A stretch of DNA of 64,000 bases, taken from Alloprevotella tannerae ATCC 51259. Lineage in GTDB: Bacteria; Bacteroidota; Bacteroidia; Bacteroidales; Bacteroidaceae. The DNA lies in the NCBI RefSeq assembly GCF_000159995.1, contig NZ_GG700642.1:886242-950241 (forward strand), written 5' to 3'. Under the pieces are notes generated by a model that had not been told where the DNA came from, made no database searches, and was given only the letters and a program-made list of their open reading frames with translations. Every line of letters starts with the position of its first letter. The stretch's first letter is position 1. Below, piece by piece: positions 1 through 64,000 of the stretch. The translations under genes were made by a program, and so were the position numbers.

Positions 1-115
1 GATCGGTTGATATAGGAATATGCTTCAGTATTTCTTTGTTTTGATACTGTATCTATCCAAGTAATAAGAAATTTTGTTTGTTTGTTGTCGTACGCTTGAA
101 TATGTCTGAATTATT

Positions 116-226
116 CAGGTGGCCAAAGCGACGGTGTTCCACCTCTTCCCACCCCGAACAGAGAAGTTAAGCCCGTCTACGCCGATGGTACTGCCGATTA
201 GGTGGGAGAGTAGGTAGCTGCCTATT
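116..226 (+). rRNA. rrf: 5S ribosomal RNA
   Basis: The conserved 5S core is visible (CCGAACAGAGAAGTTAAGCC near 153-172, GATGGTACTGCC near 184-195, GGTGGGAGAGTAGG near 201-214). The 5' end (CAGGTGGC) pairs with the 3' end (GCTGCCT) as helix I. Bases 1-115 are AT-rich and hold no gene that I can see; they are probably the 23S-5S spacer, which makes this the end of an rRNA operon. The ends are good to a few bases. Confidence 0.93.
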
Positions 227-232
227 TTATTA

Positions 233-275
233 AGATCCGTTTCCAGGTCGATATGACTTGGAGACGGATCTTTTT
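233..275 (+). terminator. Rho-independent terminator after 5S rRNA
   Basis: AGATCCG-type arms (about 234-245 and 261-272) pair over roughly 11 positions with one mismatch and are followed by a T5 run. It lies directly downstream of the 5S gene. Bases 276-460 show nothing else. Confidence 0.85.
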
Positions 276-460
276 ATGTATACTTACCCGTATGCTTGTT
301 TTATTGTCTTATCCATTCCGACTGCGTTTGCGCTCCTTTCGGTTGTCGGCTGCGCACCTTGTGCCGCAGATTAGCTTTGCTCCCTTTTTATAGTATTTAG
401 TTCTAATTGTGCTTCTTCCCTTTTTGTACTATCGCCTGTAGCGGCTTTGGTTAGCCTCAT

Positions 461-751
461 TCAAGTGAAGTGAATATCAACGATAACCTGAGTACCAACA
501 GTTGCGTTTAAACGTGCAATTAAGGTTTGCCGTTTCATCTGTAAATCAGAACGCAATGCGGGCGATTGCAGGCTAACACAAAGCGTCTGATTCTTGATGT
601 AGATATCTTTTGTCTTTTTCGCTATATTTTCGCCAACAACTAATGCCCAGGCGTTTATGAGACGATACTGATTCAGGGGCGTTTCTAGGCCTATATGGCG
701 CAGATAGCGCGCTAGGATGTTGTCTATAGGTTCAGCCTTTTTACGTTTCAT
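461..751 (-). CDS. DciA-like protein (DUF721)
   Basis: A 96-residue protein of the DUF721/DciA type. DciA is the ancestral loader of the replicative helicase in bacteria lacking DnaC. Visible features are the basic N-terminus (MKRKKAEP), the 'LINAWALVVGENIAKKT' segment typical of the family near residues 31-47, and 'LRSDLQMKRQTLIARLN' after it. The length fits the short Bacteroidetes form. Its start overlaps the end of recF by 11 bp on the same strand, so the two are translationally coupled, which suits a replication/repair role. The family assignment is from motif recognition; the helicase-loading role is inferred. Confidence 0.8.
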   Translation of the reverse strand: MKRKKAEPIDNILARYLRHIGLETPLNQYRLINAWALVVGENIAKKTKDIYIKNQTLCVSLQSPALRSDLQMKRQTLIARLNATVGTQVIVDIHFT

Positions 752-1838
752 GGATTTCTCCGTCTTTTACAGTAAATAATTTGTAGTTACGTTGTAACTG
801 AAGGATTGGGAGTAGACGCTCCTTGCTGGTATCCGTTATAAAGATTTGTCCAAATTGCGCTTCTGCAGCGTATCGTATGATATGTTCTACCCGCCCTGCA
901 TCTAGCTTATCAAAAATATCATCTAGCAAGAGGAGGGGCTGTCGTAGACTACTTTTTGTACGCAGATATACATATTGTGCTAATTTTAGAGCAATAAAGT
1001 AAGTTTTAGTTTGCCCTTGTGATGCCTCTTGCTTTACAGGATAGCCGTTAATGTATAATAATAAGTCATCTTTATGAATACCGTGCAGCGTATAGCCAAC
1101 CAGACGCTCCCGCGAGCGATATTGCTCTAACATAGGTTTGAGTTCTCCTCTGTTACCATGAGACTCATAGACGATATTTACTTGTTCGGGGTCGTAGCAT
1201 AATTCGCGATAAATGCCTTGAAAGAAAGCTGTAAATGTTTCGACAAAAAGCTTTCTTCCTTGATAAATAATGGCTGCATCGCGGCTCATGATATCTTCTA
1301 TGATGCTTATGACGTCAGCTTCCGGCTCTTCTTCTTTTTTCAATAAAGCATTACGTTGGCGTAGCGTCTTTTCATATCGCATCAAAGCCTCTAAATAAGT
1401 TGCATCATATTGTGCGATCACAGTATCCATAAAGCGCCGCCTATTGTCACTTCCGCCGGTTACCAATTCACTATCTGACGGAGAAATCATTACAAGTGGA
1501 ATTGTACCAATGTGTTCTGCAAAACGCTTTATATCTTTGCCGTTGCGTCGCAGTTGTTTGCGTCGGCCTTCATGATATCCTATAGCAATCTTATCCTCGC
1601 CTCCAGTATCATCGTCATAAAGTCCTTGCAGCATAAATGCTTGTTCTCCATGTTTGACGTTAGTGACATCAGTAGAGCTGCGTGCGCTTTTGCAAAAACT
1701 CAAATAGTAAATAGCGTCAAGCAAGTTTGTTTTCCCCATACCGTTATCGCCTACAAAACAATTGACCATAGGGGAAAAAGATAAATCGGCAGAAGAGATA
1801 TTTTTATAATTCAGAAGAGAAAGACTGCGTAATATCAT
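741..1838 (-). CDS. recF: DNA replication and repair protein RecF
   Basis: RecF is the SMC-like ATPase that helps load RecA at gaps. Taken from the ATG at 1838 the protein has 365 residues, the normal RecF length, and begins MILRSLSLLNYKN like its relatives. Walker A is GDNGMGKTN at residues 30-38; the Walker B/D-loop region LLLLDDIFDKLD is near 302-313. The reading frame is open for 20 more codons upstream (to 1898), but that extension has no family similarity. A promoter-like TATTTTTG lies only 4 bp upstream of the ATG, so the mRNA may be leaderless. The downstream dciA-like gene overlaps it by 11 bp. Confidence 0.95.
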   Translation of the reverse strand: MILRSLSLLNYKNISSADLSFSPMVNCFVGDNGMGKTNLLDAIYYLSFCKSARSSTDVTNVKHGEQAFMLQGLYDDDTGGEDKIAIGYHEGRRKQLRRNGKDIKRFAEHIGTIPLVMISPSDSELVTGGSDNRRRFMDTVIAQYDATYLEALMRYEKTLRQRNALLKKEEEPEADVISIIEDIMSRDAAIIYQGRKLFVETFTAFFQGIYRELCYDPEQVNIVYESHGNRGELKPMLEQYRSRERLVGYTLHGIHKDDLLLYINGYPVKQEASQGQTKTYFIALKLAQYVYLRTKSSLRQPLLLLDDIFDKLDAGRVEHIIRYAAEAQFGQIFITDTSKERLLPILQLQRNYKLFTVKDGEIHET

Positions 1839-1842
1839 AGTG

Positions 1843-1850
1843 CAAAAATA
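1843..1850 (-). promoter_or_regulatory. -7 element for recF
   Basis: TATTTTTG on the minus strand matches the Bacteroidetes -7 consensus TAnnTTTG. It ends 4 bp before the recF ATG, so transcription would begin at or next to the start codon. Confidence 0.5.
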
Positions 1851-1913
1851 CGATTTGCAGGAGGTAAAGCCAAAAAAAGAGAGATTTAATTCCTCCATAT
1901 AAGATGAATGTAT

Positions 1914-1921
1914 TACTTTTG
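1914..1921 (+). promoter_or_regulatory. -7 element for the TPR protein gene
   Basis: TACTTTTG matches TAnnTTTG exactly and lies about 50 bp upstream of the ATG at 1971, divergent from recF. Confidence 0.5.
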
Positions 1922-1970
1922 CCTTGCAATTTTGTGCACCTTAACGTAGTATAAAAAAGAACATCATATT

Positions 1971-2681
1971 ATGATTCAAAAAGGAAAGAAAGAAGCAGCG
2001 CTTGACGTAAATAATGCGATGGCGCAGTCAGAGGCTTTTATCATTAAGTACAAGAAGCAATTGCTTATAGCCTTGGCCGCTGTTGCCGTTGTTGTTGGGG
2101 GTGGCTTAGCTTATTATTTTGGTTACCAACAGCCGCGTGAGGAGAAGGCGCAATCTCTCCTTACTTTGGGGTTGCCTTATTTGGCGCAACAAGATTATGA
2201 TAAAGCCTTGAAAGGTGACGGACGCTTCCCTGGGTTCACACGTTTAGCGAATGATTATTCTTCTACCGATGCTGGTAATCTCGCAAATGTTTATGCCGGT
2301 ATTAGCTACGAGAAAACCGGTAAGATAAAAGAGGCTATTAAATATTTGGAGCAGTTTTCGCCCAAAAGTGATCATACTATTTCTCCTGCCGGTATAGCTG
2401 CTTTGGCCAACTGTTATGCTTCTGACAAGCAAGTAGACAAAGCTGTTGAAGCTTTTAAGAAAGCTGCAGATAAAGCTGCTAACCCGGCTTTGAGCCCGCT
2501 TTATTTGCTTGAAGCTGGTAAATTGCTCGAATCACAAAAGAAGAACGATCAGGCGCTTGAGGTATATCAATTAATCAAGAAGTCTTATCCAACGAGTACG
2601 ATGGCAACGCCGCAACGTCTACAAAACGGCACGTTTGCTAATCCGGAAATAGATCGCTACATTGAGCGTGTAAGTAAGTAA
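1971..2681 (+). CDS. Membrane-anchored tetratricopeptide repeat protein
   Basis: A 236-residue protein with a short charged N-terminus, one transmembrane segment at about residues 28-50 (LLIALAAVAVVVGGGLAYYF) and a periplasmic part with TPR-like helical pairs near residues 60-80, 105-130, 140-170 and 180-205 (for example 'ANVYAGISYEKTGKIKEAIKYLEQF'). The architecture resembles YfgM/BamD-like scaffold proteins. In Bacteroidales this gene commonly sits beside recF and ribH, as here. The exact role is unknown; a scaffold function in envelope protein handling is inferred. Confidence 0.8.
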   Translation: MIQKGKKEAALDVNNAMAQSEAFIIKYKKQLLIALAAVAVVVGGGLAYYFGYQQPREEKAQSLLTLGLPYLAQQDYDKALKGDGRFPGFTRLANDYSSTDAGNLANVYAGISYEKTGKIKEAIKYLEQFSPKSDHTISPAGIAALANCYASDKQVDKAVEAFKKAADKAANPALSPLYLLEAGKLLESQKKNDQALEVYQLIKKSYPTSTMATPQRLQNGTFANPEIDRYIERVSK

Positions 2682-2705
2682 GCATCTATTCATAAATATA
2701 GTATA

Positions 2706-2741
2706 CAATTGCAGCCGGTTTTTCTATTCCGGCTGCAATTG
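2706..2741 (+). promoter_or_regulatory. Perfect 13-bp hairpin just upstream of ribH
   Basis: CAATTGCAGCCGG (2706-2718) and CCGGCTGCAATTG (2729-2741) form a perfect stem around a 10-nt loop. It starts 24 bp after the TPR gene and ends 16 bp before the ribH ATG, just ahead of the AAGGA ribosome binding site. There is no T-run on the plus side, so it may be a processing or mRNA-stability hairpin rather than a terminator. Confidence 0.6.
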
Positions 2742-2757
2742 CTAAAAGGAAGAAACG

Positions 2758-3243
2758 ATGTCAACTCATACATTCTTTAAAGAGAGCACGACGACACCAG
2801 ATGCGTCAAATATGCGCTTTGGACTGGTTGTTGCAGAATGGAATAGCCACATAACAGACGTATTACTTGATCAGGCAGTCTGTGCACTGCTTTCTGCCGG
2901 AGCGAAAAAGGAGAATATCATCATTAAGCGCGTGCCTGGAAGTTTTGAATTGATTTTTGGCTGTTCAGAATTGGCAAGGTATAAGGGCGTAGATGGAATC
3001 ATAGCTATTGGTAGCGTGATTCGTGGCGATACTCCCCACTTCGATTATATATGTAATGGTGTCACTCAAGAGCTTGCTCGACAGAACTCAACGGGGGAAG
3101 TTCCTATTATCTATGGCTTGTTAACGACAGAGAATGAGCACCAAGCCATCGAGCGAATTGATGGAACTGTAGGGCGAAAGGGAGAAGAATTTGCAATGAC
3201 AGCGATAAAAATGATTGATTTTTCTTGGTCATTAAAAAAATAG
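2758..3243 (+). CDS. ribH: 6,7-dimethyl-8-ribityllumazine synthase
   Basis: RibH catalyses the penultimate step of riboflavin synthesis, joining the ribityl-amino-pyrimidinedione with 3,4-dihydroxybutanone phosphate. The 161-residue length is standard. Recognisable motifs are 'FGLVVAEWNSHIT' (substrate pocket, residues 21-33), 'VPGSFELIFG' (about 60-69), 'GSVIRGDTPHFDY' (about 86-98) and 'LLTTENEHQAIER' near residue 120. The start has an AAGGA ribosome binding site about 8 bp upstream. The 3' end of the gene contains the -33 box of the tRNA promoter that follows. Confidence 0.97.
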   Translation: MSTHTFFKESTTTPDASNMRFGLVVAEWNSHITDVLLDQAVCALLSAGAKKENIIIKRVPGSFELIFGCSELARYKGVDGIIAIGSVIRGDTPHFDYICNGVTQELARQNSTGEVPIIYGLLTTENEHQAIERIDGTVGRKGEEFAMTAIKMIDFSWSLKK

Positions 3244-3255
3244 GTGTTACTTTTG
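3225..3255 (+). promoter_or_regulatory. Promoter of the tRNA-Tyr/Asp/Met cluster
   Basis: TTG at 3225-3227 (-33 type) and TACTTTTG at 3248-3255 (-7 type) are separated by 20 bp. The -7 box ends 21 bp before tRNA-Tyr. Confidence 0.65.
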
Positions 3256-3276
3256 CACTCGCAAAACAACTTAAAG

Positions 3277-3359
3277 GGGCAAATACCAGAGTGGCCAAAT
3301 GGGGCAGACTGTAAATCTGCTGGCTTACGCCTTCGGTGGTTCGAATCCATCTTTGCCCA
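3277..3359 (+). tRNA. tRNA-Tyr (anticodon GTA)
   Basis: The acceptor GGGCAAA pairs with TTTGCCC. The anticodon loop is CTGTAAA, and a long variable arm and a GGTTCGAATCC T-arm follow, giving the class II length of about 83 nt. No CCA is encoded. Confidence 0.95.
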
Positions 3360-3371
3360 CAAAAAAACATT

Positions 3372-3445
3372 GGTGCGTTAGTTCAGCCGGTTAGAATGCC
3401 TGCCTGTCACGCAGGAGGTCACGGGTTCGAGTCCCGTACGCACCG
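3372..3445 (+). tRNA. tRNA-Asp (anticodon GTC)
   Basis: The acceptor GGTGCGT pairs with ACGCACC. The anticodon stem TGCCT/GCAGG-type encloses GTC, the T-arm is GGGTTCGAGTCCC and the discriminator base is G. CCA is not encoded. Confidence 0.95.
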
Positions 3446-3451
3446 CAACAT

Positions 3452-3524
3452 CGCGGAGTGGAGCAGTTGGTAGCTCGCCAGGCTCATAACCTGGAGGTCA
3501 TTCGTTCGAGTCGGATCTCCGCCA
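3452..3524 (+). tRNA. tRNA-Met (CAT), probably the initiator
   Basis: The anticodon stem CCAGG/CCTGG encloses CTCATAA. Acceptor positions 2-7 (GCGGAG) pair with CTCCGC, but position 1 (C) faces position 72 (C). An unpaired 1-72 position is the hallmark of initiator tRNA, so I call it fMet. The anticodon stem has only two of the usual three G:C pairs next to the loop, which leaves some doubt. Confidence 0.85.
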
Positions 3525-3527
3525 CAA

Positions 3528-3564
3528 GAAGAGGATATGTCGAAATAGACATATCCTCTTTTCT
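3528..3564 (+). terminator. Terminator of the tRNA cluster
   Basis: AAGAGGATATGTC and GACATATCCTCTT form a perfect 13-bp stem around a 6-nt loop, followed by T-rich sequence. Confidence 0.9.
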
Positions 3565-3642
3565 TTATATACCTTCACTGTCCTTTTGAAAGTCTTCGAT
3601 GCGTGTAATTTAGTGTACGCAGATCTTTTTGCAGAGATTTTT

Positions 3643-3730
3643 CTCGTGAGAAAAAGTCTGTCTTCTCACGAGCGTACAGTCTTTTTATCGTGAGAGAAAA
3701 TTCCTACCATCGAGAGAGGAAATCTTTAGA
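3643..3730. repeat. Four-unit 22-bp tandem array, family A, locus 1
   Basis: Four contiguous units of exactly 22 bp (starting at 3643, 3665, 3687 and 3709) each begin with a CTCGTGAG/CTCACGAG/ATCGTGAG-like core followed by a diverged A/T-rich tail (the last unit reads ATCGAGAG). It fills most of the 320-bp gap between the tRNA terminator and phoH. The same four-unit layout recurs at 15308, 26521, 46030 and 59138. The period and register were counted by hand. Confidence 0.8.
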
Positions 3731-3817
3731 TCTTGTCGAATGCTTTTAAGGGGCTTTCTTCGCATTTTTATTCTTAAGATTAGCTTATCATAGCTTTAGT
3801 ATTTGTGAGATAATAGC

Positions 3818-3825
3818 TACTTTTG
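3818..3825 (+). promoter_or_regulatory. -7 element for phoH-purC
   Basis: TACTTTTG matches TAnnTTTG and lies 19 bp upstream of the chosen phoH start, leaving a very short leader. Confidence 0.5.
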
Positions 3826-3844
3826 CAGCATAAAGAATTGCGAT

Positions 3845-4846
3845 TTGATAGAAAAAATTTTTATTCTCCAGGATGCTGATCCGATGGTCTTTTATGGCGT
3901 AAACAACGCAAATCTTCGTATGCTACGTGCTCTTTTTTCAAAGTTGCGTATCGTAGGGCGCGGAAGTGTGTTGAAAGTCATTGGAAATCCGGAAGATATA
4001 GCTGAATTTGACGTCGTTTATGAGGCGATTTATAGACATTGTGTCAATTATAATAAGCTCACCGAGGAAGATATTGTAACCTTGATCCAAGGCCGAACAA
4101 ACGAACAGCTTGACAAAGAAGGGGTGATTGTCTATTCTACAAGTGGCAAACCGATTCTTGCAAGAAGCCAGAATCAGCAAAAACTTGTGGATGCCTATAA
4201 AAAGGACGATTTGCTCTTTTGCATTGGTCCTGCCGGAACGGGTAAAACGTATACTGCGATTGCTTTAGCCGTCAGGGCCTTGAAAAATAAGGAGGTAAAG
4301 AAGATAATATTAAGTCGTCCGGCTGTAGAAGCCGGAGAAAAGTTGGGCTTTCTTCCTGGAGATATGCGTGAAAAGGTAGATCCTTATCTGCAACCTCTAT
4401 ATGATGCTTTGCAAGAGATGCTTCCTGCAGCCAAATTGCAGGAGTATCTTGATACAAGTGTGATACAGATTGCTCCGTTGGCTTTTATGCGCGGTCGTAC
4501 GTTGAATGATGCTGTCGTAATCTTAGATGAAGCGCAAAATACAACGCGTGCTCAGCTGAAAATGTTTTTAACGCGTATGGGTATGAATACGAAGATGATC
4601 GTCACGGGTGATATTACGCAGATAGATCTTCCGCGTATGCAGCAATCCGGCTTGATTGAAGCGATCCGTATTTTGCGACACATACAAGGTATTTCCTTCG
4701 TCGAGATGGATAAGAGCGACATTGTCAGACATAAGTTGGTTGCACGCATCGTGAAGGCTTACGAGCAAACAACACATAAGAAGGATGATGCCTCGACAAC
4801 GGAAGAGCAACAACAGATTTCAGAAGAATGTTATTCAAATAATTGA
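3845..4846 (+). CDS. phoH: PhoH-family ATPase (YbeZ-like)
   Basis: A cytoplasmic P-loop ATPase of the PhoH family, generally linked to RNA metabolism and ribosome maturation. Walker A is GPAGTGKT at about residues 128-135 and Walker B is VVILDEAQN near 224-232. The 333-residue length is typical. The start is a TTG: the protein then begins MIEKIFILQDADP, which matches the family N-terminus, and no ATG is available nearby. Upstream -7 sequence restricts the start to this region. purC follows after only 3 bp, so the two form an operon. Confidence 0.92.
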   Translation: MIEKIFILQDADPMVFYGVNNANLRMLRALFSKLRIVGRGSVLKVIGNPEDIAEFDVVYEAIYRHCVNYNKLTEEDIVTLIQGRTNEQLDKEGVIVYSTSGKPILARSQNQQKLVDAYKKDDLLFCIGPAGTGKTYTAIALAVRALKNKEVKKIILSRPAVEAGEKLGFLPGDMREKVDPYLQPLYDALQEMLPAAKLQEYLDTSVIQIAPLAFMRGRTLNDAVVILDEAQNTTRAQLKMFLTRMGMNTKMIVTGDITQIDLPRMQQSGLIEAIRILRHIQGISFVEMDKSDIVRHKLVARIVKAYEQTTHKKDDASTTEEQQQISEECYSNN

Positions 4847-4849
4847 GAT

Positions 4850-5794
4850 ATGGCAACTTTAACTAAAACGACCTACCAGTTTCCTGGTCAAATAGGGGTG
4901 TATAATGGGAAAGTACGCGATGTATATAGCATCGAGGGCGACAAACTTATTATGGTCGCAAGCGATCGCATATCGGCCTTTGACGTAATCTTGCCGAAGG
5001 GTATTCCTTTTAAAGGGCAAGTGCTTAACCAAATCGCCGCAAAATTTCTTGATGCGACAACTGATATTTGCCCGAACTGGAAATTAGCCACTCCGGATCC
5101 GATGGTGACTGTCGGTATTACGTGTAAAGGCTTCCCGGTTGAGATGATCGTGCGCGGATATTTGTGCGGATCAGCTTGGCGCGCCTACAAGAATGGTGTA
5201 AGAGAGATCTGCGGGATCAAACTTCCTGATGGGATGCGCGAGAATGAGAAATTTCCTGAACCCATCGTGACGCCGACAACTAAAGCTGAGATTGGCGAGC
5301 ACGATGCTGAAATTTCGAAGGAAGAAATTTTAGCGCAGGGATTCGCTACTCCGGAAGAGTATGCTCTGTTAGAGAAATATACGCTCCAGCTGTTTAAGCG
5401 AGGCACAGAGATTGCTGCTCAGCGCGGATTGATTCTTGTGGATACGAAATATGAATTTGGTCTGCACGATGGTAAGATTTACTTGATGGATGAGATTCAT
5501 ACGCCCGACTCCAGTCGTTATTTCTACAGCGATGGTTATCAAGAACGTTTTGAAAAGGGCGAACCACAACGCCAACTTTCCAAAGAATTTGTGCGCGAAT
5601 GGCTGATGGATAATGGCTTCCAAGGCAAGGAAGGGCAGCAGGTGCCGGAAATGACCGACGAAATCGTTAAGTCTATTTCTGATCGTTATATTGAGCTTTA
5701 CGAGCATATTACGGGCGAAAAGTTTGTTGCAGAAGATAGCGACAAGCTTGAAGAGCGTATAGAGCGCAACGTGTTGCAGTTCTTGCAGCAATAA
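4850..5794 (+). CDS. purC: Phosphoribosylaminoimidazole-succinocarboxamide synthase
   Basis: SAICAR synthetase of purine biosynthesis, which joins CAIR and aspartate at the cost of ATP. The 314-residue protein is of the long type found in Bacteroidetes and eukaryotes. Motifs include 'GKVRDVYSI' (residues 20-28), '[15 protein letters not shown]' (about 36-50), '[14 protein letters not shown]' (about 100-113) and 'LVDTKYEFG', with '[13 protein letters not shown]' near 211-223. It lies 3 bp after phoH and is followed by a strong terminator. Confidence 0.97.
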
Positions 5795-5807
5795 GTTTTG
5801 CTATAAG

Positions 5808-5862
5808 TAATCCGAATTGAGATAGCGTAGAATCCTATCTTCAATTCGGATTATCCTTTTTT
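5808..5862 (+). terminator. Terminator after purC
   Basis: TAATCCGAATTGAGATAG (5808-5825) pairs almost perfectly with CTATCTTCAATTCGGATTA (5835-5853), and TCCTTTTTTATT follows. Confidence 0.92.
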
Positions 5863-5896
5863 ATTCCCCCTTATCGAGCACACGATACTCTTAGAT

Positions 5897-6631
5897 ATGT
5901 ATAAGCAAGAAAAGATCAAACCTTACGACACTGATTCCAGTAAGTCGGAGCAAGTAGAGCAGATGTTTGACAACATTGCTCACTCTTATGATCAGCTAAA
6001 TCATTTTCTCTCTTTAGGAATTGACAAACGATGGCGTCGAGCAGCCATAAAGCAGTTGCGTAGTTTTGAGCCAAAAGAGATTTTGGACGTGGCCACAGGT
6101 ACGGGAGATTTTGCTATTCTTTCGACGCGTTCATTATACCCCAATCAAGTGGTGGGCATAGATATTTCTGAAGGCATGCTTAAGGTTGCACGTCAAAAGG
6201 TAGCTGCGGCTGGATTGTCAGAGAAGATACAATTTAAGAAAGAAGATTGCTTGAATCTGAGTTTTGAGGAGAATAGTTTTGATGCCGTTCAAGTAGCCTA
6301 CGGTGTGCGCAACTTTGAAGATTTAGATAAAGGGCTAAGTGAGATGTTTCGCGTATTAAAGCCAGGGGGGCACGCCATTATTGTTGAATTGAGCAGCCCG
6401 CGCCGCTTCCCAATGCGACAATTATTTCAGCTTTATGCACGCGTGTTGATGCCCCTTGTTGGTCGTCTTATTTCTAAGGATACTAAGGCTTACAGCTATT
6501 TGCCGGCATCTATGGAAGCTGTGCCTCAAGGGCGAGATATGCAAAAGATAATGGAAAAGGCCGGTTTCAAGCACGTGTTTTTCAAATCCTATACCTTTGG
6601 TTTGAATACGATGTATGTGGGCGAAAAGTAA
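5897..6631 (+). CDS. menG: Demethylmenaquinone methyltransferase (UbiE/MenG)
   Basis: A class I SAM-dependent methyltransferase that carries out the last step of menaquinone synthesis. SAM motif I is '[13 protein letters not shown]' near residues 60-72; '[17 protein letters not shown]' and '[19 protein letters not shown]' are UbiE/MenG signatures. The 244-residue length is normal. Menaquinone is the usual quinone of Bacteroidales, so menG is preferred over ubiE. The 3' end overlaps aroE by 17 bp, indicating translational coupling. Confidence 0.94.
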
Positions 6632-7391
6632 TGAGGGCCAACAAATTTATGGCTTGATCGGTTATCCTTTAGGGCATTCCTTTTCAAAGGATTATTTTAA
6701 TAAGAAGTTTTCGCTGTTGCAACTTAATGCGATTTATGAAAACTTCGAATTATCTTCTGCTTGCGCTTTTCCCGAACTCTTACAACGCTTCCCCAATCTT
6801 TGCGGACTGAACGTCACGCTTCCTTATAAGGAGGCAATCATTCCTCATCTTGATGCGCTCTCACCGGAAGCGAAAGCTATTCAAGCCGTCAATGTGATTC
6901 GCTTTACGCCCCAAGGTTTGATAGGCTACAATTCTGACTATTATGGATTTATGACTTCTTTGCGCCCCTTGTTGCGCCCATTTGATCTTCGCGCAGTTGT
7001 ATTAGGGACTGGTGGTGCTGCAAGAGCTGTAGCTTATGCGTTGAGTTTGTTAGGCATAAGCGTACAATTCGTTAGTAGAACAAAAAGAATGGGCGTAATC
7101 ACTTATGAAGAATTAGCCGATATGAAGCTGCTTGCCACAACTTCATTGGTGATCAATTGTACACCGTTCGGAATGCATCCGCACACAACAACATTTCCGC
7201 CTTTGCCTTATCGGGAAATATCTTCTTACCATTTGCTTTATGATTTGATATACAATCCGGAGGAGACGCTCTTCTTATCTCGCGGGAAAGAACAAGGAGC
7301 AATGACGAAGAATGGTTTGGAAATGTTACATCTGCAAGCTGAAAAGGCTTGGGATATTTGGCAAGAACCCTTTGATACATCATCTTTCTAA
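6615..7391 (+). CDS. aroE: Shikimate dehydrogenase
   Basis: AroE reduces 3-dehydroshikimate to shikimate with NADPH. The protein has 258 residues. The substrate-binding part has '[13 protein letters not shown]' (residues 11-23) and '[11 protein letters not shown]' with the catalytic Lys; 'YNSDYYGF' carries the paired Asp. The NADP-binding loop is '[15 protein letters not shown]' near residue 130. The ATG at 6615 lies within menG; the next in-frame start would be a TTG inside the conserved IYGLIGYP stretch, so 6615 is kept. Confidence 0.93.
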
Positions 7392-7450
7392 GGTTTTTCT
7401 GTAGCCTTTATTCAACTATCTCTCCCTTATCTTTTACAAGTACAAAAAAT

Positions 7451-7482
7451 AAAGACGCAAAAGATGAATCTTTTACGTCTTT
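7451..7482 (-). terminator. Terminator of tRNA-Thr
   Basis: AAAGACGCAAAAGAT pairs with ATCTTTTACGTCTTT with one mismatch. On the minus strand it is followed by ATTTTTTG, so it mainly serves the tRNA; it may also stop transcripts from aroE. Confidence 0.8.
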
Positions 7483-7485
7483 AAG

Positions 7486-7558
7486 AGCCGAGAGCCGGAC
7501 TCGAACCGGCGACCTACTCATTACGAATGAGTCGCTCTACCAGCTGAGCTATATCGGC
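7486..7558 (-). tRNA. tRNA-Thr (anticodon CGT)
   Basis: Read on the minus strand it begins GCCGATATAGCTCAGCTGG. The anticodon loop is TTCGTAA inside a CTCAT-type stem, and the T-arm is GCCGG-TTCGAGT-CCGGC. The acceptor arms GCCGATA and TCTCGGC pair except for T6 facing C67. CCA is not encoded. Confidence 0.93.
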
Positions 7559-7575
7559 TTTGCTGATTTGCGGTG

Positions 7576-7583
7576 CAAAGTTA
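7576..7583 (-). promoter_or_regulatory. -7 element for tRNA-Thr
   Basis: TAACTTTG on the minus strand matches TAnnTTTG and lies 17 bp upstream of the tRNA 5' end. Confidence 0.55.
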
Positions 7584-7732
7584 ATGACTTCCTGCGAAAC
7601 TGCCAAGAGTTGCAGAGCCTTTTTCGTGAAAAATATGCTTTATGATGGTTCGAATAAGATACGTTGTTCAGAGACCTTGTATTATGAATCTGTTTGATCG
7701 CATTTTGAAGCGCTTCGATAAGTCTGTTTATG

Positions 7733-7816
7733 GTTTGCTCGGGGCAAACAATCGTTTGCTACCAGCAAACCATCGTTTCTTCCCACCAAACAGTCGTTTG
7801 CCCCGAGCAAACCATA
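7733..7816. repeat. Four-unit 21-bp array, family B, locus 1
   Basis: Four contiguous 21-bp units (7733, 7754, 7775, 7796) of the form GTTTG-N7-CAAAC plus a 4-bp linker ending in ATC-like sequence. Each unit is itself a small inverted repeat; in the third unit the first arm is GTTTC. The array occupies the gap 7559-7923 between the tRNA-Thr promoter and the end of the chromate-transporter pair. A 78-codon frame through it (7642-7878) has no support as a gene. A second array of the same family lies at 50639. Confidence 0.85.
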
Positions 7817-7923
7817 ATAATATGAGGTGGAACAATTCAAAAAGGAGAGTATTATCGCTTGGAAATAGTTGTAAGTAGTAAACTCACAATTCGCTGTCGA
7901 TCATTTTTGATTTGTGCTGCTAA

Positions 7924-8493
7924 TTAAAAGAGTAAAAGGCCGGCAAAACCGCACAAGAAGACCATGAATAAAGGATTGATGCGATAAACCCTTGTTCCGA
8001 TTAAAGTAGAAATAAACAAAAACAGACTGATTCCGAAATGCCATGGAGAAGTCGCGATGCTTCCGAAGTTTTCCTCCGTACATAAAAGGAGAATAGCAGC
8101 AGCAACAATGCCGGGAGCAAGTGGGCGCAGCCAACTGATGACTACTTCTCCAACGTTTCTGAAACGATGGCGATAGTAGTTTGCGACTTTTGTCCAAATA
8201 AAAGAGGGGAGGGTTAAGCCGAAAAGAGCGATAAACCCGCCTAAGAAGGAGAATCCGGTAGAATACTGTGTCGCTGTTGCGAGATAACCACCCATTACGG
8301 CTGAGTTTATTCCTAAACTGTCGGGCAATAATCGGCTTACATAAAGAATATCTGCAAACTGATCCGACGTTAACCAGCCGTGCTGAGAAATAAGCATATT
8401 CTCATAAAAAGCCGGCAAAGTATAGGCACCTTCATATCCAAAACAACCGCACAAGAAAAATTGAACAAATAGAGACAGATATAAGATGATCAT
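7924..8493 (-). CDS. Chromate-transporter-like membrane protein (CHR family, short)
   Basis: A 189-residue hydrophobic protein with about six membrane segments, of the short (half-size) CHR type that works as a pair with its neighbour. The family segment equivalent to TPGPxAxNxATFVG appears here as 'LPDSLGINSAVMGGYLA' near residues 56-72, and 'GCFGYEGAYTLP' takes the place of the FGGG-containing motif. It is encoded 9 bp after its partner. The transported ion is unknown; chromate or sulfate transport is only inferred. Confidence 0.8.
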   Translation of the reverse strand: MIILYLSLFVQFFLCGCFGYEGAYTLPAFYENMLISQHGWLTSDQFADILYVSRLLPDSLGINSAVMGGYLATATQYSTGFSFLGGFIALFGLTLPSFIWTKVANYYRHRFRNVGEVVISWLRPLAPGIVAAAILLLCTEENFGSIATSPWHFGISLFLFISTLIGTRVYRINPLFMVFLCGFAGLLLF

Positions 8494-8502
8494 TTTAAGA
8501 GA

Positions 8503-9036
8503 CTAAGGTTTGATAAGCAATGAATAAACGATAGCGCAGGCTACAACGACCATTATGATGTAAGCCGGGGATATATGTAAGAGATATATAGCTAATAATG
8601 CTCCAATGGGCAGCCATATTGTGCTTAAAGAGTTGTTGGACCGCTTAAATAACTTGAAGCACGGGTAGACCATCAAGGCGATGATGGCCGGGCGAGCACC
8701 TTTAAGAAACGAATTTATAATGGGAAGATCTCGAACCTTATTGAAAGATACGGCAAGAATGAAGGCTAGCGCTAAAGCCGGAAGCAACATGCCTGATAAT
8801 GCAGCCAAACTGCCTCGCCATCCTTTAATCTTATAGCCAAGAAATACGGCAAAGTTTAAGGAGAAAAGACCCGGCAAAGCTTGAGCTATAACAATGGTGT
8901 CTTCAAAAGCTTCTTCAGACAACCATTGGTGGTTCATAATGCTGTCACGAATGGGCGTAATAGCAGCATAGCCATATCCCAAGGCCAATCCTCCTCCTTT
9001 CAGAAAAGTTTTAAACGTTTCTATATAGATATTCAA
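8503..9036 (-). CDS. Chromate-transporter-like membrane protein (CHR family, short), partner
   Basis: A 177-residue membrane protein homologous to the next gene. The N-terminal motif reads 'FLKGGGLALGYGYAAITP' (about residues 10-27), followed by 'VIAQALPGLFSLNFAVFLGYKI' in the position of the conserved TPGP loop. The C-terminal half is four hydrophobic stretches. Adjacent half-size CHR proteins form one transporter in many bacteria; that these two do so is inferred from their 9-bp spacing. Both lack the canonical FGGG. Confidence 0.8.
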   Translation of the reverse strand: MNIYIETFKTFLKGGGLALGYGYAAITPIRDSIMNHQWLSEEAFEDTIVIAQALPGLFSLNFAVFLGYKIKGWRGSLAALSGMLLPALALAFILAVSFNKVRDLPIINSFLKGARPAIIALMVYPCFKLFKRSNNSLSTIWLPIGALLAIYLLHISPAYIIMVVVACAIVYSLLIKP

Positions 9037-9093
9037 GGGCGTAGCGTTTTATCTCTTAATCAGTATGAACTGTTTCTTGAGCTAACTTATTGC

Positions 9094-10632
9094 TTACTGA
9101 CCGTCTGCCGGCTGATGTTGCGGTCTGAAGAGATCGTTTATCGTTTTTACCGGGTTAAAAGTAATCAATGGTACCTCTACAAACACGGTGTTCCAATTGC
9201 TCATTGCGCCATTCCATAAACCAGGTAGTTCTAAGGCTTTCAGTTGCTTGCCGTCTTTGCTCTTATGTGTAATAAAACCTGTTGCAGGATCAACATAATC
9301 GGGTAAATTAAACGGTTTCCCTTTGTAATCTTTAAGAGCGCATACGAGGTCTACCGGATTGAAGTAGAGCCCTTCCTCAAACATGGCTTTCTTTTCGGGA
9401 TTGTTCAGGTCGATTTGTGAGCTTTCAAGAATTTGCAAGCTAATGCTCCCGTCGGCATTGTAGACCAAGAATGGGCCACCTCCGGGCTCGCCTTCGTTTG
9501 CAACCATTCCACAAACGCGCATCGGACGATTAAGTTTTTCTTTCAAGACCGCCACTAAATCTTGCTCAGCTATGTCTTGAGGCAAAATGCAGCAAAGATC
9601 TTTTTCTATGAATTGTTTTATCTCTTTAATCGTATCTGCTGAGCAATTTTTCTCGTCTAAAAGCCTTAAGTAATGGAATGTCTTTTGCTGGAGTTCTACC
9701 AAGATACCGGCTAAAAGCTGCTTGTAATGAACTGTTTCGGGCTTAAGGTAGTCCGGAACGACATTGTCTATATTTTTAATAAAGACGACGTCTGCATCTA
9801 TTTCGTTGAGGTTTTCAATCAGTGCACCGTGTCCACCCGGACGGAAAAGCAAGGAACCGTCTGCTTGACGGAAGAAGTCGTTATCCTCTGTTACGGCAAT
9901 TGTGTCTGTGCTTCCCTTTTGCTCTGAAAAACTTATACAGAGTTTTGCTTGCAGCTCTTTTTCGTATTGTGCGCTTTTATCTGCAATTAATTTTGAGAAA
10001 AGTTCGCGATGCTCTGGAGAAACAGTGAAGTGTATATTGATTTTCTCATCTGCTCCTTTAGCATATTGGCCGCCTTCTACAAGATGCTCTTCTACTGGCG
10101 TTCTGTTTCCGTTTGGATACTGATGAAAGAGGAGTAGGCCCTTGGGGAGGTTGCCATAGTTCAATCCTTCTGCGCCTAAAAGTGCGCGAACAATATCTTT
10201 ATAGCGTTTGGTCTGCAACAATGCTGCGATGTCTTGGTCATAAAGGCGCAGACATGTCTCGTTGAGTAGGCTATAATAAGGCGCTTTGTGAAGATCGTGG
10301 AAGAAAGTCTGCTCAAAATGCGTTTGAGGTGTATCATAATCTGCATCACAAAAGGCGAAAAGGTCTTTGAACATTCGACTTGCCGCGCCTGAAGCCGGAA
10401 CAAACTTTATTATCTTGTGGCCCTCTGTTAGGTATTTCTGCCAAGCAGAAAGAAAGGCTTGTTGCGCTTCATTGGACGGTTGTAAAATCCCCTTTTTAGG
10501 GGCAGCGGCAGCATATAGTTTTAGAAAAGGAAAACCATTCCTAAATGATTGAAGCTGTGATTCCAATTTTTCTTCAGATATGCCCTTTTGTGAAAGGAGC
10601 ATTTTGTCTTTAACTTGAAGTGTAGTAGCCAT
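9094..10632 (-). CDS. DUF4301 family protein
   Basis: A 512-residue protein that I recognise as DUF4301, a family of unknown function nearly restricted to Bacteroidota. Visible conserved parts are 'GFPFLKLYAAAAPKKGIL', the glycine/arginine loop 'FVPASGAASRMFKDLFAF', 'GLLLFHQYP', 'LLFRPGGHGALIENLNEIDADVVFIKNIDNV', and 'CGMVANEGEPGGGPFLV'. The ASGAASRM and RPGGHGAL loops suggest nucleotide or sugar-phosphate binding, which is inference. The frame is open 18 codons upstream, but ATG at 10632 is preferred because a TATCTTCG -7-like box lies between. Confidence 0.85.
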   Translation of the reverse strand: MATTLQVKDKMLLSQKGISEEKLESQLQSFRNGFPFLKLYAAAAPKKGILQPSNEAQQAFLSAWQKYLTEGHKIIKFVPASGAASRMFKDLFAFCDADYDTPQTHFEQTFFHDLHKAPYYSLLNETCLRLYDQDIAALLQTKRYKDIVRALLGAEGLNYGNLPKGLLLFHQYPNGNRTPVEEHLVEGGQYAKGADEKINIHFTVSPEHRELFSKLIADKSAQYEKELQAKLCISFSEQKGSTDTIAVTEDNDFFRQADGSLLFRPGGHGALIENLNEIDADVVFIKNIDNVVPDYLKPETVHYKQLLAGILVELQQKTFHYLRLLDEKNCSADTIKEIKQFIEKDLCCILPQDIAEQDLVAVLKEKLNRPMRVCGMVANEGEPGGGPFLVYNADGSISLQILESSQIDLNNPEKKAMFEEGLYFNPVDLVCALKDYKGKPFNLPDYVDPATGFITHKSKDGKQLKALELPGLWNGAMSNWNTVFVEVPLITFNPVKTINDLFRPQHQPADGQ

Positions 10633-10792
10633 TGTGTTTGCGTTTAAACGATACGCGAAGATAAATACATTATTCTGAAAATGCAATCTTTACTGTTTGA
10701 TTTTCACGCCTTGCAATTTTATTTCTCTCTTCTTATGACATTCTCTTAGACTATTTGGAGTCAGTCGTAGAAAAGTGTACGTGAGTAGTATT

Positions 10793-11182
10793 CTAATAGA
10801 GGTGGAATATACGCTTCATCAGTTTCCATTTATCAGCGCTGTTCTCTCCTTTTGCTGTTACTTGCTGATATTTTGCTGTCAAGGCTTCCCATTCTTTTTG
10901 CTTGGGCATATTCGCCATTTTTTGCATTACTTCATCCCATTCTAAGTTAGCCGGCATTTCTATAATCATAAAGAGGCGGTTGTCTAATAGGTATATCTCC
11001 ATCTCTGAAATGCCTGAAGCCTTTATTGCTTCTAATGTCTCCGGCCAAATACCTTCCTTGGTGTGCAACTTTTTGTAGGCTGCGATTAATTCCGGATCTT
11101 CGCGTAGGTCTAGAGTTTGACAGTATCTTTTTGTAGGTATAGCCTGAGCTGCTACAGGATAACCTTGTTTTAGTATTTTCAT
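10793..11182 (-). CDS. L-rhamnose mutarotase family protein
   Basis: A 129-residue protein of the RhaM/DUF718 family, which interconverts anomers of L-rhamnose or L-fucose. It has 'RYCQTLDLREDPELIAAYKKLHTKEGIWPETLEAIKASGI', where the His and the following Trp-Pro-Glu are the family hallmark, and 'EIYLLDNRLFMIIE'. The version with YCQTLDL is often found with fucose genes in Bacteroides. No sugar operon is present here, so the substrate is uncertain. Confidence 0.85.
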   Translation of the reverse strand: MKILKQGYPVAAQAIPTKRYCQTLDLREDPELIAAYKKLHTKEGIWPETLEAIKASGISEMEIYLLDNRLFMIIEMPANLEWDEVMQKMANMPKQKEWEALTAKYQQVTAKGENSADKWKLMKRIFHLY

Positions 11183-11215
11183 AATTGAGGTAAGATTAAA
11201 ATGGTATATATGCTA

Positions 11216-11244
11216 ACTACGGAAAGCTATAAGCTTTCCGTAGT
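11216..11244 (-). terminator. Strong hairpin after the C1 peptidase gene
   Basis: ACTACGGAAAGCT and AGCTTTCCGTAGT form a perfect 13-bp stem with a 3-nt loop between the peptidase gene and the mutarotase gene. The T-rich side is on the plus strand, so it may act as a 3'-end stabiliser or weak terminator for leftward transcripts. Confidence 0.6.
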
Positions 11245-11266
11245 CTTTGTTGTTTTGCAAGGCTGA

Positions 11267-12460
11267 TTAGATTCCCAGCTTCTTGCGAATATTTGCAGGA
11301 ATTGCTTTCTTGTTAATAAGGATATTCATCGTCTTGTAAGCTACATAAGGCTTAGAAGCGTAGAAGATACCTTTATAACGGCCATATTCACCCCAGCTGT
11401 TCTTTACCATAAAGTATTCTTGACCTTGCGGATCTTTAGCTAAACCATAGATAACCATTCCGTGGTCGTCTGTAGTTTCCCAATTGTCATAAGCGCGCTG
11501 ACGCATCTCTTGTGTAATTGTGAGTTCGTCTTTGCTATCTGAGAAACCAGATTCTTTCCCATTCGTGCCGGTCCAGCGTGCGGCATCAGAGCCAGACATA
11601 TCATTTTTGTAGCTCTTTGCCGGAACTCTTGCAAGTCCGTTGCGGCTGAATCCTTGCTCGCTGACATCAGCACCCCAAGCAAAGGCGTAGCCATTGCGAA
11701 CGGCAGATTCCATTACGTCCATAAACTCATTAAGCGGTAAGTTGTAGCTTTCAGCCCAACGCCAGTTGTCTTGAACTTCAATGATAAATTTAGAATAGAA
11801 CGGGTGGTGAGAGAAAGATGCCAAAGACACATAATCATCAAGATCAAGGCCTAAGCTCTTTTGGAAAGATTGCGGAGTATAAGTCTTTCCTTTGTACTGG
11901 AAAGTTGCAGGCAGCTCTCCAAAGTAGTTAGCGAGAATAGAAGAGAACTCTTTTTTCCACGTGGGAGGAAGACGCTTCATATCGCTTTTTGAGATGCCCT
12001 CAACATAGCTTGACATGATCTTGCCAAATTCGTTAAAGTTAAAGAGAGAATCGCCATAAAGAGAGCCGGGGAAAGGCATTGCCTCTTGCGGGCAGATTCC
12101 ATAATGCTTCATACAATACAGCACATCGTAGAAACTTCCGCCTTGTGCAAAGCTTACGTCACCGTGCATGCGGATAGCTTTTTCTGCACGATCCATATAG
12201 GTATGATAAGCTACGAAGCTCTCGCACAAATCAAACGTTCCTTTTCCTTGACGGAGCAACTCTGATTCAAAGAAGCCCAGTGAGCTATAGTCCCAGCACG
12301 TACCTGAACGGTGCTGATCTTTGATAGAGGTAATTGGAGCCTCTTTGATAACAGTAAATTTTACTGTGTCGTTCTTTTCTGCTGGTTTATTTGCTTGTGC
12401 CAGCACACTTCCAGGCAGCAACGTCAAGAGTGTAGCTGCGAGAAAGATACCTTTTTTCAT
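11267..12460 (-). CDS. Secreted C1-family aminopeptidase (bleomycin hydrolase-like)
   Basis: A 397-residue papain-fold peptidase with a signal peptide at residues 1-21 (MKKGIFLAATLLTLLPGSVLA). The catalytic Cys is in 'DQHRSGTCWDYSSLGFFESE' near residue 55; His is in 'DDHGMVIYGLAKD' and Asn in 'MVKNSWGEYGRYKG' near the C-terminus. This Bacteroidetes branch is close to PepC/BLH but is exported. It ends 37 bp after the M24 peptidase gene on the same strand, so peptide degradation genes are probably co-transcribed. Confidence 0.9.
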   Translation of the reverse strand: MKKGIFLAATLLTLLPGSVLAQANKPAEKNDTVKFTVIKEAPITSIKDQHRSGTCWDYSSLGFFESELLRQGKGTFDLCESFVAYHTYMDRAEKAIRMHGDVSFAQGGSFYDVLYCMKHYGICPQEAMPFPGSLYGDSLFNFNEFGKIMSSYVEGISKSDMKRLPPTWKKEFSSILANYFGELPATFQYKGKTYTPQSFQKSLGLDLDDYVSLASFSHHPFYSKFIIEVQDNWRWAESYNLPLNEFMDVMESAVRNGYAFAWGADVSEQGFSRNGLARVPAKSYKNDMSGSDAARWTGTNGKESGFSDSKDELTITQEMRQRAYDNWETTDDHGMVIYGLAKDPQGQEYFMVKNSWGEYGRYKGIFYASKPYVAYKTMNILINKKAIPANIRKKLGI

Positions 12461-12497
12461 AATTGTGTATTATTGTTAGTGATTAAAAATGTTTTAT

Positions 12498-13904
12498 TTA
12501 TTGATTATCTCTGCTTTCGAGGAAGTCTTCTACCTCTTTAATATGATAGGGGATGCGTTCGTTGCCTAAGAAACGGCAGCCATCTTTCGTGATGAGCACG
12601 TCATCCTCTATGCGGATTCCACCAAAGTCTTTGTAAGTTTCCACTTTTTCGAAGTTGATGAAGTCTTTATTGATGCCTTCAGCCTTCCAATAGTCGATCA
12701 AGTCCGGAATGAAATAAATACCGGGCTCGTCTGTTACAACAAAGCCTTCTTCAAGCTTCCGCCCCATACGGAGTGAGCCCGTTCCGAATTGCGTACTCGG
12801 CCGCGTTTCCTCATCAAAGCCCACGTGTATTTGGCCTAAGCCTTCCATATCGTGTACATCCAAGCCCATCATATGGCCTAATCCGTGCGGCAAGAAAAGT
12901 GCGTGAGCACCGGCGCGCAGCGCTTCTTCCGTGTCGCCTTTCATCAGGCCGAGTTCCTTAAGACGATTAGTCATTAAGCGGCAAACGTCAAAATGGACAT
13001 CCCACCAGCGTACACCAGGCTTTGCCACATCTAATGCTAAGTCGTGACAATCGACCACAATCTGATAGATTTCCTTTTGTCGTTGCGTATATTTTCCGCT
13101 GATAGGTGTGGTACGCGTATTGTCTGAACAATAATTTTCATTGGTTTCCGCACCTGCATCACACAGCATCAACCTTCCGGCTTCCAAAGCGCGAGGAGAA
13201 GGATTGCCGTGCATAATCTCTCCGTGCATTGTTACTATACTTTGGAAAGAGACGATGCAACCATAAGAAGCGGCAATGCCGTCAATTTGTCCGCCGATGT
13301 ATTGTTCGGTCACACCGGGGCGACACAAGCGCATAGCCGTTGTATGCATTTTATGTCCGATTGTCGCTGCGCGCTCCAACTCTTCAATTTCTTCAAGACT
13401 CTTTACGCTGCGGAGCTTGACAACTGCTTGAATTAAAGGAAAACTTGCTGCCTCTTTTTGCTTAGACGGATGAATGTTCAGCAAGTCCATAATTTGGATT
13501 TGCGTATCAAAGCGATAAGGCGGCAGGAAGTGGATTCTTCTTCTCTTTTTCAGCGCTTCGTTGACCAATTCTGCGAGATGGGCCATCGGAGCGTGATGTT
13601 CTACGCCGGCTTCTGCGGCTAATTCGCCCACACTTTTGACTGAGCCGAACCAAACGATGTCATCTATATCTATTTCATCGCCGATGAGCCATTCTTGGCC
13701 GCTATCAGCATCGATCACGCCAACTAATCTGTCGCGGTGTTGCGCAAAAAAATAGAGGAAAGAGCTATCTTGGCGAAACTTGTAGGTGTTTGCCGGACAA
13801 TTCATCGGAGCATCGTTGTTGCCGAAGATAAGAATGAGCCCATTGCTCACCATTTCACGCAATCTGCGCCGACGTTCTACGTAGGTGTCTTTTGAAAAAA
13901 GCAT
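12498..13904 (-). CDS. pepP: Xaa-Pro aminopeptidase (M24B family)
   Basis: A 468-residue metallopeptidase that removes residues preceding proline. The N-terminal AMP_N domain covers about residues 1-150 ('LILIFGNNDAPMNCPANTYKFRQDSSFLYF'). Metal ligands of the pita-bread domain are visible: D in 'LCDAGAETNENYCSDNTRT' (two Asp), H in 'LPHGLGHMMGLDVHD', E in 'VVTDEPGIYF' and E in 'GIRIEDDVLI'. All are intact. It is upstream of the secreted C1 peptidase. Confidence 0.94.
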   Translation of the reverse strand: MLFSKDTYVERRRRLREMVSNGLILIFGNNDAPMNCPANTYKFRQDSSFLYFFAQHRDRLVGVIDADSGQEWLIGDEIDIDDIVWFGSVKSVGELAAEAGVEHHAPMAHLAELVNEALKKRRRIHFLPPYRFDTQIQIMDLLNIHPSKQKEAASFPLIQAVVKLRSVKSLEEIEELERAATIGHKMHTTAMRLCRPGVTEQYIGGQIDGIAASYGCIVSFQSIVTMHGEIMHGNPSPRALEAGRLMLCDAGAETNENYCSDNTRTTPISGKYTQRQKEIYQIVVDCHDLALDVAKPGVRWWDVHFDVCRLMTNRLKELGLMKGDTEEALRAGAHALFLPHGLGHMMGLDVHDMEGLGQIHVGFDEETRPSTQFGTGSLRMGRKLEEGFVVTDEPGIYFIPDLIDYWKAEGINKDFINFEKVETYKDFGGIRIEDDVLITKDGCRFLGNERIPYHIKEVEDFLESRDNQ

Positions 13905-13974
13905 AATAATCGTATTTTTCGTTTCGCAAATATACGAAGTTTTCTACGTAAGGCGTAATTTCGCGTTAGAAAAT

Positions 13975-14925
13975 ATGAAACTCTTTCTGCTAAATTTTTA
14001 TCATGATGAGGCTTTGGCCTCAAATTCGCCTTTTTACTACCCATGTAAGATCGCACGCGACCTGTCTGAGCAATTATATGACTTACCTAAATTTTGGAAT
14101 GATAGTCCGGCTGTTTACTACAAACAAGGTATAAAAACAGACTGGTCCACAATTCACGAAATAGAGGTGTGGGGCTGGGATCTGCTGGTTTGTCACCGTC
14201 TTAGGCAAATTGGCGCTCCTGAAAGTTTGTTGAGAACGCAGGAAGCTATCGATAATATACGCACGTTGAGTTCAAGGCAGACGGCAGTGACCTTGCTACG
14301 CGAGCTGCGCACGCCTTTAGCAGATATAACTTTTGGCGAATCTGCTTTTTGTAGAACCACAGATGAAGTGCAAAACTACGTGAAAAACTATGAATCTGTT
14401 TTATATAAAGCTCCTTGGAGTTGTAGTGGGCGCGGCGTCTTTTCATCCGGATTGGATCGTGTACGAAAAATCATTCGCGAGCAAGGGGGGATTGCCGTCG
14501 AACCCTTTTTTGCGCATGACCAGGACTTTGCTATGGAATTTTATTGTCGGGCTGATGCGGTTGTTTATGAAGGTTTATCAGTTTTTAGAACGGATGCGGC
14601 CGGACATTATTTGGGTAACTTACTCGATGATCAGGCGAGGCTTCAAGCCCATCTGAATGTGGCTCCGGAACATCTGACTTTGGTACGCAAACAGTTGGAA
14701 AAAGCATTGGGAAAGTTGCTGATCGGGAAATATATTGGTCCGGTTGGAGTGGACATGATGGTCGCCAGACAAAAGATACACCCTTGCGTAGAAATCAATC
14801 TGCGTAATACGATGGGGCGGTGCGCATTATATATTTACAAGGCGAAACCTCGTCCCGGTTTTTTCTCTCTTTTGAATAAAAACGGACAAATATTTCCGTC
14901 GATTACACCTATTTCTTCAAAGTGA
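13975..14925 (+). CDS. ATP-grasp-like protein of unknown substrate
   Basis: A 316-residue protein starting MKLFLLNFYHDEAL at the ATG at 13975; the longer frame from 13885 overlaps the opposite gene and is rejected. It shows an ATP-grasp pattern: 'VLYKAPWSCSGRGVF' (nucleotide lysine and glycine-rich loop, near residue 140), 'GGIAVEPFFAHDQDFAMEFY' and the metal-binding 'CVEINLRNTMGR' near residue 275. I know related Bacteroidales proteins only as hypothetical. It stands alone, divergent from pepP. A carboxylate-amine ligase activity is inferred from the fold. Confidence 0.7.
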   Translation: MKLFLLNFYHDEALASNSPFYYPCKIARDLSEQLYDLPKFWNDSPAVYYKQGIKTDWSTIHEIEVWGWDLLVCHRLRQIGAPESLLRTQEAIDNIRTLSSRQTAVTLLRELRTPLADITFGESAFCRTTDEVQNYVKNYESVLYKAPWSCSGRGVFSSGLDRVRKIIREQGGIAVEPFFAHDQDFAMEFYCRADAVVYEGLSVFRTDAAGHYLGNLLDDQARLQAHLNVAPEHLTLVRKQLEKALGKLLIGKYIGPVGVDMMVARQKIHPCVEINLRNTMGRCALYIYKAKPRPGFFSLLNKNGQIFPSITPISSK

Positions 14926-15307
14926 CATCGCAGGGAGCAGTCGGGTAGTTCTATCTTTTCCGCATTCTTATCTGAGCAATGATATGGGAAGTAGCCGATA
15001 TCTCCAACAAGCGTGAGCTTTTATTCCTTGAAATAATTTCTTTTAATACGCAAGTAAACAGTCTAATATCGTACTTTCGTAAAAGTGATTTATGAGAGCT
15101 GTTTTTGTTGATATAAAGGATAGCTTTCAAATTAGTCGTTCGTCAATTTTGCGCTTTTTGATGGGGTTATTATTCGGCAAATAAGCCTCAGCGTGCAGAT
15201 AAGTTTGCATCGTGATTCTTTCCTTAAAAATGTGCTTTCTCAGCACCCGTTTATAAACACTATTTGCTTTGAGGTTCTGCTGCAACTCTCAGCTTACGCC
15301 TTGTCCC

Positions 15308-15395
15308 ATCGTGAGAGCAAGACCTTCTTATCGTGATGATACGAACGTACGCTCGCGAAAGAACAAACGTGCGCTCACGAGCGTACACTGTCCAT
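15308..15395. repeat. Four-unit 22-bp tandem array, family A, locus 2
   Basis: Units start at 15308, 15330, 15352 and 15374 with cores ATCGTGAG, ATCGTGAT, CTCGCGAA and CTCACGAG; tails contain ACGAACGTACG-like sequence. It lies in the 564-bp gap 14926-15489 between convergent genes. Apart from a possible 30-codon ORF at 15092-15184, I see nothing else in that gap. Confidence 0.8.
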
Positions 15396-15489
15396 TCCTG
15401 CTCTGCTTGTATGAAATGGGGAGAAAGGGATTGCCGAATTGCGTGGGTGAGTGTTGGAAATCTTGCGCTTTGCGTTTCGCCATGCGAAC

Positions 15490-16776
15490 TTATGGGCGTT
15501 GCTTAAGATTGTCTGCTTGAATAGCGCCTTGCGGTGTGTAATCGGGGCGACTTGCGGGGATGATATGAATGGTATGCCCGGTCTCAATCTTGATTTTCTT
15601 CTCCATCGTCCTTAAAAAATGGTCGCCGGGCCAAGCCTTTGCATCACTACCGAAGTAATGTATTACGGTAGAACCACTCGGTGCTTTCCTGCAAGCTGCC
15701 ATTGTCTGATCAAAAGCTGTGCGCGTCTGTAGCGTAAAACTCATTCGCTTCAATATGATGAGGGTCGTGAAGAAGGTAAGTAGCATAATGAAGGCCGTAT
15801 TATAGGCCCTTTTTGTTTCAAAACTTTGCTGAGACTGCAATAAGCCTAAGATGGAGAGCAGTTCTATGCCCAAAAGCTGTCGCGGTCCGCTTATTCCTAT
15901 GATAAGATTGAAGCATAGCAGGGTGAAAATGGCAATGAGATAGAAGGCATTTGTGTGGAAAAATTGCCCAATTTTGGCCCGCCTGAATAAGAGCAGGTAA
16001 AGAGCATAGAATAGGTATAAATAAAGGGCGCGCGAATAGTGAGCTAAATTGAGCAGAGAGACATTTAGCAATTGGTGTGATTGTGCGGCGCGCGTCCAAG
16101 CGCCGGGCGAGAGGCAGATCATCAGTGTGCCTAAACCGAAGCCGATAAGTACAAGCCAGCGAGCGGCCTTGTTTTGCTTGAAATGGGGCAAGAAAAAGAC
16201 GAAAAACGACATGCATAAACCGAAGTTTAAGCTTTCTTGTCCCCATCCGGCCAAAATGCTGAATAGAAAAACGAGTATGGCTGAGAAAAATGAGAGTTGG
16301 GGTTGTCGTTGGAAGATATAGAGTGTCCCTAAAGCCGTGCAAAACATCCAGATATAGCCAATTTGGCAACTCGGCGTAAAACCTGTATTGAACGTAAAAA
16401 GCACTAATAAGAGTGTCACAAAGACCGAGCGAGGTTTTTTCCAATCCCAATGTATCAGGCGGCAGATGAGTACGACGAGTAGTATATACATCAAGCCGTT
16501 ACAAATAGAAAAAGCGATTTGTCCGCCAATGCCGCAGAAGAATTGTACGAAACAATGGGCCACCGTTCGCCCATTTGTGCTTTGATAATGGTTATATTGA
16601 GAAACAAAGATGTCTTGTAGCGTGTGGATAGGTAGGTTTGTGCCGTTTGTATCTTTGATCGCAGAGAAATAAGCATATTCTATGTCGTCGCCAACCCAAG
16701 GGGAGACGTAGGAAAAGTAAGAGACCAACGCCGCCAACATGAGTAGGAGAACCAGAGAATATGAGCCTTTTTTCAT
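15490..16776 (-). CDS. Polytopic membrane protein (DUF6056-like), GtrB partner
   Basis: A 428-residue protein with about ten hydrophobic segments. It begins with a TM anchor, then a periplasmic loop with 'VGDDIEYAYFSA' (an acidic DD near residue 29), as in GT-C glycosyltransferases and DUF6056 proteins. Its start overlaps the stop of the GtrB-like gene by 4 bp (ATGA). That pairing is typical of O-antigen or cell-wall glycan decoration, where GtrB charges the lipid carrier and a polytopic transferase moves the sugar outside. The transferase role is inferred. Confidence 0.72.
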   Translation of the reverse strand: MKKGSYSLVLLLMLAALVSYFSYVSPWVGDDIEYAYFSAIKDTNGTNLPIHTLQDIFVSQYNHYQSTNGRTVAHCFVQFFCGIGGQIAFSICNGLMYILLVVLICRLIHWDWKKPRSVFVTLLLVLFTFNTGFTPSCQIGYIWMFCTALGTLYIFQRQPQLSFFSAILVFLFSILAGWGQESLNFGLCMSFFVFFLPHFKQNKAARWLVLIGFGLGTLMICLSPGAWTRAAQSHQLLNVSLLNLAHYSRALYLYLFYALYLLLFRRAKIGQFFHTNAFYLIAIFTLLCFNLIIGISGPRQLLGIELLSILGLLQSQQSFETKRAYNTAFIMLLTFFTTLIILKRMSFTLQTRTAFDQTMAACRKAPSGSTVIHYFGSDAKAWPGDHFLRTMEKKIKIETGHTIHIIPASRPDYTPQGAIQADNLKQRP

Positions 16777-17708
16777 TGCTGCTTTGCTTTAATGGATGCC
16801 ACGATATAATTAGGGCGCCGCTTAGATTCATTAAAAATCCGGGCAATGTATTCTCCGATAATACCAATGCTAAGTAGTTGCAGTCCGCCCAACAACAGTA
16901 TTAAGACTACAAGCGTAGGAAACCCCTGCACGGGTTCGCCTATGATCAAAGTCTTGATGACGACATAGATGAGGTAGACGAATGCGAAAAAAGATACGAT
17001 GCAGCCGGTGATGGTAGAGAACCGGAGTGGGGCAGTTGTGAAAGAGGTTAAGCCGTTTAAGGCTAACTTCAATAAGCCAAAGTAGGTGAAGGTAGATTTT
17101 CCAAAGCGGCGCTCTTCCGTAGTGTACGTGATTTCTTTCTTCTTAAAACCAATCCAGCAGAAAAGGCCTTTTGTATAGCGATCCGTTTCTCTCAATTGCT
17201 TTAAAGCCCCTATGCATCGATGATCTAACAGTCGGAAATCGCCAACATCCGGGAGTACGTCGAAGCGCGTAGACTTCTGTAATAAACGGTAATAGCGCTT
17301 CGTGCACCATTGCTTTAGTCGAGGCTCTGCATTTCGATGCGCACGACGAGCATAAACATCCTGATAACCCTCTTCGTAAGCTTTGAGCATTTCCGGAATG
17401 ATTGAAACGGGATGTTGCAGGTCGCAATCCATAATAATTACCGCATCGCCTTGAGCATAATCAATTCCGGCAAGCATTGCATTCTCTTTTCCGAAATTGC
17501 GCGAAAGGTTAATGACGGCAATTCTTTCATCCTGTTCGCTCAAAGCTTCTAATATGTCCTGCGAATGGTCTTTACTCCCGTCGTTGATAAAGATGAAGCG
17601 CCAATCGTACCGGCTTATTTGTTGAGCGGTATGGGACAATGCCTCATATAACAGAGGAATGGATTGCTCCTCATTGTACGTGGGGATGAGAACTTCGATA
17701 CTTTTCAT
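16773..17708 (-). CDS. GtrB-like polyprenyl-phosphate glycosyltransferase (GT2)
   Basis: A 311-residue GT2 enzyme with the DPM1/GtrB layout: 'VLIPTYNEEQSIPLLYEAL' at residues 6-24, 'FINDGSKDHS' near 40, the DXD-like 'IIMDCDLQHP' near 92, and two C-terminal membrane helices (about 233-260 and 265-290). It transfers a sugar from a nucleotide donor to undecaprenyl phosphate on the inner leaflet. It heads an operon with the polytopic partner that overlaps it by 4 bp. Substrate sugar unknown. Confidence 0.88.
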   Translation of the reverse strand: MKSIEVLIPTYNEEQSIPLLYEALSHTAQQISRYDWRFIFINDGSKDHSQDILEALSEQDERIAVINLSRNFGKENAMLAGIDYAQGDAVIIMDCDLQHPVSIIPEMLKAYEEGYQDVYARRAHRNAEPRLKQWCTKRYYRLLQKSTRFDVLPDVGDFRLLDHRCIGALKQLRETDRYTKGLFCWIGFKKKEITYTTEERRFGKSTFTYFGLLKLALNGLTSFTTAPLRFSTITGCIVSFFAFVYLIYVVIKTLIIGEPVQGFPTLVVLILLLGGLQLLSIGIIGEYIARIFNESKRRPNYIVASIKAKQQ

Positions 17709-17829
17709 ACGCTTGTAAAGATCATAAAAAAGCTGCTAGGAGATGTTTAGAAAAAGTTTTGCTTTCCCGGCTAGCTTGTGCGCGTGAGAGGGTAGAGGTT
17801 GCAGACGCTCACTTTTAGAAGTGGAACTA

Positions 17830-17852
17830 CCGCCTATTTTATGCAAAGATAG
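17830..17852 (-). repeat. 23-bp direct repeat, copy 1, containing a -7 box
   Basis: Identical over 23 bp to 17895-17917. On the minus strand it contains TATCTTTG (17844-17851), a perfect TAnnTTTG box, upstream of the GtrB-like gene. The 302-bp gap 17709-18010 holds nothing else that I can see. Confidence 0.75.
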
Positions 17853-17894
17853 AGCAAGCTGAATGCAATGAAACTTGTTTCAATTGCTGAGGCG

Positions 17895-17941
17895 CCGCCT
17901 ATTTTATGCAAAGATAGTGGAATGTAACTGTTTATACCAAA
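17895..17941 (-). promoter_or_regulatory. Promoter of the GtrB-like operon, in the second 23-bp repeat copy
   Basis: TATCTTTG at 17909-17916 (minus) is preceded by TTTG at 17938-17941 with 21 bp between, a good Bacteroidetes promoter. The 23 bp 17895-17917 duplicate 17830-17852. Confidence 0.6.
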
Positions 17942-18010
17942 GAAAATAGGAAGGTTTCTTAGAACGTCATCGGAATAAGGACCCTACGCGTTGAGCTTCT
18001 ATGGACATCT

Positions 18011-18742
18011 TTAGCCAATAGCTTGTCTGATTTCTGCAACCAAGCGAGGTGAAGTCTCTTGAATGGCGAACTCATTCTTTCCTTTTTCGCCCATATCTAT
18101 AGTGTCTCTTCGATAAGCCATTACACTGTCTCTCGTATGTTTGGCTGAAGCGTGTATATTGGTAGCACCAGTCTCTTGTAAGATGCGTGCTGCATTTTGC
18201 GGAGTGACACCACAGCCAGGCATAATTTCAATGCGTCGTCCGGAAAGTTCAACCAATTTTCGCAACATCGGAATGCCTTGTTCTGCCGTTGGAGATAAGC
18301 CGGATGTTAGGATACGATGGCACCCCAATGCTATGATGTCTTCTAAGGCTTTTTCGGGGTTGGCGCACATATCAAAGGCTCGATGGAAGGTAATACTAAG
18401 TCCTTCTGCCGCAGTAATAAGACGCCGCATGGTAGGCAAGTCGACTGTTCCGTCAGGATTCAATGCGCCTATAACAACCCCATCTGTTCCTTCTTCCTTT
18501 AAGAGACGAATGTCCGTCTCCATAATAGCTACTTCATCAGGAGTATAGCAAAAGTCGCCACCTCTCGGGCGAATCAATACATGTTTCTTGAGTCCGCTTA
18601 ATTGTGCAACCTGCTTAATTAGCCCCATTGAAGGCGTAAGTCCACCTTCAGCCAAGCCTACACATAATTCAATGCGATCAGCTCCTCCCTGTTGGGCCGC
18701 TAATGCACTATTATAACTGTTTGTACAGATTTCTAATTCCAT
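18011..18742 (-). CDS. cutC: CutC family protein
   Basis: A 243-residue TIM-barrel protein of the CutC family, historically linked to copper homeostasis although that role is disputed. It has 'LEICTNSYNSALAAQQGGADRIELCVGLAEGGLTPS' at the N-terminus, 'LIRPRGGDFCYTPDE' near residue 57, 'SITFHRAFDMC' near 115 and 'EIMPGCGVTPQNAARI'. The length is complete. It is divergent from pyrK; a TATATTCG box lies at 18763-18770 on its strand. Confidence 0.92.
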   Translation of the reverse strand: MELEICTNSYNSALAAQQGGADRIELCVGLAEGGLTPSMGLIKQVAQLSGLKKHVLIRPRGGDFCYTPDEVAIMETDIRLLKEEGTDGVVIGALNPDGTVDLPTMRRLITAAEGLSITFHRAFDMCANPEKALEDIIALGCHRILTSGLSPTAEQGIPMLRKLVELSGRRIEIMPGCGVTPQNAARILQETGATNIHASAKHTRDSVMAYRRDTIDMGEKGKNEFAIQETSPRLVAEIRQAIG

Positions 18743-18782
18743 TGTCTTTCGTTTTTCAACTGCGAATATACCAAGTTTTTGC

Positions 18783-18790
18783 TAAATTTG
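18783..18790 (+). promoter_or_regulatory. -7 element for pyrK-pyrD
   Basis: TAAATTTG matches TAnnTTTG and lies 22 bp upstream of the pyrK ATG. I see no clear -33 box. Confidence 0.45.
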
Positions 18791-18812
18791 TCCGCGTTTA
18801 AAGCCCTATCTT

Positions 18813-19580
18813 ATGAAAAAATATGTAAGCGAATTACGAATAACCGCCGTAGAAAAGCTTAAAGATGATTATGTGCTCTTAAAAGCAACTGATGAACAAA
18901 TTCTTTTTTCGGATATGATGCCGGGACAATTTGTGAATATAAGAATAACAAACTCACCTGCTACGTTCTTGCGTCGTCCTATTTCTATTAATTATGTAGA
19001 TGAGTCGAAAAATGAAATGTGGCTGTTGGTGCATAGCGTGGGGGAAGGTACGCGACGTTTGGCTTGTTTGAAAGCAGGAGACCTTTTAGACTGCTTATTT
19101 CCTTTAGGCAATAATTTTTCGCTATCCTTAAAAACTGGTCGCTACTTACTAATTGGCGGCGGAGTAGGGACTGCACCGCTTTTATTCTTAGGAAAAAAAC
19201 TAAAAGAGTTAGGTAGCGAGCCCGTGTTCTTGTTGGGAGGAAAGAGAGAAGAGGACCTTTTGCAATTGAATTTGTTCAGAAAACTGGGAGATACTTATAC
19301 GACGACAGAAGATGGAAGCTTGGGGACAAAAGGCTTTGTAACTGATCATAAGGTATTGGAAGACACGTTTGAGGGAATATATACTTGCGGTCCAAAACCG
19401 ATGATGAAAGCGGTTGTAAAGGTTGCTAAGTCAAGAAATATAAACTGCGAGGTGTCACTTGAAAACCTAATGGCTTGCGGACTTGGGGCTTGTCTTTGCT
19501 GTGTGGAAAAGACGGTGAAGGGAAATGTGTGCGTCTGCACGGAAGGGCCGGTGTTTAATGCAAATCAATTAACTTGGTAA
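18813..19580 (+). CDS. pyrK: Dihydroorotate dehydrogenase, electron transfer subunit
   Basis: PyrK carries FAD and a [2Fe-2S] cluster and lets class 1B PyrD use NAD+. The 255-residue protein has the FAD-binding 'RRPISINY' (about residues 55-62), the NAD-binding 'LLIGGGVGTAPLLFLGKKL' near 111-129, and the cluster-binding cysteines in 'MACGLGACLCC' and 'VCVCTEGPVF' at the C-terminus. pyrD follows after 2 bp, giving a tight two-gene operon. Confidence 0.95.
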   Translation: MKKYVSELRITAVEKLKDDYVLLKATDEQILFSDMMPGQFVNIRITNSPATFLRRPISINYVDESKNEMWLLVHSVGEGTRRLACLKAGDLLDCLFPLGNNFSLSLKTGRYLLIGGGVGTAPLLFLGKKLKELGSEPVFLLGGKREEDLLQLNLFRKLGDTYTTTEDGSLGTKGFVTDHKVLEDTFEGIYTCGPKPMMKAVVKVAKSRNINCEVSLENLMACGLGACLCCVEKTVKGNVCVCTEGPVFNANQLTW

Positions 19581-19582
19581 AA

Positions 19583-20494
19583 ATGGCTGATTTACGCGTA
19601 AAAATAGGAGAGCTCTCATTAAACACGCCTATAATGACGGCTTCCGGAACTTTTGGATATGGACTCGAGTTTGCAGACTTCGTCGACTTTACCCGCTTGG
19701 GAGGTGTATTTGTAAAAGGCACTACTGTTTTGCCAAGGCAAGGCAACGACTACCCGCGTATGGCAGAGACGGCGCAGGGAATGCTTAACTGTGTAGGTCT
19801 TCAAAACAAGGGCGTCGATTATTTTTCAAAAGAGATTTATCCGAAGATTAAGAATTTGAAGACCAATTTCTTTGTGAATGTTTCCGGTTCTTCTCCGGAA
19901 GACTATGCGGCTTGTGCAGCACGCGTCAATGAATTGGAAGACATACCCGGAATAGAGCTAAATATATCTTGTCCGAACGTGAAGGATGGCGGGATGGCTT
20001 TTGGTACTTCTGCAAAGTGTGCCGCAGCTGTCGTGAAAGAGGTACGCAGACATTATGATAAATTGCTCGTCGTAAAGCTTTCTCCTAACGTGACGGATAT
20101 TGCGGAAATAGCAAAAGCCGCAGAGGCCGAGGGAGCTGATGGTTTATCTTTGATCAATACGTTGATGGGGATGGCAATAGATGTTGAGACTCGCCGCCCC
20201 AAGTTGAGTATTGCTACAGGTGGACTTTCCGGACCGGCTATAAAGCCGGTGGCCTTGAGAATGGTTTGGCAAGTTGCGCGAGTAGTGAAGATTCCGGTAA
20301 TAGGGCTTGGAGGTATTATGACGGCGCAAGATGTCGTGGAGTTCTTAATGGCCGGAGCAACAGCAGTGCAAGTAGGGACGGCAAATTTCATTGATCCTTC
20401 CATAACGATGCGAATTGCAGCTGATTTAGAGATTTGGATGGATAACCATAATATAAAACAGGTACAAGAGATTGTCGGTTCTTTGGAAGTTTGA
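19583..20494 (+). CDS. pyrD: Dihydroorotate dehydrogenase, class 1B catalytic subunit
   Basis: PyrDB oxidises dihydroorotate to orotate using FMN. Starting at ATG 19583 (MADLRVKIGEL) it has 303 residues; an in-frame TTG nine bases earlier overlaps pyrK and is less likely. Motifs: 'TASGTFGYGLEF' near residue 20, 'NISCPNVKDGG' with the class 1B catalytic cysteine near 135, 'LVVKLSPNV', 'GGLSGPAIKPVALRMV' and 'GLGGIMTAQDVVEFLMAGATAVQVGT' for FMN phosphate binding. PyrC is elsewhere in this window (61515). Confidence 0.96.
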   Translation: MADLRVKIGELSLNTPIMTASGTFGYGLEFADFVDFTRLGGVFVKGTTVLPRQGNDYPRMAETAQGMLNCVGLQNKGVDYFSKEIYPKIKNLKTNFFVNVSGSSPEDYAACAARVNELEDIPGIELNISCPNVKDGGMAFGTSAKCAAAVVKEVRRHYDKLLVVKLSPNVTDIAEIAKAAEAEGADGLSLINTLMGMAIDVETRRPKLSIATGGLSGPAIKPVALRMVWQVARVVKIPVIGLGGIMTAQDVVEFLMAGATAVQVGTANFIDPSITMRIAADLEIWMDNHNIKQVQEIVGSLEV

Positions 20495-20688
20495 TGCTTG
20501 TTATCCCTATTCGGTTTAAGCAAGGCTCTCTAACTAAAAGTTGTCATAGTGAGCCGTTCTGCGTGATTTTATGACTGACTGTAAACCGCCACAAACGAAG
20601 ACTCACTTCCAATCCTGCTGCACCATAGGTTGTTTCGCCGGATTCGGTGAAACGGTTATGAGACTTTTGTGCCGATATAGTAAGTTTA

Positions 20689-21170
20689 TCGACGTTCTTT
20701 ATATAAGTCCTCGACACCTTTAAGTATAAATCCTCGACATCTTCAAGTATAAGTCCTCGACATCTTTAAGTATAAATCATCTCACACTCCTTATAGGATT
20801 CCTCTTGCACCCCTTATAGGACTCCTCTTGCATCCCTTATAGGACTCCTCTTGCACCCCTTATAGGACTCCTCTTGCACCCCTTATAGGACTCCTCTTGC
20901 ATCCCTTATAGGACTCCTCTTGCATCCCTTATAGGACTCCTCTTGCACTCCTTATAGGACTCCTCTTGCATCCCTTATAGGACTCCTCTTGCATCCCTTA
21001 TAGGACTCCTCTTGCACTCCTTATAGGACTCCTCTTGCACTCCTTATAGGACTCCTCTTGCACTCCTTATAGGACTCCTCTTGCACTCCTTATATGACTC
21101 CTCTTGCACTCCTTATAGAACTCCTTGACATCTTAAAATATGAGCCCTTAACGCCACCTATAAGGCGTCT
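20689..21170. repeat. Long 23-bp tandem array, family C (about 20 units)
   Basis: From 20711 to 21170 the sequence is 20 contiguous units of exactly 23 bp, preceded by one 22-bp unit. Three early units have TCGACATCTTTAAGTATA-like sequence; fifteen units (20780-21124) have TCTTGCAYYCCTTATAGGA-like sequence, and the last two are degenerate but keep the period. Variation among the central units is almost confined to two positions after GCA. It fills most of the 927-bp gap between pyrD and pheT. There are no unique spacers, so it is not CRISPR. Confidence 0.95.
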
Positions 21171-21324
21171 TCAGCGAGCCCTTATACCGAAGATGTGGCT
21201 TATCCCGAATGGGAACTATAGAATTTGCGATAGTTTGACTCGTCTTTTGAAGTAAGATTCTTTCAATAAGATATCATCAAATAGAAACGTTGCTCTTTCA
21301 CTTCTATTTTTCGTTGGGAAGTTG

Positions 21325-21332
21325 TAATTTTG
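21325..21332 (+). promoter_or_regulatory. -7 element for pheT
   Basis: TAATTTTG matches TAnnTTTG about 90 bp upstream of the pheT ATG. A strong SD-like AAGGAGGAAAG at 21352-21362 lies too far (60 bp) to serve pheT and precedes a possible 7-codon leader (ATG at 21384). Confidence 0.45.
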
Positions 21333-21421
21333 CACCCAATAAGATTACAATAAGGAGGAAAGTTTGCATACTTTCTCTTGCGCATGAAGAATGATGTGCG
21401 ATTATAAACAAATGATAGGCT

Positions 21422-23911
21422 ATGAACATTTCGTATAATTGGCTTAAAGAATATGTCGATTTTGACCTCTCTGCAGAAGAAGTGGCCAAAGCGCTCACAT
21501 CTATAGGTCTGGAGGTTGATGATATAGAAGAATTCCAAACGATAAAGGGCGGATTAAAGGGCATTGTAGTAGGCGAGGTCTTAACTTGTGAGCCTCATCC
21601 CAATTCAGACCATATGCATGTTTGCTCTGTAGATTTGGGAGCAGGCAGTCCTATACAAATAGTTTGTGGAGCTGCGAATATTGCTGCCGGACAGAAAGTG
21701 ATGGTTGCAACAATCGGCACGACTCTTTACGATGGAGAAGACAGCTTTAAGATAAAGAAATCAAAGCTTCGCGGAGTTGAAAGCTTCGGTATGATTTGTG
21801 CGGAAGATGAAATAGGCGTTGGGACTGATCAAAACGGAATTATAGTTCTTCCTGCTGAAGCACAAGTTGGAACTCCGGCTGCGAAATATTACGAATTAGA
21901 GTCTGACTATATTATAGGTGTAGATATTACGCCTAATCGTTCAGATGCGTGTTCACACTATGGAGTTGCCAGAGACTTGTATGCTTGGCTGGTAAGAAAC
22001 GGTCATAAGACAGCTCTTCATCGACAAGATGTCGCTGCTTTCTCGGTAGATAACAAGGACCTTGATATAGCCATTCAAATAGACGCACCGGAAGGCTGCC
22101 CTCGCTATTGTGCGGTGACCTTGTCCGATTGCGAGGTGAAAGAAAGCCCTACGTGGTTGAAGAATCGATTATTATCTATTGGCGTTAGGCCAATTAATAA
22201 TATAGTCGACATAACCAACTACGTAATGTTTGCTTATGGACAGCCGCTTCATTGTTTTGATGCCGATATGGTCAAGGGCAACAAGGTTATCGTACGGACT
22301 TGCTCGGACGGTGAGCCATTTGTTACCTTGGATGGAGAAGAGCATAAACTAGATGGAAAAGACTTAGCCATTTGCAATGCGGAAGAACCTATGTGCATTG
22401 CGGGAATCTTGGGAGGAAAAGGTTCTGGCACTTATGAGACGACGAAGAATATCTTGTTTGAAAGTGCCTACTTTAATCCAACTTGGATTCGTAAAAGCGC
22501 TCGTCATCATGCGATCAGCACAGATGCCAGTTTCCGCTTTGAACGTGGTATAGATCCGGAAGGGCAGATTTACGCGCTGAAGGTTGCGGCCATGTTGGCG
22601 AAAGAGTTGTCCGGAGGTAAGGTTTCTATGGAGATTAAAGAAGTTAATCCCATCAAGCAACCTTCTCATTTCACCGTTGATTTGACCTACCAATATATAC
22701 ACGAGGTAATCGGAATAGAAATTCCTGTTGATGTTATCAAAGAGATTGTTACCTCTCTTGAAATGAAGATTGCGGAAGAGACAGAAAGTGGACTGCAACT
22801 TCTTGTTCCTTCTTATAGAGTAGATGTACAGCGTCCCTGCGATGTAGTCGAAGATATTTTACGTATTTACGGTTATAACAATGTTGGTCTGCCCAAGCAA
22901 ATGAATACTTGCCTAACAATTCAGGGTGAAGAAGACCGCTCCTACAAATTGCAAAATTTGATTTCGGAGCAATTGGTTGGACAGGGCTTTAATGAAATTA
23001 TGAATAACTCTTTGACGAAAGAGAGTTATTATACTGAATTAAATGCCTATAAAAATGAGTATCTTGTTCATATAATGAATCCTTTAAGTGGAGATTTGAA
23101 TGTGCTCAGACAGACGCTGCTTTTTGGTGGAATGGAATCCATTACGCGTAATGTAAACCGCAAGACTTCTAATCTAAGGTTTTTTGAAATAGGCAAATGC
23201 TATCGCGTTGATGCTAAACTGCAAAACGCAGAAGGCAAGGGTGAAGAGCAAACTGCTAAAACAGTAAACCGCTATTCGGAGTCATATCATTTAGGCTTGT
23301 GGATTACCGGAAAACGTGTCGAAAACAACTGGGCGCATCCAAATGAAGAGTCCAGCGTATTTGAATTAAAAGGCTACGTACAAGACATTTTAGTTCGATT
23401 AGGCCTTTCTTTTAAAGGGCTCAAGACGGAAGAATCAGATAATAACCTTTTCAGCAAAGGACTTGTCTTAAAAGACAGAAACGATAAAGTCCTATTAGAA
23501 TTTGGTGTGGTGGCTCGCCGCATTAATGCTTTATTCGACTTAGACCAAGAAGTTTATTTTGCCGATTTGCATTGGGATGAATTGATGCGTAAGACGGCAA
23601 AAAATAAGGTGGAATTTGTAGAAATAGCCAAATACCCATCCGTAAGTCGCGACTTAGCCTTATTGGTTGATAAAACCGTGAAGTTTGCAGAGATTGAACG
23701 GATTGCATTTGAGGCAGAGCGGAAATTGCTCAAATCAGTTACGCTTTTTGACGTGTACGAAGGGAAAAATTTGGGGGCTGATAAGAAAAGCTATGCTGTC
23801 AACTTTACGCTCCAAGATGAGAATAAGACTTTGAATGATAAGCAAACGGAAGCTGTCATGAACAAGATTATTCAGCAACTTCAGAAGCAGCTAAACGCTA
23901 CATTGAGATAA
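21422..23911 (+). CDS. pheT: Phenylalanyl-tRNA synthetase beta subunit
   Basis: The 829-residue beta subunit of the alpha2-beta2 enzyme. In order: N-terminal part 'MNISYNWLKEYVDFDLSAEEVAKAL', the tRNA-binding OB domain ('VGEVLTCEPHPNSDHMHVCSVDLG', about residues 48-71), the B3/B4 editing domain ('RYCAVTLSDCEV', 'INNIVDITNYVMF'), B5, a catalytic-like core and the C-terminal FDX-ACB domain ('AKYPSVSRDLALLVD', near residue 740). Length is complete. The alpha subunit is not in the window, as is usual in Bacteroidales. Confidence 0.97.
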   Translation: MNISYNWLKEYVDFDLSAEEVAKALTSIGLEVDDIEEFQTIKGGLKGIVVGEVLTCEPHPNSDHMHVCSVDLGAGSPIQIVCGAANIAAGQKVMVATIGTTLYDGEDSFKIKKSKLRGVESFGMICAEDEIGVGTDQNGIIVLPAEAQVGTPAAKYYELESDYIIGVDITPNRSDACSHYGVARDLYAWLVRNGHKTALHRQDVAAFSVDNKDLDIAIQIDAPEGCPRYCAVTLSDCEVKESPTWLKNRLLSIGVRPINNIVDITNYVMFAYGQPLHCFDADMVKGNKVIVRTCSDGEPFVTLDGEEHKLDGKDLAICNAEEPMCIAGILGGKGSGTYETTKNILFESAYFNPTWIRKSARHHAISTDASFRFERGIDPEGQIYALKVAAMLAKELSGGKVSMEIKEVNPIKQPSHFTVDLTYQYIHEVIGIEIPVDVIKEIVTSLEMKIAEETESGLQLLVPSYRVDVQRPCDVVEDILRIYGYNNVGLPKQMNTCLTIQGEEDRSYKLQNLISEQLVGQGFNEIMNNSLTKESYYTELNAYKNEYLVHIMNPLSGDLNVLRQTLLFGGMESITRNVNRKTSNLRFFEIGKCYRVDAKLQNAEGKGEEQTAKTVNRYSESYHLGLWITGKRVENNWAHPNEESSVFELKGYVQDILVRLGLSFKGLKTEESDNNLFSKGLVLKDRNDKVLLEFGVVARRINALFDLDQEVYFADLHWDELMRKTAKNKVEFVEIAKYPSVSRDLALLVDKTVKFAEIERIAFEAERKLLKSVTLFDVYEGKNLGADKKSYAVNFTLQDENKTLNDKQTEAVMNKIIQQLQKQLNATLR

Positions 23912-23943
23912 CAGATAACAAACAAACATCGAAATATAAAATT

Positions 23944-24678
23944 ATGGGAAGAGCTTTTGAGTATAGAAAGGCCGCCAAATTAAAACGCTGGGGGCATATG
24001 GCGCGAGCTTTTACAAAGATCGGAAAACAAATAGCCATAGCTGTTAAAGCGGGAGGTCCGGAACCGGAAAACAACCCGACGCTTCGCGCCATCATTGCCA
24101 ATGCAAAGCGCGAGAATATGCCTAAAGATAATATCGAGCGTGCAATAAAGAATGCATCCGGCAAAGATCAAAGCGACTATAAGCCGATGACTTATGAAGG
24201 ATATGGACCTCATGGTGTTGCTGTCTTTGTTGATACGCTGACGGATAACACTACGCGTACCGTCGGCGACGTTCGCAGCGTCTTTAATAAGTTTGGTGGC
24301 AACCTCGGAACTATGGGCTCGCTCGCTTTCTTGTTCGACCACAAATGCGTGTTTTCTTTCAAGAAGAAAGATGGCTTAGATATGGATGAACTCATCCTCG
24401 ATCTGATCGATTATGGTGTAGAAGACGAATACGATATCGATGATGAAGAGGATAGTATTACGATTTATGGTGACCCCAAGAGTTTTGGTGAGATCCAGAA
24501 ACATTTAGAAGAAAACGATTTTGAGGTTGTAGGTGCTGAGTTCACTTACATTCCCAACGATCTTAAGGACGTAACGCCCGAACAACGTGAATCCATCGAT
24601 AAAATGGTGGAGAAATTAGAAGAGTTTGACGATGTGCAAACCGTCTACACGAACATGAAACCGGAAGAAGCTTCTTAA
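23944..24678 (+). CDS. yebC: YebC/TACO1 family protein
   Basis: A 244-residue YebC family protein, known both as a DNA-binding regulator and as a translation factor that relieves ribosome stalling on proline runs. It starts 'MGRAFEYRKAAKLKRWGHMARAFTKIGKQIAIAVK' and includes 'ENMPKDNIERAIKNASG', 'YEGYGPHGVAVFVDTLTDNTTRTVGDVRSVFNKFGGNLGTMGSLAFLFDHK' elements of the family. Complete. It follows pheT by 32 bp and may share its transcript. An in-place terminator overlaps its stop codon. Confidence 0.95.
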   Translation: MGRAFEYRKAAKLKRWGHMARAFTKIGKQIAIAVKAGGPEPENNPTLRAIIANAKRENMPKDNIERAIKNASGKDQSDYKPMTYEGYGPHGVAVFVDTLTDNTTRTVGDVRSVFNKFGGNLGTMGSLAFLFDHKCVFSFKKKDGLDMDELILDLIDYGVEDEYDIDDEEDSITIYGDPKSFGEIQKHLEENDFEVVGAEFTYIPNDLKDVTPEQRESIDKMVEKLEEFDDVQTVYTNMKPEEAS

Positions 24679-24700
24679 TTAAGGAGCTTCTTCTTTATTA
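24664..24700 (+). terminator. Terminator overlapping the yebC stop codon
   Basis: GAAGAAGCTTCTTAA and TTAAGGAGCTTCTTC form a 15-bp stem with one G:T pair, then TTTATTATT. The TAA stop lies inside the stem. Confidence 0.8.
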
Positions 24701-24721
24701 TTGTTAGCGAAGTCTCATATC

Positions 24722-25123
24722 TTACTGCGCATAATCCTTAGGCATAAGTGTTGTTTGGAAAACGATATTGCCAGTCTCTTTTGAGCGATATTTATAGGCG
24801 AAGATAATCTCCTTTTCCATACAATATTTCCATTTAGGATCGTCTTGTAATTCTTTTAGAAGCGCTTGTTGTAAGGTCGATTGCTGCTTTTGCATGATCT
24901 CCTGTGCTTGTAGCGTATCTAAGCTCCCACTTAGCGTAAACCAGCGTGTGAAAGTGCGTGTCGAAATGTCGTAAGTCGTGCTGTCCAATACGGTTTCCTC
25001 TTGCACTTGTTGCGGGCAATGTTGTGCTGAATACTCTTTTGCTTCACGATGTAAACGTTTATCGAAGTTTTCTTGACAGCTTACAAAGGCCAATAATAGT
25101 AATAAGGGGCATAACTTCATCAT
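24722..25123 (-). CDS. Small lipoprotein of unknown function
   Basis: Taken from 25123 (MMKLCPLLLLLAFVSCQ) it has 133 residues with a lipoprotein signal peptide; the lipobox is FVSC, with the lipidated Cys about residue 16. The frame extends to 25171 but without a sensible signal peptide. The mature part is charged and has an 'RTFTRWFTLSGSLDT' stretch; I do not recognise a family. It ends just downstream of the yebC terminator, convergent with it. Confidence 0.7.
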   Translation of the reverse strand: MMKLCPLLLLLAFVSCQENFDKRLHREAKEYSAQHCPQQVQEETVLDSTTYDISTRTFTRWFTLSGSLDTLQAQEIMQKQQSTLQQALLKELQDDPKWKYCMEKEIIFAYKYRSKETGNIVFQTTLMPKDYAQ

Positions 25124-25197
25124 AATGGGCGAAGATAGTGATAAATTTCTGCGCAATGAACCATTCCTCACATAAATAAACTTTATCTTTACCCGCT

Positions 25198-26286
25198 ATG
25201 CGAATCCTCCTGATCGGCGATTATAGTAATGTGCACGCAACTCTTCTAAAAGGTCTGCGCGAGTTTGGGCATGACGTAGTCCTTGCTTCTGATGGCGATG
25301 GCTGGAAGAACTATCCGCGCGATATCGACTTGAAGCGCCCATCTTTAGGAAAGTTTTCCTCCCTTCTTTATTACGGAAAATTGTGGCGTACGTTTCGCAA
25401 ATTTCGCAACTACGATGTCGTTCAAATTATCAACCCCGTCTTTTTGCCCTTGAAAGCTGAGCGCATTTATCCCTTTTATCGCTATTTGCGGCGCCATAAT
25501 AAGAAGGTCTTCATGGGGGCTTTTGGTATGGATCACTACTACGTGAAAGCCGGATTAGATGGTCATACTTTTCGGTATAGCGATTTTAATTTTGGCCCAC
25601 ACTTGCGTCAGAATCCGGATAATACGGTTTGGGTTCGGGATTGGTTGGTCGGCGAAAAAGGCCGATTAAACCAATATGTAGCAGCCGATTGCGATGGGAT
25701 TATTGCTGGTTTATACGAATATTACGTGTCTTATGTGGCAACTTATGCCGACAAACTAAAATTTATCCCTTTCCCCATTCAGCTTTCTGAAAAGAAAGTT
25801 ATTGAAGTTCGCGATAAAGTACGCTTTTTCATCGGCATACAGAAAGAGCGTTCTGCTTATAAAGGCACAGATGTTATGCTCAAAGCCTTGCTGCGTTTGG
25901 CCAATGACTATCCGGAGCTTGTCGAAGTCGTAAAAGTAGAATCCGTACCTTTTAAGCAGTATGTGAAGCTCTTAAGTGGCAGCGATGTCTTGCTGGATCA
26001 GCTTTATAGTTACACGCCTGCGATGAATGCATTGGCGGCTATGGCGCAAGGGATAGCGATTGTCGGGGGAGGAGAGCCCGAAAACTATGAAATATTAGGC
26101 GATAAAGATCTCTTTCCGATAGTAAACGTGCTGCCCAATGAGGCTGATGTGTATGAGCAGCTGAAGGCTTTGATTCAGGATAAATCAGCTTTGATACAGC
26201 GCAGAAAGGATAGCTATACCTATATTGAGCGCTACCATGATTATCGCAAAGTAGCAGCAGCTTATTTGGACTTCTGGAGTCGGTGA
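25198..26286 (+). CDS. Glycosyltransferase-like protein (GT-B fold)
   Basis: A 362-residue protein beginning 'MRILLIGDYSNVHATLLKGLREFGHDVVLASDGDGW', the typical Rossmann start of GT4/GT1-type enzymes, with the donor-site-like 'QLYSYTPAMNALAAMAQGIAIVGGGEPENYE' near residue 265-295 (acidic E at the end). It stands alone, divergent from the lipoprotein. A -7-like TATCTTTA ends 6 bp before the ATG, so the leader is nearly absent. Substrate unknown. Confidence 0.75.
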   Translation: MRILLIGDYSNVHATLLKGLREFGHDVVLASDGDGWKNYPRDIDLKRPSLGKFSSLLYYGKLWRTFRKFRNYDVVQIINPVFLPLKAERIYPFYRYLRRHNKKVFMGAFGMDHYYVKAGLDGHTFRYSDFNFGPHLRQNPDNTVWVRDWLVGEKGRLNQYVAADCDGIIAGLYEYYVSYVATYADKLKFIPFPIQLSEKKVIEVRDKVRFFIGIQKERSAYKGTDVMLKALLRLANDYPELVEVVKVESVPFKQYVKLLSGSDVLLDQLYSYTPAMNALAAMAQGIAIVGGGEPENYEILGDKDLFPIVNVLPNEADVYEQLKALIQDKSALIQRRKDSYTYIERYHDYRKVAAAYLDFWSR

Positions 26287-26334
26287 GAATAATAATTTGC
26301 AAGCTGCTGTCTTGATCGAGTTTTGCTATGACAC

Positions 26335-26388
26335 TCAAATGCGCTGTCTTTCTTTGTTAAATGCTAAAGACAGGTTGTACACATTTGA
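26335..26388. other. Imperfect inverted repeat in a convergent gap
   Basis: TCAAATG and CATTTGA at the ends, with GTCTTT/AAAGAC inside, can form a long interrupted hairpin 3' of the glycosyltransferase gene. There is no T-run. The rest of the gap 26287-26706 holds the family A array at 26521. Confidence 0.4.
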
Positions 26389-26520
26389 CGCATCTCCCAT
26401 AAGTTGTTCGGTAAATAAATCTATGCTTAAGCAAGCATCAGTAAAGCTCACTACTAAACCCTAATTTTTCCGACGCTTAGTCTGGTTTTTGCAGACGAAC
26501 TCCTTTTTTTGCATTGTACT

Positions 26521-26608
26521 ATCGTGAGCGTACAGCTCTTTTCTCACGATGATACAAACGTACGCTCGTGATGGTACGACTTTGTTATCGCGATAAAAAG
26601 TGGAAAAG
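26521..26608. repeat. Four-unit 22-bp tandem array, family A, locus 3
   Basis: Units start at 26521, 26543, 26565 and 26587 with cores ATCGTGAG, CTCACGAT, CTCGTGAT and ATCGCGAT. The array lies between convergent genes. Confidence 0.8.
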
Positions 26609-26706
26609 ATGAGGAGTCCTTGCGCGAAAATTGGCTATTCGTCGTTAAAAATCAGACGAATAGCTGGATACTTTTGGGCTTTCGCACCGGTTGCGTAAGC
26701 CGTCTG

Positions 26707-27114
26707 CTAATCATTTTGCTTTAAGAAACTAAGATCTGGGGCTTGATACAAGTCAGACTTGATCACCTTTCCGTCAGGTCTGCGCACAGGCTTTCCTGCT
26801 GCATCGAGTTTGCTCATATTGCTTTGATGTACAGCATCAAAGATTTGTTCAAATTTATCCTGTAGGCCATGTGCTATGACCGTGCCCAAGGCTGTGTAGA
26901 TAATATCGGCTAACTCTTTGGCCACAGCTTGCAGGCGTTCATCGTCAGATAGGCCTTCTCGCTCATATTCCTCTGAGTATTCGCTTACTTCCTCTTGCAT
27001 GATATGCTTGCGTAGGAGGTAGGCATCGTGGGGTAGGTTGATCGTGGGCGTAGTGTTGCTGTAGACGTCAAATTTTTGGTGAAATTCTAAGACTTCTTGG
27101 AGTTGCTTCTGCAT
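26707..27114 (-). CDS. MazG-like nucleotide pyrophosphohydrolase
   Basis: A 135-residue all-alpha NTP pyrophosphatase (PRA-PH/MazG superfamily). Metal ligands are in 'EEVSEYSEEYE' and 'KELADIIYTALG' (E and D). The C-terminus carries 'NMSKLDAAGKPVRRPDGKVIKS', seen in housecleaning relatives. ATG at 27114 (MQKQLQEV) is chosen; the frame stays open to 27297 but that region is basic and unlike the family. The substrate nucleotide is not known. Confidence 0.85.
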   Translation of the reverse strand: MQKQLQEVLEFHQKFDVYSNTTPTINLPHDAYLLRKHIMQEEVSEYSEEYEREGLSDDERLQAVAKELADIIYTALGTVIAHGLQDKFEQIFDAVHQSNMSKLDAAGKPVRRPDGKVIKSDLYQAPDLSFLKQND

Positions 27115-27353
27115 GATTGTTAGAGATATCGTGCCTTTAGAGGTTGTTCGTTTGGGCGAATTGTGAGGAGGATTGAGCGCAAGGGGTATTCTCTTTGCTA
27201 TTTTGAGAAATAAATGCAAACGTGGTAAATAAAGAAAGGCGACACGAGAAACTGCTTGTCGTCTCGTGTCGCGCCTCTTTGATGTGTTGCTTTTCATTGC
27301 GAATCGTCGCTGTTGATAAAAGCTGTTACTTTGAGCCTTGCTAATTCCCTTAT

Positions 27354-28775
27354 TTATGGACGCAGTTGCCAGCCTGCAGCTTTGGCAATTAGACGGGGAA
27401 TTTCTGTGTTATCTATCTGTCCTTGGAAAGCCTCTGCCCCTACGCCGATAGCGTAAGCGCCTACAAAACCATTGGAATGGCCACCACTTTGCCAACCGAT
27501 CAGTGAAACCTCATCCATCGTCAGCCCGGCTGCATAGGTAATGGGGTCTTTCTTGCTATACATGTCCTCTTTGCCGGCAGCAATACCGGTCATTAGGTCG
27601 TCGTATGCCTTCTTGAGACGCGCGGTTTGTTGCTCCGTTAATTCTATTTTATCCCAAAAGCCGAAGTTAGTTTGCAAATCTGCTTTGACAACTTCCCAAG
27701 TAAAATTTTCCTTCAATGATTGGTGTAGCGCTTTCAGGTGGCGCGTGTATTCGGCCAAGCTTGTTTTTTGATAGGCTAAGCGATCGAGGTGCAATTCGTA
27801 AGGTCCGCGGCCAAGAGAAAGTCCGCCTGTTTCGTGATCGGCAGAAATGACAATCAGCGTAGAGTCAGGGTGTTGTTTGTAAAATTCGTAGGCAATTTGT
27901 ACACATTTGTCCATATCAATTAACTCGTTGACGTATGACGCTGCGTCGTTGCCGTGGCAGGCCCAGTCAATCATACCACCCTCAACCATAAAGAAGAAAC
28001 CATCTTTTTTCTGCTTCGTGAGAAAGCTAATGCCGGCTTGGGTGATCTGCTCTAAAGAAAGATTGCCCGGCTTGCGGTCGAGTTTGTAAGGAATAGAATA
28101 ACGAAAGGCTTTACTATCGGTTTCCGGTTGGAATAAAATCATCTTCTTTGCCTTGGCGGCTTTCTGCGTAAAGTCAGCATAGCCCCGAGCGATCGTGTAG
28201 CCGTTATTTTTTGCTTGTTGATATAGATCCGGTTCTGAATTGTTCTTCTCTTTGTTTACCGGCGAATGGAAGTCAGAGCCGCCGAAAAAGTCAACATTAG
28301 ATGTTGTCAGTTGCTTGCCTATTTCATAATACATTTTTCGATGCTCAGCGTGGGCATAAAAGACGGCCGGTGTGGCGTGGTCTACTGTCACCGAGGTAGA
28401 GATGCCTACGGCGGCGCCACCGCGTTGAGCAGCTTCCGCAACGCTGTAAATCGGCGTCTGGAGGTCTTTTAACACACTAATAGCGCCGTTTTTCGTTTTA
28501 TGACCGGTTGCTAAAGCTGTGCCGCCGGCTGCAGAGTCGGTTACACCGTTGGTGGCAGAGTAAGTCGTGACGAATGCGGCATAAGGAAATTGTGTAAAGC
28601 ACAAAGACTTAATGCCTATACGGCCTTCTAGAGCTGCCAAGTAAGTTTCTGCGCCATTGACTTGATTAACGCCCATTCCATCGCCAATGAAGTAAAAGAC
28701 GTACTTGGCTTTTGGCTGCGCAAAAGCTGCACAAGTCAGTGTGAGGGAAAGAATTAATAAGTAAAACTTTTTCAT
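27354..28775 (-). CDS. Periplasmic alkaline phosphatase (PhoA superfamily)
   Basis: A 473-residue exported enzyme with a signal peptide (MKKFYLLILSLTLTCAAFAQ). Active-site motifs are intact: metal Asp in 'FYFIGDGMGVNQ', nucleophile Ser in 'TDSAAGGTALATGHKTKNG', 'EGGMIDWACHGND', 'VISADHETGG' and 'GGHSNGFVG'. The ATG at 28775 is separated by 1 bp from the rel stop codon, so it is translationally coupled to rel. Alkaline phosphatase downstream of rel is a plausible phosphate/stringent link but is only inferred. Confidence 0.93.
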   Translation of the reverse strand: MKKFYLLILSLTLTCAAFAQPKAKYVFYFIGDGMGVNQVNGAETYLAALEGRIGIKSLCFTQFPYAAFVTTYSATNGVTDSAAGGTALATGHKTKNGAISVLKDLQTPIYSVAEAAQRGGAAVGISTSVTVDHATPAVFYAHAEHRKMYYEIGKQLTTSNVDFFGGSDFHSPVNKEKNNSEPDLYQQAKNNGYTIARGYADFTQKAAKAKKMILFQPETDSKAFRYSIPYKLDRKPGNLSLEQITQAGISFLTKQKKDGFFFMVEGGMIDWACHGNDAASYVNELIDMDKCVQIAYEFYKQHPDSTLIVISADHETGGLSLGRGPYELHLDRLAYQKTSLAEYTRHLKALHQSLKENFTWEVVKADLQTNFGFWDKIELTEQQTARLKKAYDDLMTGIAAGKEDMYSKKDPITYAAGLTMDEVSLIGWQSGGHSNGFVGAYAIGVGAEAFQGQIDNTEIPRLIAKAAGWQLRP

Positions 28776-28776
28776 A

Positions 28777-31041
28777 TTATTGAATCGTGATATCCTCAAT
28801 GCGATATGCTTTCTCTACGTTGTTGAGCTTTTGGAGATTAGTAATAATGCGCTTGAGATCTTTTGTGTCGTTGACTAAAAATTCTAACTTGCCTTCAAAA
28901 ATTCCATCGTTTGTATCAAGCGTAATTCGCTTTAAAACATAGCTTTTCTCACTGCTTAGTGTATCAGCTATCGTGTGTAATACGCCTTGGCTGTCTACGC
29001 CACGTATATAAACAGCTGCGGGAAATTGTTGAACTTTGTGTGTATCCCATTTTGTCGCAACAATATTATTGCCGAAGCGTGTTTTGAGTTTTGTGGCTAC
29101 GGGGCAGTTGCGTAAATGTATTTCTAAGGTCTTTTGTGGTGTGATATAACCTAGGACATCATCGCCCGGAATAGGATGGCAACAAGTTGCCATTGTACTC
29201 TTAGAAAGGATTTCATCGGTGATGGTCAGGATCTTTTTGTGGTTTAGTCCTTCTAAGAAGTCACTCTCTCTAAGGATTTGGGGTTCAGGCGCTTTTTTGT
29301 TCATAAAAGGTACATATCTGCGCCAACCGGATGTGCTGGTCTTACCTAATAGCGTGTTGAGATCGCTTTCGCTCAAGGAAAGTTTTTCATTTCCTATAGC
29401 ATAGAGGAACTCGTCCTTGTTCATGTAGCTGCGACTACTAGTCAGCTTATCAAGATTACTTGCAGAAAGTTCTAAGCCGGCCTTCTTTAAGAATGCTTTT
29501 AGCTTCGCTTCGCCCTCTTTGATGACCTCTCTCTTTTCGTGTCTGAGTATTGCTTGAATTTTTCCTCTCGCTTTGGCCGTCGTGGCAAAGTTTAGCCATT
29601 CGGCTTGTGCGTGTTGTGTGTTGGAAGTTAGGATTTCAACCTGATCACCACTTTTCAAGCGGTAGCTGAGTGGGACAAGCTTATGATTAACTTTGGCACC
29701 GAAGCAGTGAGCTCCTAAAAATGTATGGATTGAAAAGGCGAAATCGAGAACCGTTGCATTGTTGGGCATCGTTTTAATTTCACCTTTTGGCGTGAATACC
29801 AAGATTTCTTTGGAAAACAGGTTTAGTTTGATTGTATCTAAAAGGTCTAATGTGTCCGGCTGAGGATCATCTAAGATCTCTTTGATAGAATCAAGCCATT
29901 TATCCAACTCGCTTTCGTCGTGCTCTGCTTCTTTGTCTTTATATTTCCAATGGGCTGCAAATCCTTGCTCAGCGATGTCGTCCATACGATCAGAGCGGAT
30001 TTGTACTTCTATCCACTTTCCATCATTACTCATAAACGTATTGTGCAGAGCTTGATAGCCATTGGCCTTGGGCGTGCTCAACCAATCGCGAAAGCGGGTA
30101 GGGTGAGGCTTGTAAATCTGAGTTAAGGCGCCATATATGCTGAAGCACTCATCAATTTCTTTCGAGCGATCTAAAGGGGTATAGATAATGCGAATAGCTA
30201 AAATATCGTAGATTTCTTTGAATACAACGTGCTTGTTTTGCATCTTGCACCAAATGGAGTATGGAGACTTGATACGTTGCAGAATAGCATACTTGAAACC
30301 CATTTTGTCCAAAGCGGCACGAATCGGACCAACGAAGCTATCGAAAATTGTCTTTCGCTCTTCTTGTGTGTTGGCAAGAAGCTGGGTAATCTTTTCGTAT
30401 TCTTCAGGTAGTTCGTAGCGAAAGCTGAGATCTTCAAGTTCAGTCTTAATCTTATTCAGCCCTAAACGATCAGCCAAAGGGGCATATATATATAATGTCT
30501 CTCCTGCAATTTTATATTGCCTACTTTTAGCCATAGAAGCCAAAGTTCGCATGTTGTGGAGGCGGTCCGATATCTTAATGAGAATGACGCGTATATCGTC
30601 ACTCATTGTTAGTAGCAACTTTTTGAAGGTTTCGGCTTGTAGAGAGTCGCGGTCTCCAAACACGCCACGATTGATTTTCGTGAGTCCTTCAACAATGTCT
30701 GCAACTTTCGGCCCAAATAGATTGGCTATGTCTTCGTTTGTGTAGTCGGTATCTTCTTCTACGTCGTGCAGAAGAGCCGCGCAAATAGAGGTTGAGCCTA
30801 ACCCTATTTCTTCGCAAGCAATTTGAGCTACGGCAATGGGGTGGAGAATGTAAGGCTCCCCTGAAAGTCTACGCACGCCTTTGTGAGCTTGTTTTGCAAA
30901 GTTGAACGCTTTAGTTATGATTTCCACTTTCTTTCTGTGGCTCGTAGCTAAATAGGTGTCCAACAAATGCTGGAAAGCGGCTTGTATAAGTTCCTCGTCT
31001 TTTTGCTCTTGAGGCGTTAATGTGAGATGTCGATCGTCCAT
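28777..31041 (-). CDS. rel: Bifunctional (p)ppGpp synthetase/hydrolase
   Basis: A 754-residue long RSH protein controlling the stringent response. The HD hydrolase domain is intact ('EPYILHPIAVAQI' near residues 62-74; 'AALLHDVEEDTDYT' near 88-101). The synthetase domain has 'KANGYQALHNTF' near 328; TGS ('ILVFTPKGEIKTMPNNATVLDFAFSIH') and C-terminal zinc-finger-like and ACT domains follow. The ACT domain ends at the stop. It is the middle of the par-DUF5683-mltD-rel gene row. Confidence 0.96.
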   Translation of the reverse strand: MDDRHLTLTPQEQKDEELIQAAFQHLLDTYLATSHRKKVEIITKAFNFAKQAHKGVRRLSGEPYILHPIAVAQIACEEIGLGSTSICAALLHDVEEDTDYTNEDIANLFGPKVADIVEGLTKINRGVFGDRDSLQAETFKKLLLTMSDDIRVILIKISDRLHNMRTLASMAKSRQYKIAGETLYIYAPLADRLGLNKIKTELEDLSFRYELPEEYEKITQLLANTQEERKTIFDSFVGPIRAALDKMGFKYAILQRIKSPYSIWCKMQNKHVVFKEIYDILAIRIIYTPLDRSKEIDECFSIYGALTQIYKPHPTRFRDWLSTPKANGYQALHNTFMSNDGKWIEVQIRSDRMDDIAEQGFAAHWKYKDKEAEHDESELDKWLDSIKEILDDPQPDTLDLLDTIKLNLFSKEILVFTPKGEIKTMPNNATVLDFAFSIHTFLGAHCFGAKVNHKLVPLSYRLKSGDQVEILTSNTQHAQAEWLNFATTAKARGKIQAILRHEKREVIKEGEAKLKAFLKKAGLELSASNLDKLTSSRSYMNKDEFLYAIGNEKLSLSESDLNTLLGKTSTSGWRRYVPFMNKKAPEPQILRESDFLEGLNHKKILTITDEILSKSTMATCCHPIPGDDVLGYITPQKTLEIHLRNCPVATKLKTRFGNNIVATKWDTHKVQQFPAAVYIRGVDSQGVLHTIADTLSSEKSYVLKRITLDTNDGIFEGKLEFLVNDTKDLKRIITNLQKLNNVEKAYRIEDITIQ

Positions 31042-31078
31042 AATTTATTCTCCTTTGAAATGAGGGGTTACTACTTTA

Positions 31079-32443
31079 TTAACGACGTTTCTTTCCCTTC
31101 TTGCTATTCTTGTTGTTGTGCTTTGAGGGTTTTGCCTCATTTTTTCTAGAGGGTTTCTTCTTAGAATCTTTGGCATGTTTCTTTGAAGAAGGCTTCTTTT
31201 TATCTCTTTTTAATTTTGAGTCTTTATGTCTTGTTTTTTCTTTTAGCCGTTCTTTTTTACTGAGGTGTCGACCATTGCTTTTGTTCTTGCTATACCTTGT
31301 AAAGGTGCTACTGTATTGCTGTCTCTCAACAGGAATTTCTGTTTCGTCAACAGCTACTTCATAGCGTTTCTTTTGATACAGCTCTGTCTTATAGTTGTAT
31401 ATGGAGTCGCCTAAATCTAAGAAATAATTTAATTCTTTTTGAGGAAGACATAACGAACTTGGCTTTGAATAGCCTGGAATAATGTCTGTTTTGTATTGCG
31501 GATTTAATGTGCGGATAAGGTCAGCATCTATATTACATAGTTCTACGACCTGTTGTATGTTTAAATCCTTTGTGATCATTACCGTATCCGTTACAATGGG
31601 ATACTTTGTCTTCATTGGGCAAATATTATGGTCGCAGTAGTAATTCATAATGTAGTTAGCCGCGATAAAAGCCGGCACATAGCCGCGTGTCTCTTTAGGA
31701 AGATAAGGGTATATTTTCCAATAGTCGCGTTCTCCTTTACTGCGATGAATTGCTTTGTTTATCTGACCAGGGCCACAGTTGTAGGCTGCAATTACTAAAT
31801 TCCAATCTTTGTAGATCTTGTAAAGGTCTCTCAAATATTTTGCCGCAGCCCAAGTTGATTTATATGGATCACAACGCTCATCAATCAAACTATTTACTTC
31901 CAAATCATAGCGTTTAGCTGTAGGAAGCATAAATTGCCATAAGCCGGTTGCGCCAACACGACTTTTTGCCGTAGGGTTGAGAGCAGACTCAATGACAGGA
32001 AGATATTTTAGTTCTAAGGGGAGGTTGTAATGATCTAATGCTTCTTCAAAGAGAGGCATATAAAAATTGCCAGCTCCCAACATAATTGAGACGGAACGTC
32101 GCAATCTGTTACTATATTGGTCGATAAATTTTTGCACAACCTGATTGTAGGGCATTTCCATTACAGTCAAGAGGCGTCTCAATCGATCTTGATAAACGTC
32201 GGTAGCGTATGTGGGGTTAAAATTCGGATTTTCACAGGTTGTATCCGGATATAGATAATTCTTATTTTGCCATTGGCGCAATAAGGAATCCTCTGCGAAA
32301 GTCATACCTTCGGGAAGGTCAAATTCCTCATCTGAATTTGTGATAGAGTCGTGGACCGTTATTATATCTTGTGCCGATGTTTGAGTGCAAAAAAGTAGGT
32401 TCCCTACTATACAAGCTGTGATGGCGAAAGTCTTTATATTCAT
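31079..32443 (-). CDS. Membrane-bound lytic transglycosylase (MltD-like)
   Basis: A 454-residue protein with a signal peptide (residues 1-24, ending TSAQ), an SLT domain with catalytic Glu in 'LPVIESALNPTAKSRVGATGLWQFMLPTAKRYDLEV' and 'VIAAYNCGPGQINKAI', then a LysM-like segment ('IQQVVELCNIDADLIRTLNPQYK'). It ends in an extreme tail of about 70 residues made almost only of Lys, Arg, Ser, Asn, His and Asp, which probably binds the acidic wall or nucleic acids. It cleaves peptidoglycan glycan strands. Confidence 0.93.
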   Translation of the reverse strand: MNIKTFAITACIVGNLLFCTQTSAQDIITVHDSITNSDEEFDLPEGMTFAEDSLLRQWQNKNYLYPDTTCENPNFNPTYATDVYQDRLRRLLTVMEMPYNQVVQKFIDQYSNRLRRSVSIMLGAGNFYMPLFEEALDHYNLPLELKYLPVIESALNPTAKSRVGATGLWQFMLPTAKRYDLEVNSLIDERCDPYKSTWAAAKYLRDLYKIYKDWNLVIAAYNCGPGQINKAIHRSKGERDYWKIYPYLPKETRGYVPAFIAANYIMNYYCDHNICPMKTKYPIVTDTVMITKDLNIQQVVELCNIDADLIRTLNPQYKTDIIPGYSKPSSLCLPQKELNYFLDLGDSIYNYKTELYQKKRYEVAVDETEIPVERQQYSSTFTRYSKNKSNGRHLSKKERLKEKTRHKDSKLKRDKKKPSSKKHAKDSKKKPSRKNEAKPSKHNNKNSKKGKKRR

Positions 32444-32460
32444 ATTAATGATAGTGATTC

Positions 32461-33192
32461 TTAAAAAGACAAACTACAACCTACTCCAAATGCAGATTGT
32501 GTTCGAAAGTTTTGAGTGTTACTGATAATAGCGGGAGCTATGCGTAAGCTCAAATCTTTTGATATGTCAAAGACGGAGAGCTGAGCGTCAACATAAGCAT
32601 CCACGACTGAAAGAAGATATACGCCGATAAAGCTGAATATGCTCAGGTCTCTATACCGACGATAGAAGTCTTTCTTATTTTTGAAAATCTTCTTAAATTG
32701 ATCTTCCTTCCCTGTTATATCATAGTTGGGAGGAAGCAAATCTAAGTAGCTTTTCGTGTTAGGATCATTATCCATTATATCAAGATAGGCCTGCGAATAG
32801 TCTTTGTACATTTGCTGATTCCAAAGAAACGCATAAGTGCAGCCCAACAGGCCTCCATATAAGATGGGCAATTTCCAATATTTTTTGTTGTAAATTTGTC
32901 CGGCACCTGGGCAAACCAAAGCAAGCCAAAGTGCGCGCTGAGGATTAGGGGTGAATTTCTTCTTCTTTAAGTCTTTGATGTACTTTTGATCTTGTACGCC
33001 GATTGAGTCTTCAAGTTCCTTAAGTAGCGAATCTTTCAAAAATACATTTTTCTGTTCATGTGATAGATGAGAAGCTGCAATCGCTTTTTCCTGTGTTGTT
33101 TGTATAGTGTCAGTTGTTTGAGCTCTGAGTGAAAAACAATTTACACAAAGCATAAAAGTTACGACAACAAATAGCCAAGAATTATACTTCAC
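32461..33192 (-). CDS. DUF5683 domain membrane protein
   Basis: A 243-residue protein with a signal peptide (about residues 1-25, ending RAQ) and a central hydrophobic domain containing 'RALWLALVCPGAGQIYNKKYWKLPILYGGLLGCTYAF', the DUF5683 signature. A second hydrophobic stretch is 'SIFSFIGVYLLSVVDAYVDAQL'. Its function is unknown; the position between parB and mltD is conserved in Bacteroidales. It begins 2 bp after the parB stop. Confidence 0.9.
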   Translation of the reverse strand: MKYNSWLFVVVTFMLCVNCFSLRAQTTDTIQTTQEKAIAASHLSHEQKNVFLKDSLLKELEDSIGVQDQKYIKDLKKKKFTPNPQRALWLALVCPGAGQIYNKKYWKLPILYGGLLGCTYAFLWNQQMYKDYSQAYLDIMDNDPNTKSYLDLLPPNYDITGKEDQFKKIFKNKKDFYRRYRDLSIFSFIGVYLLSVVDAYVDAQLSVFDISKDLSLRIAPAIISNTQNFRTQSAFGVGCSLSF

Positions 33193-33194
33193 GA

Positions 33195-34088
33195 TTATCT
33201 CATTTTATCAAAGAGCGCAATGATATGTTCCAATTCACGCTCATTCGTAAACGGAATAGTAATCTTGCCTTTTCCTTCCTGTGAGCAAGTCATTTGCACC
33301 TTCGTTTGGAAGAATTTAGAGAGACTTTCCTTCAATTCATTATATTCCGGTGATAAGCCGACCTTTCTATTTCTTATGGTATGTCGTCCACTATTTACGG
33401 TTTCGCCATTGTTTATCTTTTTGACGATTTCCTCAACTTGGCGTACAGAATAGCCTTGCTCATTGATCTCTTTAAAGAGTTTAAGTTGTAGCGATGGCTC
33501 CGGAAGTCCTAAGATAGCTCTCGCGTGTCCCTGACTTAATGTCTTGTTCTGGAGTGCCATTTGCACCGTTGCCGGCAACTTTAATAGGCGTAACGAGTTA
33601 GCTACAGTTGCTCTGTTCTTACCAACTTTTGCACTCAGTTCTTCTTGTGTCCAGCTATATTGTTCTATGAATTTCTGGTAAGCTAACGCCACTTCGATGG
33701 CATTCAGGTCTTCGCGCTGAATATTCTCGACGAGCGCCATTTGCATCATATTCTCGTCGTTAGCTGTGCGAACATATGCAGGGATGGTCTTAAGACCAGC
33801 AAGTTTTGAGGCCCTCCATCGGCGTTCACCGGCTATGATCTGGTAGCTCCCATCCTCCATTTGGCGTAGTGTGATGGGCTGCACGATTCCGATGTGCTTT
33901 ATGCTTTCAGCAAGCTCTGTCAGTGCAGCGGTATCAAACTCGTGTCGAGGTTGGTCGGGGTTCGGGTTGATTTGGTCTACGGCAACTTCATTGATAGATG
34001 AAGATCCACTGGTGTGAATTTCTTCATCTCTATCAATCAATGCATCTAAACCTCGCCCGAGTGCAGGATATTTTTTATGAACAGCCAT
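33195..34088 (-). CDS. parB: Chromosome partitioning protein ParB
   Basis: A 297-residue ParB. The N-terminal CTPase/nuclease-like domain has 'IIAGERRWRASKLAG' (GERRW motif, near residues 86-100); the HTH has 'LSAKVGKNRATVANSLRLLKLP' and 'LSQGHARAILGLPE'; the C-terminal part is the dimerisation domain. It recognises parS and spreads to organise the origin region. parA lies 5 bp upstream in the same operon. I did not find a clear parS palindrome in this window. Confidence 0.97.
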   Translation of the reverse strand: MAVHKKYPALGRGLDALIDRDEEIHTSGSSSINEVAVDQINPNPDQPRHEFDTAALTELAESIKHIGIVQPITLRQMEDGSYQIIAGERRWRASKLAGLKTIPAYVRTANDENMMQMALVENIQREDLNAIEVALAYQKFIEQYSWTQEELSAKVGKNRATVANSLRLLKLPATVQMALQNKTLSQGHARAILGLPEPSLQLKLFKEINEQGYSVRQVEEIVKKINNGETVNSGRHTIRNRKVGLSPEYNELKESLSKFFQTKVQMTCSQEGKGKITIPFTNERELEHIIALFDKMR

Positions 34089-34093
34089 AATGT

Positions 34094-34870
34094 CTATTGT
34101 TTGGGAGTCGTTTCTCGCTGAATAATCTCTTTAGCTAAAGCCATATGATTCTTCGACCCCGTTGAGTCTGCATCATAGAGTATTGCCGGCAAACCATGAC
34201 TTGGCGCCTCTGACAATTTTACGTTGCGCTGAATCACAGTTTTGAAGACGAGCTCTTGGAAGTGGCGTTTCACCTCATCATAGATTTGATTGGCGAGTCT
34301 TAAGCGACTGTCATACATTGTCAGCAAAAAGCCTTCGATCTCCAATGCCGGATTCAGCTTCTTCTTGATGATCTTAATCGTATTCAGAAGTTTGCTTATT
34401 CCTTCCAAAGCAAAGTATTCACATTGCACCGGTATGATTACAGAGTCTGCAGCCGTAAGGCTGTTCACCGTTATCAGCCCTAATGAAGGTGAGCAGTCAA
34501 TCAAGATATAATCGTATTCATCTCGAATCGGCGTGAGCAATTCTTTCAAGATATATTCTCTTTTCTTTAGATTGAGCATCTCAACCTCCGCACCGACCAA
34601 GTTAATATGAGAGGGCACGACATCAAAGCCTTCGATGTCTGTAGTATAGATGGCTTCCTTAATGTCTCCCTGATTGATGATACATTCATAGAGCGTAGAG
34701 TCTACTTCGTTTAGATCTACGCCTAAGCCTGAAGAGGCATTGGCTTGCGGGTCAGCATCTACCAGGAGCACTCTTTTTTCTAACGTGGCCAATGATGCGG
34801 CCAAGTTCATCGAGGTGGTCGTTTTCCCGACACCACCTTTTTGGTTTGCTAATGCAATTATTTTACCCAT
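34094..34870 (-). CDS. parA: Chromosome partitioning ATPase ParA
   Basis: A 258-residue ParA/Soj ATPase with the deviant Walker A '[20 protein letters not shown]' at residues 9-28, '[17 protein letters not shown]' and '[20 protein letters not shown]'. It works with ParB in origin segregation. First gene of the leftward operon; a TACCTTTG -7 box lies at 34930-34937 on its strand. Confidence 0.97.
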
Positions 34871-34929
34871 TTACGGAATCGTCTTAGTTAAGAACGCCAA
34901 ATGTCGTCTCGGCGCCTTTTTATAGATGG

Positions 34930-34937
34930 CAAAGGTA
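34930..34937 (-). promoter_or_regulatory. -7 element for parA operon
   Basis: TACCTTTG on the minus strand matches TAnnTTTG, 59 bp upstream of the parA ATG. Confidence 0.5.
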
Positions 34938-34979
34938 GCAAAAATATAGCTATTTAGAAAGCAGTCTCCCTTTTTTTCG

Positions 34980-34987
34980 TAATTTTG
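34980..34987 (+). promoter_or_regulatory. -7 element for surE-lpxB
   Basis: TAATTTTG matches TAnnTTTG and lies 66 bp upstream of surE, divergent from the parA promoter. Confidence 0.5.
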
Positions 34988-35053
34988 CCGACCTACGAAA
35001 GCAAGGGAATCGCACGATTTTCTACCTCTAACAACAAAGAAGATAAATAGATT

Positions 35054-35824
35054 ATGATGAAGAGACAGAGACCCTATATATTGATCTCCAATGATGATGG
35101 TTTTTTTGCAAAAGGCATAAATTTCCTCATTGATACACTAAAAGATGAAGCTGATATAATTGTTGTGGCGCCTGATAGCGCTCGCTCCGGCTATGCGTTG
35201 GCTATAACTTCGATGCTTCCTGTTCAAGCAGAAATGCTCAAAGATGAAGAGCATTTGAAGGTCTATGCTTGCACGGGGACGCCGGGCGACTGCATAAAGT
35301 TGGCTTTAAATCGTTTAGTGGAGCGAAAGCCTGATTTGGTTATTTCCGGTATCAATCATGGCGACAATTCGAGTGTGAATAGTCATTATTCAGGTACGAT
35401 GGGCGCAACTTGCGAGGGGGCTTTGCAAGGGATTCCGGCGCTTGCTTTTTCGCTGTGTGACCATAGAGATGATGCAAACTTTCAGCCGTTAAAGACGTAT
35501 ATCTTGGATTTTTATCGGAAGGCGCTGGTTTGGAGATTCCCGCCCTTTACGTGCTTAAATATCAATTTCCCCAAGGTCGACAAGTTTGCCGGAGTTCGCA
35601 TTTGCCGTATGGCACGTAGTCGCTGGATTAACGAAATTGAAGACTGCGAACGCAACGGCTATTCCGCGAAGTATTATTGGCTGTCAGGAAGTCGGCAGAG
35701 TCTGGAGCCGGAGGCGGAAGATACGGATATTTGGGCCTTGTCGCACGATTATGTTGCCGTGACGCCGACTACTATGGATAATACAGCCTACGATTTTGTC
35801 GAACTGTTGCGTCAGGACTACTAA
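35054..35824 (+). CDS. surE: 5'-nucleotidase SurE
   Basis: A 256-residue survival protein SurE, a metal-dependent phosphatase of nucleoside monophosphates. The metal site is 'YILISNDDGFFAKGI' (residues 8-22), then 'VVAPDSARSGYALAIT' with the conserved Ser and 'VISGINHGDNSS' with Asn; 'YSGTMGATCEGAL' follows. The start MMKRQ leaves either of two ATGs possible. lpxB begins 29 bp downstream, a conserved pairing in Bacteroidales. Confidence 0.95.
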   Translation: MMKRQRPYILISNDDGFFAKGINFLIDTLKDEADIIVVAPDSARSGYALAITSMLPVQAEMLKDEEHLKVYACTGTPGDCIKLALNRLVERKPDLVISGINHGDNSSVNSHYSGTMGATCEGALQGIPALAFSLCDHRDDANFQPLKTYILDFYRKALVWRFPPFTCLNINFPKVDKFAGVRICRMARSRWINEIEDCERNGYSAKYYWLSGSRQSLEPEAEDTDIWALSHDYVAVTPTTMDNTAYDFVELLRQDY

Positions 35825-35853
35825 GTTCCTTTCTTTGAAATCCCTTTTGTGAT

Positions 35854-37023
35854 ATGAAATACTTTTTGATTGCCGGAGAAGCCAGTGGCGATTTGCATGC
35901 GGCTGATGTGATGCGGGCCTTGCAGCGTAAGGATTTGGATGCTGAATTTCGGTTTATCGGAGGGGATTTAATGTGCGCGGTAGGCGGGCAGTTGCTTTAC
36001 CACTATCGCAGCTTGGCTTATATGGGCATCATAGCTGTTGCGCTGCATCTGCCTGCTATCTTGAAAGGGTTGCGGAGGTGCAAAAAGGAGATAAAGGATT
36101 GGCGTCCCGACTGTGTGATCTTGATTGACTATCCGGGTTTCAATATGAAAATGGCCAAGTATGTACATAAGCAAAACATTTGTCCTGTCTACTACTATAT
36201 TGCACCTAAGATATGGGCGTGGAAGGAGTATCGCATTAAAAGCATAAGGCGCTACGTTGATCGTCTGTTCTCGATATTACCCTTTGAGGTCGAATTTTTT
36301 GAGCAGAAGCATCATTACCCAATCAGCTATGTGGGCAATCCGTCTGTTGAAGAGGTGGCCCGCTTCAAATCATCCTATAAAACAACTTTTGCAGACTTTT
36401 CCGAGCAGCACGGGTTAGAGAAAAATCGCAAGATTATCGCCTTGTTGGCAGGTAGCAGGGCTTCTGAAATAGAGCGCAACTTGATAAAGATGATTCGAGC
36501 GGCTCACCCCTTATTGCAAAAGACCTATCAATTAGTGATAGCGTGCGCTCCCGCCGTTAATCCGGCCTTTTATGAAAAAGTCTTGACCCGGTTGACGGCC
36601 GATGAACGTGCACACTTGCATCTGGTGCGTAATGAAACTTACCTCTTACTTTCGCATGCTACGGCGGCACTCGTTACAAGCGGGACGGCAACGCTGGAAA
36701 CGGCACTCTTCAATGTGCCCCAAGTCGTCTGCTATCATACGGCTGCCGGCAAGTTGGTTTCTTTTATGAGGCAACTTGTCCTGAAAGTAAAGTATATCAG
36801 CTTAGTGAATCTCATCTGCGATCAAGAAGTGGTCAACGAGTTGGTGGCCGATGAAATGACGGTCTCTAATGTGCGCCAAGCTTTAGCCGATATCCTTCCG
36901 GAAGGGTGTAAGCATGAGGCTGTTTTATCCGGTTATGAAACTATGCGACAGCGGTTAGGCGGACTTGGTGCTCCTCTGCGCGTGGCAGAAGAAATCTATG
37001 AGCGTCTACGGCTTGAACAATAG
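35854..37023 (+). CDS. lpxB: Lipid-A-disaccharide synthase
   Basis: A 389-residue GT19 enzyme that joins UDP-diacylglucosamine and lipid X to make the lipid A disaccharide at the inner membrane face. It begins 'MKYFLIAGEASGDLHAADVMRAL' (residues 1-23) and has 'DCVILIDYPGFNMKMAKY', 'YYIAPKIWAWKEYR' near 115-128, 'ALLAGSRASEIERN' near 205 and 'TSGTATLETALFNVPQVVCY' near 275. Intact; in operon with surE. Confidence 0.96.
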   Translation: MKYFLIAGEASGDLHAADVMRALQRKDLDAEFRFIGGDLMCAVGGQLLYHYRSLAYMGIIAVALHLPAILKGLRRCKKEIKDWRPDCVILIDYPGFNMKMAKYVHKQNICPVYYYIAPKIWAWKEYRIKSIRRYVDRLFSILPFEVEFFEQKHHYPISYVGNPSVEEVARFKSSYKTTFADFSEQHGLEKNRKIIALLAGSRASEIERNLIKMIRAAHPLLQKTYQLVIACAPAVNPAFYEKVLTRLTADERAHLHLVRNETYLLLSHATAALVTSGTATLETALFNVPQVVCYHTAAGKLVSFMRQLVLKVKYISLVNLICDQEVVNELVADEMTVSNVRQALADILPEGCKHEAVLSGYETMRQRLGGLGAPLRVAEEIYERLRLEQ

Positions 37024-37200
37024 GACTTAAGTTCGGTTGCCGCAACATTTTAACCCTTCATTTCTCATTATTTCACAAAGAACTGTATGCGCAATAACGG
37101 GGTAGGTTGAGCAGGTTGATTCGTGTTGCGGGAAAACTTTCTCGAGGAGATTTTCCTTATCCCCTAAACCAAGTTCGTCCGGTCTTGGCTTGTTAGCATT

Positions 37201-37244
37201 AAAGGCAAGGGAGAAGAGAAACGCATCTCTTCTCCCTTGCCTTT
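37201..37244. terminator. Long hairpin terminator 3' of lpxB
   Basis: AAAGGCAAGGGAGAAGAGA and TCTCTTCTCCCTTGCCTTT form a 19-bp stem, followed by TTGTG on the plus side and flanked by AAT on the minus. It could serve both lpxB and the convergent HU-like gene. A second hairpin (GGCTTTGCCTGC/GCAGGCAAAGCC) lies at 37273-37301. Confidence 0.75.
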
Positions 37245-37314
37245 TGTGTCGATCTTCCGCTTCCGGAAGGCTTTGCCTGCGGGAGCAGGCAAAGCCGGAG
37301 AGTCTCGGGAAGGT

Positions 37315-37740
37315 TTACGGTTTTGGGCCCAACTTTCCTTTTTCTTTCTTCCGCTTCGGGTTGTCGACCTCCACCTCGATCTTCTTCAAGGCCTGGCGAA
37401 CGGGCTCTTTCCACGTCACGATGATGCGCGGACGCTTCAATGATTCGGCGCAGACATCGACCTCCTTGGCTTCCATCTTCGAGGGTATGGCGGTGCGCAG
37501 CGAGAAAATGTCGCCCAAGTCGAGCGAGCCGCCGAGGGTGACAATCTCTATGACGATGTTGCGCAACGTGATGATGACGTTCCTCACGTCGCCCTCGCTC
37601 AATGACGTTTCCCTGACGATGCGCTCCACGAGCCATTTCGAGGAGAATTTCAGCGGAGCCTTCGGCACAGCGCTGTAGGCCTTCTGCCCCTTGCGCGGAC
37701 CTATGCGCATGATGCTTTCAATCACTTTGAATACCAGCAT
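37315..37740 (-). CDS. HU-like DNA-binding protein (Bacteroidetes type) 1
   Basis: A 141-residue protein of the Bacteroidetes HU-like/HIG family: 'MRIGPRKGQKAYSAVPKAPLKFSSKWLVERIVRETSLSEGDVRNVIITLRNIVIEIVTLGGSLDLGDIFSLRTAI' parallels HU alpha helices and the 'GxxVxLGDLGSF' turn. It then has a basic C-terminal tail (KRKKEKGK). It should bind DNA without strong sequence specificity. It is only about 85 bp from a 23-bp repeat array. In this genus such proteins are numerous; a specific target is unknown. Confidence 0.8.
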   Translation of the reverse strand: MLVFKVIESIMRIGPRKGQKAYSAVPKAPLKFSSKWLVERIVRETSLSEGDVRNVIITLRNIVIEIVTLGGSLDLGDIFSLRTAIPSKMEAKEVDVCAESLKRPRIIVTWKEPVRQALKKIEVEVDNPKRKKEKGKLGPKP

Positions 37741-37825
37741 ATTGTTTATTGTTTTAAGTTATGAAAAAGGGTGCCGTTCGTCTTGGAGCGGCACCCGGTT
37801 AATACTATTGTTTTGTGTGTTCTCC

Positions 37826-37940
37826 TGTACTCCTATAAGGACTTGTCTTGTACTCCTATAAGGACTCCTTTTGTACTCCTATAAGGACTCCTTTTGTACT
37901 CCTATAAGGACTCCTCTTGTACTCCTATAAGGAGTGTAAG
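37826..37940. repeat. Five-unit 23-bp array, family C', next to HU-like gene 1
   Basis: Five contiguous 23-bp units (37826, 37849, 37872, 37895, 37918) with TGTACTCCTATAAGGACTCC-like sequence; a sixth degenerate unit may follow to 37963. The core CCTATAAGG is the reverse complement of the core CCTTATAGG of the long array at 20689, while the flanking ACTCCT keeps the same orientation. It lies between the HU-like gene start and the end of the lipoprotein gene. Confidence 0.9.
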
Positions 37941-37972
37941 TGCAATCGGGGTTTATATAAGGCGTGTATGGC

Positions 37973-39712
37973 TTAGCGGTCGGTCGGCCACATGGTGCAG
38001 GCTCCGTGTTTGCGAGGAATGATCACGACTTCCGGTCCATAGGTGAATCTTCCCGCTTGCAAGGCATATGCATAATCAGGATGCCCCGGAACAGGTGTAC
38101 TCGACCAGTAGTAAAGCGTTTCTCCCATATTGCCAAAATAGCCATTCCCGTTCGTATCCGGTACGTATGCTCCCATCATGGGCAGACAGAAATAGTCCTT
38201 CAGATTATCCGGCTTCTCCATCGTTAGGGAACCGTTACCAAAGTCCGGCTTTTTGATACTTCTGGTGTAGTCGATGCCGTCGGGAGCTTTTGCCTTTAAT
38301 TCGTCGACCGTCTTGCCCACACTTTTGGCAATGGCGCTCAATTTTCTAAACCAGACTTTATGACTCTCGAGATAGTTCATTACACTATATATTTCGTAAT
38401 CTCCTCCATAACCAAATCCATACTTGGCATACCAACATAGCTCGTTGACATTGGGTAGGTCTTTACAGCTTCGGGTGGCTGCCACGGCCGGTGCGGCACC
38501 GGTAGGATCGGCATAGGGGGCCACTTCGTTGTACCAACGAGGGTCCTGGTTGTTCTTCGGATTTTTGTCGCCTATCTGGTCAGCAGATGAATAAGGAGGT
38601 TGATTGGGGTTGGGGCCGTTCCATTCATAGCCTTTCCAGTAGTGCTGTCCAACGGCGGCATCCCACATATAATACGTATCGGCAGGATATTCGTGTACTT
38701 GCATGTTCTGGCTGATCACCTTGTTCTTACCGGCGGTAAAGGTTACGCGCGGATAGGTCTTGGTGACGTAACCATACCTACCTGTGCTACGAATAAGGAA
38801 ACAGTATCTCACGGTGAAGTTGGTATATGTGCCCGGAGCAATGCTCATTATGGCGTATAAAGGGGTGTCATACTTGTGGCCCTCGCCCGGCACCGGCGGC
38901 ACTGCGGGAGGATTCCCTACAGTAAGCCGTAAGAGGTCATTATAATGGTGATAGCAGGTGCTCTTCTTGTATTGGTCGTCGACGGGGCGCGAACTCAGGT
39001 CGATGGTGTCGCCCTTGATTTTAAATCGGCCGCAGAGAGCCTGGTCGGCCATTACATCGATATATCGAACATACAATCCGCCCCATTTCGTGAAGGGTGC
39101 ATGATCGGAGTAGGGGCGAAAGGTTATGTAAGAGCCTTTGTGCTCGAGCGTGAAAGTATAATTGCCGTCGGGTTGCCGGTGCGCAATGCCCGTGGCGAAG
39201 TCGCCATGTCTGGAGCGTTTCACACCGTAAATGAAGGGGCCAAGATAATTGAGATCTTCCGGAATATATATTTCGTCTAAATCGTGGTATGCACCGTGGT
39301 TCTTACCTAAGTAGCGCACGCGATATTCAGGTTTGGTAAATTCGCCTTCGAACCAGAACGTGGCCCTCGGAGCGCGGCCGGGACCACCACTAACAGTTCC
39401 TGCCAGTTCATAAATGTTATTCCATTTATCCCTCAGCCACTCGCGTGAGGGACCTTCGGCGTGGGTATTCACAAAGAGGTTATCGTCATCTGACCAATAG
39501 AAGTCGACGCCCGAACCGGTATATTCGCCCGAGAGGCGGGTTTCAGGGCCTTCGTTGGGCTTTACCATGGAAAAAGCGGTAAGCCCTGTGGTGTCGATCT
39601 CCGACCCCGGCTTCTGCTTGCCCGGGTCTAAATCGTCGGTGGCGCAGGCTGCGAAGAGCAGGGCGGTGAGGGACAACAGGGATAAAATGTTTGTCTTCAT
39701 CTTTCTTTTCAT
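37973..39712 (-). CDS. Large surface lipoprotein, fimbrillin/FISUMP-like
   Basis: Starting at 39712 (MKRKMKTNILSLLSLTALLFAACATDD) it is a 579-residue lipoprotein with lipobox LFAAC. The N-terminal half has the 'FYWSDDDNLFVNT' and 'FTLEHKGSYITFRPYSD' patterns of fimbrillin-family beta domains. The C-terminal end ('LYYWSSTPVPGHPDYAYALQAG') resembles the Fibrobacter paralogous (FISUMP) domain. I take it to be an envelope or fimbria-tip-like protein. It is the last gene of the operon headed by the CA-repeat ORF. Function is inferred only from family likeness. Confidence 0.75.
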   Translation of the reverse strand: MKRKMKTNILSLLSLTALLFAACATDDLDPGKQKPGSEIDTTGLTAFSMVKPNEGPETRLSGEYTGSGVDFYWSDDDNLFVNTHAEGPSREWLRDKWNNIYELAGTVSGGPGRAPRATFWFEGEFTKPEYRVRYLGKNHGAYHDLDEIYIPEDLNYLGPFIYGVKRSRHGDFATGIAHRQPDGNYTFTLEHKGSYITFRPYSDHAPFTKWGGLYVRYIDVMADQALCGRFKIKGDTIDLSSRPVDDQYKKSTCYHHYNDLLRLTVGNPPAVPPVPGEGHKYDTPLYAIMSIAPGTYTNFTVRYCFLIRSTGRYGYVTKTYPRVTFTAGKNKVISQNMQVHEYPADTYYMWDAAVGQHYWKGYEWNGPNPNQPPYSSADQIGDKNPKNNQDPRWYNEVAPYADPTGAAPAVAATRSCKDLPNVNELCWYAKYGFGYGGDYEIYSVMNYLESHKVWFRKLSAIAKSVGKTVDELKAKAPDGIDYTRSIKKPDFGNGSLTMEKPDNLKDYFCLPMMGAYVPDTNGNGYFGNMGETLYYWSSTPVPGHPDYAYALQAGRFTYGPEVVIIPRKHGACTMWPTDR

Positions 39713-39752
39713 TGTTTTGTAGTTTTTGTTCGTTACCAATTGTTTCCGTCTT

Positions 39753-39938
39753 CTACAGATCTTCTTCGTCTTCATTGTCGGGGAAGTCGTCGAAGCGCGG
39801 GGCGTGCAGGGGATCGCCGTCATCGCCGACACTTTGGTGATCGCCGGAGAAATACAACAGCTGGAAGCTGTGACCGAGTTCGATAAACTCCGCCTGCGGC
39901 GTCACGTAGGTGCGTTTCTCGTTTTCTTTCTGTTTCAT
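39753..39938 (-). CDS. Small 61-residue protein of the 'TYVTPQAEFIEL' type
   Basis: Begins MKQKENEKRTYVTPQAEFIEL and ends in an acidic tail (DNEDEEDL). Short proteins of the form K-x-Y-x-x-P-x-x-E/V-x-E, with a variable acidic tail, commonly precede fimbrillin-like or surface lipoprotein genes in Bacteroidales, and this one lies 40 bp before such a gene. It starts 9 bp after the stop of the CA-repeat ORF. No signal peptide. Function unknown; a secreted small peptide or leader-like role is only a guess. Confidence 0.7.
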   Translation of the reverse strand: MKQKENEKRTYVTPQAEFIELGHSFQLLYFSGDHQSVGDDGDPLHAPRFDDFPDNEDEEDL

Positions 39939-39947
39939 ATGCTTTAT

Positions 39948-40304
<357 letters not shown>

Positions 40305-40345
40305 CTTCACACCCACCCGCCGGGCATCGTAATCGTATTTGGGAG

Positions 40346-40377
40346 CAAAGGTAAGGCCTTTTATTGAAACCGGCAAA
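40346..40377 (-). promoter_or_regulatory. Promoter of the CA-repeat ORF and lipoprotein operon
   Basis: TTTG at 40374-40377 and TACCTTTG at 40346-40353 on the minus strand, separated by 20 bp. This is close to the full Bacteroidetes consensus. The -7 box ends 41 bp before the ATG at 40304. Confidence 0.75.
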
Positions 40378-40466
40378 TATCGCAGGGAAAAAGACGCGAG
40401 TTTAGGCGAACAATCGACTATTTCCCGCAACAAATTTATATAACGATACGAAAAAAGCACGCCCAC

Positions 40467-40488
40467 AAGCCCTTAGGCTTGGTCTTTT
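40467..40488 (+). repeat. Palindromic element, copy 1 (AAGCC-CTTA-GGCTT)
   Basis: AAGCC and GGCTT arms around CTTA, followed by GGTCTTTT. Related to 40546-40567 and, inverted, 41704-41726. The arm base change is compensated on the other arm. Confidence 0.5.
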
Positions 40489-40545
40489 GGCAGGGCAGGC
40501 GTTGGAACGAAGTGACAACCCTGCCACGATGCGCCGCAAAAGTAC

Positions 40546-40567
40546 AACCCCCTTAGGGTTGGTCTTT
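40546..40567 (+). repeat. Palindromic element, copy 2 (AACCC-CCTTA-GGGTT)
   Basis: AACCC and GGGTT arms around CCTTA, followed by GGTCTTTC. Same layout as copy 1. Confidence 0.5.
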
Positions 40568-40598
40568 CAAATTCGTCCGCGTATCGGCAAAGGTGCAG

Positions 40599-40704
40599 GC
40601 TCTTCGGGGAATTTTTACGGGCTATTCAAGGTGTTTTGCAGGCTCTTCGGGGGAGTGATTAGCTCTTCAGGGCCTTATGCCGGCTCTTCGGATCGTTTTG
40701 TCGG
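40599..40704. repeat. Five-unit approximately 21-bp array, family D
   Basis: GCTCTTC-type units start at 40599, 40621, 40642, 40662 and 40683, spaced 22, 21, 20 and 21 bp, with GCTCTTCGGGG-like starts and T-rich tails. The last unit contains the -33 box of the HU-like gene 2 promoter. It accounts for the upstream half of the gap 40305-40787 together with the palindromic elements. Confidence 0.7.
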
Positions 40705-40727
40705 TTCGGCAGAAATGCTTACCTTTG
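40697..40727 (+). promoter_or_regulatory. Promoter of HU-like gene 2
   Basis: TTTG (40697-40700), 19 bp, TACCTTTG (40720-40727): a full consensus promoter 60 bp upstream of the ATG. Confidence 0.8.
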
Positions 40728-40787
40728 CAAGCGCAAGGGCGAGGAGCGCTCTTGATTCAATTATTCACCAATTAAATCTATACCACA

Positions 40788-41198
40788 ATGATTAAATTCG
40801 TTATCAGAGCGAAGAAAAATCCGCTCAAGAGAGATCAAGTGAAATTTTATCCGCAGATGGCGCCGGGCGTACCCGTACTCTTGCGCACGATTGTCGGGCG
40901 CATCGAGAAGCGTTCGGGCGTATCTTCGGCCTCCGTCAAGGCGGTCTTGGATGCATTGCAATATGAGATTCTCGAAACGCTTGCGGACGGCAATTCGGTT
41001 CGCTTAGGCGATCTTGGCTCTTTCCATCTGACGATGCACGCCGAGGGTACGTTGACGGCGAAAGAGGCCAAGGAAAAAGGGGCAAATCTCATTAAGCGCG
41101 TAAGCGTGCGGTTTACGAAAAGCAGTACGATGCGGATGGCTCTCGACAAGCGCAACTCAATCTTCGGTGCGCAGAACGATATTCTGAATGCGAAGTAG
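40788..41198 (+). CDS. HU-like DNA-binding protein (Bacteroidetes type) 2
   Basis: A 136-residue HU/IHF-fold protein: 'LLRTIVGRIEKRSGVSSASVKAVLDALQYEILETLADGNSVRLGDLGSFHLTM' covers the two alpha helices and the beta turn 'GNSVRLGDLGSF'; the C-terminus 'RVSVRFTKSSTMRMAL' is basic. It differs from HU-like protein 1 in sequence. It sits between a repeat array upstream (40599) and another downstream (41346), with a strong promoter and its own terminator, and it is flanked by inverted palindromic elements. Confidence 0.9.
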   Translation: MIKFVIRAKKNPLKRDQVKFYPQMAPGVPVLLRTIVGRIEKRSGVSSASVKAVLDALQYEILETLADGNSVRLGDLGSFHLTMHAEGTLTAKEAKEKGANLIKRVSVRFTKSSTMRMALDKRNSIFGAQNDILNAK

Positions 41199-41252
41199 TC
41201 GGGTCGAAAGGCACTGAAAGGCGCAGCAAAAAGCGTTTCACACTTATCATCG

Positions 41253-41290
41253 GCCGTGTTTCCCTGTTTGGGAAGCGCGGCTTTTTCGTA
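41253..41290 (+). terminator. Terminator of HU-like gene 2
   Basis: GCCGTGTTTCCC and GGGAAGCGCGGC form a 12-bp stem (two G:T pairs), followed by TTTTT. Confidence 0.85.
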
Positions 41291-41345
41291 TCTTCTTGAA
41301 TTTTGCCCGTTTTTCGTGTGTGCGAGGATAGGTTTCGGACAAACT

Positions 41346-41584
41346 TTCCTATAGGATCGGAAAAATTGTCTTAGGTGAAAGTTTAAACTCTCTTATAGGA
41401 GAGTTGAAATTGTCTTATAGGAAAGTTTCAACGATCGTAGGTGAAAGTTTGGCGAGGGTGCGGAGGTGGGTGAATCGGAGTGCGAAGGTGGTGAGTTGAG
41501 GTGCGGAGATGGTAAATCGAGGTGCCGGAAGTGGTGAAACGGGGTGCGGAGATGGTGAATCGGAGTGCCGAAAGCGGTATCTTT
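41346..41584. repeat. About ten-unit 21-22-bp array, family E
   Basis: Units begin near 41369, 41391, 41413, 41435, 41457, 41479, 41501, 41522, 41543 and 41564, so the period is 22 and later 21 bp. Early units carry CTTATAGGAAAGTTT-like sequence (sharing CTTATAGG with family C), and later ones change to GTGCGGAGGTGG...GAATCGG. It lies in the 682-bp gap 41199-41880 between convergent genes. The rest of that gap holds the inverted palindrome copy at 41704, a CCACTAC/GTAGTGG hairpin at 41743-41762 and an AT-rich motif at 41830-41846. Confidence 0.75.
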
Positions 41585-41703
41585 TGTAGCTGAATCCTCG
41601 ATGAAATCAGCATTTTTTGAACTTTTCTTCCGTTTCTATCTTACTTTTTGCGCGTTTCCGTAAAAGCGCGAAGCGCCCTTTATCCATAAATTAGGATGTT
41701 TTT

Positions 41704-41726
41704 GAGAGACCAACCTTAAGGGGTTG
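41704..41726 (-). repeat. Palindromic element, copy 3 (inverted)
   Basis: On the minus strand it reads AACCCCTTAAGGTTGGTCTC-like, matching the copies at 40467 and 40546 in opposite orientation. Together they bracket HU-like gene 2 and its arrays. Confidence 0.5.
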
Positions 41727-41880
41727 TCAATCTTACCTTGCTCCACTACGGGGCTGTAGTGGATTAAATAAGTTGACAGTTTGAAAGCTCACAAAACACG
41801 TATGTCAAGATTAAATATAATGTCCGGCCTATATATATAATGTATACGGCTCAAGCGGACGGCGCAGCGGCCGCTCTCTT

Positions 41881-42651
41881 TTAGGGCTTTGCTGTCGGCT
41901 TGCCGGGCGCGAAGGTCAATTGCGCCTTTACCGCAGTCGTGCCATCAGCGTGGTGGATCTCAACATCGTAGACTCCCCCTTCGCGTTTCGCCTTATAGAA
42001 GTGCAATTCTTGATCGTAAAAGGTCTCCTTTGCGTAAGCTATTTCCACGCGGCGCAGCCTATTGTGCTCATACCATTCTTTAGAAAACAGATCCAGCACT
42101 TTTTCTAACAATCGTATCGAATTCGCGTGCCCGTTTGAGTCCAAATCGCAAAAGCTTACGCGTCCGATGGCTTGCGCTTGAGCCGTTTCTTCAGGCTTTA
42201 AGCGGATGCGCCCCGGTCCCTTAATGGGGAAGTTCGGCGTTGGGAGCAGCACGTTTTGAAAGTGCGAGAGTTGAGCCAAGTCTACCGGTTGCCTTGTGCG
42301 CAGATCGATCAAGGCCCATACGCTGTAGGCGTGCCCTATTACCCGTCCGGCGGCGTCTTGTATGGAAAACAAGCGCGTCGTGAATTGTCTGACGACGCCA
42401 CTGGCCCACGTCGAGACCCTAAAGTCTGCATTGGCGATCGGTCGATCCTCCATTTCAATAATCAAGCGTGAGAATACCCAGCTCCATTGCTCCTCACTGG
42501 TCGGTCCGAAACCGAATTTGCGCTCCGAAGCGTGCTTTTGCGCGCAGCGCAGTAAGATATTGCCCAAGTTTCCCCAAGCTATGCGTCCTGTAAAGTCTTC
42601 TGAAAAAGGCTCTACCTTGAACTTATACGTCCCGATCTGCCTCTTTTCCAT
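41881..42651 (-). CDS. Acyl-ACP thioesterase
   Basis: A 256-residue double hot-dog thioesterase (FatA/FatB-related) that releases fatty acids from acyl carrier protein. The N-terminal hot-dog has 'GRIAWGNLGNILLRCAQKHA' and 'WVFSRLIIEMEDRP'; the second has 'FCDLDSNGHANSIRLLEKVLDLF' with the family Asn/His catalytic motif near residue 173. Complete. A -7 TAGTTTTG lies 25 bp upstream, divergent from the redoxin gene. Confidence 0.92.
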   Translation of the reverse strand: MEKRQIGTYKFKVEPFSEDFTGRIAWGNLGNILLRCAQKHASERKFGFGPTSEEQWSWVFSRLIIEMEDRPIANADFRVSTWASGVVRQFTTRLFSIQDAAGRVIGHAYSVWALIDLRTRQPVDLAQLSHFQNVLLPTPNFPIKGPGRIRLKPEETAQAQAIGRVSFCDLDSNGHANSIRLLEKVLDLFSKEWYEHNRLRRVEIAYAKETFYDQELHFYKAKREGGVYDVEIHHADGTTAVKAQLTFAPGKPTAKP

Positions 42652-42675
42652 AATAAGTTGCGTAATAGTTTACTG

Positions 42676-42683
42676 CAAAACTA
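42676..42683 (-). promoter_or_regulatory. -7 element for acyl-ACP thioesterase
   Basis: TAGTTTTG on the minus strand, 24 bp before the ATG at 42651. Confidence 0.5.
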
Positions 42684-42704
42684 AGCAAATTCGTTGGAAA
42701 TCTT

Positions 42705-42712
42705 TATTTTTG
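42705..42712 (+). promoter_or_regulatory. -7 element for the redoxin gene
   Basis: TATTTTTG, 29 bp before the ATG at 42742. It argues against the longer frame that starts at 42694, which would begin upstream of the transcript. Confidence 0.5.
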
Positions 42713-42741
42713 CAAGGAGTTTAGCCTATTTTTTACTGTTG

Positions 42742-43491
42742 ATGAAGCACTTTTTGATCACTATTTTACTATTCACTGCCTTCAGTTCAATGCGGGGGCA
42801 AACTCTAGCGTTGCCCGTAGATTGTCGTTTTGTAATCAATGGCTCTTTCTTTAAAGAATGCCCGATGAGCGCAGATCTTTTGCCAAAAAATATCGTACAA
42901 GTCGGCCATCGGATCATATTTTATTGCACCTTATCCGACTCTTTATCTCCGGAAGATTTGAAATACAGCACGCCTGTTAAAGATGTTTTGGATGCAGATT
43001 TGATATTAGCGGCTATTAGGAACGATAAAAAGCCCCGAACCACAGCTTTCAGTTACAATGTAGACCCTTTACGCCCAAAGGTCGGCGAGTATATTAAGCC
43101 TTTCAGCGTGCGAACTGTTGCTGGAAGTGTTTTTGACAATGGGAAAATCAAAGGGCGGCCGTTGGTACTCAATTTTTGGTTTACCGGCTGTAAACCTTGC
43201 ATAGCTGAAATGCCTGAATTGAGCCGTTGGGTTGTTGAAATGCCTGATGCAAACTATATTGCCGTGACCTACGAGGCGCCAGAGGATATTGCAAAGCTTG
43301 TTGATGAGCGCGGCTTTCGCTTTCATCAAGTAGCTGGAGATAATGATCTATTTCTCCAATTCAAACCCCACGCTTATCCGCTGACGGTTCTGGTTGATAA
43401 GAAAGGGCTTATTAGATACTTAATGGACGGAACGAGCCAACAGAAACGCGATTTCCTCCACCAATTATTGAAGACATTATATGAAGAATAA
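42742..43491 (+). CDS. Exported TlpA-like thioredoxin-fold protein
   Basis: A 249-residue exported protein with signal peptide (MKHFLITILLFTAFSSMRGQ). The C-terminal thioredoxin domain has the redox motif C-K-P-C in 'LNFWFTGCKPCIAEMPELSRWV' near residue 150, then 'YPLTVLVDKKGLIRYLMDG'. The N-terminal 110 residues are unlike known domains. It probably reduces or reshuffles periplasmic disulfides. The DPP-IV gene follows 86 bp downstream. Confidence 0.88.
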   Translation: MKHFLITILLFTAFSSMRGQTLALPVDCRFVINGSFFKECPMSADLLPKNIVQVGHRIIFYCTLSDSLSPEDLKYSTPVKDVLDADLILAAIRNDKKPRTTAFSYNVDPLRPKVGEYIKPFSVRTVAGSVFDNGKIKGRPLVLNFWFTGCKPCIAEMPELSRWVVEMPDANYIAVTYEAPEDIAKLVDERGFRFHQVAGDNDLFLQFKPHAYPLTVLVDKKGLIRYLMDGTSQQKRDFLHQLLKTLYEE

Positions 43492-43577
43492 GAAATCATA
43501 GAGTCTTGTGCATACCGCTTGTCCACTCACTCTATTATAATTTTATCTATATTATGACGCACACAAATTCACAACAA

Positions 43578-45782
43578 ATGAAATACTTCCTTACTGCCGC
43601 TCTCGCTCTTGTAGCTTGGTGTGGCCTTTCAGCCCAAAAGCCTACGACGCAACCGCTTCGCTTGGAAGACGTCGTACATGGCGCCTTTGCGCCCAATTAT
43701 ATCTACGGCGTTCGTCCGGCTGCCGACGGCGAGACCTACACGCAAATCTCCGACGATGGCGCACGTATTATTCGCCGATCATTTAAGACCGGGCAAGAGG
43801 TAGGCACGCTTTTTGACTGCAATACGGCGCGCGGCCCAGTCACTTTGACCCGCATTGACGGCTACATTATGTCGCCCGACGCCTCAAAAATCTTATTGCA
43901 GACGGAGACAAAGATGATTTATCGCCGCTCATCTACGGCTGTGTATTACATCTTCGACATTCAAAACAACAAGTTCGAGCGCCTGAGCGACGGTGGTCCG
44001 CAGCAAGTGCCCCACTTCTCGCCCGATGGCACGATGGTGGCCTTCGTCAGAGCCAACAACCTCTTCTTGGTGAAGTTGCTCTTCAACAATGCCGAAAGCC
44101 AAGTGACTACCGACGGCAAGTTCAACGAAGTGCTCAACGGCATCCCCGATTGGGTCAACGAGGAAGAGTTCTCAACCAACTGCAGTTTCGATTTCTCGGC
44201 CGACAGCAAGATGCTGGCTTGGGTGCGCTACGATGAGAGCAAAGTGCCCGTCTATTCCATTCAAGAATACAAGGGCGCCTATCCCACGCTCAAGCAATTC
44301 GACGAATATCCCGGCTATTACAACTACAAATATCCCGTGGCCGGCGCTAAAAATGCCGATGTCTGCGTGAAGAGTTTTGATATTAAGGCCGGCGTCACGC
44401 GTACAATGGCCGTGCCGCTTGATAGCGACGGTTACATCCCGCGCATTTGCTTCACTTCCGACCCTGAAAAGTTGGCGGTAGTCACGCTCAATCGCCACCA
44501 AGACCGCATGGATATCTATATGGTCAATCCGCGTTCCACCGTGGCCAAACTTGTGTTGCGCGAGACGGACAAAAAATATTTGGTAGAGGCTGCTTACAAC
44601 GACCTGACCTTCTATCCCGGTCGCTTCGTGCTGACTTCGCAGCGCTCAGGCTACAAACAGCTGTATCTATATGACCTCAACGGCACACAACTGCGCCGTC
44701 TGACAAACGGCGATTACGACGTGACGACTTTTTATGGCTACGATCCGGCAACGGAGCGCACTTACTACCAGAGCGCAGCTGAAAGTCCGTTGCGCAGGGC
44801 CGTATATGTAGCTGAAAAGAACGGCAAAACGCGCCGCCTATCTACGCAGGTGGGCACGAATGCTGCCACTTTTTCCACGAATTTCAAGTATTTCCTCAAC
44901 GTCTATTCTAATCTGACAACACCCCCTATCACCACGCTTTGCGACGCTAACGGCAAGACGCTGACGACGCTCGTTGACAACGCCGAACTCAAGCAGCGCG
45001 TGGCCGACAAGGTAGGTACGAAAGAGCTATTCTCTTTTACGACGCCCGATGGCGTGAAGTTGAATGGATGGATGATTAAGCCGCGCCACTTTGATCCCGG
45101 TAAGAAATATCCCGTCATCATGTATCAATACAGCGGTCCCGGTTCGCAGGAGGTAAAAGACGCCTGGTCGATCGGTTCTTACGGCGGCGGCTTGTTTGAG
45201 TCTTATATGGCGCAAAACGGCTACATCTTTGTCTGCGTCGATGGTCGAGGCACAGGCTTCCGCGGTGCAGATTTTGAGAAGTGCACCTACCTTCGCTTGG
45301 GCGAACAAGAGGCTAAGGACCAAGTAGAGACCGCCGTTTATCTCTCATCTCTGCCTTACGTCGACGGAAGTCGCATCGGCATCTGGGGATGGAGCTTTGG
45401 AGGCTTCAATACGTTGATGGCTATGAGTGAGGGGCGCCCCGTTTTCAAAGCCGGTGTCGCAGTGGCCGCCCCGTCTAATTGGAAATATTACGATACCGTC
45501 TATACTGAGCGTTATATGCGTACGCCCAAAGAGAATCCGGGCTATGATATCAACCCCATCAATCGCGCTGCAAAGTTGCACGGTGCCTTATTGCTCGTTC
45601 ACGGTACGGCCGACGACAATGTACACTACCGCAATTGCACGGAATACTCTGAAGCTTTGGTACAGGCCAACAAGCAATTTCAGATGCAAATCTACACCAA
45701 CCGCAACCACTTTATCAATGGCGGCAATACGCGCTTGCATCTCTATGAGCGCATATCGAAATTCTTCTTCGATAATTTGTAA
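43578..45782 (+). CDS. Dipeptidyl peptidase IV (S9 family)
   Basis: A 734-residue serine peptidase with signal peptide (MKYFLTAALALVAWCGLSAQ), an N-terminal beta-propeller (DPPIV_N) and a C-terminal hydrolase domain. Catalytic residues: Ser in 'GWSFGGFNTLMA', Asp in 'HGTADDNVHY' and His in 'NRNHFINGG'. DPP-IV removes X-Pro dipeptides and is important in proteolytic Bacteroidales. The ATG at 43578 gives a clean signal peptide; earlier in-frame starts at 43506 and 43554 do not. Codon use is more GC-rich than in the left half. Confidence 0.95.
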   Translation: MKYFLTAALALVAWCGLSAQKPTTQPLRLEDVVHGAFAPNYIYGVRPAADGETYTQISDDGARIIRRSFKTGQEVGTLFDCNTARGPVTLTRIDGYIMSPDASKILLQTETKMIYRRSSTAVYYIFDIQNNKFERLSDGGPQQVPHFSPDGTMVAFVRANNLFLVKLLFNNAESQVTTDGKFNEVLNGIPDWVNEEEFSTNCSFDFSADSKMLAWVRYDESKVPVYSIQEYKGAYPTLKQFDEYPGYYNYKYPVAGAKNADVCVKSFDIKAGVTRTMAVPLDSDGYIPRICFTSDPEKLAVVTLNRHQDRMDIYMVNPRSTVAKLVLRETDKKYLVEAAYNDLTFYPGRFVLTSQRSGYKQLYLYDLNGTQLRRLTNGDYDVTTFYGYDPATERTYYQSAAESPLRRAVYVAEKNGKTRRLSTQVGTNAATFSTNFKYFLNVYSNLTTPPITTLCDANGKTLTTLVDNAELKQRVADKVGTKELFSFTTPDGVKLNGWMIKPRHFDPGKKYPVIMYQYSGPGSQEVKDAWSIGSYGGGLFESYMAQNGYIFVCVDGRGTGFRGADFEKCTYLRLGEQEAKDQVETAVYLSSLPYVDGSRIGIWGWSFGGFNTLMAMSEGRPVFKAGVAVAAPSNWKYYDTVYTERYMRTPKENPGYDINPINRAAKLHGALLLVHGTADDNVHYRNCTEYSEALVQANKQFQMQIYTNRNHFINGGNTRLHLYERISKFFFDNL

Positions 45783-45853
45783 AACGCTCCCCTTCGCGCT
45801 GTTGCAAACGTCGCAGTTGGCAGCAGTGCGATCGTGGGGAAAAGGATAAACGC

Positions 45854-45890
45854 GTGCGAGGCAGGCTTGGGCTTGCCTCGCACTTTTTGT
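45854..45890 (+). terminator. Terminator after the DPP-IV gene
   Basis: GTGCGAGGCA and TGCCTCGCAC arms close a stem, then TTTTTGTTTC. Confidence 0.88.
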
Positions 45891-46029
45891 TTCTTGCTGA
45901 CAGCCCACGCCGACTTGCGCACAACTGATACCGCGCCGCGTAGAAGCCTAAGGTAAACGGACAAAGTAGTCTTAGGGCAATGCGTTCTCTTCGCTACCAT
46001 ACAAGCAGCGTCAGTTCACGCCCCTTGCG

Positions 46030-46117
46030 CTCACGATGAAAAGAGTTTGCGCTCGTGAGGTGAAGCCTTTTTTATCACGAGCGCAAGCCTTTTTTCTCGT
46101 GATAAAAAACCTCATCC
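46030..46117. repeat. Four-unit 22-bp tandem array, family A, locus 4
   Basis: Units start at 46030, 46052, 46074 and 46096 with cores CTCACGAT, CTCGTGAG, ATCACGAG and CTCGTGAT; middle units end AAGCCTTTTTT. It lies between the convergent DPP-IV and small lipoprotein genes (gap 45783-46367), which otherwise hold only the two terminators. Confidence 0.85.
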
Positions 46118-46312
46118 GTGGGCCGAAGAACTTCCAAATGGTTATGCTTCAGTAGTTTCCTGTGAACTTTTCACAGTCTGTATCCGGCGCGAGTCATCCT
46201 CGTTCCTTTTGTCGTCAAAAACTAAGCAGCGCACGACCCCTTCAGTTCGCACGCCGCATCATCAAAATCAAGTCGGCCGAATCGCCTGTTGCCACTCGCC
46301 CGACCGGATACA

Positions 46313-46352
46313 AAAAGGGCCTGCAGGTAAATACCCACAGGCTTTTTTTCTT
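46313..46352. terminator. Bidirectional terminator
   Basis: GCCTGCAGGT and ACCCACAGGC arms with T7 on the plus side and CCTTTTTG on the minus side. It ends the small lipoprotein gene. Confidence 0.8.
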
Positions 46353-46367
46353 TTGACTTGTCTATGC

Positions 46368-46571
46368 TTAAGCCTTCGGCTGAGCAGCAGAGTCAGCAGC
46401 TGCAGGAGCAGCAGCAGAGTCAGCAGGAGCAGCAGCGCTATCTTTAACTGTAGTGTCAGCCATTTGAGCAGCAGAATCGCTGTCGTTTGTACCTGCATTT
46501 TCAGTTTTGTTACCGCAAGAAGCGAAAGAAACAGCTGCGAAAGCTACGAGCATGAAAACTAACTTTTTCAT
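46368..46571 (-). CDS. Small Ala/Ser/Asp-rich lipoprotein
   Basis: From ATG 46571, 67 residues: MKKLVFMLVAFAAVSFASC is a signal peptide with lipobox FASC, and the mature part is low-complexity, made of Ala, Ser, Asp and Pro with repeated ADSAA and APADSAA motifs. The reading frame is short, but a full TTTG-N19-TACTTTTG promoter lies upstream. The low-complexity tail suggests an outer-membrane or wall-spacing role, which is only a guess. Confidence 0.8.
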   Translation of the reverse strand: MKKLVFMLVAFAAVSFASCGNKTENAGTNDSDSAAQMADTTVKDSAAAPADSAAAPAAADSAAQPKA

Positions 46572-46622
46572 TGGTCTTTTAATTTTTAAGTAAAACAATC
46601 AATTGCCTTTATTAAAACGATG

Positions 46623-46653
46623 CAAAAGTACGGACTTTTTGAAGTAGTCCAAA
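46623..46653 (-). promoter_or_regulatory. Consensus promoter of the small lipoprotein
   Basis: TTTG (46650-46653), 19 bp, TACTTTTG (46623-46630) on the minus strand. Leader about 45 bp. Confidence 0.8.
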
Positions 46654-46977
46654 TGAAACGTGCTCTTTTTTGCGTCCTTCAACGGCGATTTAACACATTT
46701 TTGCGATTTTGCCAACTTTATTTCCCACTTATAGTAGGAAGTGTGCAATAATAATAGCGATTCTCTCCCTCTAAAATGTGACCAAAGGCGTATAGAAACG
46801 GCCTCCTTCAAGCCCCGATTCCTCTCTCAGTAGTCGCCCTTGCTGCCTTTATATATATATAATGTGTATAGGTCACTCAAAGAGGAACCCGGCGCGAGGG
46901 CGGGTCGGGCGCTGGCCTCTGTCGCAGGACGCTGCGCGATGGGGGATAAGAAATGCGCTCCTTCTGTTGAAAATTTG

Positions 46978-46985
46978 TATCTTCG
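46978..46985 (+). promoter_or_regulatory. -7-like element for mtaB
   Basis: TATCTTCG (one base off TAnnTTTG), 67 bp upstream of the mtaB ATG. The gap 46572-47052 otherwise contains the lipoprotein promoter and a TATATATATAATGTGTATA stretch at 46851-46870. Confidence 0.35.
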
Positions 46986-47052
46986 CAGCTACAATTCGGC
47001 AATTCTGAAGTTGAAACAGGCTGCGCCTATCTGCCGAACGGATGACAAAACA

Positions 47053-48438
47053 ATGAATATAGAAGATAAAAAGAACGATATAGCCTTGGGCAATCAAACG
47101 CTTCACTACGCCAAAGACAGCCTTTTGGCCGGCAAAAAAGCGGCTTTCCAAACGCTGGGTTGTAAGTTGAACTTCGCTGAAACATCCTCCTTGCGCGATA
47201 CCTTGGCCCGCTACGGCGTTTCGCCGGTCGAAGCCGGCGAAACGGCCGACATCTGCATCGTTAATACGTGTAGTGTGACCGACGTGGCCGACCATAAATG
47301 CCGCCAAGCCATACACCGCCTTACGCGAGAGCACCCTGACGCCTTCGTCGTCGTCTTGGGTTGCTATGCGCAGCTACAGCCGGAAAAGATAGCCCGCTTT
47401 CCGGGCGTCGACTTGGTCATCGGAATGGAGCAAAAAGGAGACGTCGTACGCTATATCCGAGAAGGACTCGCTCAGCGTCAGGCCTTGGAGAAGGGAGAAA
47501 ACATCCACGCTGCCATAGCCTTGCCCACGCGAGACGTACGCACGTTCGTGCCGTCGTGTAGTAAAGGTGATCGCACGCGATACTTTCTCAAAGTGCAGGA
47601 CGGATGCAACTATTATTGCACGTATTGCACGATTCCGCTCGCTCGAGGCCGAAGCCGCAACGGGACGATTGCGTCGCTCGTCGGCCAAGCTGAAGCCGTG
47701 GCGGCCGAAGGTGGAAAAGAAATTGTGCTGACCGGCGTTAACACCGGCGATTTTGGGCGCAGCACGGGCGAAACCTTTTTCCAGCTCATTCAGGCGCTTG
47801 ACCGCGTGAAAGGCATTGAGCGTTATCGCATCAGTTCTATCGAGCCTAATCTGCTGACGGATGAAATTATCGACTTCTGTGCGCAATCGCGTGCCTTTAT
47901 GCCGCATTTTCATATCCCGCTTCAGAGTGGTAGTGACGATGTCTTGCGCCTGATGCGGCGGCGTTACGATACGGAGCTCTTCCGTCGTAAGATCGAAAAG
48001 GTGCGCGCAGCGATTCCCGACGCCTTCATTGGTGTGGACGTGATTGTCGGCACACGCGGCGAGACGGATGCCTTCTTCGAAGACGCCTACAAGTTTATCG
48101 AAGACATAGATATATCCCGCCTCCACGTCTTCAGTTATTCCGAGCGCCCCGGTACGCAGGCGCTTCAGATCCCTCACGTTGTGGATGCGCAAACCAAGCA
48201 AGCCCGCAGTAAGCGTTTGTTGGCGCTTTCGGAGGAGAAGCGTAAGGCTTTCTTCCGTCGATTCATCGGCACGGAGCGCCCCGTCTTGTGGGAGCATTCC
48301 AAAGAAGGGCGCCCCTTACACGGATTTACGGACAATTACATCCGCGTCGAGGGCGGGCAGAGCGCCGACAACACCATCCAGCGCGTACGTTTGGGTGACT
48401 TTACCGCAGATGAGGAATCGCTCACTGTAGTTTTGTGA
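47053..48438 (+). CDS. mtaB: tRNA (N6-threonylcarbamoyladenosine(37)-C2)-methylthiotransferase
   Basis: MtaB makes ms2t6A at position 37 of ANN-decoding tRNAs. The 461-residue protein, from ATG 47053, has the UPF0004 domain ('AAFQTLGCKLNFAETSSL', 'ADICIVNTCSVTDVADHKCRQAI', and a third Cys in 'VLGCYAQLQPEKIA'), the radical-SAM CxxxCxxC in 'GCNYYCTYCTIPLARG', 'GVNTGDFG' and a C-terminal TRAM-like region. These distinguish it from MiaB and RimO. The frame is open 71 codons upstream, but that region has no similarity. Confidence 0.93.
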   Translation: MNIEDKKNDIALGNQTLHYAKDSLLAGKKAAFQTLGCKLNFAETSSLRDTLARYGVSPVEAGETADICIVNTCSVTDVADHKCRQAIHRLTREHPDAFVVVLGCYAQLQPEKIARFPGVDLVIGMEQKGDVVRYIREGLAQRQALEKGENIHAAIALPTRDVRTFVPSCSKGDRTRYFLKVQDGCNYYCTYCTIPLARGRSRNGTIASLVGQAEAVAAEGGKEIVLTGVNTGDFGRSTGETFFQLIQALDRVKGIERYRISSIEPNLLTDEIIDFCAQSRAFMPHFHIPLQSGSDDVLRLMRRRYDTELFRRKIEKVRAAIPDAFIGVDVIVGTRGETDAFFEDAYKFIEDIDISRLHVFSYSERPGTQALQIPHVVDAQTKQARSKRLLALSEEKRKAFFRRFIGTERPVLWEHSKEGRPLHGFTDNYIRVEGGQSADNTIQRVRLGDFTADEESLTVVL

Positions 48439-48498
48439 TGCTTATCTCTTTTCTGACCACGCCTGCCGCCCGGCAATGATTTCCTTTATCGCAGTTTT

Positions 48499-49551
48499 AT
48501 GAATCTTAGTAAACCCATAGCCGTCGTTATTCTCAATTGGAACGGTGCTGCAATGCTGCGCCGCTTTCTGCCCTCCGTCGTGGCGTATTCGAGTGCTGAG
48601 GCCGAAGTAATTGTAGCTGATAACGGTTCGACGGACGACAGTTTGCAGCTTTTGCGCGACGATTTTCCCTCCGTGCGCGTCCTGACTTTGGACCGCAACT
48701 ACGGATTTACGGGCGGCTACAACAGAGCTTTGGCGCAGATTGACGCAAAATATTTACTCCTGCTCAATTCTGACGTCGAAGTGACGCCTGCTTGGCTCCG
48801 TCCGCTCTTGGATTACATGGAAGCACACCCCGAAGTGGCTGCTTGCCAACCCAAACTCCGCGCGCAGCGTCGCCCCGAGGAGTTTGAATATGCCGGTGCG
48901 GCGGGCGGATATCTGGATCGCTATGGTTATCCTTTTTGTCGCGGACGCGTCTTTTCGGTGATCGAGCGCGATGGTGGGCAATATGACGACGTCCGTTCCG
49001 TATTTTGGGCGACGGGCGCTGCTTTGATGATTCGCCGCGCCGATTGGTTGTCGGCCGGAGGCCTTGATGAGCGCTTCTTTGCCCATATGGAGGAGATCGA
49101 CCTCTGTTGGCGCCTGAATGCGCGCGGAAGAAAAGTGGTCTGCATTCCGCAGAGTGTCGTCTACCACGTGGGTGGCGGCACTTTGGCTATGGAACACCCG
49201 CGCAAGACTTTCCTCAACTTCCGCAACAACTTGTTGATGCTTTATAAGAACCTGCCGGTCGCCGATTTGCGCCCCGTAATGCGCCGGCGTCGATGTTTGG
49301 ATTATATCGCTGCGTTGAAATATCTGCTGACGGGCCACGCTGCCAATGCACGCGCCGTCGTCCAAGCCCGACGCGAGTTTAAGCGCTTGCGACCAACTTT
49401 CACTGCGCAGCGAGAAGAGAACTTGCGCCGCGCCGTCGTGCAAACTATTCCGCAGCAATTGTCGGGCAGTTTGCTATACCTCTTTTATTTTAAGGGCTGC
49501 AAGCGTTTTGATTGTTTGCGCCGCTTCTTTCCGGCCGAGGCCGATCGCTGA
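48499..49551 (+). CDS. GT2 family glycosyltransferase
   Basis: A 350-residue glycosyltransferase: 'VVILNWNGAAMLRRFLPSV' at residues 9-27, 'ADNGSTDDS' near 40, 'LLLLNSDVEVTP' near 84 (the DxD equivalent), 'ATGAALMIRRADWLSAGGLDERFFAHMEEIDLCWR' near 170-205. This pattern is typical of rhamnosyl or related transferases in Bacteroidales surface polysaccharide synthesis. No membrane helix is obvious except near the C-terminus (QLSGSLLYLFYF). Acceptor unknown. Confidence 0.88.
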   Translation: MNLSKPIAVVILNWNGAAMLRRFLPSVVAYSSAEAEVIVADNGSTDDSLQLLRDDFPSVRVLTLDRNYGFTGGYNRALAQIDAKYLLLLNSDVEVTPAWLRPLLDYMEAHPEVAACQPKLRAQRRPEEFEYAGAAGGYLDRYGYPFCRGRVFSVIERDGGQYDDVRSVFWATGAALMIRRADWLSAGGLDERFFAHMEEIDLCWRLNARGRKVVCIPQSVVYHVGGGTLAMEHPRKTFLNFRNNLLMLYKNLPVADLRPVMRRRRCLDYIAALKYLLTGHAANARAVVQARREFKRLRPTFTAQREENLRRAVVQTIPQQLSGSLLYLFYFKGCKRFDCLRRFFPAEADR

Positions 49552-49573
49552 TATTTTAAGTTACCATCTACCT

Positions 49574-50314
49574 ATGAACGAGACACAGACCCCTTCGCAA
49601 GCGCTTGAGCCGGCACTTTATTTGCTCCCGACGCTTTTGGGCGATACGCCGTGCGACCGCGTGCTGCCCGCTTACAATATAGCGTTGCTAAGTTCCATTC
49701 GCCATTTTATTGTAGAGGAGATTCGCACCGCTCGCCGGTTTCTCCGCCGCGCCGATCGCACGTTTGACATCGACGCGTGCGAGTTTTACCCGATGGGAAA
49801 GCACGCTGACGCCGCTGCCTTCAAGCGTTATCTTCAGCCGCTCCGCGATGGGAAACCGATGGGCGTATTGAGCGAAGCGGGGTGTCCGGCCGTGGCCGAC
49901 CCGGGTGCAGATATTGTAGCCTTGGCCCAACGCGAAGGTTTGAAAGTTGTGCCATTGGTCGGCCCGTCGTCGATTATTTTGGCCGTGATGGCGTCAGGCT
50001 TCAACGGGCAAAGCTTTGCCTTCAACGGCTACTTGCCCATTGACGGCGCGGAGCGACAACGGTGTTTGAAACACTTGGAAAGCCAATCGCGCAACGAGCG
50101 CCGCACGCAGTTGTTCATAGAAACGCCTTATCGCAATGTGCGCCTTTTTGCTGATGTCTTGCAAGCCTGCCAGCCGACTACGCGCCTTTGCATAGCGGCG
50201 GGCATTACGACGCCGCAAGAGTGGATTTGCACGCGCACCCTTCGCCAATGGCGCCAAACAGGACTGCCCGATTTGGGCAAGACGCCTGCTATTTTTGCGC
50301 TTTACGCCGGCTAA
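49574..50314 (+). CDS. RsmI-like SAM-dependent methyltransferase
   Basis: A 246-residue tetrapyrrole-methylase-fold protein. Compare 'YLLPTLLGDTP...' with RsmI 'PTPIGNLxD', 'GVLSEAGCPAVADPGADIVALAQREGLKVVPLVGPSSIILAVMASGF' with the RsmI SAM loop, and 'LFIETPYRN' with 'YESPHR'. In Bacteroidales this variant is annotated as a paralogue of the 16S rRNA C1402 ribose methyltransferase; whether it methylates rRNA is not shown here. It follows the GT2 gene by 22 bp. Confidence 0.82.
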   Translation: MNETQTPSQALEPALYLLPTLLGDTPCDRVLPAYNIALLSSIRHFIVEEIRTARRFLRRADRTFDIDACEFYPMGKHADAAAFKRYLQPLRDGKPMGVLSEAGCPAVADPGADIVALAQREGLKVVPLVGPSSIILAVMASGFNGQSFAFNGYLPIDGAERQRCLKHLESQSRNERRTQLFIETPYRNVRLFADVLQACQPTTRLCIAAGITTPQEWICTRTLRQWRQTGLPDLGKTPAIFALYAG

Positions 50315-50638
50315 TGGCGCGGAGCGTCCGGCCAAGCCCTCTCTCCATGCTGTTGTAGCGCCATTGATCTCCCCATTTTTGATCCATACCGCTTATATAT
50401 TATGGCGTATGGCTGCCTATCGCAAGCTTTACGCCCAATTATTCGGCTCGCAGTGGCCGATTTTTTTTGCTTCTTGCTTGCCTGCAATGCTCTTTTTTAC
50501 AATGGTTTGGCCGCCCCTCTTGTTTTCGTTTCCTTTTCTCTCACAATCTTTTTTCTGACCTTGATAAATCGCGGCTAAGGGACAACAAATTGCACGACAA
50601 CCGCTGCTATGCTGCTGTTCTTTCCTTATCGTACTATT

Positions 50639-50722
50639 GTTTGCTCCCACCAAACGATGGTTTGACCCCACCAAACGATAGTTTGCTCCCACCAAACAAT
50701 GGTTTGCTCCCGCCAAACGAAA
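50639..50722. repeat. Four-unit 21-bp array, family B, locus 2
   Basis: Units start at 50639, 50660, 50681 and 50702: GTTTGCTCCCACCAAAC plus GATG/GATA/AATG/GAAA. Same geometry as locus 1 at 7733 (GTTTG-N7-CAAAC). It lies in the 612-bp gap 50315-50926 between convergent genes. ORFs across that gap (50295-50558, 50467-50913) have no family likeness and one merely reads the repeats. Confidence 0.85.
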
Positions 50723-50926
50723 ACGAAAGCAGCAGAACGCATACAGAAATGAGGGCGCAGTGGCTGTCGTTGCGTGCAGCTTGCGGCCTTATCAACAGAA
50801 GAGCTGCAAAAAATGGGGATAAAAATAAAGGCAGGAAGTCGCCGTATGGCACACTTCCTACCTGCGTGGTGCGAATGCTTGCCGCAGAGGCTTTGTTGCA
50901 GCCCTCGGCATAGCTTTATTGGGCGC

Positions 50927-51556
50927 TCATTTTATTCGCTGCACAGATGCCGGCATGAATTGCCCGTCTTTGATGTGATAAACGAGGCGCCAGACTGTAG
51001 AATCCGGAACTTCCTTGGTGCCGATTATGTCTCCATCTTCCGAACATTGGAGGCCGTTAATGGCATATTGATCTATCCGAATCGATTTGTTGTCGACGAT
51101 GTAGTGTGATGAGTATGCTATTTCAAAGGTAAAGTTCAACTCCAAAAGCAACGCGTCGATGGGCTTTCCTTGTTTGTAGGAATTCAACTGCGTAACCAGA
51201 ATTTCCGTATCATTATCGCCACCTGCGTTATAGACAATGAGTTTGTAGTCGTAGCCATTCCTGTCTTTGTGTTCGGCTACCGTGTAATAGCGTCCGTCAA
51301 GGCTGTTCAAGTCGTAGTTATGTGTATCTCCCTTGAGTGGCAATGCCTTTTCAGCTGCAGAAAAGGGGACGGCGCGGCGTCTATACTTGGGTTTCAATCG
51401 GTAGGATATGACCGAGTTGTCAAAGACTAAGAGCGGTTCGACTAATTGGTTTGTCCAAACGATCGCGTTTCTCGATGCTGCTTTTTCCGCTTGGCGAGGG
51501 ACAGAGCAAGCTGCGAGACAAAGGAGGAACACGCTCAGTAAGCCATATTTCTTCAT
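50927..51556 (-). CDS. Lipoprotein of unknown function
   Basis: A 209-residue lipoprotein with signal peptide (MKKYGLLSVFLLCLAAC), lipobox LAAC. The mature part has mixed alternating beta-like stretches, e.g. 'YYTVAEHKDRNGYDYKLIVYNAGGDNDTEILVTQL' and 'FEIAYSSHYIVDNKSIRIDQYAI'. I do not recognise a family. Its start overlaps the stop of the preceding lipoprotein gene by 4 bp, so the pair is one unit. Confidence 0.75.
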   Translation of the reverse strand: MKKYGLLSVFLLCLAACSVPRQAEKAASRNAIVWTNQLVEPLLVFDNSVISYRLKPKYRRRAVPFSAAEKALPLKGDTHNYDLNSLDGRYYTVAEHKDRNGYDYKLIVYNAGGDNDTEILVTQLNSYKQGKPIDALLLELNFTFEIAYSSHYIVDNKSIRIDQYAINGLQCSEDGDIIGTKEVPDSTVWRLVYHIKDGQFMPASVQRIK

Positions 51557-52122
51557 CGGTTGTCGGTCTTTGAGTGTTTATTGTCGTGGTTCATTTCTTG
51601 CTGAAAATGCTCAGCCATTAAGTCTATGGTGTAGACTTGTGCGCTATCGGCCGTCGTACTCTCTTCATCGTAAGTCAGCATTACCGTCCGAATCTTGCGC
51701 TGACTGATGTCGATGTAGTAGAGTCGTTCGTAGCAGGAAAGCGCATCGGCATTGTTGTAATATTCATAGCACAAGACGGAATCGACAGCCAACTTATTGG
51801 CCATTAACACGGCATAAGTTTGTATGTGCTCTTCCGTAATGTTCTGCTTTCGATAAGTCCTGAGCGATAAGCTATGCGCCATGTCATCCAATGGCATCGC
51901 CCATTTTGGCGAATGGGAAAATAACTGATGGTAGTTTGTCGTCAGTCGTTCAAGCACACAGTTTGTTGACCCCGAACCGCAAGAGGCATTTACTTGATCC
52001 GTAAACGTCTTCTCATTAACCAGACGATCGCCGAGTAAAGCACGATTGGCGGCCGCCTTTTTGGGAGGAGGGCTGCAAGCGATGGATAGGGCGCAAAGGC
52101 CTGACAGAAGGAATGCTTTCAT
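51553..52122 (-). CDS. Lipoprotein of unknown function, partner
   Basis: A 189-residue lipoprotein (signal peptide MKAFLLSGLCALSIACS, lipobox SIAC). It contains 'VLERLTTNYHQLFSHSPKWAMPLDDMAHSLSL' and 'DSVLCYEYYNNADALSCYERLYYIDISQRKI'. No recognised family. It overlaps the next gene by 4 bp (ATGA). Confidence 0.75.
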   Translation of the reverse strand: MKAFLLSGLCALSIACSPPPKKAAANRALLGDRLVNEKTFTDQVNASCGSGSTNCVLERLTTNYHQLFSHSPKWAMPLDDMAHSLSLRTYRKQNITEEHIQTYAVLMANKLAVDSVLCYEYYNNADALSCYERLYYIDISQRKIRTVMLTYDEESTTADSAQVYTIDLMAEHFQQEMNHDNKHSKTDNR

Positions 52123-52302
52123 TGCTCGAATAGCTTAAACTTATTTTCCGTATGCATATCGGCAAATGCAAAAATAATCTTTCTCTTTGAAGAATAAGGC
52201 TTTTACGGAAAAGAATGGCGTGTAGGAATAAAAGAAACAAGACGACAGAAAGCGATGCGGAAAGCTGCTCACGGTAGGGTTTGCTACGCTTTTTCAAGAC
52301 GT

Positions 52303-52340
52303 AAAAACCTCCCGCCTTGTTGTTGGCGGGAGGTTTCAGA
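52303..52340 (-). terminator. Terminator of secA
   Basis: AAACCTCCCGCC and GGCGGGAGGTTT form a 12-bp stem around TTGTTGTT; on the minus strand GTTTTTAC follows. Confidence 0.88.
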
Positions 52341-52358
52341 AACAATGAAAGGGCCTGT

Positions 52359-55300
52359 TTAGACAAGGCCTCTGCCGTGGCAATTCTTGAATTTTTTACC
52401 ACTGCCGCAGGGACACGGATCGTTGCGTCCCGGCATTTTTTCTTTTACGATCGGCGTCTGTTGTTTGGGCGTTTGGCGCGTATCTTGGTTGGCTGCTGCC
52501 TGCTGATCGGGGTCAGCCAAGGGATCTTCGCCTCTGTTTTCCTGATACTGCTGTTGCGTGCGCTGCTCGGGCGCAGCTTCTTTTACGTCTTGCGTTTCCT
52601 GTACAGGAATTTGGCAGCGCATCAAAGTAGAAACCGTTTCGTTGTTGATCTTGTTGACCATTTCGTCGAAGAGTTTCACACTTTCAAGTTTGAACACCAA
52701 GAGCGGATCTTTCTGCTCGTAACTTGCATTCTGCACACTCTTCTTCAAATCGTCCAAGGCGCGGAGGTTCTCCTTCCAAGCATCGTCGATGTTGTGCAAT
52801 AAGATAGCCTTTTCGAAGTCGCGAACAACGGCTTTGCTGTTCGTTTCGTAAGCTTCTTTGAGATTCGTGCGAATGTTGTAGACCAAACGGCCATCGGAGA
52901 CGGGGACAAGGATATTTTCAAACTGCTCGCCTTGCTCTTCGTAAACCTTCTTGATAACCGGTGTGGCAACATCTGCCATACGGTCTGTGCGGCGCTTGAG
53001 GTTGGCAAGGGCAGCTTGGAACGACTGCTCGTAGAGTTCTTCGCGCTTCAACGTATCCTTCTCTTTCTCCGTGAAGGGTACTTCCATCGCCATAATATCG
53101 AGGAACTGCTCCTTGCAACCTGCGTAGTCGTTGTGCTCAATTATTTCTATTACGCGGTCCCAAATCATATTTGAGATATCCATTCCGATACGTTCGCCCA
53201 TCAAAGCGTGGTGGCGCTTCTCGTAGATGACCGTACGTTGCTTGTTCATCACATCATCATACTCCAACAAGCGCTTACGGATACCGAAGTTGTTCTCTTC
53301 TTTCTTCTTTTGGGCGCGCTCGATGCTGTTGTTTATCATCTTGGCCTCGATCATCTCGCCATCCTTGAAACCAAGCTTGTCCATAATGCGGGCAATGCGA
53401 TCGTTGGCGAAGAGACGCATTAAGTGGTCTTCCAAAGATACGAAGAAGACGGATGAACCTGGGTCTCCCTGACGTCCGGCACGGCCGCGCAACTGCCGAT
53501 CGACGCGGCGGCTGTCGTGACGCTCAGTGCCGATGATCGCCAAACCGCCGGCTTCGCGCACCTCGTCGCTGAGTTTGATGTCCGTACCGCGACCTGCCAT
53601 GTTCGTGGCAATCGTTACGGCGCCCAGCATGCGCTCTTCTTCGTGACTGTTGCCGTTCTCGTCCGTGATCATCACCTTTCCGAGTCTGCTTTGTCCGGCT
53701 TGCGCTACGACTTGCGCCTCCTGCTGGTGCAATTTTGCATTCAGAATATTGTGAGGTATGTGACGAAGCGTCAGCATACGGCCCAGTAATTCTGAAATCT
53801 CAACGCTCGACGTACCCACCAAACACGGACGGCCTGCCAAACGCATCTTTTCGATCTCGGCAATCACAGCTCCATATTTTTCGCGTTGTGTGCGGTAAAC
53901 GCGATCGTTCATATCATTGCGTTGAATCGGGCGGTTCGTCGGAATCTCCACAACATCGAGCTTGTAAATGTTCCACAACTCGCCGGCTTCCGTTGATGCC
54001 GTACCCGTCATACCGGATAGCTTGTGATACATACGGAAGTAGTTTTGCAGCGTAATGGTTGCAAAAGTTTGCGTTGCCGCTTCCACCTTCACGTGCTCTT
54101 TAGCTTCGACAGCCTGATGCAATCCTTCGCTCCAGCGACGGCCTTCCATAATACGGCCGGTCTGCTCGTCGACGATCTTAACTTGACCATCCATCACGAC
54201 ATACTCTTCGTTATTATTAAACATGGAGTAGGCCTTGAGCAATTGCAGGATCGTATGGACACGATCGCTCTGCACAGCATATTCAGACAAGAGTTGGTCT
54301 TTCTTTTCTATACGCTCCTCGTCTGAGAGCGACTTGTCAGCTTCCAATGCCGACATCTCAGCAGCTATATCCGGTAAGATGAAGAGCTTATCATCGTTCA
54401 CCTCTTTGGCCAGCCAAGTATTACCTTTGTCGGTCAAGTCTACGGAGTTCATTTTCTCGTCTACAACAAAGTAAAGCGGCTCCACAGCTTCGGGCATACG
54501 CTTGTTGTTGTTCTCCATATAGATCTCTTCCGTCTTCAGTAAGCCAACTTTAATACCGGGCTCACTTAAGAATTTGATCAGCGGCTTGTTCTTCGGCAAA
54601 GCCTTATGGCTGCGGAACAATTGCAAGAATCCCTCGTCCATTTTGTCCTTTTCGCCGGTCGCAATGAGCGTTTTAGCCTCCGAAAGCAACTTCGTTGCGT
54701 ATTGGCGCTGCACACCTACCAACTTTTCAATCAAAGGCTGGTAGAGTTCATACATTTGATCGTCGCCTTTAGGCACAGGTCCGGAAATAATCAACGGCGT
54801 ACGCGCGTCATCAATCAAGACAGAGTCGACCTCATCGACGATGGCATAATTATGGCCGCGCTGTACGAGATCCGTCGGACTCATCGCCATATTATCACGA
54901 AGGTAATCGAAACCAAATTCGTTGTTTGTTCCGAAAGTAATATCAGCGCGGTACGCATTGCGGCGCGCATCTGAGTTCGGCTGGTGCTTATCAATACAAT
55001 CGACGCTCAAGCCGTGGAACATATAAAGCGGTCCCATCCATTCCGAGTCACGCTTTGCCAAGTAATCATTGACCGTTACGACGTGCACACCATTACCTGT
55101 GAGCGCATTGAGGAAGACCGGAAGCGTAGCCACCAGCGTTTTACCTTCACCCGTTGCCATTTCCGCAATCTTACCTTGGTGCAAAACGACACCACCAAAC
55201 AGCTGCACGTCATAATGCACCATATTCCAAGTAACCTCGTTGCCGCCGGCCATCCAGTGGTTTTGATAAATTGCCTTGTCGCCTTCGATTTGTACGAAGT

Positions 55301-55727
55301 CGTGTGTGGCTGCCAAATCACGATCAAAGTCTGTCGCTTCGACAGCAATGGTTTCGTTCTCAGCAAAGCGCCTTGCCGTAGACTTCACTATGGAGAATGC
55401 TTCAGGCATCACCTCATCGAGGGCCTTTTCAAAGCGTTCGAGAACATCTTTCTCCAACTTATCGATTTGCGTGAAAATAGTTTCGCGGTTTTCGATAGGT
55501 GTTTCTTCGACCTTTCCTTTCAGTTCGTTGATTTTCTCTTTAATATCATCGGCCGAGTGTTGCACTTTTTCTTGCAACTCCTTTGTCTTTGCGCGCAAAG
55601 CGTCATTATCCAGTTCGTCAATCGTAGGATAGACGGCTTTAATCTTTTCGACAAAGGGTTGAATCAGCTTCATATCGCGCTGCGACTTATTGCCGAAAAG
55701 TTTTTGTAGGAATTGTATTATATCCAT
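52359..55727 (-). CDS. secA: Preprotein translocase ATPase SecA
   Basis: A 1122-residue SecA, longer than the E. coli enzyme and typical of Bacteroidetes. Visible: '[20 protein letters not shown]' (Walker A region, near residue 190), '[19 protein letters not shown]' (Walker B), '[44 protein letters not shown]' elements of the helicase part, and the C-terminal zinc-binding '[20 protein letters not shown]'. An extra insertion near residues 350-480 includes '[18 protein letters not shown]'. It drives protein export with SecYEG. The ATG at 55727 is used. Confidence 0.98.
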
Positions 55728-55818
55728 TGTAGTATATGATTTCTAATTTTGAGTTTCCGCCGCGTGCCACACATTATATATATATGTATACCCGAGCATA
55801 GCGGAGGAGAATAAAAGT

Positions 55819-57414
55819 TTAATTGATTTTCAGCGGAGCCAGTTTGCAAGCATTCGGCGCTCGAATGCGCATAGCTTGCGAGAGCGTCGGCGCGATGTAA
55901 TCTACCGTCACGGGCGTCCCTATTTGTCCGGCGACAACGCTATAACCGAAGAAGATAATAGGGAAAGGTACATACGACGCGCGCACCAATTGATTTTCGT
56001 GCGTGTCTGCATTCACGTAGCGCCAGCCCGGTGCCACCTCAATATAAACGTCGCCCGAGAAGCGCGGATTATACCCATTTCGCACCTTGTTTATGCCCGG
56101 CGTCCATGCGCCTTGCAGCAGACGTTGCGAAGTATACACATCCTTCACGCCCTCCAATTGCAGCAGGAAGTCCTGAATGTGTTCAAGAACGTTACTCAAA
56201 TTCAGCTGTCGGCGCTCCAACAATTTTCGATCCAAGTAAAGCTGAGTGCCCAAGCAGCTTTCTATGTATTGTCCCTGCCCATAAACGGCCGAGAGATACA
56301 TATTTAGCAACGAGACAGACCGTTTTACGTCAAACGTCCCGCCCGGTATCTTGTATTTGTTTAAATCTTCGTTTTCCTCATCTTCCGTACCGGTCGAAGT
56401 CAGTACGAATAAAGTGTTGTCAAGCCCCACCTTTTGCTCCACCGCCGCCAAGATTTTCGCCAGCGCTTGATCCAAACGCACGTAAGTATCTTGCAATTCC
56501 ATCGGCGCAGCTGACGCCGGTCGGTGGTTAAAGTTGCCCGCGTAGAGCGTCAGGGCCAGATAATCCGTCAGCGCATCTGTGCCGATTGACGTTGCCGAAA
56601 GGCATTGCTCCGCCAACCGCGCCACTTCCTCATTGACGAGTCCGCTCGTCTTGTATAAGCGGAAACGTTCGTCGCCCACAAACTTGTGGGAGAACGGCCG
56701 CTTCATACCGCCCGACAAGAAATAACTGAAATTGCCCACCAAAGGAGAGGAAGGCTTCCACGTCAGTCCTTTTATCTGCATCGCCGGACTCGCCGTGCTG
56801 TTGCGCACGTTGACCCAAGCGGGCATAGCGCCGTAGTATTGCGTAGAGCACCACTGTCCCGTCGCGTCATCGATCCATACCGCGCCGTCAGCCGCGTGTC
56901 CGGCCGTCAGAATGGCCGCCTCGCGGAAAGGCGCGATGGCATAAACGAGCGCTTTACCCTCCGTCGCAGCCTTCAGTTCGTCGCCGATGGTCGATACGGC
57001 CAAGTATTGCGGACTCGAAGCTGTCGAGGTGTTGGTGCCGGTAAAGTTCTTGTCGTCTACGCAGCCTACGGGGCGTAGCGTAGTGCGATCCAAGCGGCGT
57101 AGGCCTATGATGCCGTGATCGGAAGCGCTCGTGCCGGTGGCGATGTCAGCCGCCGCCGTGGCCATATCCGTAGGCAACGCAGTCGATTCTGCTTGCGAAT
57201 AGACCAAACCTTGATTGAGCAAGCGTTTGAAGCCATCTTCGCCGTAGAGAGGTAGGAAAGCGTTCAGATAGTCGGAACGCAAACGATCCACCAATATGTT
57301 GACCACCAACTTCGGTGCAGGGCGTGCGCCGGCAGTCGGGATTGCCTCTGCGGCCGACAGCGTTGTGAGCACGGCCAGCAAGGAGACAATGAAGCGATGG
57401 CGAGAATTATCCAT
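55819..57414 (-). CDS. PafA-like alkaline phosphatase superfamily protein, probably inactive
   Basis: A 531-residue exported protein (signal peptide about residues 1-24) with the architecture of PafA-type alkaline phosphatases. The first Asp ligand region is kept ('LVVNILVDRLRSDYLNAF'). The nucleophile Thr region reads 'ALPTDMATAAADIATG', the D-x-x-x-H ligands are replaced in 'YAGNFNHRPAS', the DH pair is replaced in 'FVLTSTGTEDEE' and the last His is replaced in 'ASYVPFPIIFFG'. The alignment is by eye. It may be a structural or binding protein. It overlaps the DUF4105 gene by 8 bp. Confidence 0.75.
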   Translation of the reverse strand: MDNSRHRFIVSLLAVLTTLSAAEAIPTAGARPAPKLVVNILVDRLRSDYLNAFLPLYGEDGFKRLLNQGLVYSQAESTALPTDMATAAADIATGTSASDHGIIGLRRLDRTTLRPVGCVDDKNFTGTNTSTASSPQYLAVSTIGDELKAATEGKALVYAIAPFREAAILTAGHAADGAVWIDDATGQWCSTQYYGAMPAWVNVRNSTASPAMQIKGLTWKPSSPLVGNFSYFLSGGMKRPFSHKFVGDERFRLYKTSGLVNEEVARLAEQCLSATSIGTDALTDYLALTLYAGNFNHRPASAAPMELQDTYVRLDQALAKILAAVEQKVGLDNTLFVLTSTGTEDEENEDLNKYKIPGGTFDVKRSVSLLNMYLSAVYGQGQYIESCLGTQLYLDRKLLERRQLNLSNVLEHIQDFLLQLEGVKDVYTSQRLLQGAWTPGINKVRNGYNPRFSGDVYIEVAPGWRYVNADTHENQLVRASYVPFPIIFFGYSVVAGQIGTPVTVDYIAPTLSQAMRIRAPNACKLAPLKIN

Positions 57415-58705
57415 GTTGATGGGATATATTTTTTTGTCCGGCGCAAGATTTTTTTCTTCCGTTGCGCTGTAGGGAGTACAATGACAGGCCGCGTACTAAC
57501 AAGACGCTTGCCAAAATATAAATTTCCGGCGGATATTGTTGAAAGAATGCCGAAATCAAGAGGTAAACGACTAAAAACAAGTCGACGTAGGGGGTATAAA
57601 AATCGATTCTTTCTTTCCTATCCCGCCAAATCTTCCATGGCAAGAGCAGCAAAGGCAGCGGATTGAGCCAAACGATCAGCCAATTGGAGTCGACGGTCGG
57701 ATGTTCGGAGAAGAAGAATAAGAGGAAGACCAAGCAGCCCGCCAAGCCCGTCACCAACATCAAGAAATCGTCGAATAACCGACCGAGCAGCCTCCATCTC
57801 CGCTTGTGTTCGGCCCAAGCGGCCGCGCAAGCTAAAAAGAGCAGTAGCCATACGGCTTTCAGCGGCGTGAAGAAAGGCTTCGCTTTGGTCGCTCTGGGTG
57901 TTACTTCCACCAAATAGCCGTCGTGCGAAACCAAGGCTTGGCGCTCACCCGAGCCTCTGATAACGGCCGCGCGGCGCAAAATGCTTTCCGTATAAAAAGG
58001 AAAGGCCAGTTCGGCGCGCGAGGTCAGCGGCGTATCTACGGCGCAGCCCAGAATAATGTCCTGTCCGAAGCGATCCCAAGGGTTTTCCGGCGTCACGCAA
58101 CTGTGAATAATATCGCGAAACGTCGTGCGTTGCTTTTCAGGGGGCAGTTCGAGGCGTCCATCCAGTGCCTGTTCGATCATAACGACCAAGCGCGAAGCGC
58201 AATTGTCTCCCAAAAAATTATAGCGATACGTCCAATCAGGCTCAGCCGCGTTTTTGCGCAGCGCTTCGACCAAGCGTGCAGCTTCTGCGGGGCGCAAAGC
58301 GAGCACTTGCTCTCTGATGCTCCGCCCGTTGTCTACGTATTCGGCAATGAAGTAGGGGGTAGGCACGACGCCGACCGTATAATCCGTTTGTCCCAGCACA
58401 AAACGCCACGTGAAGTTGGGCTTTGAAAAGGAGAACACGCCATAGTTGTAGACCAAGTCTTCGTTGGTCTTCACGTTTTTCACGCGTAGCGCCGAGTGCC
58501 CGTAAAGTTCGTAAGTCTTTTGTCCGGCTGTGCAGGTCAAAAGGCTGATAACGAAGCTGTCTACACTTATTTTTTCATCCACCTTCGGCCCGATTTCATT
58601 TTGCTTTGTGCCCTTTCCAAAATCGGCCGACTGCTGCGCCGACGCCGTAATCGGAGTCGTCAAGAGCCAGATGAAGATGAAAAGTATGCTGCTAAAATGA
58701 TGCAT
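57407..58705 (-). CDS. DUF4105 (Lnb N-terminal-like) membrane protein
   Basis: From ATG 58705 it has 432 residues: signal peptide (MHHFSSILFIFIWLLTTPITASAQ), a DUF4105 domain ('TAGQKTYELYGHSALRVKN', 'YNYGVFSFSKPNFTWRFVLGQTDYTV', and 'YRYNFLGDNCASRLV' with a Cys/His/Asn hydrolase-like arrangement), and about five C-terminal membrane segments. A papain/NlpC-like activity has been suggested for the domain. The earlier in-frame start at 58771 lies upstream of the promoter and is rejected. Confidence 0.88.
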   Translation of the reverse strand: MHHFSSILFIFIWLLTTPITASAQQSADFGKGTKQNEIGPKVDEKISVDSFVISLLTCTAGQKTYELYGHSALRVKNVKTNEDLVYNYGVFSFSKPNFTWRFVLGQTDYTVGVVPTPYFIAEYVDNGRSIREQVLALRPAEAARLVEALRKNAAEPDWTYRYNFLGDNCASRLVVMIEQALDGRLELPPEKQRTTFRDIIHSCVTPENPWDRFGQDIILGCAVDTPLTSRAELAFPFYTESILRRAAVIRGSGERQALVSHDGYLVEVTPRATKAKPFFTPLKAVWLLLFLACAAAWAEHKRRWRLLGRLFDDFLMLVTGLAGCLVFLLFFFSEHPTVDSNWLIVWLNPLPLLLLPWKIWRDRKERIDFYTPYVDLFLVVYLLISAFFQQYPPEIYILASVLLVRGLSLYSLQRNGRKKSCAGQKNISHQHG

Positions 58706-58726
58706 TGCCGAGGTCAAATTTGCTTG

Positions 58727-58757
58727 CAAAGGTAGTGCAAACGAAACAGAGTGCAAA
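58727..58757 (-). promoter_or_regulatory. Consensus promoter of the DUF4105 gene
   Basis: TTTG (58754-58757), 19 bp, TACCTTTG (58727-58734) on the minus strand; the leader is about 17 bp. Confidence 0.82.
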
Positions 58758-58767
58758 GCAAATATGA

Positions 58768-58899
58768 TCAAACCTTTACGCAGCTACCGCCCTCCATCGT
58801 TGATTCCTGCCACGCCAACTCGTAAAACGGCGTGATGAGGTTGGGAATATTGGGCATTTGAGGCCCGTTCAGCGCTTCGTCCGTTTGGTCTTTGCATGT
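58768..58899 (-). pseudogene. Possible small ORF or gene remnant
   Basis: The minus-strand frame reads ...DEALNGPQMPNIPNLITP, then FYELAWQESTMEGGSCVKV and a stop, which looks protein-like in composition, but it is closed by a stop codon about 43 codons upstream. The only ATG in frame gives 29 residues. It ends next to the DUF4105 promoter. It could be the tail of a decayed gene or a small peptide. Not recognised. Confidence 0.3.
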
Positions 58900-59137
58900 T
58901 TAGATATAGCCTTGTATAGTGTTGCTCGCTCAGTTTCCCCTCCGCTCCTCAACTGCGCTCGCTAAAGGGGCTTTTTCTGTTTCTCTTGTTTTTCTTTTAA
59001 GGGCATATCCTGCTGATGACTGTCGGCGTAAACTCGTAATTGCTTGATAATCTTTGGAAAATATGCAAGAAGAGTTGCAACTCTAAAGGCCTTACTCTGG
59101 TTTTCCAACCCTCGCCGCCAAGTTGGCGGAGTGTGCG

Positions 59138-59225
59138 CTCGTGAGGTGAAACCTTTTTCATCACGAGCGTAAGCCTTTTTTATCGTGAGATGAAGCCTTT
59201 TTCATCGTGAGCGTAAACGGGAGAT
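59138..59225. repeat. Four-unit 22-bp tandem array, family A, locus 5
   Basis: Units start at 59138, 59160, 59182 and 59204 with cores CTCGTGAG, ATCACGAG, ATCGTGAG and ATCGTGAG; tails are GAAGCCTTTTT-like, almost the same as at 46030. It lies in the gap 58706-59373 between two leftward genes. The remainder of that gap has the DUF4105 promoter, the possible remnant and the terminator below. Confidence 0.88.
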
Positions 59226-59300
59226 ACGGGAGTTCGCCCCTATCCGATAGGGAGCGTGAGCGTCATTATGACAGACAAAGCGCGGATGCAAATAAAGCGA

Positions 59301-59335
59301 AAGCCGAGCCGGAAAGAACTTTCTCGGCTCGGCTT
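59301..59335 (-). terminator. Terminator of the thioredoxin-like gene
   Basis: AGCCGAGCC and GGCTCGGCT arms with an inner GAAAG/CTTTC stem. On the minus strand it is followed by TCGCTTTATT, a weak T-run. Confidence 0.65.
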
Positions 59336-59373
59336 GCTATGTTGTTTGCGTTTTTTCGATGTTGTTGATCGGC

Positions 59374-60492
59374 TTATTTGTTGGGCATCGAAGCTACATC
59401 GCTCTTCTCATAAATAGTATTCAATTGGGTCTCCAATTCTTCACCGTGCAGATCTGTAGCTATGATCTTGCCCTGCGGATCTATGAGGAGGGTAGATGGG
59501 ATACTGTTGATGCCATACAGAGCTGCGGCTTTGCTTTTCCATCCCTTGAGATCGGAAATGTTATGCCAGGGCAGGTTCATTTTCTTGATGGCATTCAGCC
59601 AAGGTGCCTTGTCGCTGTCGAATGAAACGCCGACAACGTCGAAACCTTGTGCGTGATACTTATCATAAAGAGCCTTTACGTTAGGTATTTCACGACGGCA
59701 AGGACCGCACCATGAAGCCCAGAAATCTACGAGCACATAGTTGCCCTTACCAACATAGTCGGAGAGTTTGCGGCTCGCTCCGGTCGGATCTTCCATGTCG
59801 AAGTCGGTAAACTGCTGACCGGGTTCGCGACGCTTCCAGCCTTCTATCAGTTGGCAAACGTGAGACACGACGAACGGCTGCATAAACTTTGCCTTGCCAT
59901 CATAGAAGTTGTAGAGTGTGGCTTTGTCTATCAGCGAATAGAAGTCGGCCAAGAAATAGGCGGGATAGGTTTTGTCCACATTGCTCTTGCAGATTGCCGA
60001 CACGGCCTCAATCATCGCGCCCTGTGCTTCGGCGTAGCTGTCAGACAGCTTTGTCAGTTCGGCTTCAGATGGCTCTTTGCCGGACTTTTCCAAGTCTTCA
60101 AATTGTTTTTCTACACCCTTCAAGCGATCGGAGAGCGGTTTTACCTGCGTCAAAGCAGCTTTGAGTGCATCGTTTTCAGGCGTTCCGCTCGCGGTCTGGG
60201 TCGTAAAATCCACCGTGACGTTGCCGTCTGTCACGATAGGAACCATCGTTCCCGGCTGGCCGGCTTTGGCAGCTTTTTTCACGACGTAGAACAGCTCGGG
60301 GTTAGTCGTTGTTCCGCTAAATGTAAACGTCCCGTTCTTGGATACAACGCTATCGGCTTGTTCCTTAGAGAGTTCGGGAGTGCGGAAGAGATAAACTTTA
60401 GTCTTAACTGGCACTTTTCCTGTTACCTTGTATTGTTGCGCGATGCTCGTCAATGGTAAGAGCACTGCGACAAAGGTTAAAATCTTTTTCAT
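59374..60492 (-). CDS. Exported thioredoxin-like (TlpA/DUF4369) protein
   Basis: A 372-residue protein with signal peptide (MKKILTFVAVLLPLTSIAQ), an N-terminal DUF4369-like beta domain (about residues 20-115), a helical middle part, and a C-terminal AhpC/TSA-thioredoxin domain with W-C-G-P-C in 'LVDFWASWCGPCRREIPNVKALYDKYHAQG'. The cis-Pro is in 'INSIPSTLLIDPQGKII'. It should act on periplasmic disulfides; this domain order is common in Bacteroidales. TATCTTCG is its probable -7 box upstream. Confidence 0.92.
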   Translation of the reverse strand: MKKILTFVAVLLPLTSIAQQYKVTGKVPVKTKVYLFRTPELSKEQADSVVSKNGTFTFSGTTTNPELFYVVKKAAKAGQPGTMVPIVTDGNVTVDFTTQTASGTPENDALKAALTQVKPLSDRLKGVEKQFEDLEKSGKEPSEAELTKLSDSYAEAQGAMIEAVSAICKSNVDKTYPAYFLADFYSLIDKATLYNFYDGKAKFMQPFVVSHVCQLIEGWKRREPGQQFTDFDMEDPTGASRKLSDYVGKGNYVLVDFWASWCGPCRREIPNVKALYDKYHAQGFDVVGVSFDSDKAPWLNAIKKMNLPWHNISDLKGWKSKAAALYGINSIPSTLLIDPQGKIIATDLHGEELETQLNTIYEKSDVASMPNK

Positions 60493-60668
60493 AAGTTGTT
60501 TTATAAAAAATGTGGGGACGAAGATAAGGCTTTCTTTTTTATTGGCACATTATTGCGAGAGAAAAAGATGAAAAAACACGTCTTTTTTGGTGTAAAATTC
60601 TGTTTTGATGACACGATTTTGCAGGAATATAGCTAACTTCGCCGCATATTCTAAGCAGATCATAGGTT

Positions 60669-61418
60669 ATGAAGGAAAGCGACAGCATTGTTATCATCCC
60701 CACTTATAACGAGAAGGAAAATATTGAAAATATCATTCGCGCGGTCTTTGCACTGCCCAAGTCGTTTCACATCCTGATCATCGACGATGGCTCTCCCGAC
60801 GGCACGGCTTCTATCGTGCGCGGCTTGATGCAAGACGAATTTGCCGACAGACTGTTTATGGTAGAACGGCAGGGTAAACTCGGCTTGGGTACGGCTTATA
60901 TCTGCGGCTTCAAATGGGCGTTGGAGCACGGCTATGACTTCGTCTTTGAAATGGATGCAGACTTCAGTCACAACCCTGAAGACTTGCCGCGCCTCTACCA
61001 AGCTTGCGCCGACGAGGGCTTTGATGTGGCCGTCGGCTCGCGCTATGTGAGCGGCGTGAATGTGGTCAATTGGCCTATGGGGCGCGTCCTTATGAGTTAT
61101 TATGCTTCGCGTTATGTGCAGTTTGTCACAGGTATTCCCGTGAGAGATACGACTGCGGGCTTTAAATGTTATCGTCGTCGCGTCTTAGAAACGGTGGACC
61201 TTGACGCAATCCGCTTTAAGGGCTACGCTTTTCAGATCGAGATGAAGTTTACTGCATATAAGTTGGGCTTTAAGATAAAGGAAGTGCCTGTAATTTTTGT
61301 CAACCGCCGCGAAGGTACAAGCAAAATGAGCGGAGGTATATTCGGCGAGGCGCTGTTTGGCGTTATGCGATTGCGCTGGGCAGCCATAACCGGCAAAATT
61401 AAGCCCCGAAAAGTATAA
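60669..61418 (+). CDS. Polyprenol monophosphomannose synthase-like GT2
   Basis: A 249-residue Dpm1-type GT2: 'VIIPTYNEKENIENIIRAVFAL' at residues 7-28, 'LIIDDGSPDGTA' near 36, 'FEMDADFSHNPEDLP' near 94 (DxD), 'GSRYVSG' and 'RDTTAGFKCYRRRVL' near 160-175. It lacks the C-terminal membrane helices of the GtrB-like enzyme at 16773. It probably charges a polyprenyl phosphate with mannose or a related sugar. pyrC follows 96 bp downstream. Confidence 0.92.
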   Translation: MKESDSIVIIPTYNEKENIENIIRAVFALPKSFHILIIDDGSPDGTASIVRGLMQDEFADRLFMVERQGKLGLGTAYICGFKWALEHGYDFVFEMDADFSHNPEDLPRLYQACADEGFDVAVGSRYVSGVNVVNWPMGRVLMSYYASRYVQFVTGIPVRDTTAGFKCYRRRVLETVDLDAIRFKGYAFQIEMKFTAYKLGFKIKEVPVIFVNRREGTSKMSGGIFGEALFGVMRLRWAAITGKIKPRKV

Positions 61419-61514
61419 AAAATACGTCGGCGGTCGACCAGCATCGGCTGCCGACACTCGTTTTCCACCTTCGCTTGGCTGTTGTCTTGCCTTACATGAA
61501 ATCAGATCAGACTT

Positions 61515-62855
61515 ATGCACAGACGAATCTTACTTAAAAACGCTATACTCGTTAATGAGGGCCGCCAATTCTTGGGCGCGCTGCTCATTGATAACGACCG
61601 CATCGAGCAAATCTTGGAAGGGCGCGACGCGCAACCAACTATTCCGCCGCAAGAAACGGTTGACCTTGACGGGGCTTACATCCTGCCCGGCGTAATCGAC
61701 GAACACGTTCACTTTCGTGAGCCCGGACTGACGGCGAAAGCAGATTTCCACACCGAAAGTCTGGCCGCTGCGGCCGGCGGGGTGACTACGATCCTCGATA
61801 TGCCCAACACGCTGCCGACCACTACGACGCCGGAGGCGCTCGAACAAAAGCAAGCGATCGCAGCGTCGAAATGCCACGTTAATTATGGCTTCTTTTTTGG
61901 CGCTACATTGGACAACGCCGACGCTCTGTCGCAATTGGATACGCGGAACATTGCCGGCGTGAAACTTTTTATGGGCGCTTCGACCGGAAATATGCTGGTT
62001 GACGACGCGGAAGCTTTACGCCGCGTCTTTGCAAACAGTCCGACGATCCTCGTGACGCACTGTGAGGACACGCCAACCATCTCTGCGAATATGAAAGCTT
62101 ATAAGGAGAAGTTTGGAGCTGATCCTGACGTCTCGTATCACCCACTTATTCGCTCCGAAGCCGCTTGTGTGGAGTCGACGCGCTTAGCTGTGCAACTCGC
62201 CAACGAATATGGGACGCGGCTGCACGTAGCACATTTGTCGACGGCCGCAGAATTGGAGTTCTTTGCCCCATCCGGCCGGCAGATTACTGCGGAGGCCTGC
62301 CTCCCGCACTTGCTTTTCTGCGACGAAGATTATAAGCGCTTGGGCACTCGTATAAAGTGCAACCCTGCCGTCAAGACACGCGCCGACCGCGATGCATTGC
62401 GCGCGGCCTTGAACGATGGCCGGATCGCTACAGTCGCGACGGACCACGCGCCGCATCAAATACAGGATAAGGTGGGCGGAGCTGCACGCGCCGCGTCGGG
62501 GATGCCGATGGTCCAGTTCTCACTTATTGCGATGCTCGAATTGGTTGACAGCGGCGTACTAAGCCTTCCGCGCCTCGTAGAATTGATGTGTCACCGTCCG
62601 GCGTCGATCTTCAGCATCGAAAATCGCGGTTATTTGCGCGAAGGTTATAATGCCGATCTCGTTGTTGTGCGTCCGGAGAGTCCAAAGACCATTACGCCGA
62701 ACATTATACGAAGCAAATGCAACTGGAGTCCTTTAGAAGGGCGCACAATGCATTGGGCTGTGGAGAAAACTTACGTAAATGGTTTCCTCTTATACAATAA
62801 AGGGCATATGACGGATGAGCACGTGCCCGGCCGCGCCGTGACTTATGCTCGCTAA
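61515..62855 (+). CDS. pyrC: Dihydroorotase
   Basis: A 446-residue amidohydrolase (type I/III-like dihydroorotase) for the third pyrimidine step. The metal-binding HxH is in 'PGVIDEHVHFREPGL' near residues 56-70; other ligands are in 'TILDMPNT', 'LVTHCEDTP', 'HVAHLSTAAELEF' and 'TVATDHAPHQ' (the Asp ligand). Complete. It supplies dihydroorotate to the PyrDK enzyme encoded at 18813-20494. Confidence 0.93.
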   Translation: MHRRILLKNAILVNEGRQFLGALLIDNDRIEQILEGRDAQPTIPPQETVDLDGAYILPGVIDEHVHFREPGLTAKADFHTESLAAAAGGVTTILDMPNTLPTTTTPEALEQKQAIAASKCHVNYGFFFGATLDNADALSQLDTRNIAGVKLFMGASTGNMLVDDAEALRRVFANSPTILVTHCEDTPTISANMKAYKEKFGADPDVSYHPLIRSEAACVESTRLAVQLANEYGTRLHVAHLSTAAELEFFAPSGRQITAEACLPHLLFCDEDYKRLGTRIKCNPAVKTRADRDALRAALNDGRIATVATDHAPHQIQDKVGGAARAASGMPMVQFSLIAMLELVDSGVLSLPRLVELMCHRPASIFSIENRGYLREGYNADLVVVRPESPKTITPNIIRSKCNWSPLEGRTMHWAVEKTYVNGFLLYNKGHMTDEHVPGRAVTYAR

Positions 62856-62940
62856 AGGGCGATTGGCAACGCTGCATTCCTAACGACAAACCGCCGGAGC
62901 AAGCGCTGCGCCGGCAGTAATCTATTTAAGAACAATACAA

Positions 62941-64000
62941 ATGATACTTCGCATACTTCCTGTCTTACTCTTGATTCTCTTGCTCCCGCCTTTCGGAATC
63001 GAGCGCTTGATGCTGCGCGAAAAGTCTTGGCGCAAGTGGATTTACGCCCCCAACCTCTTGCTCGCGCTCCTGCTTATCGGCGCGAGCATCAAGGAAAGTT
63101 ATTCGATGACTGCGGATCAGCTCAAAGCCATTTTGTTGTCGACCACGCTGTGCGTAGCTGTGCCGGAAATCATCCTATCGCTTTTGCTGCTCTTCTGCTT
63201 GCTCTTCAAGTCGTATCGACTGTGGGTACGCCGCATCGCCTTGTTTGTGAGTTCGGTCGTGTTTCTGACGATGTTGTACGGCTTCACGCTGGGTTATCGC
63301 CAGATAGTGGTCAAGCCCTTCACGTACACGTCGGCAGCCATCCCGCAAGCGTTTGATGGGTATCGAATTGTGCAGCTCTCCGACCTGCACGTGGGTACCT
63401 TGCGTCGTCACCACGTCGTCGTGGAGCGGATTGTCGACAGCGTGAATGCGTTGCAGCCCGACTTAATCGTGTTTACGGGTGACTTGGTCAACTACCACGC
63501 AGAAGAACTCTTTGAGTTTGAGGATATCTTCCGAAAAATGCACGCTCGCGACGGAGTTATCAGCATTATGGGCAACCATGATTATATGACGTACTACAAC
63601 TGGCCCGACGAAAAGGCGCGTTTGGCCAACGTCCGCTTGCTGCAAGATCATCAGCGCGCGATAGGGTGGCGCCTGCTTCTCAATGATAATTACATACTAC
63701 GCCGCGGAAATGATTCCATTGCGATTGTTGGCGTAGAAAACGATGGCAAGCCGCCTTTCCCGGCTTTAGGCGATTTGCCGCGGGCTCAACGCGGCTTGCA
63801 AAATAGTTGCTTCCAGATCTTGCTCTCCCACGACCCGACGCATTGGCGCCGTCGCGTATTGCCGGAGACCAGCATCCCGCTGATGCTCGCCGGACACACG
63901 CACGGCATGCAGCTGAAAATAGGAAGTTTCTCCCCATCTGAATGGTTTTATCCCGAATGGGGCGGGCCTTACTATGAGGGCGGACGCACGCTCTACGTAA
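62941..64000 (+). CDS. Membrane-anchored metallophosphoesterase (3' end beyond the window)
   Basis: The open frame from ATG 62941 continues past the window end; 353 codons are visible. Three or four hydrophobic segments occupy residues 1-115, then a calcineurin-like phosphoesterase domain with 'IVQLSDLHVG' (DxH), 'DLIVFTGDLVN', 'ISIMGNHDYM', 'ILLSHDPTHWRR' and 'LMLAGHTHGMQ'. All five motif groups are intact. It resembles the YkuE/YaeI-like class (possibly UDP-diacylglucosamine hydrolase type). The start codon is 85 bp after pyrC. Confidence 0.9.
   Translation, partial: MILRILPVLLLILLLPPFGIERLMLREKSWRKWIYAPNLLLALLLIGASIKESYSMTADQLKAILLSTTLCVAVPEIILSLLLLFCLLFKSYRLWVRRIALFVSSVVFLTMLYGFTLGYRQIVVKPFTYTSAAIPQAFDGYRIVQLSDLHVGTLRRHHVVVERIVDSVNALQPDLIVFTGDLVNYHAEELFEFEDIFRKMHARDGVISIMGNHDYMTYYNWPDEKARLANVRLLQDHQRAIGWRLLLNDNYILRRGNDSIAIVGVENDGKPPFPALGDLPRAQRGLQNSCFQILLSHDPTHWRRRVLPETSIPLMLAGHTHGMQLKIGSFSPSEWFYPEWGGPYYEGGRTLYV

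What the first reader, a model, noticed from the sequence alone, without database searches (positions are those of the whole stretch)
3643..59225. Network of intergenic tandem arrays with units of 21-23 bp in at least ten loci
Seen directly: arrays at 3643, 7733, 15308, 20689, 26521, 37826, 40599, 41346, 46030, 50639 and 59138 all have units of 21, 22 or 23 bp, yet belong to about five unrelated sequence families (A-E). Eleven arrays in 64 kb, none overlapping a supported gene, cannot be chance. The period is close to two turns of B-DNA, so every unit presents the same helix face. That points to a fixed-face protein lattice, a nucleoid or transcription-boundary structure, or a replication-slippage product under structural selection. 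The function is inferred; I do not know this as a described system.
Basis: partly seen in the sequence, partly recalled or inferred. Interest (0 to 1): 0.85.

Follow-up and report, generated by a model that had tools for sequence, protein, structure and literature searches.

The report
Quartets of phased palindromes between genes
Between the genes of this Bacteroidales bacterium sit many short DNA arrays built of a set number of near-palindromes two helix turns apart, kept at a distance from one another and made of different letters in related species, which looks like an undescribed way of marking or organising the chromosome.

Summary
In detail: 10 of the 11 listed arrays are supported; 40599 is too weak. 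In a 1.064-Mb sample (41%) of the window's genome, intergenic tandem similarity peaks at lags 21, 22 and 23 (48, 73, 17 hits; at most 4 at any other lag from 10 to 41). The two main families are not ordinary minisatellites. Among arrays of three or more units, family A (NATN-GTTTG-SYSSSRS-CAAAC, 21 bp) has exactly four in 30 of 35; family B (TCRYGA core, 22 bp) in 44 of 50. They lie between genes (83 of 85 outside called genes), keep more than 3 kb apart, also between families, and fold less stably than chimeras of their own parts, which speaks against an RNA hairpin. Several other Bacteroidales have 22-bp arrays of other sequence, some with a fixed unit number; one genus relative has none. 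My reading: fixed-number, operator-like dyad arrays, spread as blocks, bound by dimers on one DNA face. Protein and function are inferred, not shown. The nearest known element, BrickBuilt of P. gingivalis, differs.

The parts
3636..3723 (.). family B array, four TCRYGA-type dyads at 22 bp (last core TCGAGA)
7731..7814 (.). family A array, four GTTTG-N7-CAAAC dyads at 21 bp (core 7733-7812)
15301..15388 (.). family B array, four dyads at 22 bp (third core TCGCGA)
20702..21125 (+). 23-bp family (E): about 3 units of one type, then 14.8 homogenised copies of another; upstream of the PheT-like gene 21422-23911
26514..26601 (.). family B array, four cores at 22 bp, one of them TCGCGA
   Evidence: not found by the lag test
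37822..37933 (+). 23-bp family (E), 4.9 copies
40596..40652 (+). weak 21-bp array, not counted as supported
   Evidence: 2.7 copies, 66% match
41341..41450 (+). 22-bp array with CTTAGG/CTATAGG cores (family C), about 5 units by eye; a related array lies beside a second HU-HIG gene in L164
41456..41578 (+). 21/43-bp array GGTGCGGAGRTGGTGAATCG, adjoining the previous one
46023..46110 (.). family B array, four dyads at 22 bp
50637..50720 (.). family A array, four dyads at 21 bp; 0.86 identical in its 36 variable columns to the array starting near L225:19211 in reverse orientation
59131..59218 (.). family B array, four dyads at 22 bp

Best explanation
The two main families are fixed-number arrays of operator-like dyads acting as double-stranded DNA. 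Each array holds four near-palindromic sites two helix turns apart (family A 4 x 21 = 84 bp, family B 4 x 22 = 88 bp), so that four protein dimers would sit side by side on one face. Whole arrays spread by copying, in either orientation, and are then held to their core letters by selection at each site. That arrays keep apart, also across families, suggests that one array per several kb is enough or more is harmful, as expected for a boundary or anchoring node between transcription units. Shown here: nearly fixed number and spacing, conserved positions, sharp ends, intergenic placement, mutual avoidance, less folding than chimeras. Suggested: whole-array kinship. Inferred: dimer binding, the protein, selection at each site, and the boundary role.
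For: Unit counts 4 in 30 of 35 (A) and 44 of 50 (B); five control motifs or spacings gave 0, 0, 0, 0 and 1 chain. Positions outside the search motif are conserved too: the AT of the spacer in 89 and 88 of 90, and the five S positions of the inner seven, which swap G and C freely but are A or T in only 33 of 600 (sums mine). S-versus-W is what the minor groove distinguishes (established knowledge), so half-site readout plus a minor-groove or shape constraint at the centre is a natural reading. In B the A at half-site position 8, not part of the search motif, is kept in 351 of 352 half-sites, and information drops to near zero 8 nt outside the last core, a few farther columns reaching about 0.5 bit. 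Real arrays fold less stably than part-shuffled chimeras: A -35.4 against -39.8 (sd 0.8), B -26.1 against -30.5 (sd 0.8), 20 of 20 shuffles each; for A also when the G-rich/C-rich strand pattern of the loops is kept (-38.8, sd 0.8; 20 of 20). Neighbouring arrays closer than 3 kb: 6 of 74, against 24% in a null matched for intergenic length, 0 of 2000 simulations; CV 0.43 against 0.63. A-B neighbours: 0 of 20 below 3 kb, 4.15 expected, 7 of 2000 simulations. Best whole-array pairs exceed the mean best of chimera sets (A 0.86 against 0.74; B 0.86 against 0.76).
Against: No binding protein was identified. Folding against plain dinucleotide shuffles is strong (mean z -5.6 for A, -3.1 for B; random intergenic windows -0.4), as dyad arrays must be, so an RNA or cruciform role is not excluded. 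Loops within an A array tend to have the same strand G-rich (5 of 2000 shuffles as coherent), which accounts for a part of the weaker folding. Less folding could also come from loss of unstable palindromes. The largest identity among 50 chimera sets was 0.833 (A) and 0.861 (B), so whole-array kinship is suggestive, not proven. Several unrelated families in one genome would need several proteins or shape recognition. The search needed three units, so arrays of one or two are not counted. A genus relative sampled at 400 kb (G004) has no intergenic hit at 21-23, so the system is dispensable. Hoylesella oralis hits are partly long homogenised arrays and none of its 9 arrays passed the palindrome test. 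Gene calls are my own simple model and miss small genes.
Confidence: 0.45

Rival explanations
1. Selfish dispersed elements (MITE- or REPIN-like): the four-dyad block is the minimal unit moved by an unknown transposase; spacing reflects target immunity and purging near genes.
For: Best whole-array pairs at distant loci are more alike than the average best chimera pair, some in reverse orientation; sharp ends; intergenic, as MITEs normally are (PMC10969869, passages). The A pattern was found in none of 200 other genomes of the family.
Against: Conserved positions stay nearly invariant, also those outside the search motif, while the rest is widely diverged; no common flank apart from one other repeat of about 115-190 bp at 5 loci, a few short weaker pairs and self-palindromes among 168 flanks; A and B also avoid each other; the one Y1_Tnp gene found is flanked by a different palindrome family.
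Confidence: 0.3
2. RNA-level hairpins: terminators, 3'-end stabilisers or attenuators.
For: Strong predicted folding against dinucleotide shuffles. Convergent regions carry arrays more often (26 of 79, against 60 of 309 co-directional and 19 of 90 divergent); B arrays are convergent in 16 of 50 (about 20% in the null) and A arrays in co-directional regions lie nearer the 3' end in 12 of 16.
Against: Folding is weaker than in part-shuffled chimeras; loops within A arrays and most notable arm pairs in B are anti-complementary; 14 of 85 A and B arrays lie in divergent regions, and median distances to gene ends are 235 to 385 bp in co-directional regions.
Confidence: 0.12
3. Minisatellites made and kept by replication slippage.
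For: Fits the 23-bp family: 14.8 copies at 20785-21125, 22.9 in L118, 4.9 at 37822.
Against: Fits A and B poorly: four units at most loci, and units within an array are only slightly more alike than units of different arrays (0.51 against 0.46; 0.55 against 0.49).
Confidence: 0.08

Closest known systems
BrickBuilt minisatellite/MITE of Porphyromonas gingivalis (PMC4596501: abstract, sections 5 and 8, part 1 of section 7, and passages read)
   Same: Bacteroidales; always intergenic; 23-nt tandem units without spacers; 19 copies in one strain; the paper also cites 22-, 23- and 41-nt tandem repeats in strain W83.
   Different: BrickBuilt has 1 to 22.8 units, leader and tail with IS5-like terminal repeats, one sequence family. 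Families A and B have mostly exactly four dyads, no shared leader or tail found, and stand beside other families of like architecture. The window's 23-bp family is nearest in form; kinship by sequence could not be tested, as the text read does not print the 23-nt letters.
REP/BIME and REPIN-RAYT palindromes (recalled)
   Same: Short dispersed intergenic palindromes, genome-specific families, fixed small grouping (REPINs are pairs).
   Different: REPs are not known to me as fours phased at two helix turns; in this genome the one Y1_Tnp/RAYT-like gene is flanked by another palindrome family.
Cooperative regulators on phased repeats, such as BldC (PMC5859096: passages)
   Same: Several protein copies on regularly spaced repeats on one DNA face; one operator there has four repeats.
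   Different: BldC sites are direct repeats one turn apart at promoters, not dyads two turns apart at many intergenic places.

Membership tests
BrickBuilt MITE | 23-nt tandem unit | tested here: not met
   A is 21 and B is 22 bp; only the 23-bp family has it
BrickBuilt MITE | leader and tail regions shared between copies | tested here: not met
   blastn of 168 flanks of A and B arrays: 38 rows, of which the strong ones are one repeat at 5 loci, on varying sides. Not tested for the 23-bp family
BrickBuilt MITE | IS5-like terminal repeat GAGACCTTTGCA | tested here: not met
   3 matches at up to 2 mismatches in the window, 5.3 expected by chance; one of them (45803) lies about 210 bp from the 46023 array
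REP/REPIN-RAYT | RAYT gene flanked by the same palindrome family | tested here: not met
   one Y1_Tnp match in G000, flanked by GAGAGACCAACCC-type palindromes; a family C type array lies about 500-700 bp upstream, beside the HU-HIG copy
intrinsic terminator array | hairpins favoured by selection | tested here: not met
   real arrays fold less than part-shuffled chimeras, though more than dinucleotide shuffles
intrinsic terminator array | RNA 3' ends at the arrays | not testable with these tools
   no RNA data
minisatellite/VNTR | variable copy number with homogenised units | tested here: not met
   four units in 74 of 85 A and B arrays, units little homogenised; the 23-bp family varies between loci. 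Variation among strains was not testable
protein operator array | dyad half-sites conserved, fixed phasing | tested here: met
   with the ascertainment limit that half-site letters are part of the search motif
protein operator array | bound protein | not testable with these tools
   needs pull-down or ChIP

The most novel reading that the evidence does not exclude
Bacteroidales share a class of chromosome element defined by architecture and not by sequence: a set number (four or five) of protein dyads two helix turns apart, placed between transcription units and kept apart from one another, whose letters are replaced wholesale between species (binding protein and sites co-evolving), so that it acts as a fast-evolving nucleoid or transcription-domain boundary.
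Probability: 0.3. Interest if true: 0.88.

Novelty: new variant of a known kind. Interest (0 to 1): 0.72.

Why it matters
If right, at least some Bacteroidales carry a large set of nucleoprotein sites (122 arrays in the 41% of this genome sampled) that gene-centred annotation does not name. They would make chromosome domain structure in this order testable, give a DNA bait to fish out the proteins, and pose an evolutionary question: why number and helical phase are kept while the letters turn over. Even if selfish, a mobile unit that keeps four phased dyads would be unusual.

Tried and rejected
Terminal repeats and shared flanks as a sign of a larger element: not found for A and B. RAYT as mobiliser: present but flanked by another palindrome family. 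RNA hairpin: first favoured, then weakened. Loop-to-loop pairing as the cause of G/C freedom in A: no positive covariation, rather anti-complementarity (four of six unit pairs at z -2.0 or below). Arms in B: of 28 arm pairs two are positive and four negative at |z| above 2.5. Evenness of counts per 20 kb: not unusual (273 of 1000 simulations as low); only neighbour distance is. Strict placement at 3' ends: rejected, with a lean that is told among the rivals. A generic palindrome test with permuted columns: 21 of 69 own arrays at p 0.05 or less, 6 of 8 P. lacticifex, 4 of 12 Parabacteroides, 3 of 5 H. loescheii, 0 of 9 H. oralis, 13 of 44 in other pheT loci; controls at other lags 1 of 13, 6 of 26 and 1 of 6; array limits were ragged, so I rely on the motif counts. 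Upstream of pheT as a recurrent array place: suggestive only (10 of 52 regions against 23 of 247 others, p 0.05). A first gene model was too strict and was replaced. The first spectrum counted runs of N as matches and was redone. The H. oralis motif that I guessed gave no chain. Literature: searches, of which 29, 30 and 44 returned nothing; PMC6749651 abstract and passages (no word beginning with 'bacteroid' in its main text); PMC4060949 and PMC5771137 passages only.
Full report
What was checked. The window is G000:C6:886242-950241 of a 2.59-Mb, six-contig genome. No tool names the organism; the best pheT relatives are Bacteroidales, and an Alloprevotella-like species is my guess from recall. 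A lag test supports 9 of the 11 listed arrays, a motif chain a tenth (26521), and 40599 is too weak to count.

Genome scale. I took 50 further stretches of 20 kb and, with the window, studied 1.064 Mb. In its 196 kb of intergenic DNA (846 called genes, regions of 60 bp or more) similarity at lags 21, 22 and 23 gives 48, 73 and 17 hits, and at most 4 at every other lag from 10 to 41; 112 of 512 intergenic regions hold such a hit. E. coli K-12 (four 50-kb stretches) gives 1 hit at 21 and none at 22 or 23. Gene calls come from my own dicodon model, which misses small genes.

Anatomy. Chains of three or more units were counted; shorter ones are not seen. Family A: 35 arrays, four units in 30 (three arrays with 3, one with 5, one with 6), unit step 21 in 104 of 105. 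Family B: 50 arrays, four units in 44 (four arrays with 3, two with 5), unit step 22 in 147 of 148. Five control motifs or spacings gave 0, 0, 0, 0 and 1 chain. A reads NATN-GTTTG-SYSSSRS-CAAAC. B reads as 11-bp half-sites Y-G-A-K-V-R-N-A-M-R-S about a TCRYGA core; the A at position 8, not in the motif, is kept in 351 of 352 half-sites; information falls to near zero 8 nt outside the last core, with a few farther columns near 0.5 bit. So A is 84 bp and B 88 bp, about eight turns each. The 23-bp family (20702-21125 and 37822-37933 here) is different: about 5 to 23 copies. Family C (41341-41450) has about five or six units by eye and was not counted.

Placement. Of the 85 A and B arrays 83 lie outside called genes (7 of these have no called gene on one side); the 2 overlaps are with marginal ORFs. 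In co-directional regions the median distance is 235 and 308 bp to the 3' end and about 353 and 385 bp to the 5' end (A, B); A is nearer the 3' end in 12 of 16, B in 12 of 22. B is convergent in 16 of 50, about 20% expected; A is divergent in 9 of 35. By the lag test, 26 of 79 convergent, 19 of 90 divergent and 60 of 309 co-directional regions hold a hit. Regions of 600 bp or more hold an array in 78 of 106 cases. Flanks are unique apart from one repeat at 5 loci and a few short pairs.

Avoidance. Among 74 neighbour pairs 6 are closer than 3 kb, against 24% in a null matched for intergenic length: 0 of 2000 simulations; CV 0.43 against 0.63. Split by family: A-B 0 of 20 (4.15 expected, 7 of 2000 simulations as low), A-A and B-B 0 of 16 (3.17 expected, 26 of 2000), pairs with other arrays 6 of 38 (10.3 expected, 92 of 2000). 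Counts per 20 kb are not more even than the null. So arrays avoid each other locally, also across families; there is no strict ruler.

Copying against local growth. In the best pairs, variable columns of whole arrays at distant loci are more alike than the mean best of chimera sets (A 0.86 against 0.74, B 0.86 against 0.76), though the single best of 50 chimera sets reached 0.833 and 0.861. Units within an array are only slightly more alike than units of different arrays. This suggests spread as blocks and later divergence; slippage does not explain A or B well.

DNA or RNA. Against dinucleotide shuffles the arrays fold strongly (mean z -5.6 and -3.1, random intergenic windows -0.4), as arrays of dyads must. 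Against chimeras made of their own loops or arms they fold less (A -35.4 against -39.8; B -26.1 against -30.5; 20 of 20 shuffles each). A loops share their G-rich strand within an array (5 of 2000 shuffles), which explains only part: with that pattern kept, chimeras still fold more (-38.8; 20 of 20). I read this as recognition of double-stranded DNA with hairpins avoided; loss of unstable palindromes would look alike. That G and C are interchangeable at inner positions is what minor-groove or shape readout would give (established knowledge, applied by inference).

Other genomes. The A pattern occurs in none of 200 other genomes of the family at up to 1 mismatch, and a 541-bp probe of the 23-bp family in none of 40 relatives. 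Arrays of other sequence with the same period occur in the order. Hits at lag 22: Prevotella lacticifex 9 in 200 kb (8 arrays), Parabacteroides sp. Marseille-P3160 13 in 200 kb (12 arrays, some in duplicated stretches), Hoylesella oralis 14 in 180 kb (9 arrays with lag 23 included; some are long and homogenised), H. loescheii 6 in 80 kb (5 arrays, beside 16- and 24-bp ones). With motifs drawn from those arrays, H. loescheii has four units in 5 of 5; Parabacteroides TCATARYTATGA four in 5 of 5 (3 distinct) and GAAAGATCTTTC three in 2 of 2; P. lacticifex 3, 4 or 5 in 4, 2 and 4 of 10, by eye three inner units plus a variant unit at each end in 9 of 10; H. oralis gave no chain. Of 80 pheT loci of other Bacteroidales, MAG fragments included, 36 have an intergenic hit at lag 21-23, 14 at 18-20 and 10 at 24-26. 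Against: G004 of the same genus has no intergenic hit at 21-23 in 400 kb and carries 9/18-bp arrays instead; of four more genus stretches only G016 shows 21-bp arrays. Outside the order, twelve stretches of the class gave 4 hits (three from one stretch, A+T-rich; one at 22 in L241 that I cannot judge) and eight of other classes none; these are single 20-kb stretches.

Known systems. BrickBuilt (PMC4596501) is the nearest: a 23-nt intergenic minisatellite within a MITE in P. gingivalis, with variable copy number, leader, tail and IS5-like ends; A and B do not meet those features. A survey of prokaryotic satellites (PMC6749651, abstract and passages) has no word beginning with 'bacteroid' in its main text. 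My searches found no description of a fixed-number dyad array in this order; most subscription papers are not held.

Verdict. The most likely nature is a set of fixed-number, operator-like dyad arrays acting on DNA, spread as blocks and kept apart; protein and boundary role are open.

Noticed in passing
L164:1459-1935 (+) and L164:950-3342: A Y1_Tnp (RAYT-like) gene in the window's genome amid repeated palindromes (GAGAGACCAACCCTATGGGGTTG, CAAGCCCTTAGGCTTGGTC), like a REP system; by eye, similar palindromes lie near window 40470-40560 and 41690-41730.
   Followed up: partly
window 40788-41198 and L164:201-611: Two HU-HIG genes, each with a similar 22-bp array downstream, as if duplicated together.
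   Followed up: partly
G004 stretches L122-L141: A genus relative carries 9/18-bp intergenic arrays (GTGAACRCC, GAAGTTARM) and no 21-23 bp ones.
   Followed up: no
L198, L200, L201: Hoylesella loescheii also has 16- and 24-bp intergenic arrays.
   Followed up: no
flanks at L207, L212, L213, L214, L224: Another dispersed repeat of about 115-190 bp near five family B arrays.
   Followed up: no
window 40113-40193: A perfect (TG)40.5 run inside the ORF 39948-40466; an AC run lies in L115.
   Followed up: no
pheT upstream region in other Bacteroidales loci: Arrays of differing sequence occur upstream of pheT in 10 of 52 loci with a region of at least 130 bp.
   Followed up: partly
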